Part shown: positions 1 to 64,000 of the stretch, piece by piece
How positions within the stretch are numbered: position 1 is the first letter of the stretch
Layout: each line of letters opens with the position of its first letter
Source: Arthrobacter globiformis
Lineage (GTDB): Bacteria; Actinomycetota; Actinomycetes; Actinomycetales; Micrococcaceae
Reading direction: 5' to 3'
NCBI RefSeq assembly: GCF_030815865.1
Contig: NZ_JAUSXI010000001.1
Span: forward strand, 2,294,001-2,358,000
Length of the DNA: 64,000 nt
The notes under the pieces: generated by a model
What the model was told of the DNA's origin: nothing
Database searches by the model: none
What the model saw: only the letters and a program-made list of their open reading frames with translations
Made by a program: the position numbers and the translations under genes

Positions 1-73
1 TCCAGAAGTCCGGGTAAAGCTTCCGGTTTTCGTACTCCCACAGGAACGGGCCACCACAGCCGGCACAAGCCAA
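1..73 (-). CDS. partial zinc-ribbon-like protein, runs off left edge
   Basis: An open frame on the minus strand enters the window edge and encodes a CxxCGG motif followed by an aromatic, charged stretch (PFLWEYENRK). Such a CxxC start is typical of small zinc-ribbon proteins. A TTG at 73-71 is the only start seen after the stop of the upstream gene; no good ribosome site precedes it. It would be the gene after the 79-606 membrane protein. Only about 24 codons are visible, so the call is weak. Confidence 0.3.
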   Translation of the reverse strand, partial: MACAGCGGPFLWEYENRKLYPDFW

Positions 74-78
74 TCCCT

Positions 79-606
79 CTACCGAGCTAGCCGCCGCGGG
101 GCCCAGGCAAGGCAATGGGAGGCTTGGATGTAGTAGTTGGTGGGCCACGGTACGCCGGGCATGACTTGAGCAGGATCCGGTGCAATAAGTAGCACAGTGC
201 CGGGCCAGATTGGTTCAGGCAGCGCCTCGAGCCAGGCTGCCTGAATATGGTCAAAGCGCTGCCACTTGATGGTGATCCACGAGCCCGTGGGTTCAAGGCC
301 ATCAACGCTCACGACGGTCACCTCCGCCGTCGTGCCGTTCATGCCCTTCGCCTCATCGAAGTACTCCCACTGCTCCCTGGCGTCCGCCATCCAAGAATAG
401 AGCCGGCGTCCCCGGGCTAGCCACACTGCGCCAACACAGACTGTGGCGAACAGGAATGCAATTCCCAAGGCCATTGATACCCATACCGGCGCCCAGTTTG
501 CTTGAGCAGCTATTAGAAGACAAACGACGCAGATCATTGTGGTTACACTGACCAGGACCAGCGCGGGGGTCGCAAGCTTCGGCTTCAGGACTGGGTTCTC
601 ATTCAT
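79..606 (-). CDS. hypothetical membrane protein downstream of relaxase
   Basis: A 175-residue protein of no recognised family. Two hydrophobic segments (about residues 15-35 and 42-64) are followed by a soluble C-terminal part of about 110 residues rich in tryptophan and proline, which should form a small folded domain. It begins 20 bases after the relaxase stop on the same strand, so it is probably the next gene of the transfer operon. A role in conjugation is only a guess from position. Confidence 0.6.
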   Translation of the reverse strand: MNENPVLKPKLATPALVLVSVTTMICVVCLLIAAQANWAPVWVSMALGIAFLFATVCVGAVWLARGRRLYSWMADAREQWEYFDEAKGMNGTTAEVTVVSVDGLEPTGSWITIKWQRFDHIQAAWLEALPEPIWPGTVLLIAPDPAQVMPGVPWPTNYYIQASHCLAWAPRRLAR

Positions 607-626
607 GGGTTACCTTCGCGCCCAGT

Positions 627-3600
627 CTAGAGTTGCCATCCGACATTGATAAGGCGGTCCTCCAAATTGACGGGTGCATCGGCCCATGCCGGGTCCTGAC
701 GCTGAGTGGTTGGTGGGTGACCGACTTGACCGATGGCGCGGCTTAGGCATGCACGCTGCTCCTGTTGCTCCCACTCAAAGCTCGCCGGAACAGGTCCCAG
801 CGCGAGCAACGAATCGCCGAATCCCCACCGGTCCCGGTGAATGGCGACCCTGCACACGACTTCATGCGCGGCCGCGGGGTCCACGTCGGGCCCCAGGCAC
901 TGTAGAAGGTTCCGCTTCCATTCGGTGTCGCACATCATCGCCTCTCTGATGACGTGATCCGTCCGCCTTTGAATCCGTGACTGCACCTGTTGGATCAGGT
1001 TGGTCAGGTCGCGCCGGGGGGAGTAGAGCGGCCTCAATGGATCATTTTCAATAATCGGCATCCCGGACACGAATGACCGGAGCCGGGAGTGCATGACAGC
1101 AGCCACGTCTTTGGCGGATCCAATGGTGCTGAGGGCACTTGCCACGATGCGCTCGGTGCTTGAACGACTGACGTGAACAGAGCGGCGCCAGACAGTAACG
1201 GTAGCGCCCCAAGCACGTGAGTCCTGCAGTTGAGCCGCCAGCCCGGGGGAGTGCCGCTCGAGGAATGCCACCAAGTCCTCGGCGGCTGCGATTTGTGCCA
1301 GATAGTCGTACTCAGAACTGAGGCGCTCCAAGCTGTCTGCTTTCTTCTTCTCTGAGTCGCGGACTTCGTGCGCCGTCCGTTCTGCTCCTTCGGCAGCTAG
1401 GACCTCGGCTAGGATCTGCTGCCAGGAGGGCTGCAGAGCCGGATCCAGGGGTTCGTCATCTACGGGGTCGTTCTCGCTCACATAGGCGTGATTCCCAGCG
1501 CGTCCGCGGGTCATGCTCACATAGAGCAGTTCCCGTGTGAGACGACCCTGCGTGACTACGGTGTGGCCGGTATCCACGGTGAGCCCCTGCGACCGGTGGG
1601 CAGTTGTCGCGTACCCCAGCTCGAGTGAGTTCTCGACGTAGTCGCGTTTCAAGGAGACAGCTGCGCCGGTGTCCCGGCGAACGGCGGTGAGTGAGCCGTC
1701 GCGCTTGTCTGTACGGACGACGTCGAGCATGGTTCCGTTCCGGATGAAGTCTCCGCCGCTGTCCAATATCGCCCGGTCATTCCGGCGTGCGATGACGGTG
1801 TCACCGCGGCCAGCTCGTGATCCGTCGCGGACCGGAACCGCTTGTTCCGCGTCTACCTGACCCCGGATCACCCGGTCGGCCTGGGCTCGCTGGTTGAGCA
1901 TGGACACCGTGTCATTCTCGGCTGCGATGAGGATGGAGGCCTTGCCCGCTTTGGTGTCTGCCTGCCAGCTGGAATAAGCCTGATCGACCATGTCCATGTA
2001 CGTGCCATGTTTTAGTCGCCCATGAGAGTGGTACTCGGCGACGGCGGAGTAGTCACCCGAACGGAGCATCAGTGATGCGTCTTGCTCCCAGGCCTGCTCG
2101 AACCGCCAGATCGTGCTAAGCCTTGCCGTCTTGCCTTGCCGGTCCAGCCAGCCGAGGACGCCGCCTGCGTCAATGGCATCCAATTGCCCCGGGTCACCCA
2201 CCAGCAGCACCTTCGCCCCGGCGTCCCGCGCCTGGTGTACGAGCGCTGCCAGTTGAATTGTGGACACCATGGAGGCTTCGTCGACGACGACCAGCTGATT
2301 TTCATGGAAGCGCCACCTGTCCTGCTCAGCAGTAAGCCACGAGGCCTGCTGTACCAGCCGGATAGCCTGAGAGCCATGGCGCCCCGCATTCTTGGCGAGG
2401 CGTTGCTCCACATCGAAATACTTTGCAGCCCTATAGCCGGCTCCTTGGCCGACGGACTCATAAAGCCACTTGGCGACGTTCTCGGTGGTCATCGCGAGCT
2501 CGCGTCCTAGTACCTCCGCACTGGCAGCGGCCGGGGCCAGCCCAACCACTGTGCCAGGCCCGAAGGCCCCTTCCCAGGCTGCCCTGACCGCAGCGAGGGT
2601 TGTGGTCTTGCCAGTTCCGGCAGGACCCACGATCGCGTCGAGTCGGTTGCCGCTGAGCAGAACGTTGGCCGCAGCTGCACGCTGATCAGCGTGCAGTTCA
2701 AGCTGTCCGCGGTGCTTGTAGCTGGAGAGTGAATCCATGGTGACCGTCGCGCTTACGGCCGGGCCGCCGTCGTCGTTCCTCGCTTCCATGACGGCATCCT
2801 CATTCGAGAGAGTTCCCACATCCGTGTAGAGGCGGGTGCCGTGGAAGTCGAAGACGCACTGATTGTTGAAGCGGAGATCGGCTTGCGCCTCGACTGGCGC
2901 CGTGTAGCGGCGCTCGTTGAGCGGAACCGACTGGCTTTCCGCTGCGGTGGCCACGGCGTCGATCATGATGCTGCGGTCCTCGGCTGTCTGGCAGCGGATC
3001 TCGGCGCAGACACGTTCGGCTTCTGCGAGGAGGTTCCACCGGTTCCAGGTGGAGCGTTTCGTGGCCACGCGCTCCCGTGCCAGTGACCCGACGGCGTCGA
3101 TCCAGGACGGGGCGAAGCCAGAGGCTCGGAACGGGGTCCTGTGAGAGCGCCGTACGGTTGCAGCGAGCACCTGCTCTGGCTCGAAGCCCTTGGCTATTGC
3201 ACGACTTCGCCACTGAGCTGAGAGCTGGTGCAACGGTGTGACTGATTCGGACTTGGCCGTGCGAGTTGAAAGGGTGGCCTGCTGCCGAAGCTTGATGATG
3301 GTTGTCGCGGACGGGGGAGCGCCATGCCCAGCGGTCCATCCAGCCACGAGCCGGTCTGTTTCGAGATCGATGAGGCGGGAACGGTTGGAGAATTCGCGGA
3401 TCAGCACATCGTCCACGCCCGTGAGTTGCTGGCTGGAGTTGCGCGTTTGCGCGGCTGGCGTGCGGAATTCTGCATCGGTACCGAGGTGCCGGTGAAGGGC
3501 GTCGAAGAGGAGACCGTTGTAGTGCTCGCTGGCCGCCACTGCTGCTTTGTACAGCGTCCGTGAGTCCAGCGTGACCCACGCACCGTCCGTGATGCGCTGG

Positions 3601-4196
3601 ACACGGTTGGCCATGACGAGGTGGGTGTGCAGTTGCGGATCCCCGGCCCGAGATTCCCAGTGGTCGAAGGCCGCGGCCAATGCTCCGCGAGTGCCAATGT
3701 GGGCGACGCCGTTACGTCCGGCTCTCGTGTGGATAACCGATGCTTCGAGCCATTGCAGGGTGGCAGTGACGGCGCTGTGGTGGCACTGGAGGATTTCGTT
3801 TTGAAGCGCGCGCGGACTCAGGGCCCACAGAACGGACACCGATTTGGGGACGCTGAAGGTCATGTCGAATCCGACGACGGCATGACGTGTTTCGGCTTGT
3901 CCATGGTTGTTCTGGACGACCGTCGGTTGGCCGTATGGACGGCCCAAGGGAGTTCCGTGATCGGGGTGGGTGGCATGATCGAAGAGGGCCTTGGCATCCG
4001 TTTCACTGACGATGGCTCCTGCTGAACGGTTGATGCCCTGTAGGCCGGAGCCGATCCATCTGCCTTGGGGCGTCCCGGACTTCATGTAGTACGAGGTGGT
4101 GTCGGCGGGGGTGATCAGTTGATCGTCCATCATGGTGGTCTTGAACAGGTACTTCAGCCCGGACTGCGCCGAAAGGCGGGCGATGGACATGGTCAT
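627..4196 (-). CDS. traA: MobF-type conjugative relaxase-helicase (TraA/TrwC-like)
   Basis: This large protein (1189 residues from the chosen start) nicks plasmid DNA at oriT and unwinds the transferred strand. The N-terminal TrwC relaxase domain shows a candidate catalytic tyrosine in LKYLFKT (residue 16) and the metal-binding QLHTHLV motif near residue 190. The helicase part has Walker A GPAGTGKTTT near 525, a Walker B-like VVVDEAS, and the late motifs TAHRSQGLT and LYVSMTRGR. An ATG at 4226 is in frame, but the ATG at 4196 overlaps the upstream stop as ATGA and sits directly before the conserved MSIARLSA start, so it is preferred. The gene looks intact. It marks the region as mobilisable or conjugative; no type IV secretion genes are visible here. 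Confidence 0.93.
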   Translation of the reverse strand: MTMSIARLSAQSGLKYLFKTTMMDDQLITPADTTSYYMKSGTPQGRWIGSGLQGINRSAGAIVSETDAKALFDHATHPDHGTPLGRPYGQPTVVQNNHGQAETRHAVVGFDMTFSVPKSVSVLWALSPRALQNEILQCHHSAVTATLQWLEASVIHTRAGRNGVAHIGTRGALAAAFDHWESRAGDPQLHTHLVMANRVQRITDGAWVTLDSRTLYKAAVAASEHYNGLLFDALHRHLGTDAEFRTPAAQTRNSSQQLTGVDDVLIREFSNRSRLIDLETDRLVAGWTAGHGAPPSATTIIKLRQQATLSTRTAKSESVTPLHQLSAQWRSRAIAKGFEPEQVLAATVRRSHRTPFRASGFAPSWIDAVGSLARERVATKRSTWNRWNLLAEAERVCAEIRCQTAEDRSIMIDAVATAAESQSVPLNERRYTAPVEAQADLRFNNQCVFDFHGTRLYTDVGTLSNEDAVMEARNDDGGPAVSATVTMDSLSSYKHRGQLELHADQRAAAANVLLSGNRLDAIVGPAGTGKTTTLAAVRAAWEGAFGPGTVVGLAPAAASAEVLGRELAMTTENVAKWLYESVGQGAGYRAAKYFDVEQRLAKNAGRHGSQAIRLVQQASWLTAEQDRWRFHENQLVVVDEASMVSTIQLAALVHQARDAGAKVLLVGDPGQLDAIDAGGVLGWLDRQGKTARLSTIWRFEQAWEQDASLMLRSGDYSAVAEYHSHGRLKHGTYMDMVDQAYSSWQADTKAGKASILIAAENDTVSMLNQRAQADRVIRGQVDAEQAVPVRDGSRAGRGDTVIARRNDRAILDSGGDFIRNGTMLDVVRTDKRDGSLTAVRRDTGAAVSLKRDYVENSLELGYATTAHRSQGLTVDTGHTVVTQGRLTRELLYVSMTRGRAGNHAYVSENDPVDDEPLDPALQPSWQQILAEVLAAEGAERTAHEVRDSEKKKADSLERLSSEYDYLAQIAAAEDLVAFLERHSPGLAAQLQDSRAWGATVTVWRRSVHVSRSSTERIVASALSTIGSAKDVAAVMHSRLRSFVSGMPIIENDPLRPLYSPRRDLTNLIQQVQSRIQRRTDHVIREAMMCDTEWKRNLLQCLGPDVDPAAAHEVVCRVAIHRDRWGFGDSLLALGPVPASFEWEQQEQRACLSRAIGQVGHPPTTQRQDPAWADAPVNLEDRLINVGWQL

Positions 4197-4714
4197 GGCT
4201 GCTGTCCCCGGCGTGAGTTGCTCCATCCCCTGCGGCGGAATAGCTCCTTCGTGCTGGGATCAAGCTCGACGCCGGCGACTCGACTGAGTGCCAGTAACCT
4301 GCCGGCCAAGTGGACCAAGTCCTGGGCATCGCACGTCTGTGTTATCTGGAGCCGTGCGAGGTCGACGCGAAGCTTCTTTACGGTCGATTGCCGCTCGGCG
4401 TTCTCGGCTTTGAGGTCGTCGATGTTTACAGCATGAAGTCGGAGTTGGGCGCGGAGTGAATCCAACAGTCGACTGTCGCGGGCTCGGACCGCTGCCAGTG
4501 CGGCGTCCGTTCCGGCCTGGCGCGCTCGCGGTCCCTTCGCCGCTATCACGCACTCGCTTCTGGGCTCACCAGATGGAGTCGCTGCTGACCCCGCGACGCG
4601 TTGCCGCCGGCGACGGTCTCGCTGCCTGTTGGCACAGCGAGTGGAACAGAAGCGCTGCGAACTGCGCATCGCCTCGAACGGCGCCTTACATTCGGCGCAA
4701 GCTTTCCGGCTCAC
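4193..4714 (-). CDS. small zinc-finger / coiled-coil protein coupled to relaxase
   Basis: A 173-residue protein that starts with a CxxC...CxxxC zinc-finger-like motif (CAEC, then CSTRC near residue 28), then an Arg-rich basic stretch and a helical region (about 80-135) likely to form a coiled coil. Its stop overlaps the relaxase start by ATGA, so the two are translationally coupled. The basic zinc-finger start suggests DNA binding, for instance as an accessory factor at oriT or as autoregulator. This is inference; the family is not one I can name. Confidence 0.75.
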   Translation of the reverse strand: MSRKACAECKAPFEAMRSSQRFCSTRCANRQRDRRRRQRVAGSAATPSGEPRSECVIAAKGPRARQAGTDAALAAVRARDSRLLDSLRAQLRLHAVNIDDLKAENAERQSTVKKLRVDLARLQITQTCDAQDLVHLAGRLLALSRVAGVELDPSTKELFRRRGWSNSRRGQQP

Positions 4715-4839
4715 GTTGGTTCATCAGTGTTCATCCGCCTTGCAACATGACTCGGCCGTGAGGCGCGCTCACGGTCAGGGCCTTGGATGCCAGAGGTGTG
4801 ATTGGCTAGCAAGCAGAGCCCGACTAGTAGCCCAGGCAG

Positions 4840-6402
4840 AATTCGACCGAGTTCGGGTCTCTGAGGACCGCTGCGATGAAGACATCGGCTTCGGTAGATC
4901 GGCCACGGAACGGCGTGCAGACGCCGTGCTGGCAGCAGCGCAGAACTGGCCGCAGGCGCCGACCGCCTTAGGTAGCGGTTGCCGCGCCTTCCGCCTGGCT
5001 TGCCGCTGATGCCCGCGGCCTGCTTCCCGGCATGGTCACCGGCGATACAGGAGTGCTCAGTGAGGAACTGGAAGCGGTCATGAAGACTGTGGGCCTACCG
5101 CGCTAACGACCGTAGCGCTAGCCGGTATTCCAATCAGGCACGTGAGGGCTTTGCCAGGCTTATGAGCGATCTTGAAGAAGACGCCTTCGGTGCCGGTGCC
5201 CTGGTTTGTGGGAGTCCAGCCGCGGGTCGCGGCCGGACAGGGGAGTGGGTTGACCTTATCGAACTGTGTGAGGAACGTGGCATCCGCATCTGGGTGACGA
5301 CGCACGGACGGCTCTATGACCCGGCCAACGCCCGTGATCGCCGAACTCTGCTGGAAGATGCCGTTGACTCCGAATATGAGAGAGTGCGAAAACAAGTAAA
5401 CGCCTGCAACGCGACATGCGCTCCAATGCCGAGAAGGGCCGGCCGCACGGTAAGAAGATCTACGGCTACCGGAGAATTAAGGATGCTGAAACGGGGCGCC
5501 TTGATCCGGGTCGAGCCCCATGAGGAAGAGGCTCCGGTTGTGCAGAGGCAGCACGGCGCATCCTTGCCGGTGAGACCTCCTACGCCATCGCCAAGAGTTT
5601 TAACGAACGCGGCATCCCGCCACGCCGTGGGACCATGAAACCCCACCGGGAAGGCCTCGGCTGGACGCCCCCGGCCATCAAACAGATGCTGACCATGCCG
5701 GCCTATGCAGCCAAACGTCAGCACCAAGGGGAGATCATCGGTGACGCTATCTGGCCGCCCCTCATTGAGCTGGACACCTGGCAGAAACTTCAGATCGTGA
5801 TGAGCCCTCCGGAGCGCAGGCGGACGAACGACTGGCCCGCCAGACACCTGCTCACCGGTATCGCTACATGCGGCGTATGCGCGGCTCCGATGCGAATCGG
5901 CAAGCAGAACGCTGGACGGCGCAAGGACAAGGTCACCGGGGAACCATTGCCAAGGCCGGTTGCCGAGCATGGCAACGAGTTGCCGTACCCGTTCTACAAC
6001 ACGTACATCTGCACCGGAGTGCCCGGGAAGACGGGTTTCCACGTCGCAATGCGTGATTCGCACTTGGACGCCGTCGTTACCGAACTATTGTTGGCCCGAC
6101 TCGAGCGGCCCGACTTCCTTGCCATGCTCGGAGAACGTGGCAAGGGCACTGACGACGAGCGCCAGGCACTTTTGGCCGAGATTGGGAAGTACCAGGAGTA
6201 CCTGGAAAAGGTGCGCGATGAGGCAGCCCAGAATCTCAGGTTTGATTTGCTGATTGATCAGGAGGCCAGAATCGAGCCGAAAATCAAAACGGCACAGAAA
6301 CGGCTCGAGAAGCTCTCCGAGATAGATCCGTTCGTCCTGCGACTGATGGCTACAGGATCTGTCCGCGAGACATGGGAGGGACTGGGCCTTCTTTCTTTTT
6401 AG
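4840..6402 (+). pseudogene. decayed large serine recombinase
   Basis: The frames around VRVSEDR near 4847 resemble the catalytic N-terminus of serine recombinases. Family-like text resumes near 5125 and is clearest at TGEWVDLIELCEERGI near 5240. Domain-like blocks then continue in changing frames: RDMRSNAEKGRPHGKK from about 5412, IRVEPHEEEAPVV from about 5503, and a long C-terminal frame from about 5550 to 6402. That last part carries the Recombinase domain and a CGVCAAPM zinc-ribbon Cys pair. At least five shifts are needed (about 5205, 5235, 5395, 5490 and 5545), and the stretch 4925-5115 is not recognisable. A product of roughly 500 residues would be normal, so this copy is inactive. It was probably an integrase or plasmid resolvase. 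Confidence 0.85.
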
Positions 6403-6460
6403 GCCCAACTACCGGCGAGAAGCCTGCATCCATTGCCGACATTTCCAGAAAGGAAGAATC

Positions 6461-7189
6461 ATGAAAGACCAGCTCTCACAGTCCTGCGTTCAGTGGGCCC
6501 ACCAGCGTTTCCTCAGGAGCGCTAACCTCAACGGGGGTGCATCCACGGTCGCGACAACTTGGATCTGGTCCTTCGGCAAGGTGGCCGGTGAAGTCCAGAA
6601 CTACCTGGAGTCGGGTCATCTGGTAGCCGATGCCCTTCCGGCTTCCCTGGTTCACGAGATTCTGGAGTTGGCGCAGGATTCGTACGCCAGGTTTCCGGAC
6701 GGAGATGCCCGCAGCGTCCTCATTGATATATGGCGCGGGCTTGCTCACGTGTACGATGCAGCGGGCAGTTCAGAGAACCAGGAGATGGACCGCCTGGAGA
6801 TGCTGACCGACTGGATCGTAGCCATCGAAGAATTGCAGTACAGCGGTTACCCGGGACTGCGCAGGATGGCGGCGGCTTATCGGGCCGAACGCCGCCGCCT
6901 GGACCTCACAAAGCTCCGGCACGACCGCAATGATTTCAATTACGTGGGCGCCCTTCTGGATCTGTTGAAGCTGTACGAACCACGACCCAGGCACACCCGA
7001 AGCGCCACGGCGGCGAAATCACGTGGAGTGGACGATAGGAAGCCAGCCGTCCGCCGCTCAGGACAAAGTACTGCCACCCGCGACCAACGGCATGTCGGAC
7101 TAGCGAAACGCTCGATGGAGGCGCTGGCGGACGAGCTCTACGGCAATTGGAGGGACCACTGGAGAAATACCTTGCCTGAGCTGGCCTGA
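6461..7189 (+). CDS. hypothetical protein
   Basis: A 242-residue soluble protein with a good ribosome site (GAAAGGAAG) before the ATG. It is predicted mostly helical, with no membrane segment and a basic, low-complexity tail from about residue 180. I do not recognise the family. It follows the broken recombinase and is co-oriented with it, but nothing shows a shared function. Confidence 0.6.
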   Translation: MKDQLSQSCVQWAHQRFLRSANLNGGASTVATTWIWSFGKVAGEVQNYLESGHLVADALPASLVHEILELAQDSYARFPDGDARSVLIDIWRGLAHVYDAAGSSENQEMDRLEMLTDWIVAIEELQYSGYPGLRRMAAAYRAERRRLDLTKLRHDRNDFNYVGALLDLLKLYEPRPRHTRSATAAKSRGVDDRKPAVRRSGQSTATRDQRHVGLAKRSMEALADELYGNWRDHWRNTLPELA

Positions 7190-7234
7190 GTCTCGGGAGC
7201 GAAGTTCGGCTCGGATGGTACTAAACGGGGGATT

Positions 7235-7732
7235 TCATGGCAGCGAGGCGAGAATGTCATGCGGCCATTCTTTGGTGAGCACGTCGTTCAGGTCCTCGTC
7301 GGGGCTGCTCACGCAATAGGGTGTGTGGTCCGGATCCAGCACCGCCAGGTTCACCGGGACAGCGAAGAGCCCCCAGGGCTCAATCCTGTTGGCCAGGTAG
7401 CCGGTGAGCTTCAGGTCGCTGTACTCGGGCGCATTCCAGACCCGACAGGCGTGCTGTAAGTCATCAGGGTGGATGGCGATCCAGACGCCGTAGCGGAATT
7501 CGTGGCCGCCTTCGAGCCTGACAGGAAGCAATGCCCGGACAAACGGGCTGATGTTGGGGATCTGCATGAGCGTGGCCTTGTTGGGGTCCGGGTCGCTCAG
7601 CCAGCTGTCTTCGACACGGTGCTGCTCGGGGCTGTGCAGGACCGGATCCGGGAGGCGGAAACGGACATCCCTGTCATGGGCCGCTGTCGCCCGCCCACAC
7701 ATTTCGCACGTGTGCTTCTTCGCAAAGATCAT
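7235..7732 (-). CDS. DUF2199 domain protein
   Basis: The protein of about 165 residues begins with a CxxC pair (HTCEMCGRA) followed by RFRLPDPVL, the pattern I associate with DUF2199, a family of unknown function. The C-terminal half has alternating aromatic and acidic residues (WGLFAVPVNL, DHTPYCVSSPDED). An upstream in-frame ATG at 7801 exists, but the ATG at 7732 puts the conserved CxxC near the N-terminus and has a GGGGGA site before it. It converges with the 6461 gene and seems to be single. Confidence 0.72.
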   Translation of the reverse strand: MIFAKKHTCEMCGRATAAHDRDVRFRLPDPVLHSPEQHRVEDSWLSDPDPNKATLMQIPNISPFVRALLPVRLEGGHEFRYGVWIAIHPDDLQHACRVWNAPEYSDLKLTGYLANRIEPWGLFAVPVNLAVLDPDHTPYCVSSPDEDLNDVLTKEWPHDILASLP

Positions 7733-7978
7733 CCGTCCCCCAACTCTTCGATCGTCGGACGATTCTACGCGGCGCAGGGGCGTCGGAGCTTTCATCGGCA
7801 ACGGTCCGGCACATCCTCATTCCAAAGGCATCTGATGGCGGTCGAGGAACGGCTCGGGCTCCTCGACCGAAGCGGCAGCCGCATTGAGATAACAGCGCCG
7901 CGCTTTTAGGGGAATTCTTCCGATGTCCTGTATGTTGCAGGACCGGTAACCCCCTCAACAGAAAAGAGATGCACCTCC

Positions 7979-8278
7979 GTGTCAACCGATTACGATGAAC
8001 TGCGCACCGACGTCAAGGAGTCCCAGGAAAGCTCGCTGGAGGCCCTGAAGACTGCGAAAGCCCCGGACGCCAAGTCCGTGGTTCAGGAGCTCGACGAGGC
8101 TGACACCCTCGACGGCCTGACCCCTGGTGGCGAGTTCATTGCCGAAGAGCTCGTCGTTCAGGTCATCCCGCAGGCTGACGATGAGATCACGTGCTGGTCC
8201 TGCTTCCTGGTCCGCCACCGTTCGCAGAAGGCGCGCGAGAAGGACGGCCATGCCTACTGCGTCGAATGTGAGGGCTGA
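7979..8278 (+). CDS. DUF4193 domain protein
   Basis: A 99-residue acidic protein starting at GTG. The C-terminal block carries ITCWSCFLVRHRSQ and a final CVEC, the four-cysteine zinc-ribbon pattern of DUF4193, a small actinobacterial family. Members are often core genes near DNA and RNA maintenance functions; a copy on an accessory element is a little unusual. The function is not known. Confidence 0.82.
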   Translation: MSTDYDELRTDVKESQESSLEALKTAKAPDAKSVVQELDEADTLDGLTPGGEFIAEELVVQVIPQADDEITCWSCFLVRHRSQKAREKDGHAYCVECEG

Positions 8279-8550
8279 ACCCCACTACTGGCCGGCTGTC
8301 CCCGAGCGGATCTGGGACAGCATCCGGAACCGGCCGGCGGCGGACCGTCGCGCTGGTGTCCCCCATGCCAGCCGATGCCCAGCTCCGTCGTCGGTCCCAC
8401 GACTCCCGCCGCTGTCTGTCCTTCTACCGCAGAACTGAGGCGCTCTGCGTTGGGACGGGTTGTCAGGCGCTGTGATATCTGCGATGGGCGGCCGGGGGGC
8501 CCTACGGGGCAGGCCGGTTAACGACATCGGTGAGCTTCCGGGGGTGGCAT

Positions 8551-8802
8551 TCATATGGCTGCTTCCGGGATGCCGAATCGCCTTCCAATGAGTATACGAA
8601 TGGCAGCGAGTAAAGGCTGATCTTCCAGCTCAGCGCCCTCGTCCCCGTAATACACGCCCGTTTCGTCGCCCACTGCTTCGACGTCAAAAAGGTTGAGGAC
8701 CTCGGCCACGCGAAACTGATACTCGGTAGTGGTCATTTGTCGGGACACGCGAACTGGAATTGTACTGAGCGCGCGCGCGACCTCAGCATCGGATTCATTC
8801 AC
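8551..8802 (-). CDS. small hypothetical protein
   Basis: An 83-residue acidic protein without membrane segments. The composition (YQFRVAEVLNLF, GVYYGDEGAELEDQP) looks like a compact alpha/beta fold of the immunity-protein or SMI1 size class, but I cannot assign a family. An overlapping GTG/ATG context at 8799-8802 leaves the exact start open. Confidence 0.45.
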   Translation of the reverse strand: MNESDAEVARALSTIPVRVSRQMTTTEYQFRVAEVLNLFDVEAVGDETGVYYGDEGAELEDQPLLAAIRILIGRRFGIPEAAI

Positions 8803-9129
8803 TTGGGGGTGTCACCAGCAATGCCAACGCAGCAACAATGCCGATCGCGCCGAGTTTTCGAGTATTCAATGCTTCCCCCTGAGCGTCCGGACGGGGTTTC
8901 GGTGTAACCGCCGCCAACTGCTGGTGCACTCTTGCATGACGATCCGCCATTGCGCAAGGGTCCCTTCGGATCTAATACGAGAGTATGAGGCAACATCAGC
9001 CATTGGCTGGGGTGAGGGTGACGCTGTAGCCGAGGCTCTGGAGCTGGCGGATGTCGCGGTTGGTGGACTCTGTGGGTTCGCGAGCGGCTCGGGCTCTTCG
9101 TCGAGGTCCTGGTCCATGACTCAACGCCA
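8803..9129. other. gap with a possible transposase tail
   Basis: No convincing complete gene. On the minus strand, about 8996-9115, one frame ends in IRQLQSLGYSVTLTP and a stop. This resembles the C-terminal tail of some transposases and may be a leftover of an insertion element, but no terminal repeats or upstream transposase domains were found. Confidence 0.25.
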
Positions 9130-9459
9130 TCAGGAGACCAAACGCCCGGGGTCCCGTAGTCGCCGCATTAGGGAAGAGCCTGCAACAGTAATTAGCGCGC
9201 AAACAACGCCGGCGAGGGCACCGATCCAAGACCCAATGAAGATGCCCACTCCTCGGAGGTCCAGCCCCCTGCCCTCTGACAGGCCGGGGACGTACGGCGG
9301 CGGGAACAGCTGGGCGACCAGTCTGCCGGCAAACATCGCATAGATAAAGCAGCCCAGTATGCCGAGGATCAGGTATCGAGGCATCCATGGTTTGCACAAC
9401 TTGTTGTGGGCGATGATTCCTATAGTCACCAGGAGAACGCCTGGGGCGTTCGACAGCAC
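9130..9459 (-). CDS. hypothetical membrane protein
   Basis: A 109-residue protein with two or three hydrophobic segments (about residues 5-20, 30-48 and 72-95), starting at GTG. It has no recognised domain. It is one of several small membrane proteins in the 9-17 kb stretch and lies 43 bases after the 9503 gene on the same strand, so they may share a transcript. Confidence 0.55.
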   Translation of the reverse strand: MLSNAPGVLLVTIGIIAHNKLCKPWMPRYLILGILGCFIYAMFAGRLVAQLFPPPYVPGLSEGRGLDLRGVGIFIGSWIGALAGVVCALITVAGSSLMRRLRDPGRLVS

Positions 9460-9502
9460 CCAGAACGCGACAGCTCAAAGTCGCTGTAGTCCACTTCAGT
9501 CC

Positions 9503-10093
9503 CTAATCACGCTCCATCTGAACAGTGACCTCGTAGGAGTCTGAGCCTTCTGAAGACTCTTCGATGCAGAGTGACTCTCTGCTTGCTCCGTCAGACTCGG
9601 TACTGACGCAGCCCACATACCGTCCCAAAACGGGGCCGTCTGAGTCGGACTTCATGCCGAATCGGTTTGCTGTCTCTTCCAGGCTGATCTTGTGATCCAC
9701 GGACCACCGGGCGGACAAACGCAGGCATGATGTATCGATGGAGAGACATCCCGGATCGACCTTGGGGTCGTGGCGGAAGACCTCAACCCAATCATCCTCC
9801 GGCACGTTGTCAGCCCGGGCCATCATTTCGCTGGCCTTCTCCGCCTGGGAGCCTCCACCACCATTGATCTCCTGGGCGAGGGCGGAGCATCCCATGAACC
9901 CAAGAATGCAGAGCAGGGTCACTGCCAGTGCGATTCCACCGAGTATCCAGCCAAGCTTGCTCTTCTTCTGCGGCGGAGGCCCCTGCCACCCCGGCTGTGG
10001 TGGTCCATAGTAGGGCTGTTGCGGATACTGACCCTGGCGCCTGTGGGGCGGTTGAGGTGCATACGGCGGCTGGTGCTGTTGGTACGGGTCCAT
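9503..10093 (-). CDS. Pro/Gln/Tyr-rich single-pass membrane protein
   Basis: Of 196 residues, the first 45 are a cytoplasmic tail of P, Q, Y and G repeats (PQQPYYGPPQPGW). A transmembrane helix (about 47-70) follows, then an extracellular domain of about 110 residues with a cysteine pair (DPGCLSIDTSCLRL) and another pair near the end. This architecture is common in actinobacterial envelope proteins of unknown role. Similar organisation is seen in the lipoprotein encoded just upstream on the same strand. Confidence 0.7.
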   Translation of the reverse strand: MDPYQQHQPPYAPQPPHRRQGQYPQQPYYGPPQPGWQGPPPQKKSKLGWILGGIALAVTLLCILGFMGCSALAQEINGGGGSQAEKASEMMARADNVPEDDWVEVFRHDPKVDPGCLSIDTSCLRLSARWSVDHKISLEETANRFGMKSDSDGPVLGRYVGCVSTESDGASRESLCIEESSEGSDSYEVTVQMERD

Positions 10094-10198
10094 TCCGTAG
10101 CCTCTCTGGTTGAATTACTTGCGTCTCCTGCTGGCTGCAACCCGCCCGGGCTACCGGCACTCGGCGGCGGGTATGTAGTGGCAACGAGGCGAAGGCGG

Positions 10199-10816
10199 TC
10201 AGGCCGGGCTGACATGCACGATGACGACCTGGGTATTTTTGGAGCCGTCGTAGCGGAGGTCGTACTGGACCTGGAGGCCTGTTGAGGTGCCCGGCGCCAG
10301 CGCAAAGTCGCTCTTGTCCTCCGGCCGGCTGGAGATGGAGTCGATCCAGCGCTCGGCGGTATCACTGGGGATGCCGTAGCGGTCCACACCGTCACGGATC
10401 AGGGCGGTGTAGTCCTCCAGAGACCCGGCCGTGAGGAAGTACGTGACCTCACTGAACTCGGATCTGTTGTTCATGCCGTTGAGCCGCAGCCGGTCGGTTT
10501 TCGCGCTGACCGTTCCGCGGGGCCCCTGAATCTCAAGGGACATTACGCCCTCACGCATCAGGACGTCCGGCGCCTGACTTGTACCGTTCTCCAGGCCGAC
10601 GCTCTCCTTTGTGAGCCGTCCCGAGGTCATATCCAGTCGCGCCGCCTTGGAGGCCTTGATCTGGGCAATGCCAGCCTTATCCAAGCGCGCGTAGCCGTCG
10701 GCGGCCGCTGTTGCTGTGGTGGTAGCGTCAGCGCCTCCGTAGGGGACGACGCAGCCGGTGAGCAGCAGCGGGACAAGCAGAATCGACGCGGCAAAGCCCT
10801 TCAATGTATCCCCCAA
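10199..10816 (-). CDS. putative lipoprotein
   Basis: A 205-residue protein with a lipobox LLTGC at residue 22 after a hydrophobic signal, so it should be lipid-anchored outside the membrane. The body has the pattern of LppX/LprG-like or DUF-type lipoproteins (a two-layer beta sheet with an amphipathic helix), but I cannot name the family. It is encoded divergently from umuD. Confidence 0.65.
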   Translation of the reverse strand: MGDTLKGFAASILLVPLLLTGCVVPYGGADATTTATAAADGYARLDKAGIAQIKASKAARLDMTSGRLTKESVGLENGTSQAPDVLMREGVMSLEIQGPRGTVSAKTDRLRLNGMNNRSEFSEVTYFLTAGSLEDYTALIRDGVDRYGIPSDTAERWIDSISSRPEDKSDFALAPGTSTGLQVQYDLRYDGSKNTQVVIVHVSPA

Positions 10817-10918
10817 TGAGCGTGTGGCCGTCAGGCAAGTAAATCATTTGCAGGGGACGACCAAGGAACCCGGCAGTATGATTAATCGAAGACATATTCA
10901 CATGTGCATAAGCCTGTG

Positions 10919-10934
10919 GAGAACATAGGTTCGA
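10919..10934 (+). promoter_or_regulatory. LexA/SOS box upstream of umuD
   Basis: GAAC-N4-GTTC with a flanking GA at 10933-10934, matching the core of the actinobacterial LexA site TCGAAC-N4-GTTCGA. It lies 25 bases before the umuD ATG. An AAGGAGGT ribosome site follows at 10943-10950. SOS control of umuDC is therefore likely. Confidence 0.8.
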
Positions 10935-10958
10935 TAATTCCCAAGGAGGTAGTGGGCA

Positions 10959-11390
10959 ATGGGTGCTGTCGTTGTCGCCGCTCTCGACGTCACTGCGTCT
11001 GATCTGCTGGGGCCCCTGTACTGTTCTGTTGCTGTGCCGGCTGGTTTCCCGTCGCCGGCACAGGACTATTTCACGGGCCGTATCGACCTGAACCAACACC
11101 TCATCAAAGACATCACGAGCACCTTCCTGGTCCGGGTGTCCGGGCACTCCATGAACGGTGCGGGCATCTCCGACGGTGACGAGTGGGTTGTGGACAGGTC
11201 GATCACTCCTGTCGACGGCAACGTCGTGGTCGCCATCGTCGACGGAGAACTGACCATAAAGAGGCTTCGGCTTGAACACGGCCGAGTGAGGCTCGCCGCC
11301 GAGAATCCCGACTACCCCGACGTGGTTGTCCCGGAGCTTGCCGAGCTGACGATTTGGGGCGTTGTCACCCGTTGTCTTCATCGCCTCTAA
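10959..11390 (+). CDS. umuD: UmuD-like S24 peptidase, SOS mutagenesis subunit
   Basis: A LexA/UmuD family self-cleaving serine protease of 143 residues that would activate and bind the UmuC polymerase. The cleavage site is probably Ala28-Gly29 (VPAGFPSP). The catalytic serine is S64 in SGHSMNGAG and the general-base lysine is K101 in GELTIKRL, both at the spacing normal for the family. The start has a near-perfect Shine-Dalgarno and an SOS box. It is intact, whereas its partner umuC is not. Confidence 0.9.
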
Positions 11391-11400
11391 CGGGGCCATC

Positions 11401-12698
11401 ATGCGTGACCTGCCGGACGGCCGGGTGGAGCGGACAGCCCTCATCGACGTCAACTCGTTCTACGTTTCGTGTGAGCGCGCCTTTGACCCAAAGTTGGAGG
11501 GAAAGCCTGTGGTGGTTCTCTCCAACAACGACGGCTGCGTCGTCGCCAGGTCCAACGAGGCCAAGGCCCTGGGCATCGAGAACGGGGATCCCTGGTTCAA
11601 ACTCGCAGCTGATGCCCTACGCACGGGTCTCATTCACCGCAGCTCAAATTATGAGCTCTATGGCGATCTCAGCAGCCGCGTCATGGAGCTGATTGGCCGC
11701 TACAGCTATCTCGTCGAGGTGTATTCGATCGACGAGGCTTTTGCCATGCTGCGGGGAGAACCGCACGACCTGGAGCGCGTGGGCCGGGAGATCAAAGCTA
11801 CCGTCGCCAGGCACGTAGGCCTGCCTGTCTGTGTCGGGATTGCCCCGACGAAGACTCTGGCCAAGTTCGTCAACAGAGTCGCCAAGCAGAATCCGGCTCT
11901 TGGAGGGGTATGCAGTTACGACACGCTCCCCGCCTCCCACCGCGACCACATCATGTCCCGGGTCCCGGTGACAGGGATATGGGGAATCGCCGGGCGGCTC
12001 GGCAAGCGGCTCAACGCCCTGGGCATCTTCACGATCGCTGACCTGAAAGCTGCCGATCCGATAGCCATGCGGAAGAAGTTCTCGGTGCTGATGCAGCGCA
12101 CGATCATGGAGCTCAACGAGATCCCGTGCATCCCGCTGGAGACCGAGATCGCCAGTAAGAAGCAGCTCATTTTTTCACGGTCGTTCTCCAAGCCGGTGAT
12201 GACAGCGGCCAGGATGCACGAGGTGATGGCGCTTTATGCCCAGCAGGCAGCCATCCGACTCGCCAAGGATCATCAGCAAGCCAAGCTGATGACATGCTTC
12301 GCCGGCACCTCTCATTTCAACGAAAGAGCCTCCTCGTTTCCATCCGCAACAGTGAAGCTGGCTGCCCCGACCGCGGATCCGGTGATCCTGACCAAGGCGG
12401 CAGTACCCGCGTTGGAGCACCGGATCGTGGACGGGTTCCGTATGCGAGGGCAGGGGTCATGCTCACAGACCTGTCACCGGCCGGAGCCGCGCCACAATTG
12501 CCCGCCGTCGCCACGGCACACGAGGAAAAACACATCGGGGCGCTGCTCGGCGACATCATGGAACGGTTCGGAACAGGCTCCATTGGCCTGGGCCGCGCGG
12601 GGATGGTCGAGGCGCCCGACTGGGGTATGAAACGGCTGGCGCTTTCTCCGCGGTACACCACCGAGTGGGATGAGCTGCTTATCGTCAAAGCGGCCTGA
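11401..12698 (+). pseudogene. umuC: umuC, Y-family DNA polymerase V, frameshifted
   Basis: Translesion polymerase of about 430 residues in intact form. The N-terminal catalytic residues are present: D16 in [12 protein letters not shown] and D110-E111 in YSIDEAF, followed by thumb and little-finger regions. At 12440/12441 one base is missing: the frame to that point ends VDGFR and the proper continuation [15 protein letters not shown] is in the next frame and runs to the stop at 12698, including the family-typical SPRYTTEWDEL tail. Read as is, the last 85 or so residues are replaced by an unrelated tail, so beta-clamp binding and little-finger functions would be lost. The chosen start lies 10 bases after umuD. 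An authentic mutation and a base-calling error are both possible. Confidence 0.85.
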
Positions 12699-12736
12699 GA
12701 ACCATCAACGAAAAGTCCAACAGGTTGTTGGACGTG

Positions 12737-13135
12737 CTATTCCACTGGCCGCGACAGATTTCGGGCATTGCGGAGCTTCTCGGCCTTGCGCTCCGTGAAG
12801 TAGCCCGCCCAGCCGGCAAGCAAGGGGTACATGACGAGCAGGAACATCCACCAGGTCTCGCCCAAGATATGCCACTGACCTGTTATGGCGATCTGGATCA
12901 GGCCGTAGATCATTCCGCCGAAGCAGATCGTCATGAGGATGGCCAGGAACAGCAGGCCAGCGGAGCTGTTGTACGGCTTGATCAGGCCTCCGCCGTCATC
13001 TTTTCGCACTCCGTATTCGGCGTGGGTGTAACCCACCATTTCGCCGTTTTCCGCCCGGCGGTATATCAGCTGTTCCTCCGGCCGGTACGGCACATAGCCC
13101 GGGTCCTGGGGAACGGCTTCGCTTCGCTTACCCAC
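12737..13135 (-). CDS. small membrane protein, paralogue of 14333 gene
   Basis: About 132 residues, with an acidic hydrophilic N-terminus, two hydrophobic segments and a basic tail (FTERKAEKLRNARN). The start is taken at a GTG preceded by AGGA right after the stop of the upstream gene, since the longer ATG start would overlap that gene by 46 bases. The stretch IYRRAENGEMVGYTHAEYGV resembles IYAYTKEEWGIGAS of the 14333 gene, and both continue into a glycine run and similar helices. Function unknown. Confidence 0.6.
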   Translation of the reverse strand: MGKRSEAVPQDPGYVPYRPEEQLIYRRAENGEMVGYTHAEYGVRKDDGGGLIKPYNSSAGLLFLAILMTICFGGMIYGLIQIAITGQWHILGETWWMFLLVMYPLLAGWAGYFTERKAEKLRNARNLSRPVE

Positions 13136-13146
13136 TTGATCCTGGC

Positions 13147-13317
13147 TTAGCGCGAGAACGCCTGAAAGAAGCGGACTTGCAGCTGTGCCCACCTGTCCTG
13201 GGTACGCATGACGGCCCCCGGCCAGAGTATGTCCGCAATCTTCAGCGGCATGAAGCCGGGCTTGTTTCGCAGCTCCTGCATGACCTCGGAGATGAGCTTC
13301 TTCTGCCGCGTGCTCAT
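13147..13317 (-). CDS. small hypothetical protein, ATGA-coupled
   Basis: A 56-residue basic protein (MSTRQKKLISEVMQEL at the start) whose ATG overlaps the stop of the 13314 gene as ATGA. It is probably helical and soluble. The coupling and codon use support it as real; the family is unknown. Confidence 0.5.
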   Translation of the reverse strand: MSTRQKKLISEVMQELRNKPGFMPLKIADILWPGAVMRTQDRWAQLQVRFFQAFSR

Positions 13318-13499
13318 GAGCTGGAACGCAGGGTCAGAACGGCCCGGGCAGCGAACGCGACGCCGGCGAGAAAAAGAATGACGGCCGAGACGACGGAGTA
13401 CCAGCGGGGCATGGTGAGCCGTCCCAGGTCCGGGACAGCAGGAACCGTTGCTGGTGCCTTGCGCTTCTCGCGCCGGCTGAAATTTCGGTTGCGTGCCAT
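13314..13499 (-). CDS. small membrane protein
   Basis: A 61-residue protein with a basic N-terminus (ARNRNFSRREKRKAP) and one transmembrane helix (about 35-55). It has a strong ribosome site, AAAGGAGGTG, eight bases before the ATG. It is the first of three tightly packed minus-strand genes (13499 to 12737). Confidence 0.6.
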   Translation of the reverse strand: MARNRNFSRREKRKAPATVPAVPDLGRLTMPRWYSVVSAVILFLAGVAFAARAVLTLRSSS

Positions 13500-13551
13500 C
13501 GGCGAAGCACCTCCTTTGGTGAATGGATGAGACAGCCGTCTGAAGCGTCAG

Positions 13552-14013
13552 GTGCGTCTGGATGGATGGAGCCGCGGAACGTGCCACGGCAAAACGAACA
13601 AGGCAGCAGCCAGGACCGTCGTTTCCGGGGACGTGCTGTGGGACAAACTCAAAATAGCCAGCAAGGCCCGCAAGCGGGCTCTGGAAACACAGGTGCGCAG
13701 GACCTCTCACCCAGGAGTACACAGCCTGAGCCGGTGCCAGAAGAAGTGGATCGGAAACCATCTGCCAGCCTGGTCCTGGGACGCGTCAACCGGCGCGCTG
13801 CAAGCACCCGCCAAGGCCACCGTGCGGCAGCTCGGCCAGCTGGTGGAAGTGACCCGCCTTCCCTACGTTCAGCGTGCTGTGTTGAAGGTGCAGGGGCTGA
13901 GCATCGAGCAGATCGAGTACGTCGCAGAACGTGCGTCGAGGACTGCCCTGTTCATCCTCGTCGACCCGGTGATGAAGACTCAGCAGACCATCCGGGTGCC
14001 CAGCATCCGGTGA
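13552..14013 (+). CDS. hypothetical protein
   Basis: About 153 residues, soluble and basic in the first half, with a patterned alpha/beta second half (LVEVTRLPYVQRAVLKVQGL, then RTALFILVDP). Several GTG starts are possible and the first 30 residues may not be translated. I do not recognise the family. It is encoded divergently from the 13314 membrane-protein operon. Confidence 0.5.
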   Translation: MRLDGWSRGTCHGKTNKAAARTVVSGDVLWDKLKIASKARKRALETQVRRTSHPGVHSLSRCQKKWIGNHLPAWSWDASTGALQAPAKATVRQLGQLVEVTRLPYVQRAVLKVQGLSIEQIEYVAERASRTALFILVDPVMKTQQTIRVPSIR

Positions 14014-14332
14014 AGGATCCAGTGGCGGATTCTCGTGATTCGGCCCTGGCTTCAGACCCGCCAGCCAGCGCGGCTTCCCGAGGAATCATTTCCGGAATGG
14101 TTTTCGTAAGTACCGAAGCAATGATTTGAACGGTCCTTGGTCCGCATCGGCGTTGCTGCAAAGAGGCCTCAAATCCCGCACCAGCCAAGGCGTCCGCCGG
14201 TGTCCCGCGACGGCACTACCGGTATAGGGCAGGCAGCTGGTCTGAACCCAACCGCGATGGCCTCATTTATGCCCAGACTGACTGCCGATCCAAGGAACTG
14301 AACCCGCCATGACACCCGATAAAGTTGGTGCC

Positions 14333-14875
14333 ATGGGGGAGAAGAAGAATATCGACGAGCATTACCAGCGGGTCATCAACCACCCGTACTACTACGGGTA
14401 CGCAAAGACAGGTAAGACCATCTACGCGTACACGAAGGAAGAGTGGGGCATCGGTGCCAGCTCGGGCGGCGGCGACCACAACCTGATCCGTTCCTTCTAC
14501 TTCAGCATTTTGCTCACGATACTGATTGCCCTGCCGGCGTCACTGTTCGCCCTGGCCTTTGGGGTCATTCTGCTCTTCAATCTGTCGATCATGGGTCTGG
14601 TCATGGTGTTCTTCGGGCTCCTCTTCGGCCTCGCAGTCCTCCAGGGATACTTCAACGTCACGGAAGAATGGCGTGGGCGCAAGGCCCGGAAGCGCATCGG
14701 GCTGCCGAAGCCCTGGTGGGAGGCTGACGATGACCGCGCCTTCGAATGGTTCCTGAAGCATCCGGATCCCCGCATCCAGATGACCCTGGACTACTTCCCG
14801 TATTCCGTGAAGCTCCGTAAGGAAGATGAGTCCGCAGCCAACGTCACCACCAATCCGGTAGAGAACGCCCCGTGA
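14333..14875 (+). CDS. small membrane protein, paralogue of 12737 gene
   Basis: About 180 residues: hydrophilic N-terminus rich in tyrosine (HPYYYGYAKTGKTIYAYTKE), two transmembrane helices (about 55-80 and 85-110), then a basic cytoplasmic tail. An in-frame ATG at 14309 precedes it, but the ATG at 14333 fits the paralogue better. Its stop overlaps the next start by GTGA. Function unknown. Confidence 0.65.
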   Translation: MGEKKNIDEHYQRVINHPYYYGYAKTGKTIYAYTKEEWGIGASSGGGDHNLIRSFYFSILLTILIALPASLFALAFGVILLFNLSIMGLVMVFFGLLFGLAVLQGYFNVTEEWRGRKARKRIGLPKPWWEADDDRAFEWFLKHPDPRIQMTLDYFPYSVKLRKEDESAANVTTNPVENAP

Positions 14876-15303
14876 AAATTGCCTTGTATGTCATCTGGGC
14901 GCTGTTCGTTATGGGAGCCGCGTTTTCCTGCACCAAGGCAGTCCGGACCACAAAGCGCCAGGAGCAGCTGATTGCCACCTGGTCCAAAACCCAGGCCGCC
15001 GTGACCGGCAGCAGACAAGGCTGGAGTAACGGCGCGGGCAACGCAACCCGGAGCATCCGCTACTGGCCGCGCTACCAATTCCATGACAGCCGCGGCCTGC
15101 TCTACATCGGGGAGTCGGATGTCTCCTACCACGGCAAACCAGTTCCTGGGTCACCTCTTGAGGTGGCCTACAACCCGGAGGACCCGAACCAGTCCCTCCA
15201 GGTCGCTGCCCGGTCAAATAAGGTCCTCGGCTGCCTGCTCCCGGCCTTTGCGCTTCTGTCCCTAGCCGCTTTCTGGTTCATCGGGATTTTCCCGGTGCGC
15301 TGA
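14872..15303 (+). CDS. DUF3592-like membrane protein
   Basis: A 143-residue protein with N- and C-terminal transmembrane helices around a soluble beta-rich loop. The loop shows the DUF3592 pattern: a Y..F.D..G segment (YWPRYQFHDSRG), then GSPLEVAYNPEDPNQS. The GTG start overlaps the previous stop, so it is translationally coupled to the 14333 gene. The family has no firm function. Confidence 0.72.
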   Translation: MKIALYVIWALFVMGAAFSCTKAVRTTKRQEQLIATWSKTQAAVTGSRQGWSNGAGNATRSIRYWPRYQFHDSRGLLYIGESDVSYHGKPVPGSPLEVAYNPEDPNQSLQVAARSNKVLGCLLPAFALLSLAAFWFIGIFPVR

Positions 15304-15309
15304 GACAAA

Positions 15310-15792
15310 ATGCCACCCGTAAGAGAAAGATCCAAAGTGAAGAGAATCCTCGCCGCAGCAGCCATCGCAGCAGGCGCGGGCCTGACGGCATGCGCCTCAC
15401 CTCCCAAAGAACCCATCGGGCCCAGCTCCATACCCACGGAGACAGCCGCCACCACACAGGCATCGCCTTCAGGATCGCCAACGGCAACCACGACTGGCAG
15501 CGTGAAGGAAGCCTGTGAGACGTTCAACGCGCTCTACGCCGAGTACAAGGCCCTTCCGGGCACCGATCCGAACACCTACGAGGACATCTACCTGAAGGCG
15601 CAGGACGCAAAAGACACGGTTTCAGGGGACCTGATCGGCCTTTTTGCGTCCCTGGGCGCCCTCTCCATGGACCACTCGGCGGCGGCCGAAAACGGTGGCG
15701 AGCCTGAGCAGGCATCCAAGGACGCCGTCCGGGACGCCGTCTTCGCTAATGCCGGCGCCTGCACGGCCGAGGGCGTCACGCTCCGGCTCTAA
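15310..15792 (+). CDS. putative lipoprotein
   Basis: A 160-residue protein with a lipobox LTAC near residue 28 and a Thr/Ser/Pro-rich linker, then a helical domain with two cysteines (EACETF and AGACTA) likely to pair. The start may instead be GTG at 15337, which gives a more usual signal length. It lies seven bases after the DUF3592 gene, in the same operon. Role unknown. Confidence 0.65.
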   Translation: MPPVRERSKVKRILAAAAIAAGAGLTACASPPKEPIGPSSIPTETAATTQASPSGSPTATTTGSVKEACETFNALYAEYKALPGTDPNTYEDIYLKAQDAKDTVSGDLIGLFASLGALSMDHSAAAENGGEPEQASKDAVRDAVFANAGACTAEGVTLRL

Positions 15793-15870
15793 AACAGCCC
15801 GGCAACCTGGAAACAGGATGAAGAAACCGGGCCCCGACCCTGATCCGCTTTATAGACAGGAAGACTGAAT

Positions 15871-16341
15871 ATGGTCTACGACCGTGAGCGTATGCGGCGC
15901 GAGGATGCCGTGTACGCCGAACACAAAAAGGCTGTGGCCGCCGGTGAGAAGCGGGTGCTCCGCAAGACCAACACTGGCGAGCTGCACAGCTACCCGGCCG
16001 ACGAGATCGGGTTCACGCCCGGGAGCGGACAGGCTCAGGTAAGTACCTGGTGGGGCATGGGGATCATCACGGTCTTTTCGGGGCTCGTCCTGATCGTCGG
16101 CCTGTGGCTTTTCCAGCGTCCCCTATGGGAGGGCGGGCTGCCGGAGTGGGGAGCCCTGTGGCTAATAGGCTTTGCCGGATTCATGACGCTCTATACGTTC
16201 AACCTCGCCCTTGACGAGTACCGGGCCACCCAGCTCCGCAAGCGGCGCGGCTCCCCGAAACCAGGGACCAGCGGCCGGGTCGACATCAACCTCCTGGAGC
16301 TTGGCCAGGACCGCCCGGATCAGACCGGCACATCCCGATAG
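15871..16341 (+). CDS. small two-helix membrane protein
   Basis: A 156-residue protein with a charged N-terminus, two transmembrane helices (about 62-82 and 92-112) and a basic tail. The layout repeats that of the 12737 and 14333 products (soluble start with a KTNTGELHSYPADE stretch, helix pair, RKRRG tail), so it may belong to the same family or a divergent branch. Confidence 0.6.
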   Translation: MVYDRERMRREDAVYAEHKKAVAAGEKRVLRKTNTGELHSYPADEIGFTPGSGQAQVSTWWGMGIITVFSGLVLIVGLWLFQRPLWEGGLPEWGALWLIGFAGFMTLYTFNLALDEYRATQLRKRRGSPKPGTSGRVDINLLELGQDRPDQTGTSR

Positions 16342-16351
16342 GATTCGATGA

Positions 16352-16723
16352 ATGTTCAACCAAGGCAAGCAGTTCCGCCGGCCTGATGGCACTCCATATG
16401 ACCCGAGCCCCGTCAACGTGCGCCAGTACGAGGAGCAGTACGGGCCCGGAGGTGTCCCCGAGGGATATTCGCTGGGCGCCATCACACCGCTCCAGGACCC
16501 GCGCACAATCAGGGTGGCGGCGTGCTTTCTCGCCCTCGTCGGCGGTGGCAGCCTCGCCTTGGGTTTCTACTGCCTCACCCTTCCTGACGAAGTAGGAACG
16601 GGCATCTGGAGCATCATCCTCGGCCTCGCCACCTTCGTCATGGTCTGGTGGGCTTTTCTTATGGCGGGCCGCCGCCAGCGCTGGCGGCAGGCACAGCAGA
16701 CCAAAGCGGAGCAGAAGCACTGA
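16352..16723 (+). CDS. small two-helix membrane protein
   Basis: A 123-residue protein with a tyrosine- and proline-rich N-terminus, two transmembrane segments (about 53-75 and 84-105) and a basic tail (AGRRQRWRQAQQ). It starts 10 bases after the previous gene and overlaps the next by TGATG. Function unknown. Confidence 0.6.
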   Translation: MFNQGKQFRRPDGTPYDPSPVNVRQYEEQYGPGGVPEGYSLGAITPLQDPRTIRVAACFLALVGGGSLALGFYCLTLPDEVGTGIWSIILGLATFVMVWWAFLMAGRRQRWRQAQQTKAEQKH

Positions 16724-16920
16724 TGGAGTATCTAATTGCCCTCGGATGCTTGGTGGTCCTCATGGTCGCACTGCGCATTCTGAACGCCTTCTGGCAGCGC
16801 AGACACCGACGCACCCGGCCACCGCGGCACCAGGGCGAGCCTCAATCTCAGCGCGGACGCGTCTACAAGAACCCGCCGCCCACCAATCACAACGCAGATC
16901 CCTATAGCGGCTGGCACTGA
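16723..16920 (+). CDS. very small single-pass membrane protein
   Basis: A 65-residue protein with one N-terminal transmembrane helix (LIALGCLVVLMVALRIL) and a basic, proline-rich cytoplasmic tail. Its ATG overlaps the upstream stop as TGATG, which supports translation. It ends the 14333-16920 array. Function unknown. Confidence 0.55.
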   Translation: MEYLIALGCLVVLMVALRILNAFWQRRHRRTRPPRHQGEPQSQRGRVYKNPPPTNHNADPYSGWH

Positions 16921-17164
16921 TTATTCAGCCATGGGAGAACTCAGAGTCGGGTTTGTGTTGCTCCGCCATGCCGGCCCCGGGGCCGTGGGAGACGTAGAGT
17001 CTGCAATCCGAACCCTGGAGGGATCAACAGTGGTCGGTTCCCAGCAACATCCAAGACGCCGGTCACCAATTCGGCACCCTGGCGGAACGTAAGCGCTGTT
17101 GCGCACGATGGCCGAAACGCCACCAGCTTGACGGGCGGTCGTCATTGCAGCCGAAGAAACCACG

Positions 17165-18190
17165 TCAGGCTTCCAGCCCTGGATCTCGGTACGCCGTTCC
17201 CTTGTTGATGTTCCAGCCGGCGACCATTCCCGAGCCGATCATGATGTCGCTGACCCTGGCCAAGTGGTAGGCGGGGTCGGCCTCGAGGGCGAGTTGCAGG
17301 AACTGGTGCGCTTTGCTGCCCCGGCCTTCCCACCAGTTGATGAATGCCACTGCTGTGAGGATCGGCGCGGAGTGCTTTGTGCTGCTGTGCGTGTAGGCAT
17401 GGAGCAGCAGCTGCTGCGCCCATTCGACTCGAGACCACTCCGGCTTGTCGTCGGTTTGAGCGAGGAGGATGCGGTCCATGCGTTCCTCGATGCCCGGGAT
17501 GTCGGCCATCAGTCTGTCGCGGATGACGGGGAATTGAAGATCCGCAATGAAGTTGACGATGTCATCCCGGTCCGGGTAGCTGGTGGACTTTAGCATGTCC
17601 GTCCAGCGCGCCCTGGCCTGCTCTAGCGCATCCCCGACTTTCAGATTCCCGAGTGCCTTCACACGGTCCTCGACAGCGTCCGCGGTTTCGGTTTCCTTGG
17701 TCGAAGCTGGCAGCGTGATGCGGTTGGTAGGTTCGATGGTGCTGCCGCGGTAGACGAATTCAGCGTTGATTTGACTGGACTGCGTTGCGGCCAGCGGGAG
17801 GGACGGGCCGTTGGCACCTCCGTCGTACTGACAAACTGTCTCGTCTCCGACCAGGAGCCCATCGCGGATGGACATACCACGCTCAGCGAGGGCGCCTGTC
17901 AACGCGGCGATGGTTGCCGCGTGCGGCCTGACCTCGCTGACCTGCTCCGCCTGAGAGGTGTACACGGCAAAGAGCACGCTTGAGGCGTTGGTGTCGTGGG
18001 CCAGGTACCCGGCGACCGTCTGTGCATAGCTGATTTCGGTGCCCCGTTTGGGCAGGTCAACGCGGAGCGTAGCCCCTATCCGGTTGTCGGACATGGTGAT
18101 GCAGACGAGGCTTTCCTGGGGCCAGAACCCCAGCGTGTGGCCGACAAAGCTGAGAACGTCGGCGGGGGTGTGGATGGTGAGCTCTTCCAT
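17165..18190 (-). CDS. DUF4192 domain protein
   Basis: A 341-residue protein with the DUF4192 signature: an N-terminal TPADVLSFVGHTLGFWPQES, followed by an alpha/beta domain, and a C-terminal helical part (WWEGRGSKAHQFLQLALEADP). Members occur in many actinobacteria and their phages or plasmids; no function is established. AAGGAGAAGG precedes the ATG. It stands alone. Confidence 0.88.
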   Translation of the reverse strand: MEELTIHTPADVLSFVGHTLGFWPQESLVCITMSDNRIGATLRVDLPKRGTEISYAQTVAGYLAHDTNASSVLFAVYTSQAEQVSEVRPHAATIAALTGALAERGMSIRDGLLVGDETVCQYDGGANGPSLPLAATQSSQINAEFVYRGSTIEPTNRITLPASTKETETADAVEDRVKALGNLKVGDALEQARARWTDMLKSTSYPDRDDIVNFIADLQFPVIRDRLMADIPGIEERMDRILLAQTDDKPEWSRVEWAQQLLLHAYTHSSTKHSAPILTAVAFINWWEGRGSKAHQFLQLALEADPAYHLARVSDIMIGSGMVAGWNINKGTAYRDPGLEA

Positions 18191-18439
18191 GGTCCTTCTC
18201 CTTCATCGGCCGGCGGACAGCGGACGCGCCCGTCAGATTTCGGCGCCGTTCTGATAGGGATCCATCCATGAGTGTGAGAGGCCGGGGTGCAATTTTGACG
18301 CGAAACGCCGTGGTTGCGCGGAGGTCCCGCCCAGCGATGATGGGTATCAGAATGACAAACAGCAAAGATGCTTTTGCCCATTCATCGATGGTTTTGGATG
18401 CTGCGGCATGACTTATCAACGTCGTAGGCCCCGCGGGGC

Positions 18440-19444
18440 TTATTGCGAAAGTTGTGCTCCGGAGCGCCTCTCGAGTGCGTGTTCGGCGCGTTCGACGACG
18501 GACCGATCGTGGGCGCCGAGGCGCCTGGAAGCTGCGGGGCTGGCCATCTCGCAATCACGTATTTCGACGAGACGCCGGTGAAGCTGTGTTTCTGCATGGC
18601 GGCAGAAGAAGATGAGACGGCCAACGGGTCGGTGCTCGAGGATCAGGTCATGCTGGCCGGAGCCTACGCGGTTCCATATTGGCCCGATCTCCAAGAGCAA
18701 CAGCCTGACACGAAGTCCGAAGGGGCCATGTTCGAGATGGCCTGCCAAGCGGGGGAGAAGGAGCCCGAGGCTGACGAGGAGAACAGCGGCAGTTTCGCCG
18801 ATCCAATACAAGCTGGTGAGGACGGCCGCAGTCGGGCTTGCCGTGCCCTCAACGCTCACCACGGCGCCATAGAGCAACCGGTCGAGTAGGACCAGAGCAA
18901 ACAGCATGCAGCCCGCAGCGATGAGGGTGAAAGCTGAGCGGAACGCGGGTGCGTGCATGTGTGGAATGTTGTTGCGACACACGCGGGCTATATCTAGGCA
19001 GATCCACGTGATGAATGCCGAGCCCGTCCAGAGGAACAATGCCATTCCGGGTTGGTCACCGTAGGTCAGCGGTAGGTTCGGATCGGTAACATCGACGTGG
19101 CTGGCGACAAATCCTGCCGTTACCGCCGTGCAAGCGGCGCCCGCGGCCCACCAGCCCAAGGTGAGTTGCCGCCGTCGTACTTCTGTGTCTGGGACCGCGG
19201 CCAGCAAAATGGCAGTTCGGAACTGCCAAAACCCCAGGAGCAGAGACAAGAGAGTAGCCAGCCCGACGCGGTTGTGACCGCCCAGCAGGGGATCGATGCC
19301 GTAATAGACGGCGGGAACGTACAGGGTGCAGGCGATCGCGGCCAGGATGGTCGCTCGGAACACGCTGCCACGGTCAGGGTCGAGGGCTGCTGGCAGTCTG
19401 AGGACAGTCAGCACCCAGAGGGCGGCCGCAGGGACGACTTCCAT
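18440..19444 (-). CDS. MAB_1171c-like polytopic membrane protein
   Basis: A 334-residue protein with about seven transmembrane helices in the first 225 residues and a cytoplasmic tail ending in a basic region with the HRRLVEIRDCE pattern. This matches the actinobacterial MAB_1171c / DUF6545 type, often labelled putative transporter without evidence. Its ATG overlaps the stop of the ImmA-like peptidase as TGATG, and the two genes are frequent neighbours in actinobacteria. The pair may form a membrane sensor and protease unit; that is inference. Confidence 0.75.
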   Translation of the reverse strand: MEVVPAAALWVLTVLRLPAALDPDRGSVFRATILAAIACTLYVPAVYYGIDPLLGGHNRVGLATLLSLLLGFWQFRTAILLAAVPDTEVRRRQLTLGWWAAGAACTAVTAGFVASHVDVTDPNLPLTYGDQPGMALFLWTGSAFITWICLDIARVCRNNIPHMHAPAFRSAFTLIAAGCMLFALVLLDRLLYGAVVSVEGTASPTAAVLTSLYWIGETAAVLLVSLGLLLPRLAGHLEHGPFGLRVRLLLLEIGPIWNRVGSGQHDLILEHRPVGRLIFFCRHAETQLHRRLVEIRDCEMASPAASRRLGAHDRSVVERAEHALERRSGAQLSQ

Positions 19445-19929
19445 CAGCCGAACACTCGGCGGAAGGCCAGAGGCTCGGGCGTGGTGCCGACTTCATTGTT
19501 GATGATGCGCGTTGCCAGCTGGTCGGCGAGGGCCTCTGCAGTGAGTTCGGCGTCGTCGGTGTAGCTGCTGCGGCCGAGCGCGCGGAGTACATTTACGCCG
19601 AGGTCTGGCAGGAACGCGACGACCAGCTCTTCATCCGATATCTCGAGATCGTGACGGAGGATCATGTGGCTGAACTCGTGCAGGATGATTTGTTGCCGGT
19701 GCCAGATGGATTTCACCGGCGCGTGGAGGACTATGTCGTGGTCATCGCAGATGAGCCAGACGCCGCACAATTCTGACCCGGACAAGCCGGGGAGTTCATC
19801 GACGGTGATGGGCCTGTCTCGTTGTGTCTCCAGTTTGTCCTGGATGAAATGAAGCGTAGTGTCACCCGGCAAGCCGAAGCTGTGCTCCGCCCTGCGTGCT
19901 ATTTTCCGGGCTTCACGATAGTTCATTGC
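19444..19929 (-). CDS. ImmA/IrrE-family zinc metallopeptidase
   Basis: A protein of about 161 residues with the zinc-binding motif HEFSH at residues 83-87 within QQIILHEFSHMIL, and a downstream ELTAEALADQLA segment supplying the third ligand. ImmA proteins cleave Xre-type repressors of mobile elements; IrrE activates stress genes. The start is uncertain: ATG at 19929 overlaps the MpaB gene end by 17 bases, ATG at 19956 is an alternative, and the frame is open to 20079. No Xre repressor gene adjoins it here, so the substrate is unknown. Confidence 0.8.
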   Translation of the reverse strand, partial: AMNYREARKIARRAEHSFGLPGDTTLHFIQDKLETQRDRPITVDELPGLSGSELCGVWLICDDHDIVLHAPVKSIWHRQQIILHEFSHMILRHDLEISDEELVVAFLPDLGVNVLRALGRSSYTDDAELTAEALADQLATRIINNEVGTTPEPLAFRRVFG

Positions 19930-20806
19930 TTCGGCGAATGGGGGAGGGCGGAACATTGGTCGGACCGATCTGACCCAGGGAGTACCCGTTCGGGTACAAC
20001 GAGGAGCCGGCCTTGCCGGGCGTGAAATGAGGCTTTTGTTCAAGCGGTCGACGGCGGCGGATGGCATTGCGTATCGCAAGCCCGCCTTTGAGCGTGGTAC
20101 GGGAGAGCCCTGTGGCGCGAGGGAGGCCGAGCGCTGAGACCAGACGGCTGTCGTCGAGCATTGCGCTGATGATCTGCCCGGCGAGCGGGCGCAGAGGACG
20201 CGGCAGCCGGCCTTGGAAAACCTGGACGGTGGCGTCCATCAGCTGCTGCCCTTCAAGGGATGGTGCGACGTGCGTCTCTTCGTAGCTGTCGAAGAATTGC
20301 TCGCCTTCGGCATAAGTGCCGGGCATGGAGTCGATGTTCATCCTAAATCCCAGCTCAGTGAAGAAGCGAGAGGCGGCGGCGAGTTCTGCTGTTGTCGGTT
20401 GGCGCCAGGCATTCTGCTGCGTCCATCGAATCGGCACCACCAGCAGGGTAAGGAGGACGTAGAGGAAATCGTCCTTGTTGCCGGGGACGTTGCGGTGCAC
20501 GTGGTTGAGGAGGGCGATCATTTCGCGGCCGCGGTCGCTGTCCAAGCCATTGGCGATGAGCTCGTAGATGACGATCGCGGTGTCGTACGAGCGCTTCATG
20601 GGCCGCTGTTGGATCTCACCGTTGGTGTGAAGAGTGGCAGCGATGCTAGGGATGGCGAAGTTTCGGTAGTACGAGAGGAAGAAGCCCAGCTCCATGTCTG
20701 CTGCCAGGTCGAAGAGAGCCATGTTGCGGATGGTGGCTGCCCAGTTATCTGGGTTGGCGGTTTCCTGGCGACGGAGGCTGGCGGCGAGGCTCGCATGGAT
20801 GCTCAA
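19913..20806 (-). CDS. oxygenase MpaB family protein (DUF2236)
   Basis: A 297-residue, mainly helical protein. The pattern NMALFDLAADMELGFF with YYRNFAIPSIA, then HRNVPGNKDDFLY, resembles the MpaB'/DUF2236 family of haem-dependent oxygenases that includes rubber-degrading Lcp relatives. The substrate is unknown. It overlaps the ImmA gene, so oxygenase, peptidase and membrane protein look like one operon. Confidence 0.75.
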   Translation of the reverse strand: MSIHASLAASLRRQETANPDNWAATIRNMALFDLAADMELGFFLSYYRNFAIPSIAATLHTNGEIQQRPMKRSYDTAIVIYELIANGLDSDRGREMIALLNHVHRNVPGNKDDFLYVLLTLLVVPIRWTQQNAWRQPTTAELAAASRFFTELGFRMNIDSMPGTYAEGEQFFDSYEETHVAPSLEGQQLMDATVQVFQGRLPRPLRPLAGQIISAMLDDSRLVSALGLPRATGLSRTTLKGGLAIRNAIRRRRPLEQKPHFTPGKAGSSLYPNGYSLGQIGPTNVPPSPIRRSNELS

Positions 20807-20933
20807 TGTCCCCCCAATCCCACTGCCTGCAAGTTTGCGCTCGAAGGTGGGGGTGCGGCGGCTCCCCAGCTCGGCTGACCTTGTTCCATGGTAGGACTGT
20901 TGTATTCCCGTGGCTAGTCGAATGTAGACAGGT

Positions 20934-21446
20934 CTACTTGGCGCTGGCGGGTGTCTGTTTCGCCAGCGCTTTGATCAAGCCTTTTTCGCCCTGGCGCATC
21001 ATCAGGGCATGTGCCGCAGTGAACGCAGGGGCTGCGATTGGTGTCAGAAGGTTCATCCAGCGCTGCGTCGGACGAACCCGCCATTCGATGTCCATACGCG
21101 TTGCTTGGCCTTGGTTCTCGGCGGTGAGCAGTACTCGCCCAGTGCCGTTGAGGTTGCCGCCGGCATCGAAGTCGATTTTCCGAGGTGCTGCGACCTCTGT
21201 TGGGTGGATGCTGATGGTGAGGGTGTAGCCCAGGGACGCCTTGAAGTTGAGGCAGGCCGTGGTGGCCTTAAGAATGTCCTCTTGCGAGTTGCTCTTGGCC
21301 TCAGTCCGGCTCAGTGGGGCGGCGAAGGTGCAGTGCGGCCACCATTGCGGCCAGCTCATGTCAATATCGGCGATGACTGCCCACACATATTCGGGAGTGG
21401 CTGGCAGGTGCCAGGTGGAATTGAGGTCGAAGAGGCGCGAGGTCAT
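20934..21446 (-). CDS. SRPBCC / polyketide cyclase-like protein
   Basis: A 170-residue protein with the START-like lipid-binding fold pattern: WHLPATPEYVWAVIADI at the start, a conserved WPQWWP, and a C-terminal helix (LMMRQGEKGLIKALAK). Such proteins bind hydrophobic ligands. It lies 127 bases upstream of the MpaB-like gene on the same strand and might belong to that unit. Confidence 0.78.
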   Translation of the reverse strand: MTSRLFDLNSTWHLPATPEYVWAVIADIDMSWPQWWPHCTFAAPLSRTEAKSNSQEDILKATTACLNFKASLGYTLTISIHPTEVAAPRKIDFDAGGNLNGTGRVLLTAENQGQATRMDIEWRVRPTQRWMNLLTPIAAPAFTAAHALMMRQGEKGLIKALAKQTPASAK

Positions 21447-21948
21447 GTCGCTATTTTCGCATCACGACCGGTGCGCTATTCGCGTCGCATTTGGCTGCAA
21501 GCCGGATCCGCGCTGCCGCACGTTCTCCACTACGAAGAGTCAGATTGAGTTCTCAGACTTCAGCCGTGGCCTGTCAGGAAAGGCCAATGGGCCCCTATCG
21601 TGACGTCCTCCGACTCTCGCCCTGACGTCAGGTTGAGGTGTAACCCTAAAGCCGAGGTCCTGGTCCGCCAGAGCGCTAGCACAATACGAATTGGTGGAAT
21701 TCGGACATGCATGCTCTATAGCCGAATAGCCGAACAGCCGCACTTCCCGACGAGAGACACATTTGTTGCAGCGCTTATGGGCTGAATCAGCGCCAGTGGC
21801 GAAGTGTATTTAGAAGATGCCTAGCGCATATACGATTGCAGGCTGCGTTACCGGCGGTCCTCCCGCAAGAGGAACCGTCCTCGGGAGCTATGACAAGCGC
21901 GTAACCGCGACCCCGCCCCGAAGGCGGGCCGGTTGGACCTCAACGAGC
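21447..21948. other. 500-base stretch without a recognised gene
   Basis: Only short frames without codon support or family patterns are seen. A hairpin at 21912-21928 lies just downstream of the DUF202 gene end on the minus strand. Confidence 0.5.
21912..21928 (-). terminator. short GC hairpin after DUF202 operon
   Basis: CCCGCC, a five-base loop and GGCGGG, 20 bases past the last stop of the minus-strand FGE-DUF202-DUF202 operon. No clear U tract. Confidence 0.4.
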
Positions 21949-22311
21949 TCAGGGTGGCGCGCCCAGGAAGACGGAGGCGGCTGTTGCGGCGGCCAGAACG
22001 ATGACGGCTCCCGCTGCCATGCGCATGAGGAACGCCGTCGGTGCAGTGGGGGGGTGATGCAGTGTGCGGGATCGGAGGAGGAAGCAGGCGCCGAGGACGA
22101 GGCTGGCGAGTGCTGCGGCCGCGACGGTTAGTCCGAGTGCTGTGCTGGTGGATTCCCTGGCCTGCGAGAGGGACAGGATCCAGGAACGGAAGATAAAAAT
22201 ATCGGCCACAAACAAACTCAGAAGAGTTCTCCGCCAAGCAAGGAAGGTGCGCTCAGGCTGCAGGCCAGGGTCGCGTGAATCTGCGTTGACGCCTCGTGCT
22301 GGTGAACTCAC
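21949..22311 (-). CDS. DUF202 membrane protein (second copy)
   Basis: A 120-residue protein starting at a GTG that overlaps the upstream stop (GTGA). PERTFLAWRRTLLSL is the DUF202 signature, followed by three hydrophobic helices. It is the second of two DUF202 genes in tandem. The family (YidH-like) has no established biochemical role. Confidence 0.8.
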   Translation of the reverse strand: MSSPARGVNADSRDPGLQPERTFLAWRRTLLSLFVADIFIFRSWILSLSQARESTSTALGLTVAAAALASLVLGACFLLRSRTLHHPPTAPTAFLMRMAAGAVIVLAAATAASVFLGAPP

Positions 22312-22679
22312 GGCGCGAGGATGATCAGGACCCCGAAGGCCAGGGCAACGGCGGTAACAACGGCTGTCATGGCGATCAGAAGCCAGGCGTGGGGCAGTTC
22401 CCGTTTTGCCCGCATGGCTTGTTCCTGCATGGCCCATCTCCGGTATGCCTCCACGGCAAGCAGCGCTCCGACAACGGCCAGGAGCAGGCAAAGCGCGATG
22501 CGGACAGGGGGTGGTGCGATTTCAGGGGTGAGTTGGTCGACGGCGATTGTGCCGGCGATGATGGCAAGCGCGGTCCTGATCCAGGCAAGGAAGGTCCGCT
22601 CGTTTGCGAGCGAGAACCGGTAATCGGGCATCTCCCCCTCGCGCCGCCAGGAAGGCTCTTTGGTGAGCAGCTTCTTCAT
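22308..22679 (-). CDS. DUF202 / YidH-family membrane protein
   Basis: A 123-residue protein with the DUF202 motif NERTFLAWIRTALAII and three transmembrane helices. Its ATG overlaps the stop of the formylglycine-generating enzyme gene by ATGA, so the sulfatase activator and two DUF202 proteins are made from one coupled transcript. The constant link to the FGE gene is the only clue to function here. Confidence 0.82.
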   Translation of the reverse strand: MKKLLTKEPSWRREGEMPDYRFSLANERTFLAWIRTALAIIAGTIAVDQLTPEIAPPPVRIALCLLLAVVGALLAVEAYRRWAMQEQAMRAKRELPHAWLLIAMTAVVTAVALAFGVLIILAP

Positions 22680-23710
22680 TGGGCTTGAGTCTCGTTCTCT
22701 GTGTACACGGCTACGGTTCTGAAGCCGCAGTTGCCGCTGGATGAATCAGGGGTGTTGGCGGTGCGGGCGGCCACCCGGTAGCGGTTGCAGTAGGAGTCAT
22801 GGCAGAGGTAGGAGCCTCCCCGCATGACGCGTCCCGCGCCCTTAGCTGGACCTTGCGGGTTGTCCCTTGGGGAAGTGCGGTAGTAGTGAGGAAGGAACCA
22901 ATCGCTGCACCATTCCCAGACGTTGCCAGCGACTTCGTAGAGTCCGTAGCCATTGGACGGGAAGCTTTTGACCGGTGCTGTGCCGAGGTAGCCGTCGTCG
23001 GCGGTATTCCTGGTGGGGAACGTTCCTTGCCATATGTTGGTGCGGAATTCGCCGTCGGGAGTGAGGTCATCGCCCCAGGCAAAGCGTTTCCCGGTGAGCC
23101 CGCCGCGGGCGGCGTATTCCCATTCGGCCTCGGTAGGTAAGCGCCTGCCCGCCCATTCGCAGTAATTGAGGGCATCGGTGTGGGATACGTGCACTACGGG
23201 GTGGTGGGGGACGTCAGCCCAATAGGAATCAGGTCCGCCGGGGTGGGCCCAGTCAGCGCCCCGCACGTTCAGCCACCAGGGCGCCCCCGATGCTGCACCG
23301 ACAATGTCACTCCTAGGGGCTCGTACGAGCAGATGGAAAACCGCTGATGTACCGAATTGTTCGGCCTCCGTGCGGTAGCCCGTACTTTGAGTGAACCGGG
23401 CAAACATTTGGTTTGTTACGGCCGTCGCATCAATTCGGAACGCGTCTAGGTGGACATTGTGCACAGGTGATTCGCCGTCGGAGGGGTAGCCCTCGCCGAA
23501 CGCGTCACCCATGGCAAACACTCCGCCGGAAATCAACACATCCTCATGCGGAGCCTGAAAGCTGCCACCCTCGCCGGACCGGACGCCGTCAAGCTGCAGC
23601 GGGCGGGCAACTGCTTGTGCCGCCGGTAGCTGTCCGCGGCTTTCCTCGTTGCGCGCGGGCGCACGGGAGGCGGAGCAACAGTGGGATGATGCCTGATTTT
23701 GTGGTGCCAT
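22676..23710 (-). CDS. formylglycine-generating enzyme (SUMF1-like), sulfatase activator
   Basis: A 344-residue protein that oxidises the active-site cysteine of sulfatases to formylglycine in the cytoplasm. The copper-binding catalytic pair is C303 and C308 in GGSYLCHDSYCNRYR, as in bacterial and human FGE. Other family blocks are ISGGVFAMGD, GRRLPTEAEWEYAARGG and GNVWEWCSDW. The first 50 residues are a loose extension. The gene starts with GAGAAA before the ATG and is transcribed away from the PadR and sulfatase genes through a promoter region holding two direct repeats. The sulfatase encoded at 24518 is its evident client. Confidence 0.93.
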   Translation of the reverse strand: MAPQNQASSHCCSASRAPARNEESRGQLPAAQAVARPLQLDGVRSGEGGSFQAPHEDVLISGGVFAMGDAFGEGYPSDGESPVHNVHLDAFRIDATAVTNQMFARFTQSTGYRTEAEQFGTSAVFHLLVRAPRSDIVGAASGAPWWLNVRGADWAHPGGPDSYWADVPHHPVVHVSHTDALNYCEWAGRRLPTEAEWEYAARGGLTGKRFAWGDDLTPDGEFRTNIWQGTFPTRNTADDGYLGTAPVKSFPSNGYGLYEVAGNVWEWCSDWFLPHYYRTSPRDNPQGPAKGAGRVMRGGSYLCHDSYCNRYRVAARTANTPDSSSGNCGFRTVAVYTENETQAQ

Positions 23711-23762
23711 GATGATTTCTCACTCAAGCGTCGGTGGTAGGCGTTGGAAAAATTGTAGCAAT

Positions 23763-23807
23763 GCATTCCACTTGTGTCATTGACGAAGCATTCTACTTGT
23801 GTCATTG
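23763..23807. repeat. two near-identical 20-base direct repeats, candidate PadR operator
   Basis: GCATTCCACTTGTGTCATTG at 23763-23782 recurs at 23788-23807 with one mismatch, a 25-base period. Both lie in the divergent promoter region between the FGE and PadR genes. The position fits a regulator binding two sites to control both directions. Confidence 0.7.
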
Positions 23808-23863
23808 TTTTTTCTATCAGCCGTGACCTCAGTCACGGACACATGCCGCCAATGGAGTCAGAC

Positions 23864-24478
23864 ATGAAGCTTGAATACATCCTGCTGGGAGTCCTGCTGG
23901 AGCACCCGAGCACTGGCTACGAACTCAAGAAGTTCCTCGACACCCACGGCAGGTTCCTGCGCTCCAACACTCAGATGAGCCAGGTCTACCGCTCCCTCGG
24001 CTCCATGGAGAAGCAAGGCTGGGTCACTCACAGCGTGGACCCCCGCCCGGGTGCCCAGGACGCGAAAACCTACCGGGTCACTGACGAGGGAGCCACCGTG
24101 TTCCTGGACTGGCTCACCGGCCCATACCACCCGCCCACCCGGTTCCAGGACCCGGAGCTGACCGTCCGGCTCAGCTTTAGCGGCTTCATGAGCGCTGAGC
24201 AGCTGCTGCGGATCCTCGACGTTGAAATTGAGACACGCCAGGCTGAAATCGCCCGCTTCCGGAACCGGGACCGCCGCGAAGCGTGGGCGCCCACCATTGC
24301 CTTCGACACCGAGCTTGCCGAGGCAGTGGGGGATCGGCTGCACCTTATGGGAGCCAGCGCCGTCGACGCCCACGTTGCCGCCCTGACCGAACTGCGCAAG
24401 GACCTCCTGGACGGTCGCCTGTCCTCGCGCTCACTCACCTCACTGCCGGCGGAGCTGTCCACCAGCGATTCCCGTTGA
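23864..24478 (+). CDS. PadR-family transcriptional regulator
   Basis: About 204 residues. The N-terminal winged helix has the PadR pattern EYILLGVLLEHPSTGYEL, then SQVYRSLGSMEKQGWV; the C-terminal part is a Vir_act_alpha-like helical domain used for dimerisation. The start at 23864 has GGAG six bases before it; longer in-frame starts reach back into the repeats. It lies 39 bases before the sulfatase gene on the same strand and likely senses a sulfated or glycosidic substrate or its product. Confidence 0.88.
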   Translation: MKLEYILLGVLLEHPSTGYELKKFLDTHGRFLRSNTQMSQVYRSLGSMEKQGWVTHSVDPRPGAQDAKTYRVTDEGATVFLDWLTGPYHPPTRFQDPELTVRLSFSGFMSAEQLLRILDVEIETRQAEIARFRNRDRREAWAPTIAFDTELAEAVGDRLHLMGASAVDAHVAALTELRKDLLDGRLSSRSLTSLPAELSTSDSR

Positions 24479-24517
24479 AGCTGCCCTTCGGCCGAAAAAC
24501 AACCTGAAAGGAACACG

Positions 24518-26281
24518 ATGAGGGCCATCATCCTCATGTTCGACAGCCTGAACAGGCACATGCTCTCGCCCTACGCCGACACGATCGTGGACGCCCCCAA
24601 CTTTGCCCGGCTCGCGGCCAAGTCTGTCACCTTCGAAAACTTCTACGCCGGCTCCATGCCGTGCATGCCCGCACGGCGGGAGATGCACACCGGCCGTTAC
24701 AACTTCCTGCACCGCAGCTGGGGCCCGCTGGAACCGTTCGATGATTCCATGCCGCAGATGCTCGGCCAGGCCGGCGTCCACACTCACCTCGTGTCCGACC
24801 ATCCGCACTACTGGGAGGACGGGGGAGCCACCTACCATCCCCGGTACACCACTTGGGAGTTCTTCCGCGGCCAGGAGGGCGACCCCTGGAAGGGCGTTGT
24901 GAACCCCGCCGGGGCCGGCCAGGACTGGCGGGCCGGAATGAAGCGTCAGGACCTGATCAACCGCAGCTACATGCCCACTGAGGCCGAGCATTCACAGACC
25001 CGCACCGTGGACGCGGGCATGCACTTCATCGACATCAATCACGCTGCGGACCGGTGGATGCTGCAGATCGAACTCTTCGACCCGCACGAGCCCTTCTTCA
25101 CCCACGAAACCTACAAGGCCATGTACCCCCACAGCTATGACGGTCCCGAGTTCGACTGGCCCGGATATGAAAAAGTCACCGAACCCCAGGACCAGGTCGA
25201 GCACGCCCGTTACGAGTACGCCGCACTGGTCTCGATGTGCGATAAGTCGCTGGGCCGGGTCCTGGACGCCATGGACAAGTACGACATGTGGAAAGACACG
25301 CTGCTGCTGGTTAACACTGACCACGGCTTCCTGCTCGGCGAACATGGCTGGTGGGCCAAATCGGTCCAGCCCTGGTTCAACGAACTCGTACACCTGCCGA
25401 TGTTCCTTTGGGATCCCCGCACCGGCGGCCAGGACGACCGCCGCGGCGCCTTGGCCCAGACCATTGACATCGCTCCAACTATGCTGCGGTACTTCGGCGT
25501 CGAACCGACACCGGATATGCAGGGCCAGGACCTCGCCGCCGTCCTGAAGGACGACTCCCAGGTGCGCGAAGCAGCACTGTTCGGGATCCACGGCGGCCAC
25601 GTCAACGTCACTGACGGCCGCTACGTCTATATGCGCGCGGCCGCGGATCCTGCCAACGCACCGCTCGAGGACTACACCCTCATGCCAACCCATATGCGGT
25701 CAAGGTTCGGCGTCGCCGAACTCGAGCAGTGGGAACCAGCCCCACCGTTCCCGTTCACCAAGGGCCTGCGCACCATGAGGGTGGAGACGACATCCTTCAT
25801 GAATCCCTGGGCCCACGGAACGCTCCTGTTCGACCTTGAAACCGACCCGGGACAGGAGCATCCAATCACGGATGATGAACTCGAGCTGCGCATGCTGCGC
25901 CTGCTCGCGGACCTGATGCACGCCAGTGATTCCCCCCGCAGCCAGTTCACCCGGCTCGGAATTCCTTTCGACAGCGCCCCCGGCCTGGAACATCTCCTGG
26001 TGCGCCGGCAGGCAGAGAGGGCAGCAGCAGCCCTTGAGCCGCTGCCGCCGCTCGAGGGTTTCCCTGCTAACGGGTCGGCCCTGAACAGCCCGATCCTGGA
26101 ACTCCTGCAGGACCCGCAGTGCCGCGACACCCTCGGAAGTCACCTGCCGCATCTCGTCACCACCGAGCTGGTCAACATCCCCGCCCAGCTCAGCCTCTAC
26201 CAGCTGGCGAAGGTCACTCCCATCCCGGTCGCCCTGCTGACACAACTGGCCGAAGAACTGGTCCCCGTTCCCACCGCCTAA
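24518..26281 (+). CDS. Cys-type sulfatase
   Basis: A 587-residue S1-type sulfatase, cytoplasmic as no signal peptide is visible. The activation motif CxPxR is C49-M-P-A-R53, so the enzyme needs the FGE encoded nearby. Metal ligands are likely D9 and the D268-H269 pair in NTDHGFLLGEH, with K281 near. An AAAGGAA site precedes the ATG. The C-terminal 150 residues form an extra domain. Context (GH3 glycosidase, MFS porter) suggests a sulfated sugar or aryl glycoside as substrate; sequence alone does not tell. Confidence 0.9.
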   Translation: MRAIILMFDSLNRHMLSPYADTIVDAPNFARLAAKSVTFENFYAGSMPCMPARREMHTGRYNFLHRSWGPLEPFDDSMPQMLGQAGVHTHLVSDHPHYWEDGGATYHPRYTTWEFFRGQEGDPWKGVVNPAGAGQDWRAGMKRQDLINRSYMPTEAEHSQTRTVDAGMHFIDINHAADRWMLQIELFDPHEPFFTHETYKAMYPHSYDGPEFDWPGYEKVTEPQDQVEHARYEYAALVSMCDKSLGRVLDAMDKYDMWKDTLLLVNTDHGFLLGEHGWWAKSVQPWFNELVHLPMFLWDPRTGGQDDRRGALAQTIDIAPTMLRYFGVEPTPDMQGQDLAAVLKDDSQVREAALFGIHGGHVNVTDGRYVYMRAAADPANAPLEDYTLMPTHMRSRFGVAELEQWEPAPPFPFTKGLRTMRVETTSFMNPWAHGTLLFDLETDPGQEHPITDDELELRMLRLLADLMHASDSPRSQFTRLGIPFDSAPGLEHLLVRRQAERAAAALEPLPPLEGFPANGSALNSPILELLQDPQCRDTLGSHLPHLVTTELVNIPAQLSLYQLAKVTPIPVALLTQLAEELVPVPTA

Positions 26282-26326
26282 GCTCTACCACTCACCCCAC
26301 CCTGCCAACGTAGACAGGACATTCCC

Positions 26327-27676
26327 ATGGCAACCCAAACCACCCCACCCAGCGACACCGTCGAAGGTGCCGTCAAGGCACACAAAGTTCCCCACCGCTG
26401 GAGCAACCTCGCCGTCCTCACCGGTGTCACCGTCGTCGACAACACCGAGGCAGGCCTCAGCGCCACGCTCTTCCCGACCATCGCCGCGGCCCTGAAACTG
26501 CAAAGCAGCCACCTTGGGCTCCTGGCCGCGCTCGGAAAGCTTGTAGCTGTCCCCGCCGGACCCGCATGGGCCTGGCTCGCCGGAAAAATCGGCCGGCGCA
26601 ACGCTCTCATAGCCACCACCCTCACCGGCGGTGCCTTCGGGATCGCAGCCGGATTCTCACAGGACTTCGTCCAGCTGCTGATCTTCAACACCCTGATGTC
26701 CGCGGCCATCATCGGCGGCAGCCCCATCGCAAACGCCATCATCGCCGACTCCTTTGATGACAGCCTGCGCGGCAGGGCAGCCGGCTACTTCTACGGCTTC
26801 ATGAGCCTCATCAGCTCCTTCATCGCCCCCCTCATCGCCCTGTTCACAGGCTTCACCGACGGCTGGCGGTACGGCATGTGGACCATCGGCGGTATCTGCA
26901 TCCTGGCCGGGCTGCTCGTTGCCCTCCTGCTCAAGGACCCCGGCGTCGGCGCCTCTGAAAAGCAGCTGGCCGACCTCAAAGGCCGCGAGCAGCTCGCCCC
27001 GAAGGTCACCGCCCGCTCCGTCCTCTCACTCTTCCGCATCCCGAGCTTCTCCGTGATGATGCTCTCCCGACTGCTCTCCGGGCACCTGCTGATCACGATC
27101 TTCGGAATCCAGTTCCTCGTCGTCGAGCGGGGCTTCACTAACGCTGTCGCCGCCATCGTTCTCGTGCCCTTCGGCCTGGGCTACTTTGCGGGCACCGTCG
27201 GCGGAGGCTGGCTTGTCGCCGTCCTGGACCGCGTCCTGCCCGACCGCGGCCGCATCGCCTACCTCCAAGGCGCCCAGATCCTCTTCGCCGCAGTCGCGTT
27301 CTTCGCCACCCAATACGACTATGACAACATCGGCATCTACGGCGCCTTCTGGGCCCTCCTCGGCTTCGCCCAGGGCGCCAACCCGCCAGCGAACCGTCCC
27401 ATCGTCGCCGGCGTCGTACTGCCCGAACTCCGTGGCCAGGCCTTCGCCATCTTCCTGACAGTGTTCGAGACCATTGGCTGGGCCGTATTCTCCCTCGGAG
27501 CTGGCGCACTTGCCTCAACGCTCGGCATCCAGACAGTCTTCCTCTGGACCCTTGTCATCCTCATGCTCGTCAATGCCGCCGTCCTCACCATCCTCTACTT
27601 CTGCTACCCCCGGGACGTCGCCCGGGTCAGCGCAACCTTGGAACAACGCCGCCAGGAAGCCCTGGATCAGGACTAA
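26327..27676 (+). CDS. MFS transporter
   Basis: A 449-residue protein with about twelve transmembrane helices. The loop after helix 2 reads AGKIGRRNALI, the usual MFS loop motif, and the central loop lies near residues 205-235. It starts 45 bases after the sulfatase and ends before a strong hairpin at 27681, so regulator, sulfatase and porter form one unit. It probably imports the sulfated substrate or exports a product. Confidence 0.85.
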   Translation: MATQTTPPSDTVEGAVKAHKVPHRWSNLAVLTGVTVVDNTEAGLSATLFPTIAAALKLQSSHLGLLAALGKLVAVPAGPAWAWLAGKIGRRNALIATTLTGGAFGIAAGFSQDFVQLLIFNTLMSAAIIGGSPIANAIIADSFDDSLRGRAAGYFYGFMSLISSFIAPLIALFTGFTDGWRYGMWTIGGICILAGLLVALLLKDPGVGASEKQLADLKGREQLAPKVTARSVLSLFRIPSFSVMMLSRLLSGHLLITIFGIQFLVVERGFTNAVAAIVLVPFGLGYFAGTVGGGWLVAVLDRVLPDRGRIAYLQGAQILFAAVAFFATQYDYDNIGIYGAFWALLGFAQGANPPANRPIVAGVVLPELRGQAFAIFLTVFETIGWAVFSLGAGALASTLGIQTVFLWTLVILMLVNAAVLTILYFCYPRDVARVSATLEQRRQEALDQD

Positions 27677-27680
27677 CAAC

Positions 27681-27716
27681 CGCCGTTGGGGAGGACATCG
27701 AACCTCCCCAACGGCG
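27681..27716 (+). terminator. perfect 14-bp hairpin after MFS gene
   Basis: Stem 27681-27694 pairs with 27703-27716 around an eight-base loop, four bases past the stop. No long U tract follows, as is common in actinobacteria. Confidence 0.8.
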
Positions 27717-27802
27717 TTCCCCCAATAATCCAACAACATCCGGGGACCAAGCCGACCCGGACCACTGACGGCCACTTGACCAAGACGGAACAGAAAGCGA
27801 CC

Positions 27803-30301
27803 ATGGACACCTTCACAGCAGATCAGCTGTCCGCAGAAATAACCCACTCAGACTCAGCCGCTGACCAGCGCCTCAAAGCACTCCTTGCCAAGCTCACCCT
27901 CGAAGAGAAGGTCCAGCTCCTCACCGGCCGCGACTTCTGGACCACCTGGCCGATGGAGAAGATCGGGCTGCGCCGCATGCTGGTCTCCGACGGCCCCACC
28001 GGCGTCCGCGGCGAAGTCTGGGACGAACGCCAGCCGTCCATGAACTTCCCGTCCGCAACGGCCATCAGCTCAACCTGGGACCCGGCGATGGCCGACCGGC
28101 TCGGCGCGGCCTCGGCAGTCGAAGCCCGCCGCAAAGGCGTAGACGTCGTCCTCGGTCCCACCATCAACCTGCACCGCTCACCGCTCGGAGGCCGCCACTT
28201 CGAAGCCTTCAGCGAAGATCCCGTCCTCACCGCCGAACTCGCAGCCGCCTACGTGTCAGGCGTGCAGCGCAATGGCGTGGGCGCCACCCCAAAGCACTAC
28301 GTGGCCAACGACTCCGAAACAGACCGCTTCACCGTGGACGTGAAAGTGGGGGACCGGCCACTCCGCGAGCTGTACCTGCTGGCCTTCGAGAAGGCCATCG
28401 TTGAATCCCGCGCCTGGCTGGTGATGAGCGCCTACAACTCGATCAACGGCGCCACTGCCACAGAAAATGAGCTGCTCGAAACGCCGCTGAACAGCGAATG
28501 GGGTTTCGACGGCGTCGTCATCAGCGACTGGACGGCCGTGCGCAGCATCAACAGCGCCAGGCATTCGCAGGACCTGGTCATGCCCGGGCCTGATGGGCCG
28601 TGGGGCGAAGCCTTGGTGGCCGCCGTCAAGGCTGGCGACGTGGAGGAAGCTGCCATCGACCGCAAGGTCCTGCGCATCCTGCAACTGGCTGCCCGCGTCG
28701 GTGCCCTTGAAGGTTTCGATCCCGTACAGGCCGAGCCGGCCGGCTTGGAGGATCCGATCGCCTTCGCGCGGGAGGCATCCGCCGCCGGGACCGTGATGGT
28801 AAAGAACGACGGAGTGCTGCCGCTGGATCCGACATCCGTGGGCAGCATCGCCGTGATCGGCCACAACGCCCGGTACGCCCGCACCCAGGGCGGCGGCTCC
28901 GCCACAGTGGTTCCCGAAAAGATCGTCACCCCGCTCGAGGGCATCCGAAACGCCTTCGGTGCCGGCAACGTGAGCTACAGCGTCGGAGCGGTGGTGCAGG
29001 AAGGCATCGCCGAGCTGCCGCTGCAACAGCTGACGAACCCGGTCACAGGGGCTCCCGGGCTGCGCGTACGATTCCTAGATGCTGACGGCGGGGAGCTGTT
29101 CGCCGAGGACCGCCGCGCCACTGCCTTGGTCTGGTTCGGCGGCGACGCCCCAATCCTGGCATCGTCGCTGGTTGAGTTCTCGACGGTCTACACACCCGAG
29201 GAAAACGGAACCATCCGCCTGGGCTTCTCCACCGTCGGGCAGGGCCGGATCTTCGTGGATGGGGAACTGCTGCGCGAAGCCACATTGGAAGCCATCGGAA
29301 CGGACCTGGGAGCGGCCTTCCTGGCCCCGCCCTCCGCATCCGTGGAAGTAGAGGCCACAGCCGGGGTTCCGCTGGACGTCCGGGTTGAACTCAACACCGC
29401 AGACCGCACCGGGGCCCTCGCCAACGCCCTGAGCATCACCATCGGCGTCGAAGCTGACGATTCAGACCCGGATGCGCTGATCGCTGCGGCCGTCGAAGCA
29501 GCCAAGGCAGCAGACGCCGCCGTAGTCGTCGTCGGCACCAACTCCCGGGTGGAGTCCGAAGGCTACGACCGTACCTCTCTGGAACTGCCCGGCCTGCAGG
29601 ACCGCCTGGTGCAGGCCATCGCCGCCGCCAACCCGCGCACCATCGTCGTCGTGAACTCCGGCGCACCGGTCCTGCTGCCGTGGCGCAACGACGTTGCCGC
29701 CACCCTTCTTGGCTACTTCGGCGGACAGGAATTCGGCAACGCCCTCGCGGACATCCTCACCGGACAAAACGAACCCGGCGGCCGGCTGCCCACCACATGG
29801 CCTGCCGCCCAGGAGGACGTTCCCGTTCTGAACGTCACCCCGGCCGCCAACGGGACACTGGTCTACGAGGAGGGGATCCACATCGGCTACCGGGCCTGGC
29901 TCAAGGCCCATGTCCAGCCAGCGTACGAGTTCGGCTTCGGACTGGGCTACACCGACTGGACCACCGAGTCCATGAATGCACCCAGCACCGCTGAACCCGG
30001 CGCCGTCGTTCCCGTCACCGTCACTCTGAGCAACACCGGCCCCCGGGCAGGGAAACAGGTGGTCCAGGTCTACGCGGAACGTACGGACTCTGCCGTGGAC
30101 CGACCCGTCCGATGGCTCGTGGCCTCCGCCCCTGTCCGGGCAGAAGCCGGCAAAAGGGCCACTGCAGTCTTGACGCTCCCCACACGGCTGCTGGCGTACT
30201 GGGACAACGGCTGGCAATACGAACCCGGCGAGTTCCGGCTGAAAGCCGGCTTCTCGGTCACGGACCTTCCACTAGAAGCCACCATCTCTCTCATCCCCTG
30301 A
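27803..30301 (+). CDS. GH3 beta-glucosidase-type glycosidase with PA14 domain
   Basis: An 832-residue glycoside hydrolase from the ATG chosen; the frame is open upstream to 27686 but that part lies in the terminator. The GH3 N-terminal barrel contains the nucleophile region VVISDWTAV (D242) and KHYVAND. A PA14-like insert (about 410-540, FVDGELLREAT) splits the second domain, and a fibronectin III-like domain ends the protein. There is no signal peptide, so it acts inside on imported oligosaccharides or glycosides. It follows the sulfatase operon terminator but is co-oriented, so co-regulation is plausible. Confidence 0.9.
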   Translation: MDTFTADQLSAEITHSDSAADQRLKALLAKLTLEEKVQLLTGRDFWTTWPMEKIGLRRMLVSDGPTGVRGEVWDERQPSMNFPSATAISSTWDPAMADRLGAASAVEARRKGVDVVLGPTINLHRSPLGGRHFEAFSEDPVLTAELAAAYVSGVQRNGVGATPKHYVANDSETDRFTVDVKVGDRPLRELYLLAFEKAIVESRAWLVMSAYNSINGATATENELLETPLNSEWGFDGVVISDWTAVRSINSARHSQDLVMPGPDGPWGEALVAAVKAGDVEEAAIDRKVLRILQLAARVGALEGFDPVQAEPAGLEDPIAFAREASAAGTVMVKNDGVLPLDPTSVGSIAVIGHNARYARTQGGGSATVVPEKIVTPLEGIRNAFGAGNVSYSVGAVVQEGIAELPLQQLTNPVTGAPGLRVRFLDADGGELFAEDRRATALVWFGGDAPILASSLVEFSTVYTPEENGTIRLGFSTVGQGRIFVDGELLREATLEAIGTDLGAAFLAPPSASVEVEATAGVPLDVRVELNTADRTGALANALSITIGVEADDSDPDALIAAAVEAAKAADAAVVVVGTNSRVESEGYDRTSLELPGLQDRLVQAIAAANPRTIVVVNSGAPVLLPWRNDVAATLLGYFGGQEFGNALADILTGQNEPGGRLPTTWPAAQEDVPVLNVTPAANGTLVYEEGIHIGYRAWLKAHVQPAYEFGFGLGYTDWTTESMNAPSTAEPGAVVPVTVTLSNTGPRAGKQVVQVYAERTDSAVDRPVRWLVASAPVRAEAGKRATAVLTLPTRLLAYWDNGWQYEPGEFRLKAGFSVTDLPLEATISLIP

Positions 30302-30315
30302 CCCACTCGGCCGTA

Positions 30316-30350
30316 CCAGGCCCCGCCGACCTGCGAAAGCGGGGGCCTGG
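30316..30350 (+). terminator. GC hairpin after GH3 gene
   Basis: CCAGGCCCCGC at 30316-30326 pairs with GCGGGGGCCTGG at 30339-30350 with one bulge, 15 bases after the GH3 stop. Confidence 0.75.
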
Positions 30351-30497
30351 TGCGCCAGGAAGGCAGCTGCCGAACGCTGGCTCCCTTAGCACAGGCCCTG
30401 ATGTCCGTTGGAACAGAGAAACAAGGACCCACCGAGAGCACCCGGAGCCATCACTGGTGGCATCGCGGGGGCAGCCCACCGGAATCTCACGTAGTAG

Positions 30498-30803
30498 ATG
30501 AAAATGAAACGAGCGTCTCTCATGAATCCAGCCATGCGGAGGGAACGAACTGCGCTGCCCTTCGAACAAGGAGAGAGCATTCAGGCCCTGAATGAGGATC
30601 GGCCCCTATCAGGCATGCTGGAAGTCAATGTGAAAACCGCTGCCGATGTAGACCAGGACCTTGAGGACGCAATTGCTCGCATCACCGAAGCCGCCAAGCG
30701 CCATGAAACAGGAGTCATGGTGACGCGGATCGGCCCAGGGAGCTACATAGTTCGAGCACACCCTGCTGTTCCCTACGGACTTATCCGCCAGCAGCACGAA
30801 TGA
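30498..30803 (+). CDS. small conserved-looking hypothetical protein
   Basis: About 101 residues; the first 9-12 may be excluded because several ATGs lie close together. The C-terminal half, ITEAAKRHETGVMVTRIGPG then SYIVRAHPAVPYGLIR, is patterned and resembles the 51407 product (LAKAESCGVLVTWYGPWSYT, then LPAGMVYE). The two are likely paralogues of an unnamed family of short proteins. Confidence 0.55.
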   Translation: MKMKRASLMNPAMRRERTALPFEQGESIQALNEDRPLSGMLEVNVKTAADVDQDLEDAIARITEAAKRHETGVMVTRIGPGSYIVRAHPAVPYGLIRQQHE

Positions 30804-31057
30804 GTTCCGCTGCATTTATCCAGATCCGCTGTCCAGCTACCGCATCAGCCTCCAACCCATGAACATGTCAGATTGAGTTCAATGACCTCTATTCGACAGG
30901 CCAGGGCACTTGGACCGACGGATGTCAGAGTGGGGTGTACGGCAACCTGATAGTGGTTGAAGTGCCATCTATTCGGGGCTTCGAGACCGGTACTGCTAGG
31001 TCCACTGCTTCAGTGAGGCGTGGGCCGCTCCGGAAGCCCTCCGAACTGCGCCCGTAG

Positions 31058-32329
31058 CTATTCCAGGACCTCCAACCCCTGGAGCTTTCCAAGCGCCAAG
31101 CCCGCCATAAATTGTGCCTGATCGACGAGGATACTGTCGTCAAACACTGCCCTGGGCGAGTGCATGGGAGCCCACTCCATGGGGTCGATATCTGGAGACC
31201 CAGCTCCGAGGTGCCCGTACGCTCCGGGGACCTCCACGAGGACACGGGAGAAATCGTCAGAGCCGGTCCGGGGGGACGGGCTGGGCACAAACCGGTGCTC
31301 TCCGAAGAACGTCCGTGCGGTCCTGCCCCAGAGTTCGGCGTCACTGTCGTGATTGACGGTGGCCGGCATAACCGGAGTGAACGTTGCCTCGGCTGTCAGT
31401 TGGTGAGCGGTCGCCAGTTGCCGGATAAGATCCGGCAACTCCCGTGCGAGCCGTGCTTCGACATCGGGGCTGAAAGACCTGACGCTGGCCCTGAATTCCG
31501 CCGAATCAGGTATGACATTAGAGGCAGAACCGCCATGGAATTGGCCCACGGACAGAACCACGGGATCAAAAACGTTGAATCGCCGGGTGATGTACGTCTG
31601 TAGCGCGCCAAGCATTTCAGCAGCTACCTGTATGGGATCCAGAGCCTGGAATGGGCGCGAACCGTGCCCACCACGCCCGATAACCTTGACGGACAGATCT
31701 CCGAAGGCTGCCATGTAGGAGCCGGCCCGGGTCGTGAACACGCCAGACGGGATGTCCGAAACGACATGCAGGGCGTAGGCAGCATCCGGTCGCCTGCCAG
31801 CTGCGTTAAGAACGCCTTCCTCCAGCATGATGCGGGCGCCGTCATGTCCTTCCTCCCCCGGTTGGAACATGAAGATGACGTCGCCGGTCAGGCTGTCACG
31901 TACGGACGAGAGCAACCGGGCGGCACCAATCAGGCCCGCTGTATGCAGGTCATGGCCACAGGCATGCATCGCTCCATTGGTCGACGCAAAGGGTATTCCC
32001 GTCTTTTCTGCCACAGGAAGGGCGTCCATGTCACCTCTGAGCAGTACAGTGGGACGGCTCGCGACGGGGGCCTGGGTGGCCCCGCCGTGTAGTACCGCAA
32101 CCACGGACGAGGCTGCTTTTCCCAGGCTTATTTCGAGGTCGAGTCCCTTGAGTGCCTCAAGGACCCGGGCCTGGGTGCGGGGCAGATACAGACCGACTTC
32201 AGGATCGGCGTGCATCTCCCTACGGAAATCGACCAAGTCGCTTCCAAAGGCCGGGATCGCCGCTGTGGCACCCTCAAGGAAACTCAGCGGTGAAAACCGC
32301 ACCGTATCTGTCGTTGAAGTATCGGTCAT
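31058..32329 (-). CDS. M20-family amidohydrolase / peptidase
   Basis: A metal-dependent amidohydrolase of about 423 residues. Signature blocks are LLRGDMDALPV, HACGHDLHTAGLIGAA (Cys/His/Asp metal site) and FQPGEEGHDGARIMLEEG, with the dimerisation domain between. The family cleaves N-acyl amino acids, hippurate-like amides and dipeptides. The start at 32329 has GAGAAAG upstream. It ends the leftward half of the amine cluster, so a substrate such as an N-acylated amine or gamma-glutamyl derivative is possible. DoeB of ectoine breakdown is a relative, but no ectoine hydrolase is present. Confidence 0.87.
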   Translation of the reverse strand: MTDTSTTDTVRFSPLSFLEGATAAIPAFGSDLVDFRREMHADPEVGLYLPRTQARVLEALKGLDLEISLGKAASSVVAVLHGGATQAPVASRPTVLLRGDMDALPVAEKTGIPFASTNGAMHACGHDLHTAGLIGAARLLSSVRDSLTGDVIFMFQPGEEGHDGARIMLEEGVLNAAGRRPDAAYALHVVSDIPSGVFTTRAGSYMAAFGDLSVKVIGRGGHGSRPFQALDPIQVAAEMLGALQTYITRRFNVFDPVVLSVGQFHGGSASNVIPDSAEFRASVRSFSPDVEARLARELPDLIRQLATAHQLTAEATFTPVMPATVNHDSDAELWGRTARTFFGEHRFVPSPSPRTGSDDFSRVLVEVPGAYGHLGAGSPDIDPMEWAPMHSPRAVFDDSILVDQAQFMAGLALGKLQGLEVLE

Positions 32330-32483
32330 TGAAGGACTTTCTCGTCTCATGTTGCCAGGTCCTGGCCTGCTGCTTTCCCGAGAGGACGCGGAGCACTCGT
32401 CTTTGCCACGCGTCACGTTCCCGGACTGTTTGTCGCAGGCTCCGCAGGGCCTGGCCTACGCTTGTTGGGGTTGCATATGGCGC

Positions 32484-33980
32484 CTAGAGCGGGAAATCCG
32501 TCCTGTCCACGCCAACCACGCGGTCGCCGGTGAAGAAGCGTACGCCGTACTGGGGACCGTGGCCTCCAATACCGCTGGTACCCCAGAAACTCTGGCGCGA
32601 ATTGCCGGCCAGGTCGCTCATGAACGTGCCGTTGATGCGGACCTCACCGGCACGAATACGGGATGCCACGTCGATGGCCCGTGTTTCGTCACCACCGAAT
32701 ACGTAGGCATCAAGACCGGTTGCCGGTCCGTTTGCCTGGCTAAGCGCCTCTTCAACGGAATGCACGGGATGCACCGTGACCAGTGGCCCGAAGAGTTCTT
32801 CCGTGGCGGCTCCGGCGGGACATCCGACGATCATCCCCGGTGCCAGGAACCAGCCGTCAAGATCCGGTAGGTCGCCGCCAGTGACCAGCGTTCCCCCCAG
32901 TTCGAGGAGTCGATTCACTGCGGCTTTCAAGCCATCACGCTGCCGCTCAAAGGCCAGGGGACCCAATTCCGTTGTCTCATCCAAGGCATTTCCGACCCGG
33001 AGCTTACTGAGTTCGGACTTCATAGCTTCAACGAATCGGTCGTGAATCGACTGGTCAATCAGTACCTTGCCGGGCGCCTCACACCACTGGCCGTTGAGGC
33101 GGGTCATGCCCTGCACAATGGACTGTGCCGCCGAGCTGACATCGGCATCATCCAGAACGATCACGGGATTGTTGGATCCGAGCTCCATCTGCATGACAGC
33201 CAGATTGGACGCCGCAGCCTGCGCGACCGTACGGCCTGCCGAATCGCCCCCGGTAAACGAAAGAGCCTCGATCCGGGGGTCCGAAGTCAGCAGTGATCCT
33301 GTCTCCGAATTCCCATGAACCAGCTGAAACGCGGCGCTCGGGTAATCGAGTTCGGTCATGGCAGCGACGATCGCCTCGGCGAAGAGTTGGCAACCTCCGG
33401 GGGCGTTCTCGGAGGGTTTGAGGATGACCGGGCAACCGGCCGCCATTGCTGCCGCGACCTTGCCGACCACGGTGAAGGTTGGAGCATTCCAGGGGCCAAC
33501 GATGAGGGCCGGGCCGAGGGGCTTGCGCAGGATGACCACAGACCGGTCACCGCCGTCGAGGGTCTCCGACTCGCCAAGCTGCTCCGCTTCAGCGATGGTC
33601 CCCCGGACTCTGTCACCGAGCGCACCGGCAATCAGGCGGGTGGTCCGGATCGGGACTCCGGTGTTGATGCTGTCCTGCAGCGCGATTTCTTCGCTCTGAG
33701 CATCGAGAGATGCGGCCACCTTCGCCAGGAGCTCAAGACGGTCCCGGAGGTTGATGTCTTCAAGTTTTCCGGACCCGTGCAGTGTCGCCGCTGCGGCGAG
33801 TGCGCGCTCGACATCAGCCTTTCCGGTCTTCCGCATCGGCTGCCGGGGTTCGCCCGTATTTGGGTTGGTAAGGTAGCGGCCGCTTTCGTCGAGCTGCAGC
33901 CAGGTGCCATCGACAAAGGAGCGTTGCTCGACAAGGTCGGGGGCAATATCGGTCAGTTGTGCTAGTCCTTCAGCAGTCAT
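32484..33980 (-). CDS. aldehyde dehydrogenase
   Basis: A 498-residue NAD(P)-dependent aldehyde dehydrogenase. The catalytic cysteine is C300 in NGQWCEAPG and the general base is E266 in MELGSNNP; the cofactor loop is FTGGDSAG, which is somewhat off the common FTGS form. AGGAG precedes the ATG. It lies between the alcohol dehydrogenase and M20 genes and differs clearly from the second ALDH at 38937, so the cluster handles at least two aldehydes. Confidence 0.92.
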   Translation of the reverse strand: MTAEGLAQLTDIAPDLVEQRSFVDGTWLQLDESGRYLTNPNTGEPRQPMRKTGKADVERALAAAATLHGSGKLEDINLRDRLELLAKVAASLDAQSEEIALQDSINTGVPIRTTRLIAGALGDRVRGTIAEAEQLGESETLDGGDRSVVILRKPLGPALIVGPWNAPTFTVVGKVAAAMAAGCPVILKPSENAPGGCQLFAEAIVAAMTELDYPSAAFQLVHGNSETGSLLTSDPRIEALSFTGGDSAGRTVAQAAASNLAVMQMELGSNNPVIVLDDADVSSAAQSIVQGMTRLNGQWCEAPGKVLIDQSIHDRFVEAMKSELSKLRVGNALDETTELGPLAFERQRDGLKAAVNRLLELGGTLVTGGDLPDLDGWFLAPGMIVGCPAGAATEELFGPLVTVHPVHSVEEALSQANGPATGLDAYVFGGDETRAIDVASRIRAGEVRINGTFMSDLAGNSRQSFWGTSGIGGHGPQYGVRFFTGDRVVGVDRTDFPL

Positions 33981-34187
33981 TTAAGGTGGCTCCTCTGGTT
34001 TCGTTTGTTGTCTTTGTCGTACATGAGCGGCTACGGCAGGGGCTGAGCCCTGACGTTTGACCGTTCATGTCCGGGAGGATTTGCAGCGTCACATCGCGCA
34101 GCTTTCGTTCCGGCCCTGGCTGTGACGCAAAATCAGATCAGGTCGCCGTAACAGGCCGGGGCCGAACGGTCTGGAAAGTTGTCCGGA

Positions 34188-35303
34188 TCACGATTGTCTG
34201 TCGGTCATGTTCAGCACAACGCGGATCGTCGTCGCTTCCGCCATCGCTTCGAATCCCTCGTTGATACGTTCGAAGGGCAGTTCCTTGGTGACCATTGCAT
34301 CGAGATCCAGTCGGTTGTTTAGGTAGTGGTCCGTGAACATGTCGACGTCGCTGAGGAACCTGTTCGCGCCCATGTAGGCGCCTTGCAGGTGGCGGTCGCC
34401 GTACACGAGTGCATCTGCGGGGATACGCAGCTCGGACCCTGTGGGCATGAGACCGAGGATGGTGGCGGTTCCGTTCGGGCTCAGGAGCGAAAAGGCGAGT
34501 TCCGCTGTCTGGCTGCGGCCCACCGCCTCGATTGCATGGCTGACACCCTGGGGAAGAAGTGATCGGACCTGGATGAGTGTTTCTGTCGGGTCGGGTGATG
34601 AGACAACAGTGTCCGTGGCGCCGAAGTTGCGGGCGAGCTCCAGCTTCGCTGGTACGGCGTCGATGGCGATGATTCGTCGTGCGCCTGCCAATCTGGCACC
34701 TTGAATGGCCGCTATTCCGACACCACCGCAACCGATTACGGCGACAGTATCCTCTGGCCCTACCTTTGCGCCGTGAATAACCGCGCCGACTCCTGTGCTG
34801 ATGCAGCAACCAAGAAGACACGCCACCTGGGGAGGCAGATCCGAGCCGACCACTGCAACGGATGCCTCTTTCACCAGGAAGGCCTCTGCAAATGCGCCGA
34901 TACCGCCGAGCGACTCAACGCTTGATCCATCAGGTGAGAGCAGCCTGGGCCGATGCCGCTCACGCATCGAGTCGACCCGTTCGCACTGGGTCGGGCGCCC
35001 GCTTATGCAGTTGCGGCATGCCCCACAGGAGGGGGTGACCGTTGCCACGACCCGGTCACCAGTCTTAATTCTTGTGACCGCAGAACCGACTCGCTCGACA
35101 ATGCCTGCGACTTCATGCCCGAGGACAGCCGGCAGGGAGATATCCAGCGACCCCTTCAGATAGTGCAGATCGCTATGGCAAAGGCCCACTCGCTCAGTCC
35201 GGATGAGAACCTCATTGTCCTCCGGATCATCAAGCAGCAGTTCGCGGATCTGAAGAGGGGCTCCGGGCTTTTCCAGCACGGCGGCAAGAATCGGTGTAGT
35301 CAC
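34188..35303 (-). CDS. zinc-dependent alcohol dehydrogenase (class III-like MDR)
   Basis: A 371-residue medium-chain dehydrogenase. The catalytic zinc ligands are in GLCHSDLH and GHEVAG, the structural zinc site is CGACRNCISGRPTQC, and the NAD site is GCGGVGIAAI. The protein resembles the S-hydroxymethylmycothiol or aryl-alcohol dehydrogenase branches. It would oxidise the alcohol or hemiaminal formed by the P450. A half-palindrome of the cluster operator lies 106 bases upstream. Confidence 0.9.
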   Translation of the reverse strand: MTTPILAAVLEKPGAPLQIRELLLDDPEDNEVLIRTERVGLCHSDLHYLKGSLDISLPAVLGHEVAGIVERVGSAVTRIKTGDRVVATVTPSCGACRNCISGRPTQCERVDSMRERHRPRLLSPDGSSVESLGGIGAFAEAFLVKEASVAVVGSDLPPQVACLLGCCISTGVGAVIHGAKVGPEDTVAVIGCGGVGIAAIQGARLAGARRIIAIDAVPAKLELARNFGATDTVVSSPDPTETLIQVRSLLPQGVSHAIEAVGRSQTAELAFSLLSPNGTATILGLMPTGSELRIPADALVYGDRHLQGAYMGANRFLSDVDMFTDHYLNNRLDLDAMVTKELPFERINEGFEAMAEATTIRVVLNMTDRQS

Positions 35304-35459
35304 TTGGCTTCCTTGATGGTTGAGGTGCTGGCAGATAGGTCGCTTCGACCATCTTCAGCCCTGGTCGAGTTTCAAAAGTGTGTGGAGGGAACAGCCTTTA
35401 GGACCACTATGTGCAACCTGACCAGCTCCGGCTCCACTGTGGAACGGCCGGGATGAGAG

Positions 35460-36827
35460 TCAGCTTCCGGTTCCAACTCGGGAACCATGCCGGTCGCCAC
35501 CCACGGCTGCCCAACGCTTAACGTGGCGTTCCATGGTGCGGAGGGCTTTCTCCAGCTTCGCCAGCAGTACCCGTGTCTCCTCTTCGGTGATCACCAAGGG
35601 CGGGGACAGGATCACGGCGTTGTTCAGCGGGGCGATACCGGCCGGGTAGACAATGAGCCCTTGGGCCAGGCATTCCTGCACGAATGCGTTGGCCGCTCCC
35701 AGCGCAGAATCGGGTGCCTGCTTGCTTTCCTGGTCCATAACGAATTCGAAGCCCCAGAGCAGGCCCCGCCCACGGACATCGGCCATGCAGCGGTACCTCG
35801 TTGCCAGGGAGAGCAGACCCTCTTCGAGCTGCTTCCCCCGTTGCCGGACGTTCGCGAGGATATCCTCGCGTTCCATAAAGTCCAGGACCGCCAGGCAGGT
35901 TGCTGCCCCCAGGGGGTTCCCCGAGAAGGTGTGGCCGAACGGCGCGACGCCGCTGCCCTCTCTGAGCGCCTCAACGATGTGGCTCCGCAGCAAGATGGCA
36001 GCAACAGGGGAGTAACCGGCACTCATTCCTTTGCCGATAAGAAGGAGGTCCGGCACGACGTCCTCGTAGGAACTCGCGAACCAGTCGCCCGTGCGCCCCA
36101 TTCCAGTAATGACCTCATCGATGATCATCAGCACGTCCAGCCGATCACAGATTTCCCGAAGCCTGCCTAAGTAGCCCGCTGGAGGTGTGAGGACTCCGCC
36201 GGCGGCTCCTACGATTGGTTCGACGATGACTGCCGCGACTGTGCCAGGGTCCTCGTTCTGAATGGCATCTTCGAAGGCCTTCGCAGCCCGCCCAGCGTAC
36301 GCTTCCTCGCTCTCGCCTGGCAGGGCGAAGCGGTAGGCGTAGGCCGGCGGGGCGAAGGAGAACGCATGGAGCAAGGATCCGTAGTCGGGGCGGCGTGCTG
36401 CATGCCCGGACATCGACAGGGCCCCCATTGTCATGCCGTGATAGCTGATGCTCCTGCCAAGGATTTTGACTTTGCCTGGGAGCCCTCTTTCCCGCCAGTA
36501 GCTCACTGCCGTGCGGATGGCGTATTCGGATGCTTCGGACCCGCTATTGACGAAAAACGCCATATCGAGGTCCCCGGGAGCAATGTTGGTGAGCCGGCGG
36601 GCAAGTTCTTCAGCGGGCAGGTTGGTGAACTGGGTTCTATACGTAAAAGCCACGCGGCGGCACTGTTCTTTCACCGCCTCAGCAATCTCCTCCACGCCGT
36701 GGCCAATGCTGGCGGTCATGGCGCCGCTTGAACCATCCAGGTACTGGCGCCCTTCCGTGTCATACAGGAAGACGCCTTCGCCGTAGGCAACTGTCGGGTA
36801 ATTCTTGTCGATGATTTGCTTCAACAA
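35460..36827 (-). CDS. class III omega-aminotransferase
   Basis: A 455-residue PLP enzyme. The PLP lysine is K266 in LIGKGMSAGY, D237 in IIDEVITGMGR pairs with the ring nitrogen, and NSGSEASEYAIR binds the phosphate. The group transfers terminal amino groups of omega-amino acids, diamines or beta-alanine to pyruvate or 2-oxoglutarate. In the pathway it could convert an omega-amino acid to a semialdehyde for one of the ALDHs. The final 25 residues are loose. Confidence 0.9.
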   Translation of the reverse strand: MLKQIIDKNYPTVAYGEGVFLYDTEGRQYLDGSSGAMTASIGHGVEEIAEAVKEQCRRVAFTYRTQFTNLPAEELARRLTNIAPGDLDMAFFVNSGSEASEYAIRTAVSYWRERGLPGKVKILGRSISYHGMTMGALSMSGHAARRPDYGSLLHAFSFAPPAYAYRFALPGESEEAYAGRAAKAFEDAIQNEDPGTVAAVIVEPIVGAAGGVLTPPAGYLGRLREICDRLDVLMIIDEVITGMGRTGDWFASSYEDVVPDLLLIGKGMSAGYSPVAAILLRSHIVEALREGSGVAPFGHTFSGNPLGAATCLAVLDFMEREDILANVRQRGKQLEEGLLSLATRYRCMADVRGRGLLWGFEFVMDQESKQAPDSALGAANAFVQECLAQGLIVYPAGIAPLNNAVILSPPLVITEEETRVLLAKLEKALRTMERHVKRWAAVGGDRHGSRVGTGS

Positions 36828-37027
36828 TGCGCTGTCGGAAATGGGAAGCTCCTAAATATCGGCAGCTGCTCTCGCAGCTCACTAACTGCAGTGACGGGTG
36901 GGGAAATCTCTCAAAGATCCTTTTGTCCATGGGCGCGAGTGGCCGGCCGCGCTTTTGCGCGACCGGACACCGTTACCGTCGCCTCCACGAGGGCTTGCGC
37001 GAGGGCAGCTATATAGACAGATTTTTC

Positions 37028-38524
37028 TTAGCTCGCTGCAGATCTTTCCTCGCTGCTGGAACCTGCCGGGATCAGTGCGGCATACGTCGCCGGCCGCTTG
37101 GATCGCATAACCAGCGCGGTAGTCACGCCTCCCAGGAAGAGTGCAGCCATGAGCGCCAACAGTATTCCCGCCGCCAAGTCGCCGCCGACGAGAAGCCCGA
37201 AGTTCTGTAGGACCAGAAAGACAATCCCCCCGAGTCCGAGAAGGGCAAGCGCGGGGGCCAGCAACGTTCCCCAGACCTTCTTGTTGTGTGCATTCCTCCG
37301 GAAGAACACGATCACCGCGAGTGACGTGAGAGCCATCAGAACAACGATTCCCAATGTGGCCGAGCCTGAGAACCAGGTGTAGGCCTGCGTTACCGGGTCG
37401 AGCCCAATGATCGCCTCGACACCAAGCAGTGCTATCGCAACTACGGAGACGATCAAGGCCGCCCTGGACGGAGCGTGGTGACGTGGGTGGATTGCACCAA
37501 GTCCAGACGGAAGAACACCTTGCGTACCAAGGGTAAAGAGGTACCGGGTCAGTACGTTCTGGAAGGTGAGGATACAGGCGAAAAGGCTGGTGATGAGGAA
37601 AACCTGGAGCAGGGTGGCAAGGAGCGGGGACACGTACTGTCCAGCGAGCCCTACCACAATGCTGGTGGGATCATTCGTTGCGATTTCGACGATCTGGCTG
37701 CTTCCGACTCCCGCCTGCAGTGCCCAGGCAGTGAAAGTGTAGAAGATGCCTACGCCGATAACGGCGATATAGGTTGCCCGGGGGATAGTGCGGTCGGGGT
37801 CGCGTGCTTCGTTCCGGAAGACGGCGGTGGCCTCAAAGCCGATGAATGAGAAGAAGGCAAACATGACGCCCAGAGGCGGGACACCTTCACCCAAACGCGC
37901 GGGGGACAGCGAGTCACCACTCAAACCTTCCGCGCCGCCGTGGACAACCACCCCGATGTTTACTGCCAGCAGAACGACTGTTTCGATGACCAGGACCACG
38001 CCCAGCACCTTGGCGGAGAGCTCGACGTCCCGGTATGCAAGAGCACCGCAGGTTGCCATCAGCACCAGACTGCACAGCCACCAGGGAAGATCCGGACCGC
38101 CCAGATCGTGAATCGTGGTCTGGGCCGCTGATCCCAGGTATGAACACAACGCAAGAAACAGCAGCAAGTATGTTCCGAGCGCAAAAGTGGCAGCCCCCAT
38201 GCCAACACCCCGGCCCAGCCCCGTTTGGATGTAGGAATAGAACGCTCCAGCATTCTTTACAAAGGGCGTCATCCTCGTAAAGCCCACGGCAAACAGAAAC
38301 AGAATAGCGGTCGCGATAAGGAAGAACAGCGGACCGCCCGTACTTCCCGATGCAGAAACGACAACAGGCCAACCAGCCACGACAGCTGTCATGGGCGCAG
38401 CTCCCGCCACGACCATGAACACGATCGACCGGACTCCCAAGCCCCTGCTGAGCAAGCGGTCCGGGCTCAAGATTCCGTTGGGTCCCGCATCCACCGGCTC
38501 AAATTTAACATCTTTAGTTGCCAT
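37028..38524 (-). CDS. APC-superfamily amino acid/amine permease
   Basis: A 498-residue protein with about twelve transmembrane helices. The first helix has GVRSIVFMVVAGAAPMTAV and the next block GGPLFFLIATAILFLFAVGF, typical of amino acid/polyamine/organocation porters. The frame is open upstream to 38710, but the ATG at 38524 has AGGAGGG before it and starts a sensible cytoplasmic N-terminus. It probably imports the amine or amino acid that feeds the cluster and is transcribed from the divergent promoter shared with the 38937 ALDH. Confidence 0.9.
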   Translation of the reverse strand: MATKDVKFEPVDAGPNGILSPDRLLSRGLGVRSIVFMVVAGAAPMTAVVAGWPVVVSASGSTGGPLFFLIATAILFLFAVGFTRMTPFVKNAGAFYSYIQTGLGRGVGMGAATFALGTYLLLFLALCSYLGSAAQTTIHDLGGPDLPWWLCSLVLMATCGALAYRDVELSAKVLGVVLVIETVVLLAVNIGVVVHGGAEGLSGDSLSPARLGEGVPPLGVMFAFFSFIGFEATAVFRNEARDPDRTIPRATYIAVIGVGIFYTFTAWALQAGVGSSQIVEIATNDPTSIVVGLAGQYVSPLLATLLQVFLITSLFACILTFQNVLTRYLFTLGTQGVLPSGLGAIHPRHHAPSRAALIVSVVAIALLGVEAIIGLDPVTQAYTWFSGSATLGIVVLMALTSLAVIVFFRRNAHNKKVWGTLLAPALALLGLGGIVFLVLQNFGLLVGGDLAAGILLALMAALFLGGVTTALVMRSKRPATYAALIPAGSSSEERSAAS

Positions 38525-38936
38525 TCGTCCCTCCTGGACGTAGAAGCTGAGTGTCATCGCGATGCCTTCGACAAGGCGGAATTGAGCGGCATCGCGGAAC
38601 CCACAATCGGGCCGGCCCCCTTGCCGAACGTCACTGTGAGTTGGATTACAGCGTAGGAGTTGCCCCAGGGTTTGCGGTGTTGAGCCTGCACATACATCCG
38701 TCCTGCGCATGGTCTTGATGCACAGCTATCAGCTGGCAAAAGAATGGACGCGGTCCTATGAAACGAGGAGTTTCTGGAATGTGCACCGCGCACATACAGC
38801 TAGTTATCGTGGTGCTCCCAGCACTCGCTGGCCGCAGTTTCCTCAGGCATTGTCGGAACTAACGGAGCTTCCCAGACTCCATACGGGACTAGGAAATTTT
38901 CGACAAACCCCACTTCTCCTGAAGGAGCACCCGATT
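38525..38936. promoter_or_regulatory. divergent promoter region with two operator-like palindromes
   Basis: A 412-base intergenic region between the permease and ALDH genes. It holds a perfect ATGTGC-N5-GCACAT at 38779-38795, 142 bases before the ALDH start, and a degenerate copy sharing the half TGCACATAC at 38677-38695. The PucR-type regulator of the cluster is the natural candidate to bind here. Confidence 0.65.
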
Positions 38937-40304
38937 ATGAGCAGTGTTATTTCGGTCTACAACCCCGCTACAGAAGAACAGATAGGCGAGGTGCCCGCCT
39001 ACGACCTGCCGGACGTGAATGCAGCGGTCGAACGCGCAGGGGCCGCCCAGCGCGCCTGGGTCCGCAAGCCACTGGCTGAACGCCGTGATGCCCTCTGGGC
39101 TATTGCCGATGCTGTCATCGCTCACAGCGACGAACTGGCCTTGCTCGAATCCACCGACGTTGGTAAGCCATTGGCGGCGGCCCGACAGGAAGTTCTTGGT
39201 GTCGCCGAGTGCTTCAAGTACTACGCCGGAACGGTGGACAAGATCCTCGGAGACACCATTCCGGTCGACGGCGGCGTCAGCATGACTTTCCGGGAGCCGC
39301 TGGGTGTTGTGGCCGTAATTGCCCCGTGGAACTTCCCTCTGCCTATCGCATCCTGGAGTATCGCGCCGGCTCTGGCCAGCGGTAATTCGGTGATTGTGAA
39401 ACCGGCAGCCCTTACCCCCCTGTCAACTGTTCGATTTGGTGAAATCGTGAAGGAACTGGGCGTCGTCGGAGACGCGCTTCAGGTTCTCACTGGTTCGGGC
39501 GCCCGGATCGGCAATGCCCTCGCTGAACACCCGGATGTTAACAAGGTAAGTTTTACCGGTTCCACCGAGGTCGGCCGGTCCATCGTCCAGACGGCTTCAA
39601 CAACGATGAAAAGAGTCTCTCTTGAGCTCGGCGGGAAGTCCGCCAGTATCGTCTACAACGACGTTGACCTCGCCAAGTGTCTGCAGGCAGCCCCGATGTC
39701 GGTCTTCGACAACACAGGCCAGGACTGCTGTGCACGCAGCCGCTTTCTCGTGCAGCGGGGAATCTTCGACGAGTTCGTTGAGGGATTCATCGAGACTACG
39801 CGTGCACTGAAAATCGGTAACCCGCTGGACGACAAGACCAACCTGGGCCCTCTGGTATCGGCAGCCCACCGCGACACCGTTTCCAGCTTCCTCGAAAACG
39901 GTCTCAACGTCGTCACCGCCGGTGAAGTACCGGATGGCCCCGGCTTCTGGATGGCACCCAGAATCGTCATCGCCCCGGACCCCAAGAGCCGGGTGGCAAC
40001 CGATGAAATTTTCGGCCCCATCGCCTCGGTTATTCCCTTCGACACGGAAGAGGAAGCCATCGCGCTGGCCAACAGCTCCATCTACGGCCTGAGCGGCTCC
40101 ATCTGGACCAACGACGTCGGCCAGGCCCTGCGGACGGCGCGGGCACTTGAGTCCGGGACTCTCTCGGTCAACTCAAACTCATCCATTCGAATCCAGACAC
40201 CTTATGGCGGCTTCAAACAATCAGGCATCGGCCGCGGCCTAGGCCAAGCTGCCATCGAGGCATACACCGAACTCAAGACCGTTTTTGTGAGGACAGAACC
40301 GTGA
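38937..40304 (+). CDS. aldehyde dehydrogenase (second)
   Basis: A 455-residue NAD(P)-dependent enzyme. The catalytic cysteine is C264 in NTGQDCCARSR, the base is E230 in SLELGGKS, and the cofactor loop is FTGSTEVG. It resembles gamma-glutamyl-aminobutyraldehyde or succinate-semialdehyde dehydrogenases in overall pattern; exact substrate unknown. GAAGGAG precedes the ATG. The stop overlaps the diflavin reductase start by GTGA, so both are made together. Confidence 0.92.
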   Translation: MSSVISVYNPATEEQIGEVPAYDLPDVNAAVERAGAAQRAWVRKPLAERRDALWAIADAVIAHSDELALLESTDVGKPLAAARQEVLGVAECFKYYAGTVDKILGDTIPVDGGVSMTFREPLGVVAVIAPWNFPLPIASWSIAPALASGNSVIVKPAALTPLSTVRFGEIVKELGVVGDALQVLTGSGARIGNALAEHPDVNKVSFTGSTEVGRSIVQTASTTMKRVSLELGGKSASIVYNDVDLAKCLQAAPMSVFDNTGQDCCARSRFLVQRGIFDEFVEGFIETTRALKIGNPLDDKTNLGPLVSAAHRDTVSSFLENGLNVVTAGEVPDGPGFWMAPRIVIAPDPKSRVATDEIFGPIASVIPFDTEEEAIALANSSIYGLSGSIWTNDVGQALRTARALESGTLSVNSNSSIRIQTPYGGFKQSGIGRGLGQAAIEAYTELKTVFVRTEP

Positions 40305-42007
40305 CAACTGACACAGGGGAGCTGGTTCGGACCAACCAAGGCACCTCATCCGAAGTATCCAGTGAGACAGACACCGCCGTGCAGACCCTCAGCGTCCTCT
40401 ACGGCAGCCAGACCGGGAACGCTGAGTTCCTTGCGTCCAAAATCGCGGACAAGGCAAACGGCCAGGGTTACTCAGCCGAGCTTATGAGCCTGGACATGCT
40501 GACCCCGCAAGATGCGGCACGCAAGGACCGCCTGTTGATCGTTACCGCCACACACGACAACGGCCACATGCCCGACAACGCGCAACCGTTTTGGGACCAG
40601 CTTCAAAGCGCCGGCGCAGACCTCTTCAAGGACGTTCCCTTCGCAGTCCTTGCCATTGGCGACTCCATGTACGAAGACTTCTGCAAAGCCGGCAGCGACC
40701 TTGACGAGCGCCTTGGGGAACTCGGCGGCAAGCGAATCCTCGACCGCCTCGACTGCGATGTCGACTATGACCTGACGTCAGGTAAGTGGATCAAGGGCAT
40801 GCTCGAGACCTTCAAGACAGTTGTTCCCAAAAAGCGGGACAACAACCCTGAAGACGCCACTGTTCCAGGAGCAAACCCCGCAGAGCAGCCCAAAAGCACC
40901 CGCCGGGAACCTGACACTGCCACCGTCGTCGAGGCCCGCCTCCTAAGCGCTCCAGAGTCCGAAAAAGAGGTCTGGCACTATGAGCTTGAGGTCAGCGGCG
41001 ACAGCCGCAACTACCGGCCAGGTGACTCACTTGCCGTAATCCCCACCAACTCCATCGAACTCGTGGAAGACCTCCTCGGATTCCTTGGCCTCGCGGGCAG
41101 CGAGGTGTTCGGTGAGGACGGCAAGACTGCACGCGAGACGCTTCAAGACGACTATGAGCTTCGGCTGCCCCACCTGGGCATCGTGGCCTGGCTCGTCGAA
41201 GATCTCGCACCGGATCATCCCGTGCGGAACCTGGTCGAGTCCGGTGACCGGAACGCGCTGGAGAACTGGCTGTGGGGACGGGACATGCTGGACGTGCTGC
41301 AGGAAACCCGGATAACAGGTGTCGACCCCGGCGAGTTCCTCTCAATGCTGAGGCCTCTGCAGCACCGGTCGTACTCCATCGCCTCCAGTCCCCTCGCTGA
41401 CGGGGACCGCGTCCACTTGACGGTCTCCACTGTGCAATACGAGACCGCCGGCCGCCGGCACTCGGGTGCATGCAGCGGATTCCTCCAGTCCGCCGCGCGC
41501 AGCAAAAAAGCTATGAAAGTGTTCCCGCTGCCGGCGCACGAGTTCCACCTACCCAAGGACAGCTCAGCTGATGTGATCATGATCGGTCCAGGGGTCGGAG
41601 TTGCCCCGTTCCGTGGCTTCCTCCGCGACCGTGAAGTCTCACAAGCCCGGGGACGAAACTGGCTGTTCTTCGGGGACCGCCATGAAAACCCTTCCTGGCT
41701 CTATCAGGAGGAAATGGAAGAACTGCAAAGCAACGGCGTGCTGAACCGCCTCAGCCTGGCTTTCTCCCGGGATCAACAGGGCAAGGTCTACGTCCAGGAC
41801 CGGATCCGCGAAGAAGGAGAAGACATCTTTGCCTGGCTATCGGATGGAGCTTCCGTCTATGTGTGCGGCGGCAAACAGATAGCACCTGACATCGACGAAG
41901 CTCTGTTAGCGGTGCTCAGCAGCCACGGCGCAATGACCCCCGAAAAGGCGCACGACTACCTGCAGTCCCTGAAGAGCGAGGGCCGTTACGTCAAGGACGT
42001 CTACTAG
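40301..42007 (+). CDS. diflavin reductase (flavodoxin + FAD/NADPH domains, CPR/CysJ-like)
   Basis: A 568-residue electron-transfer flavoprotein. The FMN flavodoxin domain (about 28-170) begins VLYGSQTGNAEFLA; a linker of about 35 residues follows; the FAD domain has RSYSIASSP near 355; the C-terminal NADPH domain has GPGVGVAPFRGF and ends in a tyrosine (VKDVY), like other members of the class. There is no membrane anchor. It passes electrons from NADPH one at a time to haem or metal partners. No sulfite reductase is nearby. The P450 or another oxygenase of the cluster is the likely partner, notable because the cluster ferredoxin is broken. Confidence 0.92.
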   Translation: MTTDTGELVRTNQGTSSEVSSETDTAVQTLSVLYGSQTGNAEFLASKIADKANGQGYSAELMSLDMLTPQDAARKDRLLIVTATHDNGHMPDNAQPFWDQLQSAGADLFKDVPFAVLAIGDSMYEDFCKAGSDLDERLGELGGKRILDRLDCDVDYDLTSGKWIKGMLETFKTVVPKKRDNNPEDATVPGANPAEQPKSTRREPDTATVVEARLLSAPESEKEVWHYELEVSGDSRNYRPGDSLAVIPTNSIELVEDLLGFLGLAGSEVFGEDGKTARETLQDDYELRLPHLGIVAWLVEDLAPDHPVRNLVESGDRNALENWLWGRDMLDVLQETRITGVDPGEFLSMLRPLQHRSYSIASSPLADGDRVHLTVSTVQYETAGRRHSGACSGFLQSAARSKKAMKVFPLPAHEFHLPKDSSADVIMIGPGVGVAPFRGFLRDREVSQARGRNWLFFGDRHENPSWLYQEEMEELQSNGVLNRLSLAFSRDQQGKVYVQDRIREEGEDIFAWLSDGASVYVCGGKQIAPDIDEALLAVLSSHGAMTPEKAHDYLQSLKSEGRYVKDVY

Positions 42008-42138
42008 GCCCCGTCTGACCTGCGCACTACCAAGGGCTTTCGTGTTCTGGATACTCGGCAGGACTCGAAAAAAGTCTTGGCCTGCGTACGGCTCTGGATG
42101 TGACCTGACTTACCGCATGCATGTAGCCGGCAATCATG

Positions 42139-42155
42139 ATGTGCACCTTGCACAT
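42139..42155 (+). promoter_or_regulatory. palindromic operator ATGTGC-N5-GCACAT before GS-like operon
   Basis: The same 17-base palindrome as at 38779, differing only in the central bases, 66 bases before the GTG of the GS-like gene. Likely binding site for the PucR-type activator. Confidence 0.7.
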
Positions 42156-42220
42156 ACGCCAATAGGAACCCGCTCTTAGTGTTTTTAGTAACCAATATCA
42201 ATGAGGATAAGAGGTACACA

Positions 42221-43666
42221 GTGAATCCCATCACACAGGTCCCGGAGGACCTCCACGAACTCGAGGCAATCGACATGCAGGATCAATCCTCAACCGAGTC
42301 AGGGCACGACGAACTGCAAAAGTTCGTCTCCGACAACGACATCAAAACGTTCAAAGTGGGCGTGGTGGACCTGGACGGCGTTTGGCGCGGCAAGCGCATC
42401 CCCGCCCGGTACTTCCTGGAAAGCGTCGCTGAGCGCGGAACGAATATCTGCAACATCATCTTCGGCTGGGACATTCAGGACGAAATCATTTCTGATCTCA
42501 GCTACACGGGGTGGGACACGGGTTACCCTGACGTGACGCTCCTCCCCGATCTCAGTACCCTGAAGGTCGTTCCCGGGGAACCCGGCGTGGCTTCCGTCAT
42601 CTGCGACGCCTACGAGATGTCGGGCGAGCCTGCGGCAATCTGTCCCCGGAGCATTCTCAAGCGGGTCGTGCAGAAAGCCGAAGACCTTGGATACTCGCCA
42701 GTCTGCGCCTACGAGTTCGAGTTCTACCTGCTCAAAGGCACCCCGACGGACCTTGCCGCCAAGGACTGGCGCGACCTTACCCCCATCACGGCGGGCAGTC
42801 ACACCTACAGCCTCGTCAGGGACACAGGCACCGAGTTCCTCATCGGTGAGATCCGACGCCGCCTGTCTGAGCAGGGCATTTTCATCGAGGCCAGCAACAG
42901 TGAAAACGGTCCAGGCCAGTTCGAGATGAACATCCACTATTCGGATGCTCTCGCAGCCGCGGACAACGCCCTCCGGCTAAAAGCCACCGTCAAGGAGGTT
43001 GCAGCTGAGGCCGGCTACACGGCGTCATTCATGGCCAAGATCAACCCGGAGTGGGCCGGCTCCTCCGGGCACATGCACCAGAGCCTTTGGGATCCGGAAT
43101 CCGGCAAGTCCGCCTTCGCCAATGCCGAGGAGCCCGGCGAGCTGAGCGCCATCGGGTACAACTACCTGGCGGGCGTCGTCGAGACGGCACCGGAGCTCAC
43201 GGCCCTCTACCTGCCCACCATCAACTCTTACAAGCGGACCGAAGGCGGGCAGTGGGCCGGATCCAGCGCCACCTGGGGCCTGGACAACCGCACGGTCGCC
43301 ATCAGGTCCATCCCGTCAAAGAGCAGCGCCGCACGCATCGAAAACCGGGTACCGGGCGCTGACGCCAATCCCTACCTGGTCATCGCCGCTAACATCGCTG
43401 CCGGCCTTCATGGCGTGGAGCAGGAACTGACCGCCCCGAAGCGGGTGGTAGGCAACGCTTACGCCCTGGAGGAAGGACACCAGGTAAAGCAGCTGCCCGG
43501 AACACTCGACCAGGCAATCGAACAGTTCGAGAAAAGCGAGGTCGCCAAGGCGTACTTCGGCGAAACGTTCGTGACCCACTACGTCCAGACGAGGCGCTGG
43601 GAGCTCCGCAAGCTTCAGACCAGTGTCACCGACTTCGAGATCGCACGGTACCTGGAACGCATCTAG
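42221..43666 (+). CDS. glutamine-synthetase-like gamma-glutamylamide synthetase
   Basis: A 481-residue member of the GS I superfamily that would join the gamma-carboxyl of glutamate to an amine, using ATP. Metal and substrate motifs are intact: E165xE167 in YEFEFYL, ENGPGQFE at 228-235, GHMHQS at 283-288 and RIENRVPGADANPYL at 372-386. The last block is the form seen in PuuA/GlnA3/IpuC-like enzymes rather than true GS. The frame is open from 42179, but GTG at 42221 has a purine-rich GAGGATAAGAGG upstream. Next to SDR, PuuD-like hydrolase and P450, it should activate the cluster substrate, not make glutamine. Confidence 0.9.
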   Translation: MNPITQVPEDLHELEAIDMQDQSSTESGHDELQKFVSDNDIKTFKVGVVDLDGVWRGKRIPARYFLESVAERGTNICNIIFGWDIQDEIISDLSYTGWDTGYPDVTLLPDLSTLKVVPGEPGVASVICDAYEMSGEPAAICPRSILKRVVQKAEDLGYSPVCAYEFEFYLLKGTPTDLAAKDWRDLTPITAGSHTYSLVRDTGTEFLIGEIRRRLSEQGIFIEASNSENGPGQFEMNIHYSDALAAADNALRLKATVKEVAAEAGYTASFMAKINPEWAGSSGHMHQSLWDPESGKSAFANAEEPGELSAIGYNYLAGVVETAPELTALYLPTINSYKRTEGGQWAGSSATWGLDNRTVAIRSIPSKSSAARIENRVPGADANPYLVIAANIAAGLHGVEQELTAPKRVVGNAYALEEGHQVKQLPGTLDQAIEQFEKSEVAKAYFGETFVTHYVQTRRWELRKLQTSVTDFEIARYLERI

Positions 43667-43724
43667 TGCTAGTGCAGCGCTAAGAGCTCCATTTCCATTT
43701 TTCATACTCAGAAAGAAGCACCCT

Positions 43725-44498
43725 ATGACTACTCACCCTGGAAAGATCGCTGCAGTCACCGGAGCCGCGTCCGGAAACGGCCTTGCCATCGCAGAAAAGC
43801 TGCTCAAGGAGGGCGCCACCGTCGTAGCCCTCGACCGTGACGAGGCCGCGCTCGAGCGTCTGATCGGCCAGCACCCGGAAATGGTGCCTGTTGTTATGGA
43901 CGTCGCCGACGAAGCCTCGGTCCGCAGCGGCATGGCCGAGATCGACGCAAAATTCGGCCGGCTCGACACCCTCGTCAACAACGCAGGCATCGTCAAGGGC
44001 AGCAACTTCGACGACGTGAGCGTAGCGGAATGGGACCAGGTGTTCGCCGTGAACTCCACCGGACCGTTCCTGGTCAGCCAGGCCGCACGGCCGTTGCTGG
44101 AGAAGGGCGCCGCGGCCCGGGGCGACGATTCAACCAGCGCCATCGTCAACATCACCTCTGTCGAGGCCCACATCGTCATCGCCAGCAGCGGACACCCCCA
44201 GGTCCATTACAACGCTTCCAAGGGTGCTCTCCTTATGTTCACGAAGGCTTTGGCCATCGAAACCGCAGCTTCCAAGATCCGCGTCAACGCTGTCGCCCCC
44301 GGCTTCATCGAGACCCCGTTCACCAAGTCCGTGCTGGAAAACCAGGAGGCCGTGAAGTTCCTCCTCGACCGCACGCCGCTCGGACGAATCGGACGGCCCT
44401 CCGACGTTGCCAATGCAGTCGCGTTCCTGGCCAGCGACGAGGCCAGCTGGGTGACCGGTACCACCATCCACGTCGACGGCGGTTGGCTGGTTTACTGA
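43725..44498 (+). CDS. short-chain dehydrogenase/reductase
   Basis: A 257-residue classical SDR. The cofactor motif is TGAASGNGLAIA, followed by NNAG, the catalytic YNASK and the PGFIETPF segment; the serine is in NITSVEA. It should oxidise an alcohol carried on the gamma-glutamylated intermediate or its hydroxylated form. It lies 58 bases after the GS-like gene and one base before the PuuD-like gene. Confidence 0.9.
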   Translation: MTTHPGKIAAVTGAASGNGLAIAEKLLKEGATVVALDRDEAALERLIGQHPEMVPVVMDVADEASVRSGMAEIDAKFGRLDTLVNNAGIVKGSNFDDVSVAEWDQVFAVNSTGPFLVSQAARPLLEKGAAARGDDSTSAIVNITSVEAHIVIASSGHPQVHYNASKGALLMFTKALAIETAASKIRVNAVAPGFIETPFTKSVLENQEAVKFLLDRTPLGRIGRPSDVANAVAFLASDEASWVTGTTIHVDGGWLVY

Positions 44499-44499
44499 C

Positions 44500-45240
44500 A
44501 TGCGGTTGCCCCTTATTGCCATCTCCGCTGCCCGGCAGACCGTCGATACCGCCTTTGGCCCGATGCCTTCAACGGTCCAGAACATGGCCTACGCCAACGG
44601 CGTGCTTGCCGCAGGCGGCCGTCCCGCCATTCTTCCGTCCACGGCAACGATCCCGGATGCGGCGCTTGAAGGATTTGACGGGCTGATCCTCACCGGCGGC
44701 GGTGACATCAGCCCCCGGCTGTACGGCGAGGACCCGGTCGACACGGTCTATGACGTGTGCGACATCAGGGACGACTTCGAAATCGAGCTTTACAACGAGG
44801 CCATGCTCCGCGGCCTGCCCATCCTGGCCACTTGCCGGGGGATGCAGCTTGTCAACGTCATCCGCGGCGGAAACCTCGTCCAGGAAGTGAGCCCGGACAG
44901 GGGGCACTGGCAGGACCATCCCTCTCATGAACCATGGCACAAGGTACAGCTGGAGCCCGGTTCCGAACTTGCCCGGATCGCCAAAGACCTGACCATTCCC
45001 GTGAACAGCTACCACCACCAGGGTCTGGGAAAGCTCGGAACAGGCCTTCGTGTCGTGGGACGGGAAGGCGACGTTATCGAAGCAATTGAAGCCGACGATG
45101 CCAGCCTCATCGGAGTCCAATGGCATCCCGAGCACATGGTCGACTATCACGAAGCCCAGAAGGCCCTCTTCGTTGATCTCGTGGACAAGGCCGCAGCGTA
45201 CGCACAGTCACAGAAACCACTTCAGGAGCAATTCTCATGA
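44500..45240 (+). CDS. PuuD-like gamma-glutamyl hydrolase (class I, C26)
   Basis: A 246-residue glutamine-amidotransferase-fold hydrolase. The nucleophile is C112 in LATCRGMQLVNV and the partners are H209 and E211 in GVQWHPEH; ILTGGGDISP gives the oxyanion-side loop. The family splits gamma-glutamyl-GABA and related amides to glutamate and the free amino acid. It should close the gamma-glutamyl route opened by the GS-like ligase. Its stop overlaps the P450 start by ATGA. Confidence 0.9.
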   Translation: MRLPLIAISAARQTVDTAFGPMPSTVQNMAYANGVLAAGGRPAILPSTATIPDAALEGFDGLILTGGGDISPRLYGEDPVDTVYDVCDIRDDFEIELYNEAMLRGLPILATCRGMQLVNVIRGGNLVQEVSPDRGHWQDHPSHEPWHKVQLEPGSELARIAKDLTIPVNSYHHQGLGKLGTGLRVVGREGDVIEAIEADDASLIGVQWHPEHMVDYHEAQKALFVDLVDKAAAYAQSQKPLQEQFS

Positions 45241-46430
45241 GCACAGAAACTGAGCGGGGACTCAGCCACAACAAGTCAGACTTTGACTTCCACGGACGGT
45301 CGCTCGACAACATTTTCGACGAATACCAGGACATACTGGCCAACGGCCCTGTTGGGCACAGCAACAAGTATGGAGGCTTTTGGTACATCACCAAGAGCGA
45401 GGATATCTTCAACGCCGAGCAGGACCCCGACACGTTCGCTGTCGGACCCTCAATGCTCCTCCCGGCGTTCGGCACTGACGTCCCCCTCATTCCCATCGAC
45501 ATCGATCCCCCGACCCACGCTGACTTCCGCAAAATTCTGCTGCCGATGTTCACACCCATGAACATCTCAAAGCTGACACCCGGAATGCGTGAGACCGCTA
45601 AGCAGCTGTGCCAGGAAGTCCTCACAGCCGGCGACGTCGTTGATGTCTCGGCAAAGCTTGCCCGCCCGATGCCGACGATTATCTTCAGCGGCCTGGCCGG
45701 ATATCCGGAACAGGACTGGCCAATCTTCGACCGGTGGATCGACGAAATCATCTATGAGCGGACCGCGCATCCGGAAACCGCATACGCGGCCGGACGCGAA
45801 CTCAACGACTACTTCGACCGCCTTCTCGACGAACGGGAAAAGGCCGGACCGGAAGCAGACGCCAACAATGACCTGATCACCCAGCTCCTGAAAGCGGAAG
45901 TGAAAGGCCGGAAGCTCACGCGTGAAGAGCTGCTGTCGTACTGCTACCTGCTCTTCCTGGCCGGGCTGGATACGACCGCCTGGGCGATCCGTTCCGCCCT
46001 TTGGTACCTGGCCGGCAACCCCCAGGCCCAGCAGCAGTTGCGTGAAGACCCGGACCTGATCCCCACCGCTGCAGAAGAATTCCTGCGTACGCTTTCCCCG
46101 GTCCAGGCCATGGCCCGCACCGCGAAGAAGGACACAGTTGTCCGGGGCCAGGAGATCAAGGCCGGTGAACGCGTCGTGCTCGTCTTCGGAGCGGGCAATC
46201 GTGACCCGGAGGTCTACGAAGAACCCAATGAAATCAAGATTGACCGTGAAGACAACCGCCACCTGGCTTTTGGCGGAGGGATCCACCGGTGCCTTGGTTC
46301 GAACCTTGGCCGCGCCGAAATGGTTATCGCCATGGAGGAATTCCTGAACGCTGTCCCTCACTTCGAACGGGCGAATGATGACGAACCGTGGCACGGCGTC
46401 GGCCCGCTTACCCTCAAGATTGGAGCTTGA
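45237..46430 (+). CDS. cytochrome P450
   Basis: A 397-residue class I bacterial P450. The haem cysteine is C352 in FGGGIHRCLGS, the I-helix oxygen motif is AGLDTT (242-247), and the K-helix ExxR is E281-R284. AGGAG precedes the ATG, which overlaps the PuuD stop. In morpholine- and piperidine-degrading mycobacteria a P450 (CYP151) is followed by a 3Fe-4S ferredoxin and reductase and is linked to a GS-like gene, the same order as here, so N-alkyl or ring hydroxylation of an amine is a fair hypothesis. CYP family membership needs an identity calculation. Confidence 0.93.
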   Translation: MSTETERGLSHNKSDFDFHGRSLDNIFDEYQDILANGPVGHSNKYGGFWYITKSEDIFNAEQDPDTFAVGPSMLLPAFGTDVPLIPIDIDPPTHADFRKILLPMFTPMNISKLTPGMRETAKQLCQEVLTAGDVVDVSAKLARPMPTIIFSGLAGYPEQDWPIFDRWIDEIIYERTAHPETAYAAGRELNDYFDRLLDEREKAGPEADANNDLITQLLKAEVKGRKLTREELLSYCYLLFLAGLDTTAWAIRSALWYLAGNPQAQQQLREDPDLIPTAAEEFLRTLSPVQAMARTAKKDTVVRGQEIKAGERVVLVFGAGNRDPEVYEEPNEIKIDREDNRHLAFGGGIHRCLGSNLGRAEMVIAMEEFLNAVPHFERANDDEPWHGVGPLTLKIGA

Positions 46431-46435
46431 TCACC

Positions 46436-46673
46436 ATGGGAGAACTTTGGGTCGACGGAGGGCGTTGCCAAGGCCACGCCCGGTGCTGGGCGCTGGCACC
46501 CCGAAACCTTTGAGATCGACGAGGAAGGCTACGCGCACGTCATTCCTGGCCGCGAAAACAGCGGCGATGAACCTAACGTCCGCAAGGCCATCCGGAACTG
46601 CCCCGAACGGGCAATCCTGGAACGGGAAACGAGCGAGGCCAGCGTGAAAGCATCAGAGGTTTCGGCGTCGTGA
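46436..46673 (+). pseudogene. 3Fe-4S ferredoxin, frameshifted
   Basis: The P450 electron donor, about 78 residues if intact. The first frame reads GGRCQGHARCWALAP with two cluster cysteines (C11 and C17), then turns to a stop at residue 26. Removing one base from the four-C run at 46499-46502 restores ETFEIDEEGYAHVIPG and the third cysteine in RNCPERAILE, ending at 46673. That stop overlaps the reductase GTG exactly as expected in an intact operon. So a single C insertion, real or from sequencing, breaks the gene. Pro-CCC-C is also a site where +1 slippage can occur, so some full product may be made. Confidence 0.88.
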
Positions 46674-47830
46674 CACATCTGCCAGACCGGGTTGCGGTCA
46701 TTGGCGCTTCGGTTGCATCGGCGATGCTGATTGAACGCAGTCGCGAGCTGGGCTTTGCAGGCGAATTTATCGTCATTGATTCAGACCCGAACGCGCCCTA
46801 CGACCGGCCCCCGCTGTCCAAGCAATTCCTTCTTGGCACTGGTCCCGTCGAACCGGCCGAGTGGTGGCCGGAAGCTACGCCGATCCTGAACGCAAAGGCG
46901 ATCGGGCTCCTGACAGACAAGCGGACCGTCCTGACGGACAAGCTCGGAGAAGTAGCAGCTGACGCGGTCGTCATCTCCACAGGAGCCGGCTCAATCCGGC
47001 TGCCGAACGAGCCAGCGGGCGTCCTCAGCCTAAGAACCGCCCAGGACGCCCTTGCCCTGCGCAACGCCGTACATGCAGGAGCCTCCAGCGCGATCATCAT
47101 CGGCGCCGGAACCATCGGTGCGGAACTGGCATCTACACTCGCCCAACGTGGGCTTGCCGTCACGGTAGTAGATCTGGCTCCGCAACCAATGCAGCGCTTC
47201 TTTTCAGGACATCTGGGGGAGGAAGCGAAGGCATGGATGCACCAGGCCGGTGTTGTAACTCACTTTGGGGTTGCTGTGGAATCCATTCAGAAAACGGATG
47301 CGCAGTGGACGGTCCGGGTCAGCGGCCTGGACCTGCACGCCGACCTGGTTATTAGCGCTGTCGGCGCGCGGCCCAATACCGAATGGCTGACCTACAGCGA
47401 GCTCGACATTTCCAACGGAGTCCGTTGCACTGCGGACGGGAAAGCCCTGCTGACCCCCGGTGAAATCGCCGACGGCATCTTCGCTATCGGAGACGTTTCG
47501 GCCCGGCAGGCCGAGGACGGGACCTTTCGACGGTTCGAGAGTTGGACCCAGGCCCAACGGCATGGCGCAGCCCTGGCTGAATACTTTGCCGGCTTCGACT
47601 CCAGCGAACTGGAACAGGCTCCATACGGGTGGACGGAGCAGTTCGGCCGAAAGGTACAGGTACACGGAATGCTTCCGCCGGCAGGCGAACTTGTACAGGT
47701 ATACGCTGCAGAGGAACGCAACGCCGCCTTGTACCGGATTGGATCTACGGAGGAGGACGTGGCCTGGATCGGCGTCAACGCGCCAAGGCAGTTCAGCCGG
47801 GCCTCCATGGGCATGAGCCTTCTAAGCTGA
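46670..47830 (+). CDS. FAD-dependent ferredoxin reductase
   Basis: A 386-residue NAD(P)H:ferredoxin reductase of the putidaredoxin-reductase type. It has an N-terminal FAD domain, an NAD-binding core with IIIGAGTIGAELAS near 140, the second FAD block GIFAIGDVSA near 270, and a C-terminal Reductase_C domain. The first dinucleotide motif reads VIGASVASAM, lacking the usual third glycine. It starts with GTG overlapping the ferredoxin stop. It should feed the P450 through the broken ferredoxin. Confidence 0.9.
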   Translation: MTHLPDRVAVIGASVASAMLIERSRELGFAGEFIVIDSDPNAPYDRPPLSKQFLLGTGPVEPAEWWPEATPILNAKAIGLLTDKRTVLTDKLGEVAADAVVISTGAGSIRLPNEPAGVLSLRTAQDALALRNAVHAGASSAIIIGAGTIGAELASTLAQRGLAVTVVDLAPQPMQRFFSGHLGEEAKAWMHQAGVVTHFGVAVESIQKTDAQWTVRVSGLDLHADLVISAVGARPNTEWLTYSELDISNGVRCTADGKALLTPGEIADGIFAIGDVSARQAEDGTFRRFESWTQAQRHGAALAEYFAGFDSSELEQAPYGWTEQFGRKVQVHGMLPPAGELVQVYAAEERNAALYRIGSTEEDVAWIGVNAPRQFSRASMGMSLLS

Positions 47831-47834
47831 AACG

Positions 47835-49607
47835 ATGGAATCCCCTGCTGAGCCCGCGGCCTCGCAACCGAATGAGGTCCTGCCCACTGACTATCGCCAC
47901 AAACTCCAAATAGCAGAGCTTCGCGCAGATACCCTGTCCGAGCTCACGCAGCTAATGGCGGAAGGACCGGATCCACTCGCGCTTGCTCAAAGAGCAGTGG
48001 ACCTGGTAGCCAGGGCAACAAACTCAGCAGGGGTTTTCGTCTACCTGTGGGATGAACAGGAACAAGTCCTTGTCATGCGCGCAGGAACCGCTGGAGTGCA
48101 AAGCCAGCAAGTGGGAAGAGTCACCCTTCGCCTCGGCGAAGGTGTAACTGGCTGGGTAGGGCTCACCAGACAGTCAGTTGTCCTTAACAAGAACATTCAG
48201 CAGGACCCGCGGTTCGTCAGCATCAGCGAACTGCAGGAAGAAGATTTCAATTCGATGCTGGTTGTCCCGATCGTGGCACCGGCCGGGGCCCTCCTTGGCG
48301 TGTTCAGCCTCTGGTCATATGAGGAGGAAACCTTCACCTGGGAGTCAAAGCTGATTGCTGACGAGGTGGGAGTGCTGCTAGCCAGCGGCCTGCTGCAGGC
48401 TGAGACCGTTGATGACTTGCGGCGCCAGTCCGCAGCAGCGCACTTCCTTGTCGATTTCCCGATCAACGCCGCCACTTCCGTCCTGCAGTGCGCCCAAGTG
48501 GCGGCCCAGGCGATTCTTAAGCACATGAGCTCCGACGGCTGCGTCATCGAATATTTCGGGCGTGGTCCAGCCACCTCGCCGCCCACGGCCATCGCAATGG
48601 ACAAGGGCGAGCGAAGCGGAATCGTGATTCGAACCACTCACTCACGAACGGCAACGTCCGAATTCATTGAATCCAACTTCGCCGGACACGAGCGGGTATC
48701 TGTCTCCTTTGGCCTGACGAGCACCCGGGGCATCGTCACGTGCTATCGTCCACGCCGCTATTCCACCAGAGAACTCGATCGGCTGAGCGCCATTTGCTCT
48801 CAGCTGGCCGCCCTGTTTGAAGCAGTAGAACTGGAGTCCGTCGGTTCATCCCATGCTTCACGCTTGCTCCGAAGCGTCGGCACGAGCACATTCGCCCGCA
48901 TTCTTGAGGAGTCAGGCTGGTCCAAGGGCCGCACTCTGCCGGTCTTGGTGCGAGTGAAACGGCTGAAATTCGACTCTGATGCGGTGTCCAGGCGCATCGC
49001 CCCCTATCTTCAGGATCTGGCCGGCCCCCGATCCCTGGTCTTCACGGAAGGCCCCCTCAGCCTGCTCTTTATCGATACCCCCTCCGGCGCCGGAGAAGAG
49101 ATTAAGGCGAAGCTGGAGACAACTCTTTCTGACCTCGACGAACACCGTGGAGTCTCAGCTTTCGCCGGCGTGGGTCCACTGGCGCGCGACGTCGCCTCTC
49201 TGCAGCCAGCGCTTTCGGACGCCGAAACCGCACTGGCCTGGACAGAACTGGTCGGCAGGACGTCAGGGAGAAGGGTCACCTCGTTCAGTGATATAGAACA
49301 TCTGCAGGAACTGCCGCTCGTGGGGGAGGGGATGTCTGCAGAAATTAAGGGCGTGCTCGCTGAACTGAGGTCCCTTGTGCACTACGACACGGAAAATGGA
49401 ACGCAGCTGGCCGAAACAGTTGCAATGCTTCTATCCAACAAAGGATCCATTGCCGACACGGTCTCGAAGCTGCACATTCACCGCAACACGCTCCGGCAGC
49501 GCCTCCAGCGTGTGGAGCAGCTCATCGGGCATTCCTTTGAGGAAGCAGGAGACTGGCTGCCTACAGGCATTGCTGCCCGCCTGGCGATACGCGAAAGCGG
49601 CCAGTAG
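47835..49607 (+). CDS. GAF-domain PucR-type transcriptional regulator
   Basis: A 590-residue regulator. An N-terminal GAF domain (about 45-190, GEGVTGWVGLTRQSVVLNKN) should bind a small ligand; a middle region links to a C-terminal PucR HTH_30 domain with IADTVSKLHIHRNTLRQRLQ at about 544-563. It follows the reductase by four bases, so it is autocontrolled with the operon. It is the obvious candidate to bind ATGTGC-N5-GCACAT sites and switch the cluster on with the amine or an intermediate. Confidence 0.87.
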   Translation: MESPAEPAASQPNEVLPTDYRHKLQIAELRADTLSELTQLMAEGPDPLALAQRAVDLVARATNSAGVFVYLWDEQEQVLVMRAGTAGVQSQQVGRVTLRLGEGVTGWVGLTRQSVVLNKNIQQDPRFVSISELQEEDFNSMLVVPIVAPAGALLGVFSLWSYEEETFTWESKLIADEVGVLLASGLLQAETVDDLRRQSAAAHFLVDFPINAATSVLQCAQVAAQAILKHMSSDGCVIEYFGRGPATSPPTAIAMDKGERSGIVIRTTHSRTATSEFIESNFAGHERVSVSFGLTSTRGIVTCYRPRRYSTRELDRLSAICSQLAALFEAVELESVGSSHASRLLRSVGTSTFARILEESGWSKGRTLPVLVRVKRLKFDSDAVSRRIAPYLQDLAGPRSLVFTEGPLSLLFIDTPSGAGEEIKAKLETTLSDLDEHRGVSAFAGVGPLARDVASLQPALSDAETALAWTELVGRTSGRRVTSFSDIEHLQELPLVGEGMSAEIKGVLAELRSLVHYDTENGTQLAETVAMLLSNKGSIADTVSKLHIHRNTLRQRLQRVEQLIGHSFEEAGDWLPTGIAARLAIRESGQ

Positions 49608-49641
49608 TAAGCGTTCTTGCAGCACATAGAGCTAAATCCAG

Positions 49642-49657
49642 GTGTGCAGCATGCCCT
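49642..49657 (+). promoter_or_regulatory. weak copy of cluster operator before amidotransferase
   Basis: GTGTGCAGCATGCCCT agrees with the cluster palindrome at most left-half positions but less in the right half, 157 bases before the 49814 start. Tentative. Confidence 0.35.
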
Positions 49658-49813
49658 GCGGCCAAGAGCAGAACTGCTCCATAGTAGTGAGCGGTCAGTG
49701 TCCGCTGGAACGCAAACGCCTAGCACCTTGAGCTGCTCCAGCGGGAGCCCGCTGCAGGCCCACAGGGTTACGTCAAGCCCGCCTCTACATCAATTCAACA
49801 AGGAAATTCGAAA

Positions 49814-50578
49814 ATGAAGCCGCACACAGAGTCATCCGGAGGAACCGGCAGCGTACAGGTCCTGGTCATACAGCCGGATCCGCACTGCCCCCTTGACCGT
49901 TTCGCTTCGTGGTTAGCCGACGAGGGAATAACCGCAAGAGTTGTCCAGCCCTTTAATCACGACACCATCCCGCAAATTGTGGAAGAGGACGCTTTGGTGG
50001 TTCTGGGCGGGGACATGAGCTCCCTGGATGACCACGTCTACAGCTGGCTTGCAGACATTCGAAACCTCATTGTCGACGCTTCCGGCAACAGGAAGCCGAC
50101 ATTAGGCATCTGCCTCGGAGCTCAGCTGATGGCACAGGCATTCGGTGGAACCGTCACCCGGGGAGACCAGGGCCTTGAGGCAGGGGTAGTTCGGGTCGAT
50201 TGGCAAGCCGACGCAGCCGAGGATCAGCTCGTGGGCGGGTTACCGCGTCCCTTCCTCGCCGGGTCCATGCACGGCGACGTGATCGCCCAACTTCCGCCCT
50301 CAGCGGTCTGGCTCGGCATGACCGATCAGTATCCACACCAAGTCTTTCGCGTGGGTGACATGTCGTGGGGCGTTCAATTTCACCCGGAACTTTCGCCAGT
50401 TAGCTACCGTCAGTGGTTGACCCTGGTGGACGATAACGACCCAGTTGCCCTCCAGCGGGCAGGCCAAGGGATGAGCGAACTCGAGCAACAGGACGAGACG
50501 GTGGCGGCCCACACAGAAGCACTGGCACGACGATTCTCTGGGCTCGTGCGCACCACTGCTGGAGTAGCTGCAGGTTAA
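49814..50578 (+). CDS. class I glutamine amidotransferase (GMP-synthase-like)
   Basis: A 254-residue GATase1 protein. The nucleophile is C100 in LGICLGAQLMAQAFGG and the dyad H190/E192 lies in GVQFHPELS. Stand-alone members adjoin GS-like ligases in aniline pathways (TdnT/AtdA2 type), where hydrolysis of the gamma-glutamyl amide is proposed. It would be the second gamma-glutamyl hydrolase of the cluster besides the PuuD-like enzyme. AAGGAA precedes the ATG and a strong hairpin follows. Confidence 0.87.
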   Translation: MKPHTESSGGTGSVQVLVIQPDPHCPLDRFASWLADEGITARVVQPFNHDTIPQIVEEDALVVLGGDMSSLDDHVYSWLADIRNLIVDASGNRKPTLGICLGAQLMAQAFGGTVTRGDQGLEAGVVRVDWQADAAEDQLVGGLPRPFLAGSMHGDVIAQLPPSAVWLGMTDQYPHQVFRVGDMSWGVQFHPELSPVSYRQWLTLVDDNDPVALQRAGQGMSELEQQDETVAAHTEALARRFSGLVRTTAGVAAG

Positions 50579-50583
50579 ATCCG

Positions 50584-50611
50584 TGGGCCCGCAGACAAAG
50601 CTGCGGGCCCA
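50584..50611 (+). terminator. 11-bp hairpin after amidotransferase
   Basis: TGGGCCCGCAG pairs with CTGCGGGCCCA around a six-base loop, six bases past the stop. It closes the amine cluster. Confidence 0.8.
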
Positions 50612-50679
50612 GCAAGACTAACTACAGCAATTTAGCTGTGGCAGACCATGGCAGACCACAGCGAGTTCGGTGTGCCCGA

Positions 50680-51174
50680 TCAGCGGATTGGGGTGAGCGC
50701 GGGAGCTCTCATTGTCAGCGGCGCCAACGTCTCGCCAACTATATAGCTGTCAGCAAAGATTGCTGTCCCTGAGTCGGAGAGCGTTACCTCAACGTCCGCC
50801 CACATGGTGATGCCGTCCTCGGTCAATGGAGCCGGCAAGCTGAGCTCGGCGAGCCGCACGGTCTCGTCTCCTTGCTCGATAAGAAGGTATGCAGCGTCCG
50901 CGCCAACCTCGATTCTCGGCTGACGTATCGAGACACTCATAAGCCCGTGATGGGCGAGAAACCGCGCTTCGCCGCCGAAATGAAGCACGAGGCTTCGTTC
51001 GTCAGGCCTGTCAACCTGCCTGAGAGGAAAATAGAACTGCTCTGTACTTGTCACGGCAGCTCCATCGCCCAACAGGATGCGGCCGTCGCGCATCGACTGC
51101 ACGTACTGGATAAAGCTGTCTTTCACCGCCCACGCCATCCCGGTGTCTGCTCTTTCTACAGGTAGTTCGGGCAT
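50680..51174 (-). CDS. HtaA-domain protein
   Basis: About 164 residues from the ATG with GAAGGA upstream. The pattern MAWAVKDSFIQYV, then a phenylalanine-rich strand and AHHGLMSVSIRQPRIEVG, is the HtaA domain known from haem-binding proteins of corynebacteria. There is no signal peptide or anchor, so this is a cytoplasmic single-domain version, and no haem uptake genes are near. Its ligand is unknown. Confidence 0.78.
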   Translation of the reverse strand: MPELPVERADTGMAWAVKDSFIQYVQSMRDGRILLGDGAAVTSTEQFYFPLRQVDRPDERSLVLHFGGEARFLAHHGLMSVSIRQPRIEVGADAAYLLIEQGDETVRLAELSLPAPLTEDGITMWADVEVTLSDSGTAIFADSYIVGETLAPLTMRAPALTPIR

Positions 51175-51187
51175 TGGAATTCCTTCG

Positions 51188-51403
51188 CTAGCCAAGTTTG
51201 GTGACTCTATCTTCATGCCAACTAAGAGGATCATCCTGTGCCTTGAGCACAGCATCCGTCTCGCATATGTGCCGTATGACCAGAGAAGAAAAACGATGCC
51301 GATTACAGTCGCAGGCTAAAGTGCCGAGCCAGCCCGGGGCGGAACGCTGGACCGTCATAAGAATCGCAGCAGCAAGGACGCCGCAACTGACCGTCTCCCT
51401 CAC
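51188..51403 (-). CDS. small hypothetical protein
   Basis: A 71-residue frame starting at a GTG three bases after the 51407 gene stop and ending 13 bases before the HtaA start. It has a short hydrophobic stretch near the N-terminus and four cysteines. No ribosome site is seen and no family is recognised; position in a tight row is the main support. Confidence 0.35.
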   Translation of the reverse strand: MRETVSCGVLAAAILMTVQRSAPGWLGTLACDCNRHRFSSLVIRHICETDAVLKAQDDPLSWHEDRVTKLG

Positions 51404-51406
51404 GTG

Positions 51407-51655
51407 CTAGTGGAGAGGTTGATGGCCGACGCTGGTTTCGGGCGCAAGGCGTTCATAGACCATTCCAGCAGGAAGCTGGCTGCAACGCTCGGACGTATAG
51501 GACCACGGTCCGTACCAGGTAACGAGAACGCCACAGGATTCAGCCTTGGCCAACTCTGTCCACAGACGCACGATGTCTCTGTCGGACTGTTGCTCCCGCT
51601 GGTGGTGCTCCACATGGTGTGCGCGGTCAGACTCATGACGGTCTACGTCTGCCAC
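51407..51655 (-). CDS. small hypothetical protein, paralogue of 30498 gene
   Basis: An 82-residue protein with a His/Asp/Glu-rich N-terminus and a C-terminal block LAKAESCGVLVTWYGPWSYT like that of the 30498 product. GTG start with AAGGA upstream, six bases after the preceding stop. Function unknown. Confidence 0.5.
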   Translation of the reverse strand: MADVDRHESDRAHHVEHHQREQQSDRDIVRLWTELAKAESCGVLVTWYGPWSYTSERCSQLPAGMVYERLAPETSVGHQPLH

Positions 51656-51661
51656 TTGCCG

Positions 51662-51907
51662 TTATCCTTGATCGTGATTATCAAGGCTGGCCCTGTGGGT
51701 TTCCCATTTATAGTCGATCCACACTTGGAAGCCGTCGCTGCGTTCAAAAAGGCGGCGGGATTCCGCTCCGTTGCCATCCAGCCATAGGATCTGGTCGTCT
51801 GCCGTTACCGCATCGACGATCCCGCGGCGGATTTCCTCGCCCTGGAGCTTGACGATGACTAGCTGGCCAACGAGCGGCTGCCATTTTTGTTGCAGATGTA
51901 GTGCCAT
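51662..51907 (-). CDS. small hypothetical protein
   Basis: About 81 residues with a compact beta-rich pattern (VGQLVIVKLQGEEIRRGIVD, then ILWLDGNGAESRRLF), Sm- or SH3-like in feel. The ATG at 51907 is preferred over 51979 because the longer start would run into the terminator of alanine dehydrogenase. It begins a row of four close minus-strand genes ending with the HtaA protein. Confidence 0.5.
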   Translation of the reverse strand: MALHLQQKWQPLVGQLVIVKLQGEEIRRGIVDAVTADDQILWLDGNGAESRRLFERSDGFQVWIDYKWETHRASLDNHDQG

Positions 51908-51941
51908 CTCGACGCCGTGCTTTCTTCTTGGCGGGGACCAA

Positions 51942-51967
51942 GTGCCTGCCCTCCGGAGGGCAGGCAC
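51942..51967 (-). terminator. perfect 13-bp palindrome after alanine dehydrogenase
   Basis: GTGCCTGCCCTCC followed directly by its reverse complement, nine bases past the ald stop. Likely intrinsic terminator without a strong U tract. Confidence 0.7.
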
Positions 51968-51975
51968 GCCGTCCA

Positions 51976-53091
51976 TCAAACGGTAACGAGTTCTTGCCAG
52001 TCAGCGAGATCATGTCCATGTGCGTCGCTGACAGACCTATGGGTGACCTTTCCTGCCGCGACGTTTAGTCCGGCAGCTAATGCGGGGTGTCGTTCGAATG
52101 CACCTTTAACTCCATGGTTGGCCAATGCCACGGCGTACCGCAGGGTGACGTTGGTCAGGGCGTAGGTGGAGGTGTTGGGTACGGCGCCGGGCATGTTTGC
52201 GACGCAGTAGAAGATGGTGTTGTGCACGTTGTACGTCGGTTCCTGGTGCGTGGTGGGACGGGTGTCCTCGAAGCAACCGCCCTGATCCACGGCAATGTCC
52301 ACCAGAACGGAGCCGGGCTTCATGCGGGCCACGAGACCGTTGGTAACGAGCTTGGGCGCTTTGGCGCCGGGGATGAGGACGGAGCCGATGACCAAGTCGG
52401 CGTCCACCACGGACTTTTCAATTTCGTAGCTGTTTGAGGCGATGGTCTTGAGCCGGCCCTGATACTGGGCGTCCAGTTCGCGCAGCCGGTTGATGTTGAT
52501 GTCCAGGATGGTGACGTCGGCGCCGAGGCCCAGGGCCATGGCGGCAGCATTAGTGCCCGCAACTCCGGCGCCGAGGACTACCACCTTGGCGGGCCGGACA
52601 CCGGGAACACCGCCCAGCAGTACACCTTTGCCCCCGGCCGGAGCCATCAGCGAGGAGGCTCCAACCTGCACGGAGAGCCGGCCGGCAACCTCGGACATGG
52701 GGGCCAGCAGCGGGAGCGCGCGGCCTTCCTGCACCGTCTCATAGGCGATGGCTGTGACTCCGGATGCCACGAGTGCCTGAGTTAGCTCGGGTTCGGCTGC
52801 AAGGTGGAGATAGGTGAAAAGGAGCAGCCCCTCACGGAAGTGACAGTATTCGGAAGCGATGGGTTCCTTGACCTTCATCACCATGTCCGCTCGTGCCCAC
52901 GCCTCTTCAGCACTATCCACAATTTCAGCACCGGACAGGGCGTACTCCTGGTCGCTGATGCCTGAGCCCACACCAGCGCCTGCTTCCACGAGCACTTCGT
53001 GGCCATTGGTTTTGAGCTCATGCACGCCAGCGGCGGTGATGGCAACGCGGAACTCGTTGTTCTTTACTTCCTTGGGAACGGAGATGATCAT
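51976..53091 (-). CDS. ald: alanine dehydrogenase
   Basis: A 371-residue NAD-dependent enzyme interconverting alanine and pyruvate plus ammonia. The start IISVPKEVKNNEFRVAITAAG is the family hallmark, and the NAD site is VVVLGAGVAGTNAA near 170; the DQGGCFEDTRPTTH block near 269 completes the active site. Length is exactly normal. It is divergent from an Lrp-type regulator, as in mycobacteria (ald and aldR). It could recycle alanine made by a pyruvate-dependent aminotransferase of the amine cluster. Confidence 0.95.
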   Translation of the reverse strand: MIISVPKEVKNNEFRVAITAAGVHELKTNGHEVLVEAGAGVGSGISDQEYALSGAEIVDSAEEAWARADMVMKVKEPIASEYCHFREGLLLFTYLHLAAEPELTQALVASGVTAIAYETVQEGRALPLLAPMSEVAGRLSVQVGASSLMAPAGGKGVLLGGVPGVRPAKVVVLGAGVAGTNAAAMALGLGADVTILDININRLRELDAQYQGRLKTIASNSYEIEKSVVDADLVIGSVLIPGAKAPKLVTNGLVARMKPGSVLVDIAVDQGGCFEDTRPTTHQEPTYNVHNTIFYCVANMPGAVPNTSTYALTNVTLRYAVALANHGVKGAFERHPALAAGLNVAAGKVTHRSVSDAHGHDLADWQELVTV

Positions 53092-53218
53092 AGCGAAGTC
53101 TTTCTGTATGGATTGAGGCTTATGGCCATCAGGATGGCAGAAACTGCAGGCACGCGCAGGGAATCCGCAGAAGATGCATAGAATGGAATAAAAGTGACTA
53201 GATTCTCCAATTTGAAGG

Positions 53219-53710
53219 GTGTGTGTGGTGCCCCACTCGCAGAAACTGCAGCGCACAGCTTCTGAAGACATCGACCAGAAACTTCTGAATCTGCTGGCGG
53301 AGAACTCCCGGCAGACCAACCAAGCCTTGTCGGAAAGACTCGGGCTGGCACCATCCACGTGCCTCGCCCGAATCAAGGCGCTCAAGGAATCGGGAGTTAT
53401 AAAACGCTTTACGATCGAAGTGGATCCTGAGGCCATGGGTATGCCCCTACAAGCCCTGGTCAGCGTTCGGCTTCGCCCAGGCGCGCGGCATTTGATGAAC
53501 GCATTTGGCAAGGAACTCCGGGACTTGCCCGAGATCAAGCAGTTCTTCGTCCTAGGTGGTGCCGACGACTTCCTGATCCACATCACCGCGAGGAACACCG
53601 AGCATATCCGCCAGTTTGTCCTGGAACATTTGTCCTCGAACCCTGCTGTAGCTGGCACCCAAACCAACCTGGTGTTTGAGCACGGGCGGGGAACAACGTC
53701 AGGGCTGTAA
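53219..53710 (+). CDS. aldR: Lrp/AsnC-family regulator, probable AldR
   Basis: About 160 residues. The winged helix contains LLAENSRQTNQALSERLGLA with STCLARIKALKESGVI, and the C-terminal RAM domain ends TQTNLVFEHGRG. Several GTG starts cluster at 53219-53230. Divergent placement from ald makes it the probable alanine-sensing activator of that gene. Confidence 0.88.
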   Translation: MCVVPHSQKLQRTASEDIDQKLLNLLAENSRQTNQALSERLGLAPSTCLARIKALKESGVIKRFTIEVDPEAMGMPLQALVSVRLRPGARHLMNAFGKELRDLPEIKQFFVLGGADDFLIHITARNTEHIRQFVLEHLSSNPAVAGTQTNLVFEHGRGTTSGL

Positions 53711-54103
53711 GCGCTCTATCAGGGCCTACATATCAGCAGTGGGGCAGATGCGGAGCTGCGCAGGCGGGTATTAAGAGCCCAGACCACTCCACAGGGGAGT
53801 GATTGGCAGCCTGCGAAGAACCCGCTTGTAACTCCTATAACGGTCCAATCATCCCTTCGCCCTGACAAGCTCAAGCGAAGCGAGGCGACGAGGGGTTCTT
53901 AGCAATCTTGCTGTTGACAGCTGAAGCTAACGCTCGGACCCAATGTGCATCGTCGTCCGTGCAGCTGAAACCTGCCATGTCCTCGAAATTTGCGACGTGG
54001 CTTTCTGGTCCATCTCTTGCACTGGTGGATGACACAATGCGGTGCTGCAATGGGGCCTACGAGACGCACAGGCGCGTCGAACAACAGGAAAGGAATCCAG
54101 AGA
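53711..54103. other. 393-base stretch without a recognised gene
   Basis: No frame has a family pattern. Possible weak hairpins occur near 53845-53895, but I see no defined riboswitch or terminator. Confidence 0.4.
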
Positions 54104-54523
54104 GTGTCAACTTCAGGTGCATCCACCGTGGACTATCAAAAGATTTTCGAGAGTCTCCCGAGCCAATACATCATCGTTACACCAGACAGGACGATTGTCG
54201 CTGCCACCGACTCATTTCTCGCATCAACCGGGAAGAGCCGCAGTGCAATCGTTGGCATGGACATCCTTGATGCCTTCCCAGACAATCCCGACAATCCCGA
54301 GGCTAAAGGCACGGAAATCTTGCGCACGTCCATCGAGCGCGTGGTGGAAACAGGACAAATCGACATACTCCCGCCCGTTCGCTACGACATTGAGAACGCG
54401 GACGGTGTTTTTGAACCTCGATGGTTCCAGCCCCTGAACGCCCCGGCTTTCGATGACGACGGAAAGCTGGTTTATGTGCTGCATGGCGCGGAAGACATCA
54501 CGGCTCAAATGAGCAAGAGCTGA
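54104..54523 (+). CDS. single PAS-domain protein
   Basis: A 139-residue protein that is essentially one PAS domain: YQKIFESLPSQYIIVTPDRT, then LASTGKSRSAIVGMDILDAFPDNPDNPEA, and the C-terminal strand VLHGAEDITAQ. No output domain is fused. GTG at 54104 has AAAGGAA upstream; longer frames lack support. It lies 44 bases before the MBL gene and may sense a ligand for the same unit. Confidence 0.8.
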   Translation: MSTSGASTVDYQKIFESLPSQYIIVTPDRTIVAATDSFLASTGKSRSAIVGMDILDAFPDNPDNPEAKGTEILRTSIERVVETGQIDILPPVRYDIENADGVFEPRWFQPLNAPAFDDDGKLVYVLHGAEDITAQMSKS

Positions 54524-54567
54524 CTCCTTCCCCAACCGACCCCCACTCCAAGCGACAAGGACGACAA

Positions 54568-55347
54568 ATGGACAATGTCACAGTGACCCTCATTGGAGGA
54601 CCCACGCTGCTTATCGAGATCGCCGGATATCGGATGATCACTGACCCTACCTTTGATCCACCTCAGGTCTATCACCACCCGATCGCCGGCCCGGTCATCA
54701 AGAACCTCGGCCCGTGCGCCACCCCTGAGGAACTTGGACAGGTCGATCTCGCTCTTGCCTCCCACGAGCACATAGACAATCTGGACGTGGCCGGCCGAGG
54801 TTTCTTAACCATGGTTCCACTCGCCCTCACGACCACCGAGGCAGCAGAGAGCTTTGGTGCCAACGTCGTGGGTATGGGCGACTACGACGTGCAAACTGTC
54901 CAGCTCCCCGACGGGAGGCAGATGAAGATCACGGCAGTTCCAGCCCACCATGGCCCTGAAGGAGTATGGGAGGCCCTTGGGCCTGTCATTGGTTTTGTGT
55001 TGGAAGCGGAGGACATGCCGACGATGTATATCAGCGGTGACAATTCCGAAGTCGACATCGTGCGTGAAGTTGCAGACCGTTTTCCGAGGATTGACATCGC
55101 CGTACTCTTTGTGGGCGGCGCCAAATTCGATGTGATTGCGGATGGGGCCTACATCACCCTCAGTAATGAAAGAGCCCTTGAGGCAGCCAAGATCTTGGGT
55201 GCGAAGAAGATTGTGCCCGTTCATGAAGACTCTTGGGCACATTTCAGTCAGAACGCAGAGCAGATCAGCCGGGTCTTTGCCGATGCCAGCCAAACCGACC
55301 TGCTCGTTGCACTGAAGCCGGGGGAGTCTGCGGACATCCGGCTCTAG
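54568..55347 (+). CDS. MBL-fold metal-dependent hydrolase (UlaG-like)
   Basis: A 259-residue metallo-beta-lactamase-fold protein. The first metal motif is SHEHIDNLD, where the usual histidine after Asp is replaced by Asn; other ligands lie in PAHHGP, ISGDNS and VPVHEDSW. It resembles UlaG/RomA-like lactonases. A strong terminator follows. Substrate unknown; the PAS gene before and HxlR gene after suggest an inducible stress or detoxification role. Confidence 0.85.
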   Translation: MDNVTVTLIGGPTLLIEIAGYRMITDPTFDPPQVYHHPIAGPVIKNLGPCATPEELGQVDLALASHEHIDNLDVAGRGFLTMVPLALTTTEAAESFGANVVGMGDYDVQTVQLPDGRQMKITAVPAHHGPEGVWEALGPVIGFVLEAEDMPTMYISGDNSEVDIVREVADRFPRIDIAVLFVGGAKFDVIADGAYITLSNERALEAAKILGAKKIVPVHEDSWAHFSQNAEQISRVFADASQTDLLVALKPGESADIRL

Positions 55348-55357
55348 GCAGCGAATA

Positions 55358-55401
55358 GATATGACGGGGGTTGGGCGGCGGCGTCCAACCCCCGTCATAT
55401 C
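55358..55401 (+). terminator. perfect 17-bp hairpin terminator
   Basis: Stem 55358-55374 pairs with 55385-55401 around a 10-base loop, 11 bases after the MBL stop, followed by TTTAAAA. Confidence 0.88.
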
Positions 55402-55538
55402 TTTAAAACCCCTTCCTGTAAATGACCGAGGCCGCACCATTGGCAGTACCTATGGGCATAGCGCACACACCGCCCCTGCAAGAGTCGGCAAGAATGGCGG
55501 CACCATAGTCCAGTGAATATTTGGAGTTTCAGGACGAG

Positions 55539-56267
55539 ATGACAACCGTTGCAGAGCAGTTGCCCCGAGAACACAACGACCAGGTAAGGGCTGGCGGGCA
55601 CTTAAGCGCCGACTATTGGTCAGTATCACAGGGACTGCGGCTGCTGGGAGATCGCTGGTCGTTGTTGATCGTGCGTGAGCTGCTGGCAGGCGAAATGGGT
55701 TTCAATGATTTGTCGCGCGCACTGCCAGATCTATCTCGAACACTGCTATCGCAACGACTTAAGCACTTGGTCAAGGCGAAACTGGTATTGCGTGATGATG
55801 AGACAGGGCCGCGCGGTTCAAGACGTTACAGGCTGACAACGGCTGGTTTGGCGCTGCGGCAGACTTTGGAGTCACTGGGGGTTTGGGCGAGTCGATGGCA
55901 TGCTCCCTTTGAGAATGACCTCCAAGCAGGGCTGGGCACGTTGCTTCAGCACATGAGCCGCAGCCTTGTCACGGAGTCCTTGCCACGGACCTCGATCGTC
56001 ATTGCATTCGAGTTTGAGAACCCTGCGGGAGGTCCCTGTGAAGGCTGGATCTGTGCGGAGAACGGTAAGACGATCTCCAGCATCAGCCGCGCGGAACGCG
56101 TTCCGGATCTTAAAATCCATGTCACGCCACGCGTGCTCTACGACCTCTGGTGGGGGATCCGCAGATGCGAGGATGCACGGCAACTGGGTCACATTGGATT
56201 CGTGGGCCCAAATGATTGGGCCGCTGCATTTTCGAGGTGGTTCGGCCCCCGGGGAGTTTCCCCATAG
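55539..56267 (+). CDS. HxlR-family regulator with C-terminal extension
   Basis: About 242 residues. The winged helix shows the HxlR pattern LLGDRWSLLIVRELL, FNDLSRALPDLSRTLLSQRL and GSRRYRLTTAG. A C-terminal domain of about 110 residues (SCP2-like in feel, with RVLYDLWWG) is found in a subset of the family. GGA lies six bases before the ATG at 55539. It probably regulates the MBL or debranching enzyme gene. Confidence 0.85.
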   Translation: MTTVAEQLPREHNDQVRAGGHLSADYWSVSQGLRLLGDRWSLLIVRELLAGEMGFNDLSRALPDLSRTLLSQRLKHLVKAKLVLRDDETGPRGSRRYRLTTAGLALRQTLESLGVWASRWHAPFENDLQAGLGTLLQHMSRSLVTESLPRTSIVIAFEFENPAGGPCEGWICAENGKTISSISRAERVPDLKIHVTPRVLYDLWWGIRRCEDARQLGHIGFVGPNDWAAAFSRWFGPRGVSP

Positions 56268-56406
56268 GAACGTACTTTCAGGGCCCAACAAGCCCAGGTT
56301 GATCCCAGGTGTACGTGGAGCAGCGGTGGCAACACTGTGCTGCCGTGTTTCATAATCAATCCGACGATTTGCAGAATGAGGGAGCGGCGCGCTTCCGGCC
56401 GGTTTG

Positions 56407-58554
56407 TTATTGCATCCTGGCCTGGTCCACCAGTTCCGTGATCCATGGCCGGTGCCCCCGGTGGAACACTATTCCCGGGGGCAGTCCTTGGACGGATGGG
56501 GTGGAAGCGGTTATGTCGATGGTGATCCGGCCACCGCCCAGGGGAGCGTTAGTGATGTGCAGGTCGCCGTAGGACTCCGGGAGGACAGGGTCAATCCAGA
56601 GCCCCCCTCTGGACACGTGGGTGTCATACCGCATGAGGCTCGTTATCAGCAGGATAGGGGCGGTCGCTGCCCAGGCCTGGGGCGAGCAGGCCGTAGGATA
56701 GGGCACAGGTGCGGCCAGGTGGTCCCTACTGAACCCGCAGAACAGCTCCGGGAGCCGGCCGTCAGAATATTCGGCAGCCTCCAGCAGAGCGGTAGAAATC
56801 CGCTGGGCCTCGGCGACGAATCCGTAACGCAGGAGCCCTGCGGCAACGATCGCGTTGTCGTGTGGCCATACTGAGCCGTTGTGGTAACTCGCGGGGTTGT
56901 AGGCGCCCATGTCGCTGGCCAGAGTTCGAACGCCCCAACCGCTGAACATCTCGGGGGACATCAGCCGTTGAGCTACCTGGGGGGCCTTATCATCATCGAC
57001 AAGACCATACACAAGGCAGTGACCCATGTTGGAAGCACAAGCATCAACCTGCCGCTTCTTCCCGTCGAGGGCGATTGCATAGTAACCGCGCTCGGGTATC
57101 CAGAACTTTTCGTTGAACCGCTTTTTCAGCTGCGCGGCCCGGTCGGCGAGCTCATCCCCTAAAGCTTTATCTCCGGTGTCATACGCCATCCAGGCACGCG
57201 CGGTGTAAGCGGCGTAGACGTAGCCTTGAACCTCACACAGTGCGATCGGAGGTTCGGCCAGCCGGCCGTCGGCGAAGTTGATTCCGTCCCAGGAATCCTT
57301 CCAGCCTTGGTTGATCAGCCCCTGAGGATTGAGTCGCTCGTACTCGACGAAGCCGTCGCCGTCCTTGTCGCCGTAGTCCCGGATCCAGTCCAACGCGCGG
57401 TCGGCGTGAGGCAGCAGGGCTGCGATGGTTTCTTTGGCAAAGCCCCAGCGGCTAACCGCCCCGATCACATCCACAAACAAGGGGGTTGCGTCGACGCTGC
57501 CATAGTAGGTGGATTTCCCGCCCAGGGACAAGCCACTGGAGACGTCGAGTCGGACCTCGTGGAGGATCTTGCCCGGCTCCTCTTCGCTCATGGGATCGAC
57601 GACTGTACCTTGCCGTTCCGCCAAGGTTTGCAGCGTTCCCAAGGCCAGGGAAGGGTCAACCGCCAGCGCCATGTGGGAGGCCCACAATGAGTCGCGTCCG
57701 AACAGCGTCATGAACCATGGCGCACCGGCAGCCACTACCACCCGGTCCGGATGATTCGGGTCCTCAATGCGAAGAGCACCCAAATCATCGTAGCTGCGGC
57801 GCAGGGTACGTTCGATGGATCGATTTCCCATCTGCAGCGCCGGAATTCTGGAAACCCATTCCCGCCTTCGCCGATCCCGCGGAGACAAACCGTCCCCGTC
57901 AGAATGGACGAAGGCTTCTGCAGGACCGGAGGCATCGGTGGTGGGCACAACAGTCAGAACTGTGTTCCAGTTGCCATGGGGCGGGACGCTGACCCTGTAT
58001 GTGACGGTCTCAGATGTCATTTCCGCGCCATTGGCCCGAATCATCACGCCCTTCCGAACATGCTCCCAGGCAGCACTGATGATCAGTGCGTCTCCGTCCA
58101 CGCGGCGGGTTTCGTCCCAATGCCGCTGAATGCTCGCCTCCTTCACTTCGAAGAGGTCCGCAAAATCCGCCTCCGCCCTCATGGTGATTTCGCATTCGAC
58201 TGGGTCGGGAGAGTAGTTGCGAACGATAACTTGCTCCTGGATGCCCGCTCCCACTTCGCGCAGCCGCTCCACGATTAGCGGGCTGTCGGCATACCCCTCC
58301 GAACGGGAAATCCTCCCCACAAACAGAGCCCGATAAGGCTCCTTCGTCTCCGCCGCCAGCGGCTCAAGCTTTTGGTCATTAACGGTGAGACTCCAGCCTG
58401 AGAGGATGCGGGCGTCGTGGACGAAAAGACCATGCGGATGTTCGGCCAGGATGTCGCCATTCGGTAAGGAAATACAGAAGGACGATCCCTCGACCAGAGT
58501 AACCGCCCCCGCCCCCAACGGGCCGGCTGCGGTGTCAGCATTCCAACCGGCCAT
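56407..58554 (-). CDS. amylo-alpha-1,6-glucosidase / glycogen-debranching-like enzyme
   Basis: A 715-residue protein. An N-terminal beta-rich domain of the debranching-enzyme type (GDILAEHPHGLFVHDARILSG) is followed by an (alpha/alpha)6 barrel with WFMTLFGRDSLWASHMAL, NQGWKDSWDG and YHNGSVWPHDNAI, which hold the likely acid and base carboxylates. No signal peptide is seen, so it is cytoplasmic. The substrate is an alpha-glucoside or glycogen-like polymer by family; it is monocistronic here. GAGGGG precedes the ATG. Confidence 0.9.
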   Translation of the reverse strand: MAGWNADTAAGPLGAGAVTLVEGSSFCISLPNGDILAEHPHGLFVHDARILSGWSLTVNDQKLEPLAAETKEPYRALFVGRISRSEGYADSPLIVERLREVGAGIQEQVIVRNYSPDPVECEITMRAEADFADLFEVKEASIQRHWDETRRVDGDALIISAAWEHVRKGVMIRANGAEMTSETVTYRVSVPPHGNWNTVLTVVPTTDASGPAEAFVHSDGDGLSPRDRRRREWVSRIPALQMGNRSIERTLRRSYDDLGALRIEDPNHPDRVVVAAGAPWFMTLFGRDSLWASHMALAVDPSLALGTLQTLAERQGTVVDPMSEEEPGKILHEVRLDVSSGLSLGGKSTYYGSVDATPLFVDVIGAVSRWGFAKETIAALLPHADRALDWIRDYGDKDGDGFVEYERLNPQGLINQGWKDSWDGINFADGRLAEPPIALCEVQGYVYAAYTARAWMAYDTGDKALGDELADRAAQLKKRFNEKFWIPERGYYAIALDGKKRQVDACASNMGHCLVYGLVDDDKAPQVAQRLMSPEMFSGWGVRTLASDMGAYNPASYHNGSVWPHDNAIVAAGLLRYGFVAEAQRISTALLEAAEYSDGRLPELFCGFSRDHLAAPVPYPTACSPQAWAATAPILLITSLMRYDTHVSRGGLWIDPVLPESYGDLHITNAPLGGGRITIDITASTPSVQGLPPGIVFHRGHRPWITELVDQARMQ

Positions 58555-59019
58555 CCTGGCCCCTCAAGAGACTAACAACAGCGCGCCGTTGCCTTTCCAA
58601 GGTCATCCGGCTGCCGTTACCGCCATTTCTTCACACAAGACGCTACGCTTCCTTGTCTGCACAATCCAGAGCTCTGACGTTTGGTGCTGCTACCCAAGAA
58701 CCGGCTACGGGCTTCCATCAGGCTTTCCATGTGCACCTGACACTCGAGGGCAAGCCCGGGAGTACCCGGATCGTCACTTCATGATGCCGTTGGCCACAGA
58801 AATAGCCGCCGAGACAGGGGTCTTACCGGACTCCACGCCAACGCCTACATCGCTACGTTCGGCGCTCTGCCGCTCTTGTGCAGACGGGCGGACCGGCGGG
58901 AGTTCTCGCATCCACTTCTACTCCCGTGCTTTAACGCCTGTGAGGATTGGGGTGGCTGGTCTGGGATTGGCTGGCAGAGTAGGTGCAGGTCGTTCCACCC
59001 CGCGGTCGTGACTCGTTAA
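58555..59019. other. 465-base stretch, possible gene fragment near its end
   Basis: No complete gene is seen. At 58940 a GTG begins a 23-codon frame reading VRIGVAGLGLAGRVGAG, which looks like the NAD-binding start of a Gfo/Idh/MocA oxidoreductase, but stops at once. It may be the stub of a gene cut by rearrangement. Confidence 0.3.
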
Positions 59020-60168
59020 ACGCTGGTTGGGTTCTACTACAGTCCATTCTTTGAGCTTGCGCTCTCTACCCACGCCGGCCACATGTTGATGTGCATCCAT
59101 TTCCTCCTGACGGGATACCTCTTTGCCTGGGTGCTCATCGGGATCGATCCCGGACCGGGCCGGTCACCGTACCCCTTCAGATTGATCATGTTGCTCGCCA
59201 CCATGGCATTTCATGCCTTCTTCGGACTTTCCCTAATGCACGGCACCGAAATCCTGGCACCCCAATGGTGGGCAAGCCTTCAACTCACCACCGATCAGGA
59301 AGCCCTCCTGGCAGACCAGCAACGAGGCGGCGCCATTGCGTGGGGCGTAGGGGAGATACCCACTGTCTCGGGGATCCTCGGTGTCTGTCTGCCCGCGGCA
59401 CTCCTGGTCGGTGCCTATGTCGTGCAGATGGTGGCACCGCTCGGCGAGCTGGCAATGTTCATGTTCCCTGGGGCTATCGCTGCCGTGCTCCTGGTTGCGT
59501 TTCTGTTCATCCTGAAGGACAAGCGCCTCATGCCTGGAGACAAGCCGGCATGGTCATTCAGGGAGCTTGCCTCAAGCTTTTACATCAACCCGCGCAAGGC
59601 ACCCGATTTCACGTGGGCGTGGATCAGCCGCTTCCTCTTTGTTCTTGGTCAATCGTTCCTGCTCACCTACCAGGCGTTCTATCTGCTCAACAGAATTAAG
59701 GTCTCCGAAGCCGATCTTCCGAATGAGATCTTCATCGCCACCCTGGTGTCATCAGTGCTTTGGATTGTCTCCAGCGTCGTAGGAGGACGTCTCTCGGATG
59801 CCAGCGGTCGCCGCAAGATCTTCACACTTGTCTCCGCAGCCGTGTACGGGATCGGGTTGCTCGTCGTTGCCATGTCAACGGAGATGACCCTGTTCCTTGT
59901 CGCAATGGCAATTACCGGCATCGGCATCGGCATCTACTTCGCAGTTGACCTCGCTTTGGTGGCAGATGTCCTGCCCGACCCGAAGAACGCCGCGAAAGAC
60001 CTCGGTGTCTTCAACATCGCCAGCGCCCTGCCGCAATCCATTGCTCCCGCTATCGCTCCAACGATTCTGTTGGTGGGCGGAGGCAACTACTCAAGCCTCT
60101 TCATGATTGCAGGCGTCTGCACCATTCTTGGCGCCTTCGCCATCCTTAAAGTCAAGAAGGTCAGGTAA
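59020..60168 (+). pseudogene. chimera: CtaG fragment fused in frame to C-terminal half of an MFS transporter
   Basis: From the stop at 59017 the frame runs open to 60168; the first ATG is 59083. Up to about 59364 it encodes a middle part of a CtaG-type cytochrome oxidase assembly protein (YYSPFFELALSTHAGHM, HFLLTGYLFAW, GGAIAWGVGEIPT). From about 59365 it switches without a stop to MFS sequence (VSGILGVCLPAALLVGAY, then GGRLSDASGRRKIF) for the last eight or so helices. The CtaG part lacks its N-terminal helices and its C-terminus; the MFS part lacks about its first four helices. No ribosome site precedes 59083. Probably a non-functional deletion product. Confidence 0.82.
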
Positions 60169-60176
60169 CCATTCCC

Positions 60177-60211
60177 CTGTCAGGGTGACCCCCACTTGGT
60201 CACCCTGACAG
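60177..60211 (+). terminator. 14-bp hairpin after chimeric MFS gene
   Basis: CTGTCAGGGTGACC pairs with GGTCACCCTGACAG around a seven-base loop, nine bases past the stop. Retained from the original transporter gene. Confidence 0.82.
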
Positions 60212-60436
60212 AGCCCGTCGGGATCCCATTGGAATGCCGCATCAGTCCGGACCCCGTCAAGCACCGGCCACATGGGAGTTACTAGTCCACAGTGCACGTT
60301 ACAACCCGCCGATGGAAGTCTCGGCCTACACTGGGCTGCACGCCAGTTTGCGCCACTTTGAGCAACACCCCGTCGCAAGCCTGGTGGATTTCAACCAGCA
60401 CGACGCCGTGATCCGGGACGCGTTTTTGTTTGAGCA

Positions 60437-60616
60437 GTGCACGAAGTGCCTCTAGATAAGGTCGGCATTCACACGCTGTCTAATCAGCTTCCCGTAAGCG
60501 CCAGATTGGGAAATCCTCCGGCGACAGTCATTGGGACAGTTCAGCCGGACAAGCTTGGTCAAGAAATTCGTGGATGGGAGCGTTTCGTGTTGCCTCCGAG
60601 TGCTCCTCGCAGGTAG
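60437..60616 (+). CDS. possible small protein or gene remnant
   Basis: A 59-codon frame from GTG with a regular, proline-containing sequence (GTVQPDKLGQEIRGWERFVL) that does not look random, perhaps the tail of a lost gene. The surrounding 420 bases hold nothing else recognised. Confidence 0.25.
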   Translation: MHEVPLDKVGIHTLSNQLPVSARLGNPPATVIGTVQPDKLGQEIRGWERFVLPPSAPRR

Positions 60617-60630
60617 TCGAGGCCGCCGGG

Positions 60631-60972
60631 TTAGGAACGGACGAAGCGGGCAATGGCGTCGGAAACTTCCTTAAACTTGGCTTCCGCTGCTTCTCCATCA
60701 AGTTGGGCGGCGTCGAGGACGCAGTGCTTCATGTGGTCATCAAGTAGTCCCATGGCGACGCCGCGCAGTGCGGCGTTGAGGGCCGAGATCTGGGTGAGGA
60801 TGTCGATGCAGTACTGCTCCTCCTCGATCATCCTATGGATGCCGCGGGCTTGTCCTTCGATCCGTTTTACTCGTGCCAGGTACCGGTCTTTGTCGGTGAT
60901 GTAGCCGTGGGCTGACTCGTGCCCGGCTTCGGTGTCCGGGGTGTGCGGCAGCTTTGCGGCGGAGATGCTCAT
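60631..60972 (-). CDS. csoR: CsoR-family copper-sensing repressor
   Basis: About 113 residues. The all-helical CsoR fold shows RVKRIEGQARGIHRMIEEEQ and the Cu(I) ligands C55, H80 and C84 (QYCIDIL and DDHMKHC), the C-H-C set of true copper sensors. AAGGA precedes the ATG at 60972. Three palindromes of the GTATCC/ATACCC type upstream of the copper genes are probable sites; Cu(I) binding should release it. Confidence 0.93.
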   Translation of the reverse strand: MSISAAKLPHTPDTEAGHESAHGYITDKDRYLARVKRIEGQARGIHRMIEEEQYCIDILTQISALNAALRGVAMGLLDDHMKHCVLDAAQLDGEAAEAKFKEVSDAIARFVRS

Positions 60973-61107
60973 GATTCGTCCTTGTGGTGTGAGTCGTTTA
61001 CGCATGCGGCGAGGGCGTGCGGCAGGATGATGAATTTTTCAAAACTTGGGCTGTGAGGTCAGCGGCGCAGCGCAGCAGGCAGGCTGCCGTCCAGCGGATC
61101 ACCCCGC

Positions 61108-61287
61108 TCATGGGAGCGCACTGATCCTGAGGCTTGCCGTCTCATATTCAGTATCGAGTATCTGGTGGCTGCTGGAGGAATGCGACGGCACTTCAGCGCC
61201 GTTGTTCTCAAGCTGAGCCGCGGTCGAAACTACGAGTCCGCCCAGCAGGAATCCGATCAAGCCGGCGGCCAGGACGTTGGTGTTCAT
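61108..61287 (-). CDS. small N-terminally anchored membrane protein
   Basis: A 59-residue protein with an N-terminal hydrophobic helix of glycines and leucines (AAGLIGFLLGGLVVSTAA) and a Ser/His-containing outside tail. GGAG lies seven bases before the ATG. The gene starts 30 bases after the DUF4396 gene on the same strand. It may be a shortened DUF305-like or copper-tolerance accessory protein; that is a guess. Confidence 0.55.
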   Translation of the reverse strand: MNTNVLAAGLIGFLLGGLVVSTAAQLENNGAEVPSHSSSSHQILDTEYETASLRISALP

Positions 61288-61317
61288 AGGATGCTCCGGT
61301 AGGTCCTAGTAGGGGGC

Positions 61318-61850
61318 TCAGTAGTGGTCGCCTTGATCATCGCCGGAGCCCGGCCCGCCGCTACTGGCGCCCGAGGGGCCATGGTGCCTGCGCCCGCCGT
61401 GGCCCTGGTGACCTTCGTGGTATTGGTGGGTCAGTGCGTGTCCCTTGCCTTTGTCGATCAGGTAGCGGTTCACCGGGAAGGCTGCGCCGAAGGCCGCGCT
61501 GAGGGCAACGATCATGCCGATCCAGAAGATCGGGTTGACCAGCCCGGCGTCCATTGCTCCAGGGATGATGGCCATGACGGCGTTGTCCACGATCTCCATC
61601 ACGGCTATGGATAGGGTGTCGGCCGCGAAGACGACGCTGAGGGCTGCAGTGAAGCCGAGCCCGGCTTGAATAAGCGGCAGTGTAGACAGGGCGTAGCCGA
61701 AAAAGAAGGCCAGTCCGACGGCCAGGAGAATGGTGATGCCGGTGAGAGGCCGAATGCGGTGCCGATCATGAGGCCCGGGATCTCACCAATAGCACAGCCC
61801 GTCAGGCAGTGCAGGGTGGCATTGGCAGCTATGCGGTCGCGCGAGTTCAC
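61318..61850 (-). pseudogene. DUF4396 membrane protein, frameshifted
   Basis: The first frame, from GTG at 61850 with AAGGAAGG upstream, encodes ANATLHCLTGCAIGEIPG and GTAFGLSP, the DUF4396 start. At about 61741-61754 the frame changes; the correct continuation PLTGITILLAVGLAFFFGY runs in the frame that ends at 61318 with DNAVMAIIPGAMDAGLVNP and a His/Gly-rich tail. The break matches loss of one copy of a tandem CTCACCG. Intact members have about four helices and lie beside copper genes. The product here would stop early or be wrong after about 35 residues. Confidence 0.82.
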
Positions 61851-61868
61851 GCTTATCCTTCCTTAGGG

Positions 61869-61885
61869 ATACCCCCCAAGGGTAT
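61869..61885. promoter_or_regulatory. CsoR-type palindrome before DUF4396
   Basis: ATACCC-N5-GGGTAT with a C/A spacer, just upstream of the GTG at 61850. Matches the GC-rich CsoR operator type. Confidence 0.65.
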
Positions 61886-62030
61886 ACGTCCCCCTCCTGG
61901 TTATACAAGCCTTTTGGGCACTCAACCATTCCCCCCATGCCTGCGCCTTGAAATAGGCCAAGGGTCCGGCGCCGCGGACGGGACCTTGGTGCCCGATCCG
62001 AAGATCTTCCCGAGCACGCCTTTGACTCAT

Positions 62031-62047
62031 ATACCCGCTGGGGGTAT
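62031..62047. promoter_or_regulatory. CsoR-type palindrome before copZ (1)
   Basis: ATACCC-N5-GGGTAT, same form as at 61869, 71 bases before the copZ-like start. Confidence 0.68.
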
Positions 62048-62063
62048 AAATGTCTAATTGTTA

Positions 62064-62080
62064 GTACCCCCAGGGGGTAT
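62064..62080. promoter_or_regulatory. CsoR-type palindrome before copZ (2)
   Basis: GTACCCCCAGGGGGTAT, 38 bases before the copZ-like ATG and 33 bases from the previous palindrome, three helical turns centre to centre. Likely binds CsoR together with site 1. Confidence 0.7.
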
Positions 62081-62101
62081 CGGAGTAGAAGGGGTCCGAC
62101 C

Positions 62102-62314
62102 ATGAACACCAGTGAATTCGAAGTGACCGGCATGACCTGTGGACATTGCGAACTGTCCGTACGGGAAGAGGTTCAGGAGATTCCCAGCGTGGAGTCGGTG
62201 GAGGTCAGCCACCGGACGGGCAGGCTGACCGTAACCAACAACCGGCCGTTGGAGCAGGCCGCCATCGTTGCGGCGATCGAGGAAGCCGGCTACCGGGCGG
62301 TGCCGGCGGCATGA
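62102..62314 (+). CDS. copZ: copper chaperone (CopZ-like HMA domain)
   Basis: A 70-residue heavy-metal-associated domain with the Cu(I) motif MTCGHC near the N-terminus and the regular beta-alpha-beta-beta-alpha-beta pattern ending AAIEEAGYRA. GAAGGGG precedes the ATG. Its stop overlaps the next start by ATGA. It should pass Cu(I) to the ATPase encoded downstream. Confidence 0.93.
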   Translation: MNTSEFEVTGMTCGHCELSVREEVQEIPSVESVEVSHRTGRLTVTNNRPLEQAAIVAAIEEAGYRAVPAA

Positions 62315-63285
62315 ACGCTGCCGGACGCCTGGGGGCATACGCAGCGGGGTTGGCAGTGGTGTTCACCGGGGCCTTTGCCGCAGCAGGAGCCGCCGTGCCG
62401 AAAGAGACGGTAGCGGCATGGACACAATCAGCGGAAGGACACGGCATGGATCACCACGGAACCGGCGGTCACAAAGCAGCATCGGCCAGTACAGATGGGC
62501 CAACAACCCCGGGCGTATCGGTGGAGCAGGGCGGCTACGTGCTGCAGGAGGTTTCAGCACCCGGTGTGGTCGGGCAAGCCGGGCAGCTGTCGTTTACGGT
62601 CCGCGGCCTTGACGGCGTGCCGGTGACCGACTTTGAGGCCGAGCATGAGAAAGCCCTGCACCTGATCGTGGTGCGCTCTGACGGCACACAGTATCGCCAC
62701 GTACATCCGGTGATGGATCCGGCCGGCCGCTGGTCCCTGCCGTGGCAATGGAAGGCCGCCGGCACCTACCGGATCTTTGCCGACATCAAACCGGGCGGTT
62801 CTGCCACGGGCATGACCCTGACCCGGACGGTGGATGTGGCGGGGACCTTTGATCCGGAAGCCCTTGCCCCTGTCACCACCGACGAGATCGATGGTTTCCA
62901 GGTTTCCCTGAACGGTGACCTCTCAGCCGGCTCGTCCTCGGCGCTGACGGTCAGCGTCACGCGCGACGGCAAGCCGGTGACCAGCCTGGAACCCTACCTG
63001 GGCGCCTATGGCCACCTTGTGGCGCTGCGTGAAGGGGACCTGGCTTACCTGCACGTGCACCCCGAAGGGGCCGAACCGGTCAGGGGAGAAGTCTCCGGAC
63101 CGGACGTGCAGTTCGCCACCACAGCCCCCACCCCTGGACGGTACTACCTCTACTTTGATTTCCAGGTTGACGGACAGGTCCACAGCGCCCGGTTCGTCCT
63201 TGACACCACCGGGTCTGCCCAAACCATCCCCGACAGCAGCACAGGCGCCGACAGCAACACCGACGAGGGGCACAGCGGTCACTGA
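62311..63285 (+). CDS. secreted or anchored His-rich copper-region protein
   Basis: A 324-residue protein with an N-terminal hydrophobic signal or anchor (AAGLAVVFTGAFAAAGAA), a His/Gly-rich linker (GHGMDHHGTGGH) and two related beta-sandwich repeats. Each repeat ends in a HxH-type block (TQYRHVHPVM and LAYLHVHPEG), plausible copper ligands. A final DEGHSGH adds more histidines. It is coupled to copZ and lies before copA, so it likely handles copper outside the membrane. Confidence 0.85.
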   Translation: MNAAGRLGAYAAGLAVVFTGAFAAAGAAVPKETVAAWTQSAEGHGMDHHGTGGHKAASASTDGPTTPGVSVEQGGYVLQEVSAPGVVGQAGQLSFTVRGLDGVPVTDFEAEHEKALHLIVVRSDGTQYRHVHPVMDPAGRWSLPWQWKAAGTYRIFADIKPGGSATGMTLTRTVDVAGTFDPEALAPVTTDEIDGFQVSLNGDLSAGSSSALTVSVTRDGKPVTSLEPYLGAYGHLVALREGDLAYLHVHPEGAEPVRGEVSGPDVQFATTAPTPGRYYLYFDFQVDGQVHSARFVLDTTGSAQTIPDSSTGADSNTDEGHSGH

Positions 63286-63353
63286 CCCTGACCACCCCAT
63301 CGATCTACCCCACGGGCCCCGAGCGGGCCAGCATCCGCAGAAAGAAGCATCTA

Positions 63354-64000
63354 ATGTCTGAATCCCCGGCCCCGTACCAGGTGCTGGACACCGGTATCGA
63401 ACTCGAGATCGGCGGCATGACCTGCGCTTCGTGCGCCAACCGGATCGAAAAGAAGCTCAACAAGCTTGAGGGCGTCACCGCCACGGTGAACTACGCAACG
63501 GAGAAGGCCCGGGTCAACGCTCCTGCCGGATACGATCCGCAGGCCCTGGTCGCCGAAGTCGAGAAGGCCGGTTACACGGCTACCGTGCCCGCCACGAAGC
63601 AGGAGACCGAGAGCGCAGCGGCCACCGACCGCCCCGATACCGAGCTGCTGGCCCTCAAACACCGTTTGATCGGCAGTGCGATTCTGGCGATTCCGGTCAT
63701 TGCGATGGCAATGATCCCTGCCCTGCAGTTCACGTACTGGCAGTGGCTGTCCCTGGCGATGGCCGCTCCGGTGATCCTCTGGGCGGGCTGGCCGTTCCAC
63801 AAGGCGGCACTCACGAACCTGCGCCACGGCACCGCCACCATGGACACCCTGGTCTCCATGGGCACGGCTGCAGCGTTCCTGTGGTCGATCTATGCCCTGT
63901 TCCTGGGCACCGCCGGAACCCCGGGCATGACCCATCCCTTTGAGCTGACGGTGACGCCGACCAACGGAGCGGGCAACATCTACCTGGAGGTCGGCGCCGG
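63354..64000 (+). CDS. copA: copper-translocating P-type ATPase, 5' part
   Basis: The first 215 residues are visible; the gene runs off the window. An HMA domain with MTCASC (C24, C27) is followed by the first transmembrane helices (about 105-120 and 125-145) and HGTATMDTLVSMGTAAAF, a block typical of P1B-type Cu(I) ATPases. GAAAGAAG precedes the ATG. It would export Cu(I) and is likely controlled with copZ by CsoR. Confidence 0.93.
   Translation, partial: MSESPAPYQVLDTGIELEIGGMTCASCANRIEKKLNKLEGVTATVNYATEKARVNAPAGYDPQALVAEVEKAGYTATVPATKQETESAAATDRPDTELLALKHRLIGSAILAIPVIAMAMIPALQFTYWQWLSLAMAAPVILWAGWPFHKAALTNLRHGTATMDTLVSMGTAAAFLWSIYALFLGTAGTPGMTHPFELTVTPTNGAGNIYLEVGA

Follow-up and report, generated by a model that had tools for sequence, protein, structure and literature searches.

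The locus at positions 31058-50578 of an analyzed stretch of Arthrobacter globiformis DNA (64,000 nucleotides in full; hereafter, the window) raises two questions: which amine its gene products degrade, and how its cytochrome P450 is supplied with electrons. The original prediction, that the locus is devoted to gamma-glutamyl amine catabolism and combines a P450 system with a stand-alone diflavin reductase, is supported by our analysis.

Gene content and conservation of the locus

The genes of the locus and its right flank are listed below.

31058-32416, minus strand: M20-family amidohydrolase (Pfam PF01546/PF07687)
32484-33980, minus strand: ALDH2, aldehyde dehydrogenase with KPSE motif (Pfam PF00171)
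34188-35303, minus strand: Zn-dependent alcohol dehydrogenase, Zn-ADH (Pfam PF08240/PF00107)
35460-36827, minus strand: class-III aminotransferase (Pfam PF00202)
37028-38710, minus strand: APC-family permease (Pfam PF13520)
38709-40304, plus strand: ALDH1, aldehyde dehydrogenase with KPAA motif (Pfam PF00171)
40301-42007, plus strand: stand-alone CysJ-like NADPH diflavin reductase (Pfam flavodoxin, FAD, and NAD-binding domains)
42179-43666, plus strand: GS-like gamma-glutamyl amine ligase, IpuC type (Pfam PF00120)
43623-44498, plus strand: SDR (Pfam PF13561)
44500-45240, plus strand: C26/PuuD-like gamma-glutamyl hydrolase (Pfam PF07722)
45237-46430, plus strand: cytochrome P450 (Pfam PF00067)
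46436-46673, plus strand: [3Fe-4S]-type ferredoxin with a one-base frameshift (motif CxxHxxC...CP)
46670-47830, plus strand: FAD-dependent ferredoxin reductase (Pfam PF07992)
47835-49607, plus strand: GAF-PucR regulator (Pfam GAF, GGDEF_2, HTH_30)
49814-50578, plus strand: second class-I GATase (Pfam PF00117)
50680-51255, minus strand: HtaA-domain (heme-transport-associated family) protein (Pfam PF04213)
51976-53091, minus strand: alanine dehydrogenase, second copy in the genome (NCBIfam TIGR00518, above cut-off)
53219-53710, plus strand: Lrp/AsnC regulator, divergent from ald (Pfam HTH_24/AsnC_trans_reg)

Fourteen of the 15 genes named in the original prediction were intact frames of the stated families; the ferredoxin gene was frameshifted as read. 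The unit extends beyond 50578 with the HtaA-domain, alanine dehydrogenase, and Lrp/AsnC genes (50680-53710), which recur beside related clusters. Judging from pTC2, the true starts of ALDH1 and the SDR are probably near 38936 and 43728, respectively. The first 60 or so residues of the permease are probably not coding, because they precede the start of the AT5 and ZXY-2 matches.

The A. globiformis cluster is located on a 5.1-Mb contig. Four plasmid stretches with annotation (pTC2, AT5, D5-1, and LT1) had the same gene order, as did stretches of three same-genus genomes and the listed part of ZXY-2 (from the M20 gene to a cut reductase gene). Because of this recurrence, the cluster is no chance neighbourhood. 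A 10.9-kb core shared 95.3-95.8% DNA identity with plasmids of Paenarthrobacter aurescens TC1 (pTC2, 95.3%), Arthrobacter D5-1, and Pseudarthrobacter LT1. The ligase orthologue on pTC2 is annotated ipuC, and pTC2 is in print as the carrier of one of two TC1 isopropylamine clusters in a 2019 proteomics paper (PMC6776027). Thus, neither the claim that no described cluster combines these elements nor the new substrate deduced from it was supported; a new substrate is improbable. The original prediction had named a close match between the entire cluster and a characterized pathway as grounds for its rejection, and such a match was largely found in pTC2. The published pTC2 assignment was made by homology and by detecting the proteins, and is thus no genetic proof (PMC6776027). 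For growth on atrazine, its table lists the pTC2 permease, ligase, P450, ferredoxin, and ferredoxin reductase, with the permease orthologue, AAur_pTC20216, given as the amino-acid permease of the pathway; the diflavin reductase, SDR, and linked alanine dehydrogenase are absent from that table (PMC6776027).

The left arm was variably conserved. M20 copies were 85-96% identical in eight Micrococcaceae, with no match in the pTC1, YJN-G, SR38, and AT13 stretches. Eight Micrococcaceae copies of Zn-ADH were 94-98% identical, and those of pTC1 and YJN-G were 65% and 61% identical, respectively. For the aminotransferase, the AT13 stretch of Agrobacterium contained a copy at 64% identity, and the pTC1 stretch contained none. 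The aminotransferase, ADH, ALDH2, and M20 genes form an accessory arm with no assigned step in the pathway proposed below, a point against that proposal.

Substrate and order of reactions

We consider it likely, at a probability of approximately 0.7, that the cluster encodes a pathway of the Ipu type whose substrate is isopropylamine or a closely similar alpha-methyl alkylamine and whose intermediates are gamma-glutamylated. The APC permease, presumed to be the amine importer, would bring the amine in, and the GS-like ligase would convert it with ATP to gamma-glutamyl-isopropylamide. The P450, with its [3Fe-4S] ferredoxin, would hydroxylate a methyl group to give gamma-glutamyl-alaninol, which the SDR and ALDH1 would oxidize to gamma-glutamyl-alanine. 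The PuuD-like hydrolase would release glutamate and L-alanine, and the linked alanine dehydrogenase would yield pyruvate and ammonia. From the gene families, order, linkages, and motifs read in the DNA, we infer the substrate, the cofactors, each reaction, and the placing of oxidation ahead of hydrolysis. Our searches turned up no biochemical or genetic study of the cluster, and the pathway is a sequence-based proposal. TC1, which has two such clusters, grows on isopropylamine.

The ligase shared 98% and 62% identity with the two TC1 ipuC-annotated proteins, of pTC2 and pTC1, respectively, which were the IpuC references compared. Trp359 occupies the position of a Glu in the ammonia-using GS 7tdp, and this flap Glu was replaced by Trp in all five ligases aligned. 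Of the 25 in-family P450 loci, 23 had the GS-like gene, against none of nine distant P450 loci; the ligase and P450 are linked. In 13 of the 25 in-family loci, and also in YJN-G, the SDR gene was flanked by those of the ligase and the PuuD-like protein. We propose that it encodes the dehydrogenase of the gamma-glutamyl amino-alcohol.

Both putative hydrolases carry Cys and HPE motifs (Cys112 and HPE at 209 in the PuuD-like protein; Cys100 and HPE at 190 in the GATase1 protein). Among PDB structures, the PuuD-like protein best matched 3fij, with PuuD (6vtv) ranking fifth. The GATase1 protein was 67-73% identical in close relatives and 96% in locus L033, and is possibly a safety-valve gamma-glutamylamide hydrolase.

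The second alanine dehydrogenase was present in all four cluster-bearing genomes and in three of 33 other genomes of the genus (Fisher p = 5e-4, the genomes being related). It thus travels with the cluster, suggesting alanine as a product. Only 12 of the 25 in-family loci had an alanine dehydrogenase gene close to the P450, and L037 had a remnant; alanine is therefore not a product common to the whole family. The HtaA-domain gene also travels with the cluster: relatives at 68-69% identity were found only in G006, G008, and G025, all cluster carriers, and weaker relatives (31-36%) in seven other same-genus genomes.

The strongest competing explanation retains the pathway and substrate and changes the order, which in our proposal is the reverse of the published model. 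In that model, put forward for TC1 after Pseudomonas KIE171 (PMC6776027), gamma-glutamyl-alaninol is hydrolyzed first; free L-alaninol would then be oxidized by Zn-ADH and ALDH2, or deaminated. We rate this order as a serious contender at somewhat under even odds. It would give a role to the second ADH/ALDH pair, which recurs in eight other loci (L015, L016, L038, L040-L043, and L046; ADH 42-67% and ALDH2 50-63% identical). The substrate of gamma-glutamyl-GABA hydrolase is a gamma-glutamyl amino acid, and this family was the best NCBIfam match of the PuuD-like protein, at 83.6 bits, far below the cut-off of 266, which argues against hydrolysis at the alaninol stage. The position of the SDR gene between the ligase and hydrolase genes also argues against it, and neither the SDR nor the alanine dehydrogenase entered the table behind the published model (PMC6776027).

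A different amine, with isopropylamine only incidental, appears unlikely; sec-butylamine, a cyclic amine (pyrrolidine, piperidine, or azepane), or a natural branched amine would be candidates. The P450-GS family is broad, occurring in Actinomycetota and Pseudomonadota. A Gulosibacter molinativorax P450 was 72% identical to the cluster P450; a published account links the two P450 neighbourhoods of that organism to an azepane and gives their identity to PipA and MorA as approximately 53 and 52%, respectively. TrzN and AtzC had no close match in the host genome, which thus lacks that known isopropylamine source. The presence of another cluster on pTC1 of TC1 (P450 68% identical) likewise means that pTC2 may serve a different amine. 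Against this, close copies lie on plasmids of the atrazine degrader TC1 and of AT5, a strain from atrazine-factory soil, and the second alanine dehydrogenase fits a skeleton leading to alanine (or 2-aminobutyrate from sec-butylamine), not a cyclic amine. Of the substrate types originally suggested, a branched amine fits, and cyclic amines are made less likely by the linked alanine dehydrogenase.

Common glyphosate salts contain isopropylamine as the counter-ion. It is also released from atrazine (PMC6776027), so its degraders and their route matter for herbicide fate. The comparison places the genes of this probable pathway on plasmids as well as on a contig of chromosome size, the latter in a genome without close TrzN or AtzC.

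Electron supply to the P450

The P450 contains the AGLDTT and heme-Cys motifs. We take the adjoining ferredoxin to be of the [3Fe-4S] type from its motif. NADH-type reductases carry an Asp where the second NAD-binding strand ends; the ferredoxin reductase has this Asp and is predicted to be of this type. Electrons could thus reach the P450 from NADH via the ferredoxin reductase and from NADPH via the diflavin reductase, and ALDH1 may regenerate that NADPH. The end of the ALDH1 gene and the beginning of the diflavin gene share four bases, and the two genes were adjacent in 16 of 16 loci holding both. The KPAA motif of ALDH1 is without the Glu typical of NAD enzymes, and ALDH1 is predicted to accept NADP+; ALDH2, with KPSE in all 12 ALDH2 sequences above 45% identity, is predicted to be NAD-dependent. 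The motif, in a gene beside the diflavin gene, suggests an internal NADPH loop. However, ALDHs beside seven of nine distant control P450s were also without this Glu, so the motif is not special to ALDH1. L038 and L046 have the diflavin gene and no ALDH1 above 33% identity.

We tentatively propose, as a view with clearly less than even chances, a hybrid supply in which a soluble P450 with [3Fe-4S] ferredoxin is fed by both an NADH reductase and the NADPH diflavin reductase, with ALDH1 regenerating NADPH and the HtaA protein helping heme supply. No description of such a supply was found in the literature searched; it may be new, although nearly the same gene set is already known from an atrazine degrader. 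If true, the pathway would pay for its own oxygen activation. The model is testable in two respects, the alanine product and the partnership of the diflavin reductase with a P450 already having a ferredoxin and ferredoxin reductase.

The diflavin reductase could instead be a stray sulfite-reductase flavoprotein or serve another acceptor, which we consider improbable. Its best PDB relative was CysJ (6efv), followed by P450-reductase fusions and P450 reductases, and its best family match was also CysJ; a ferredoxin and ferredoxin reductase already adjoin the P450. Its score against the NCBIfam CysJ equivalog (512.5 bits) was nevertheless under the cut-off (668.15), and no CysI was present among the cluster proteins scanned. 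Copies of at least 88% identity were confined to the four cluster-bearing genomes of a 37-genome genus sample, and in the tree the gene tracked one P450 subclade. Loci of other subclades instead contained either an FprB-like reductase or one paired with a 7Fe-type ferredoxin, and none of 29 loci carried two reductase modules. A GAF-PucR relative accompanied 14 of 15 diflavin-type loci, the exception being L040.

As its ferredoxin gene is frameshifted, the A. globiformis copy may not work, an outcome we consider rather unlikely. The one-base frameshift near 46500 was a difference against eight of 11 relatives and the sole one within a core coding gene (31058-49607) among the differences listed; full-length ferredoxin matches were found in all 16 Micrococcaceae copies searched. 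Its site falls within a short single-base repeat, and the host's TrzN-like gene is likewise broken across two frames, a pattern expected of indel errors; the frameshift is possibly an assembly error. The other cluster genes are open, and a housekeeping ferredoxin could substitute.

Comparison with known systems

The closest system is the pTC2 Ipu cluster (AAur_pTC20204-20220), with the same genes in the same order and with ald, AsnC, and an HtaA relative downstream. It differs in being plasmid-borne in an atrazine degrader and in its intact ferredoxin, and DNA identity falls to 72-78% to the right of the PucR gene. The pTC1 Ipu cluster (AAur_pTC10056-10072) is more distant (P450 68%, SDR 67%, ADH 65%, ALDH1 63%, GS 62%, Ald 61%, PuuD 57%, GATase 55%, ALDH2 51%, FdR 40%, and PucR 39% identity). 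It is without the diflavin reductase and instead has a CoA ligase and a 531-aa ferredoxin-flavoprotein reductase, presumably FprB-like. As in Ipu clusters, a hydrolase-like gene and a multicomponent P450 occur together in the window, where the ferredoxin is frameshifted.

The putrescine Puu pathway also comprises a GS-like ligase, an ALDH, and a PuuD-type hydrolase. It uses the PuuB oxidase where the present cluster has the P450 and SDR; no PuuB-type FAD oxidase was found in the cluster, where the sole DAO-domain match was to the ferredoxin reductase and was weak. The aniline AtdA/TdnQ systems share the GS-like ligase and GATase (PMC11335346). Their oxygenase is a Rieske dioxygenase, and no Rieske domain was found among the scanned cluster proteins.

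The Gulosibacter bioI/pipA clusters, as described, likewise group P450, ferredoxin, ferredoxin reductase, and GS genes, and the P450 with 72% identity is P0137. For the Gulosibacter systems and for the mycobacterial morpholine/piperidine P450 systems MorA and PipA (CYP151), the reported substrates, proposed or shown, are cyclic amines. The cluster P450 had no match at E 1e-100 in a 148-genome mycobacterial sample, which alone is uninformative on MorA/PipA kinship; Gulosibacter provides an indirect link. The ipu system of Pseudomonas sp. KIE171, likened by its description in PMC6776027, glutamylates isopropylamine and oxidizes it to gamma-glutamyl-alaninol.

Gene content of the cluster

We examined open frames and Pfam and NCBIfam scans for the fifteen genes that the original prediction placed between 31058 and 50578. 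Fourteen were open, which bears out most of the predicted set; the ferredoxin gene (46436-46673) was present but carried a one-base frameshift near 46500, which the relatives compared do not have. Among indels common to at least three of 11 related loci, this was the sole frameshift inside a core coding gene (31058-49607), when over-long starts of the SDR and of ALDH1, the aldehyde dehydrogenase preceding the diflavin reductase, were set aside. It was visible against eight of the 11, and the ferredoxin had a full-length match in all 16 Micrococcaceae copies searched. In G000, the genome of the window, a TrzN-like amidohydrolase gene (G000:C1:4667080-4668319) is also split across two frames, which hints at indel errors in this assembly. 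An assembly error and a genuine defect of the ferredoxin gene are therefore equally likely.

The unit extends beyond 50578 with genes for an HtaA-domain protein, an alanine dehydrogenase, and an Lrp/AsnC regulator. The arm comprising the aminotransferase, ADH, ALDH2 (the second aldehyde dehydrogenase), and M20 genes was retained in close relatives and in part in distant ones. A metallo-beta-lactamase-fold protein and an HxlR regulator (54568-56267) adjoin the cluster; an HxlR relative of about 40% identity also lies near the cluster in the collected P450 loci L016, L041, L043, and L044.

The HtaA-domain gene (50680-51255) is co-inherited with the P450 cluster. In the genus sample, its relatives at 68-69% were confined to the other cluster-bearing genomes (G006, G008, and G025), and seven further same-genus genomes had relatives at 31-36%. 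HtaA relatives adjoin ald in L016, L041, L043, and L045 (Microbacterium, Leifsonia, and Micromonospora). A link of this gene to heme supply is our guess. The Cys and His-Pro-Glu motifs were kept in both the PuuD-like and GATase1 proteins, and the latter may act as a safety valve, by analogy with the account of AtdA2 in PMC11335346.

Distribution and plasmid relatives

The window covers positions 2,294,001-2,358,000 of a single 5.11-Mb contig, and the cluster is therefore presumably chromosomal. Of the 36 other genomes sampled in the genus, three (G006, G025, and G008) have the P450 at 95-99% identity. In wider samples of 396 order-level and 394 class-level genomes, in which a few candidates at most were scored per genome and G006, G008, and G025 are absent from the listing, the own genome gave the only P450 match at E 1e-90. 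A mycobacterial sample (148 genomes, E 1e-100) gave no match to the P450, which by itself tells nothing about CYP151 membership. The 10.9-kb core matched seven plasmid records, as follows.

Plasmid matches of the 10.9-kb core
Plasmids of strains D5-1, LT1, and TC1 (pTC2): 95.3-95.8%, full length
Plasmids of strain AT5 and of P. ureafaciens: 88% over 99%
Plasmid of strain ZXY-2: 87.9% over 78%
Seventh plasmid record: trivial match of 42 bases

AT5 originates from the soil of an atrazine factory, and TC1 is described as an atrazine degrader (PMC6776027). An add-on role in atrazine use in this host was rejected, as TrzN and AtzC of TC1 had no close relative in the four cluster genomes. For TrzN, matches spanning most of the protein did not exceed 37%, and short pieces reached 39%; AtzC matched at only 30% in G006 and 27% in G008, and G000 and G025 gave no AtzC match.

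Left of the PucR end, the DNA was about 95% identical to that of close relatives; to the right (49607-56267), identity was 72-79%. Despite this drop in other close relatives, the GATase1 protein was 96% identical in locus L033. Together, these sequence comparisons point to a likely recombination break in 49607-56267.

Proposed electron supply of the P450

We surveyed reductase genes in 29 loci, namely 25 in-family P450 loci and the pTC1, YJN-G, SR38, and AT13 stretches. The diflavin reductase was found in 15 loci, an FprB-like ferredoxin-flavoprotein reductase in three, and a pyridine-nucleotide reductase with a 7Fe-type ferredoxin in five. Two modules never occurred together (0/29), and six loci had none of the three within the DNA compared. 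These absences carry little weight: of the 25 in-family loci, seven measure less than 20 kb, and the seven include four of the six. The metagenome-assembled loci L048, L050, and L051 have P450-ligase-ferredoxin groups with none of the sought reductase genes (L048 and L050 are short contigs); these groups are a minimal form of the family. Among nine distant P450 loci used as controls, an FprB-like gene (40%) is likewise present in L059, and a ferredoxin-like match adjoins the P450 in L054-L057.

In a P450 tree of 41 rows, a single branch separated the diflavin rows from the rest (18 rows; support 93/87, just below the star), and another did so for the reductase-7Fe rows (5 rows; 100/100). The FprB rows, three in all, clustered with one module-less locus (99/96). 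These groupings suggest that the reductase module follows the P450 lineage, an association that reflects few independent events and is not proof. Mutual exclusion of the modules was set aside as a statistic. The hypergeometric test takes loci as independent, and its values were not relied on since a single change each on the tree accounts for the diflavin and FNR types.

Close relatives of the diflavin protein occurred only in the four cluster genomes of the 37-genome genus sample. This distribution and a score below the NCBIfam CysJ cut-off (512.5 vs 668.15 bits) led us to reject a housekeeping CysJ. The genus sample also gave six weaker matches covering most of the protein; the open frames that contain them have 1060-1134 aa, a size from which we infer P450-reductase fusions.

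ALDH1 was located directly upstream of the diflavin gene on the same strand in all 16 loci having both at 50% identity or more, and the two frames overlap by four bases in the window. In L038 and L046, the diflavin gene occurs without a close ALDH1. We scored the position at which Glu is typical of NAD-preferring ALDHs. In ALDH1, this position was Ala, Ser, or Thr in the 16 diflavin-linked loci, Asp in both FprB-type loci that have ALDH1, and Glu in L052; all 12 ALDH2 proteins had Glu. ALDHs adjoining the control P450s also lacked this Glu in seven of nine cases, so the ALDH1 motif is suggestive only. The NADPH motif was present in 18 of 18 diflavin proteins, and the ferredoxin reductase of the window has the Asp expected of an NADH enzyme. 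From these observations, we propose that ALDH1 would make NADPH for the diflavin reductase.

Ligase, alanine dehydrogenase, and described amine pathways

The closest solved relatives of the GS-like ligase are GS-like enzymes, and its metal, ATP, and glutamate motifs are recognisable. Trp359 aligned with the flap glutamate of GS 7tdp, a residue that functions in ammonia use, and Trp was invariant at this position in the five ligases aligned. This replacement fits a predicted amide ligase for organic amines.

All 37 genomes of the genus sample encode one alanine dehydrogenase or more. A second copy was located at the cluster in all four cluster genomes, and three of the 33 others (G004, G007, and G016) have a second copy (Fisher p 5e-4; the genomes are not independent). 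The protein of the window has 371 aa, and its counterparts in G006, G008, and G025 share 92-93% identity with it. Of the 25 in-family loci, 12 had a full alanine dehydrogenase gene near the P450, versus none of nine distant P450 loci (Fisher p 0.013). The Saccharopolyspora spinosa cluster holds a decayed remnant (L037:6322-6836). When one methyl of isopropylamine is oxidised, its carbon skeleton becomes that of alanine. A dedicated alanine dehydrogenase thus favours isopropylamine over cyclic amines. sec-Butylamine, through 2-aminobutyrate, would also fit the linked enzyme better than cyclic amines. As 13 in-family loci have no full alanine dehydrogenase, this reading does not extend to the whole family.

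The suggestion that the substrate may be wholly new was not supported and was dropped, because the described pTC2 cluster is nearly identical to that of the window. The pTC2 ligase is annotated as ipuC, and TC1 is described as carrying two Ipu clusters, one each on pTC1 and pTC2 (PMC6776027). That paper tabulates predicted pathway proteins with their abundance ratios in atrazine-grown cultures. From pTC2, the table includes the permease, IpuC, P450, ferredoxin, ferredoxin reductase, ADH, and ALDHs; it does not include the diflavin reductase, SDR, PuuD-like protein, alanine dehydrogenase, aminotransferase, or M20 protein of that plasmid (PMC6776027). Among other systems, GS-like ligases and a GATase are described for aniline and naphthylamine (PMC11335346), and Gulosibacter molinativorax has two similar P450 neighbourhoods with a proposed role in azepane oxidation (PMC9477822). 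Isopropylamine is reported to support growth of TC1, with L-alanine modelled as a product (PMC7398907). Beside these described systems, the remaining interest of the cluster lies in its proposed variant of electron supply and in the proposed oxidation order leading to alanine.
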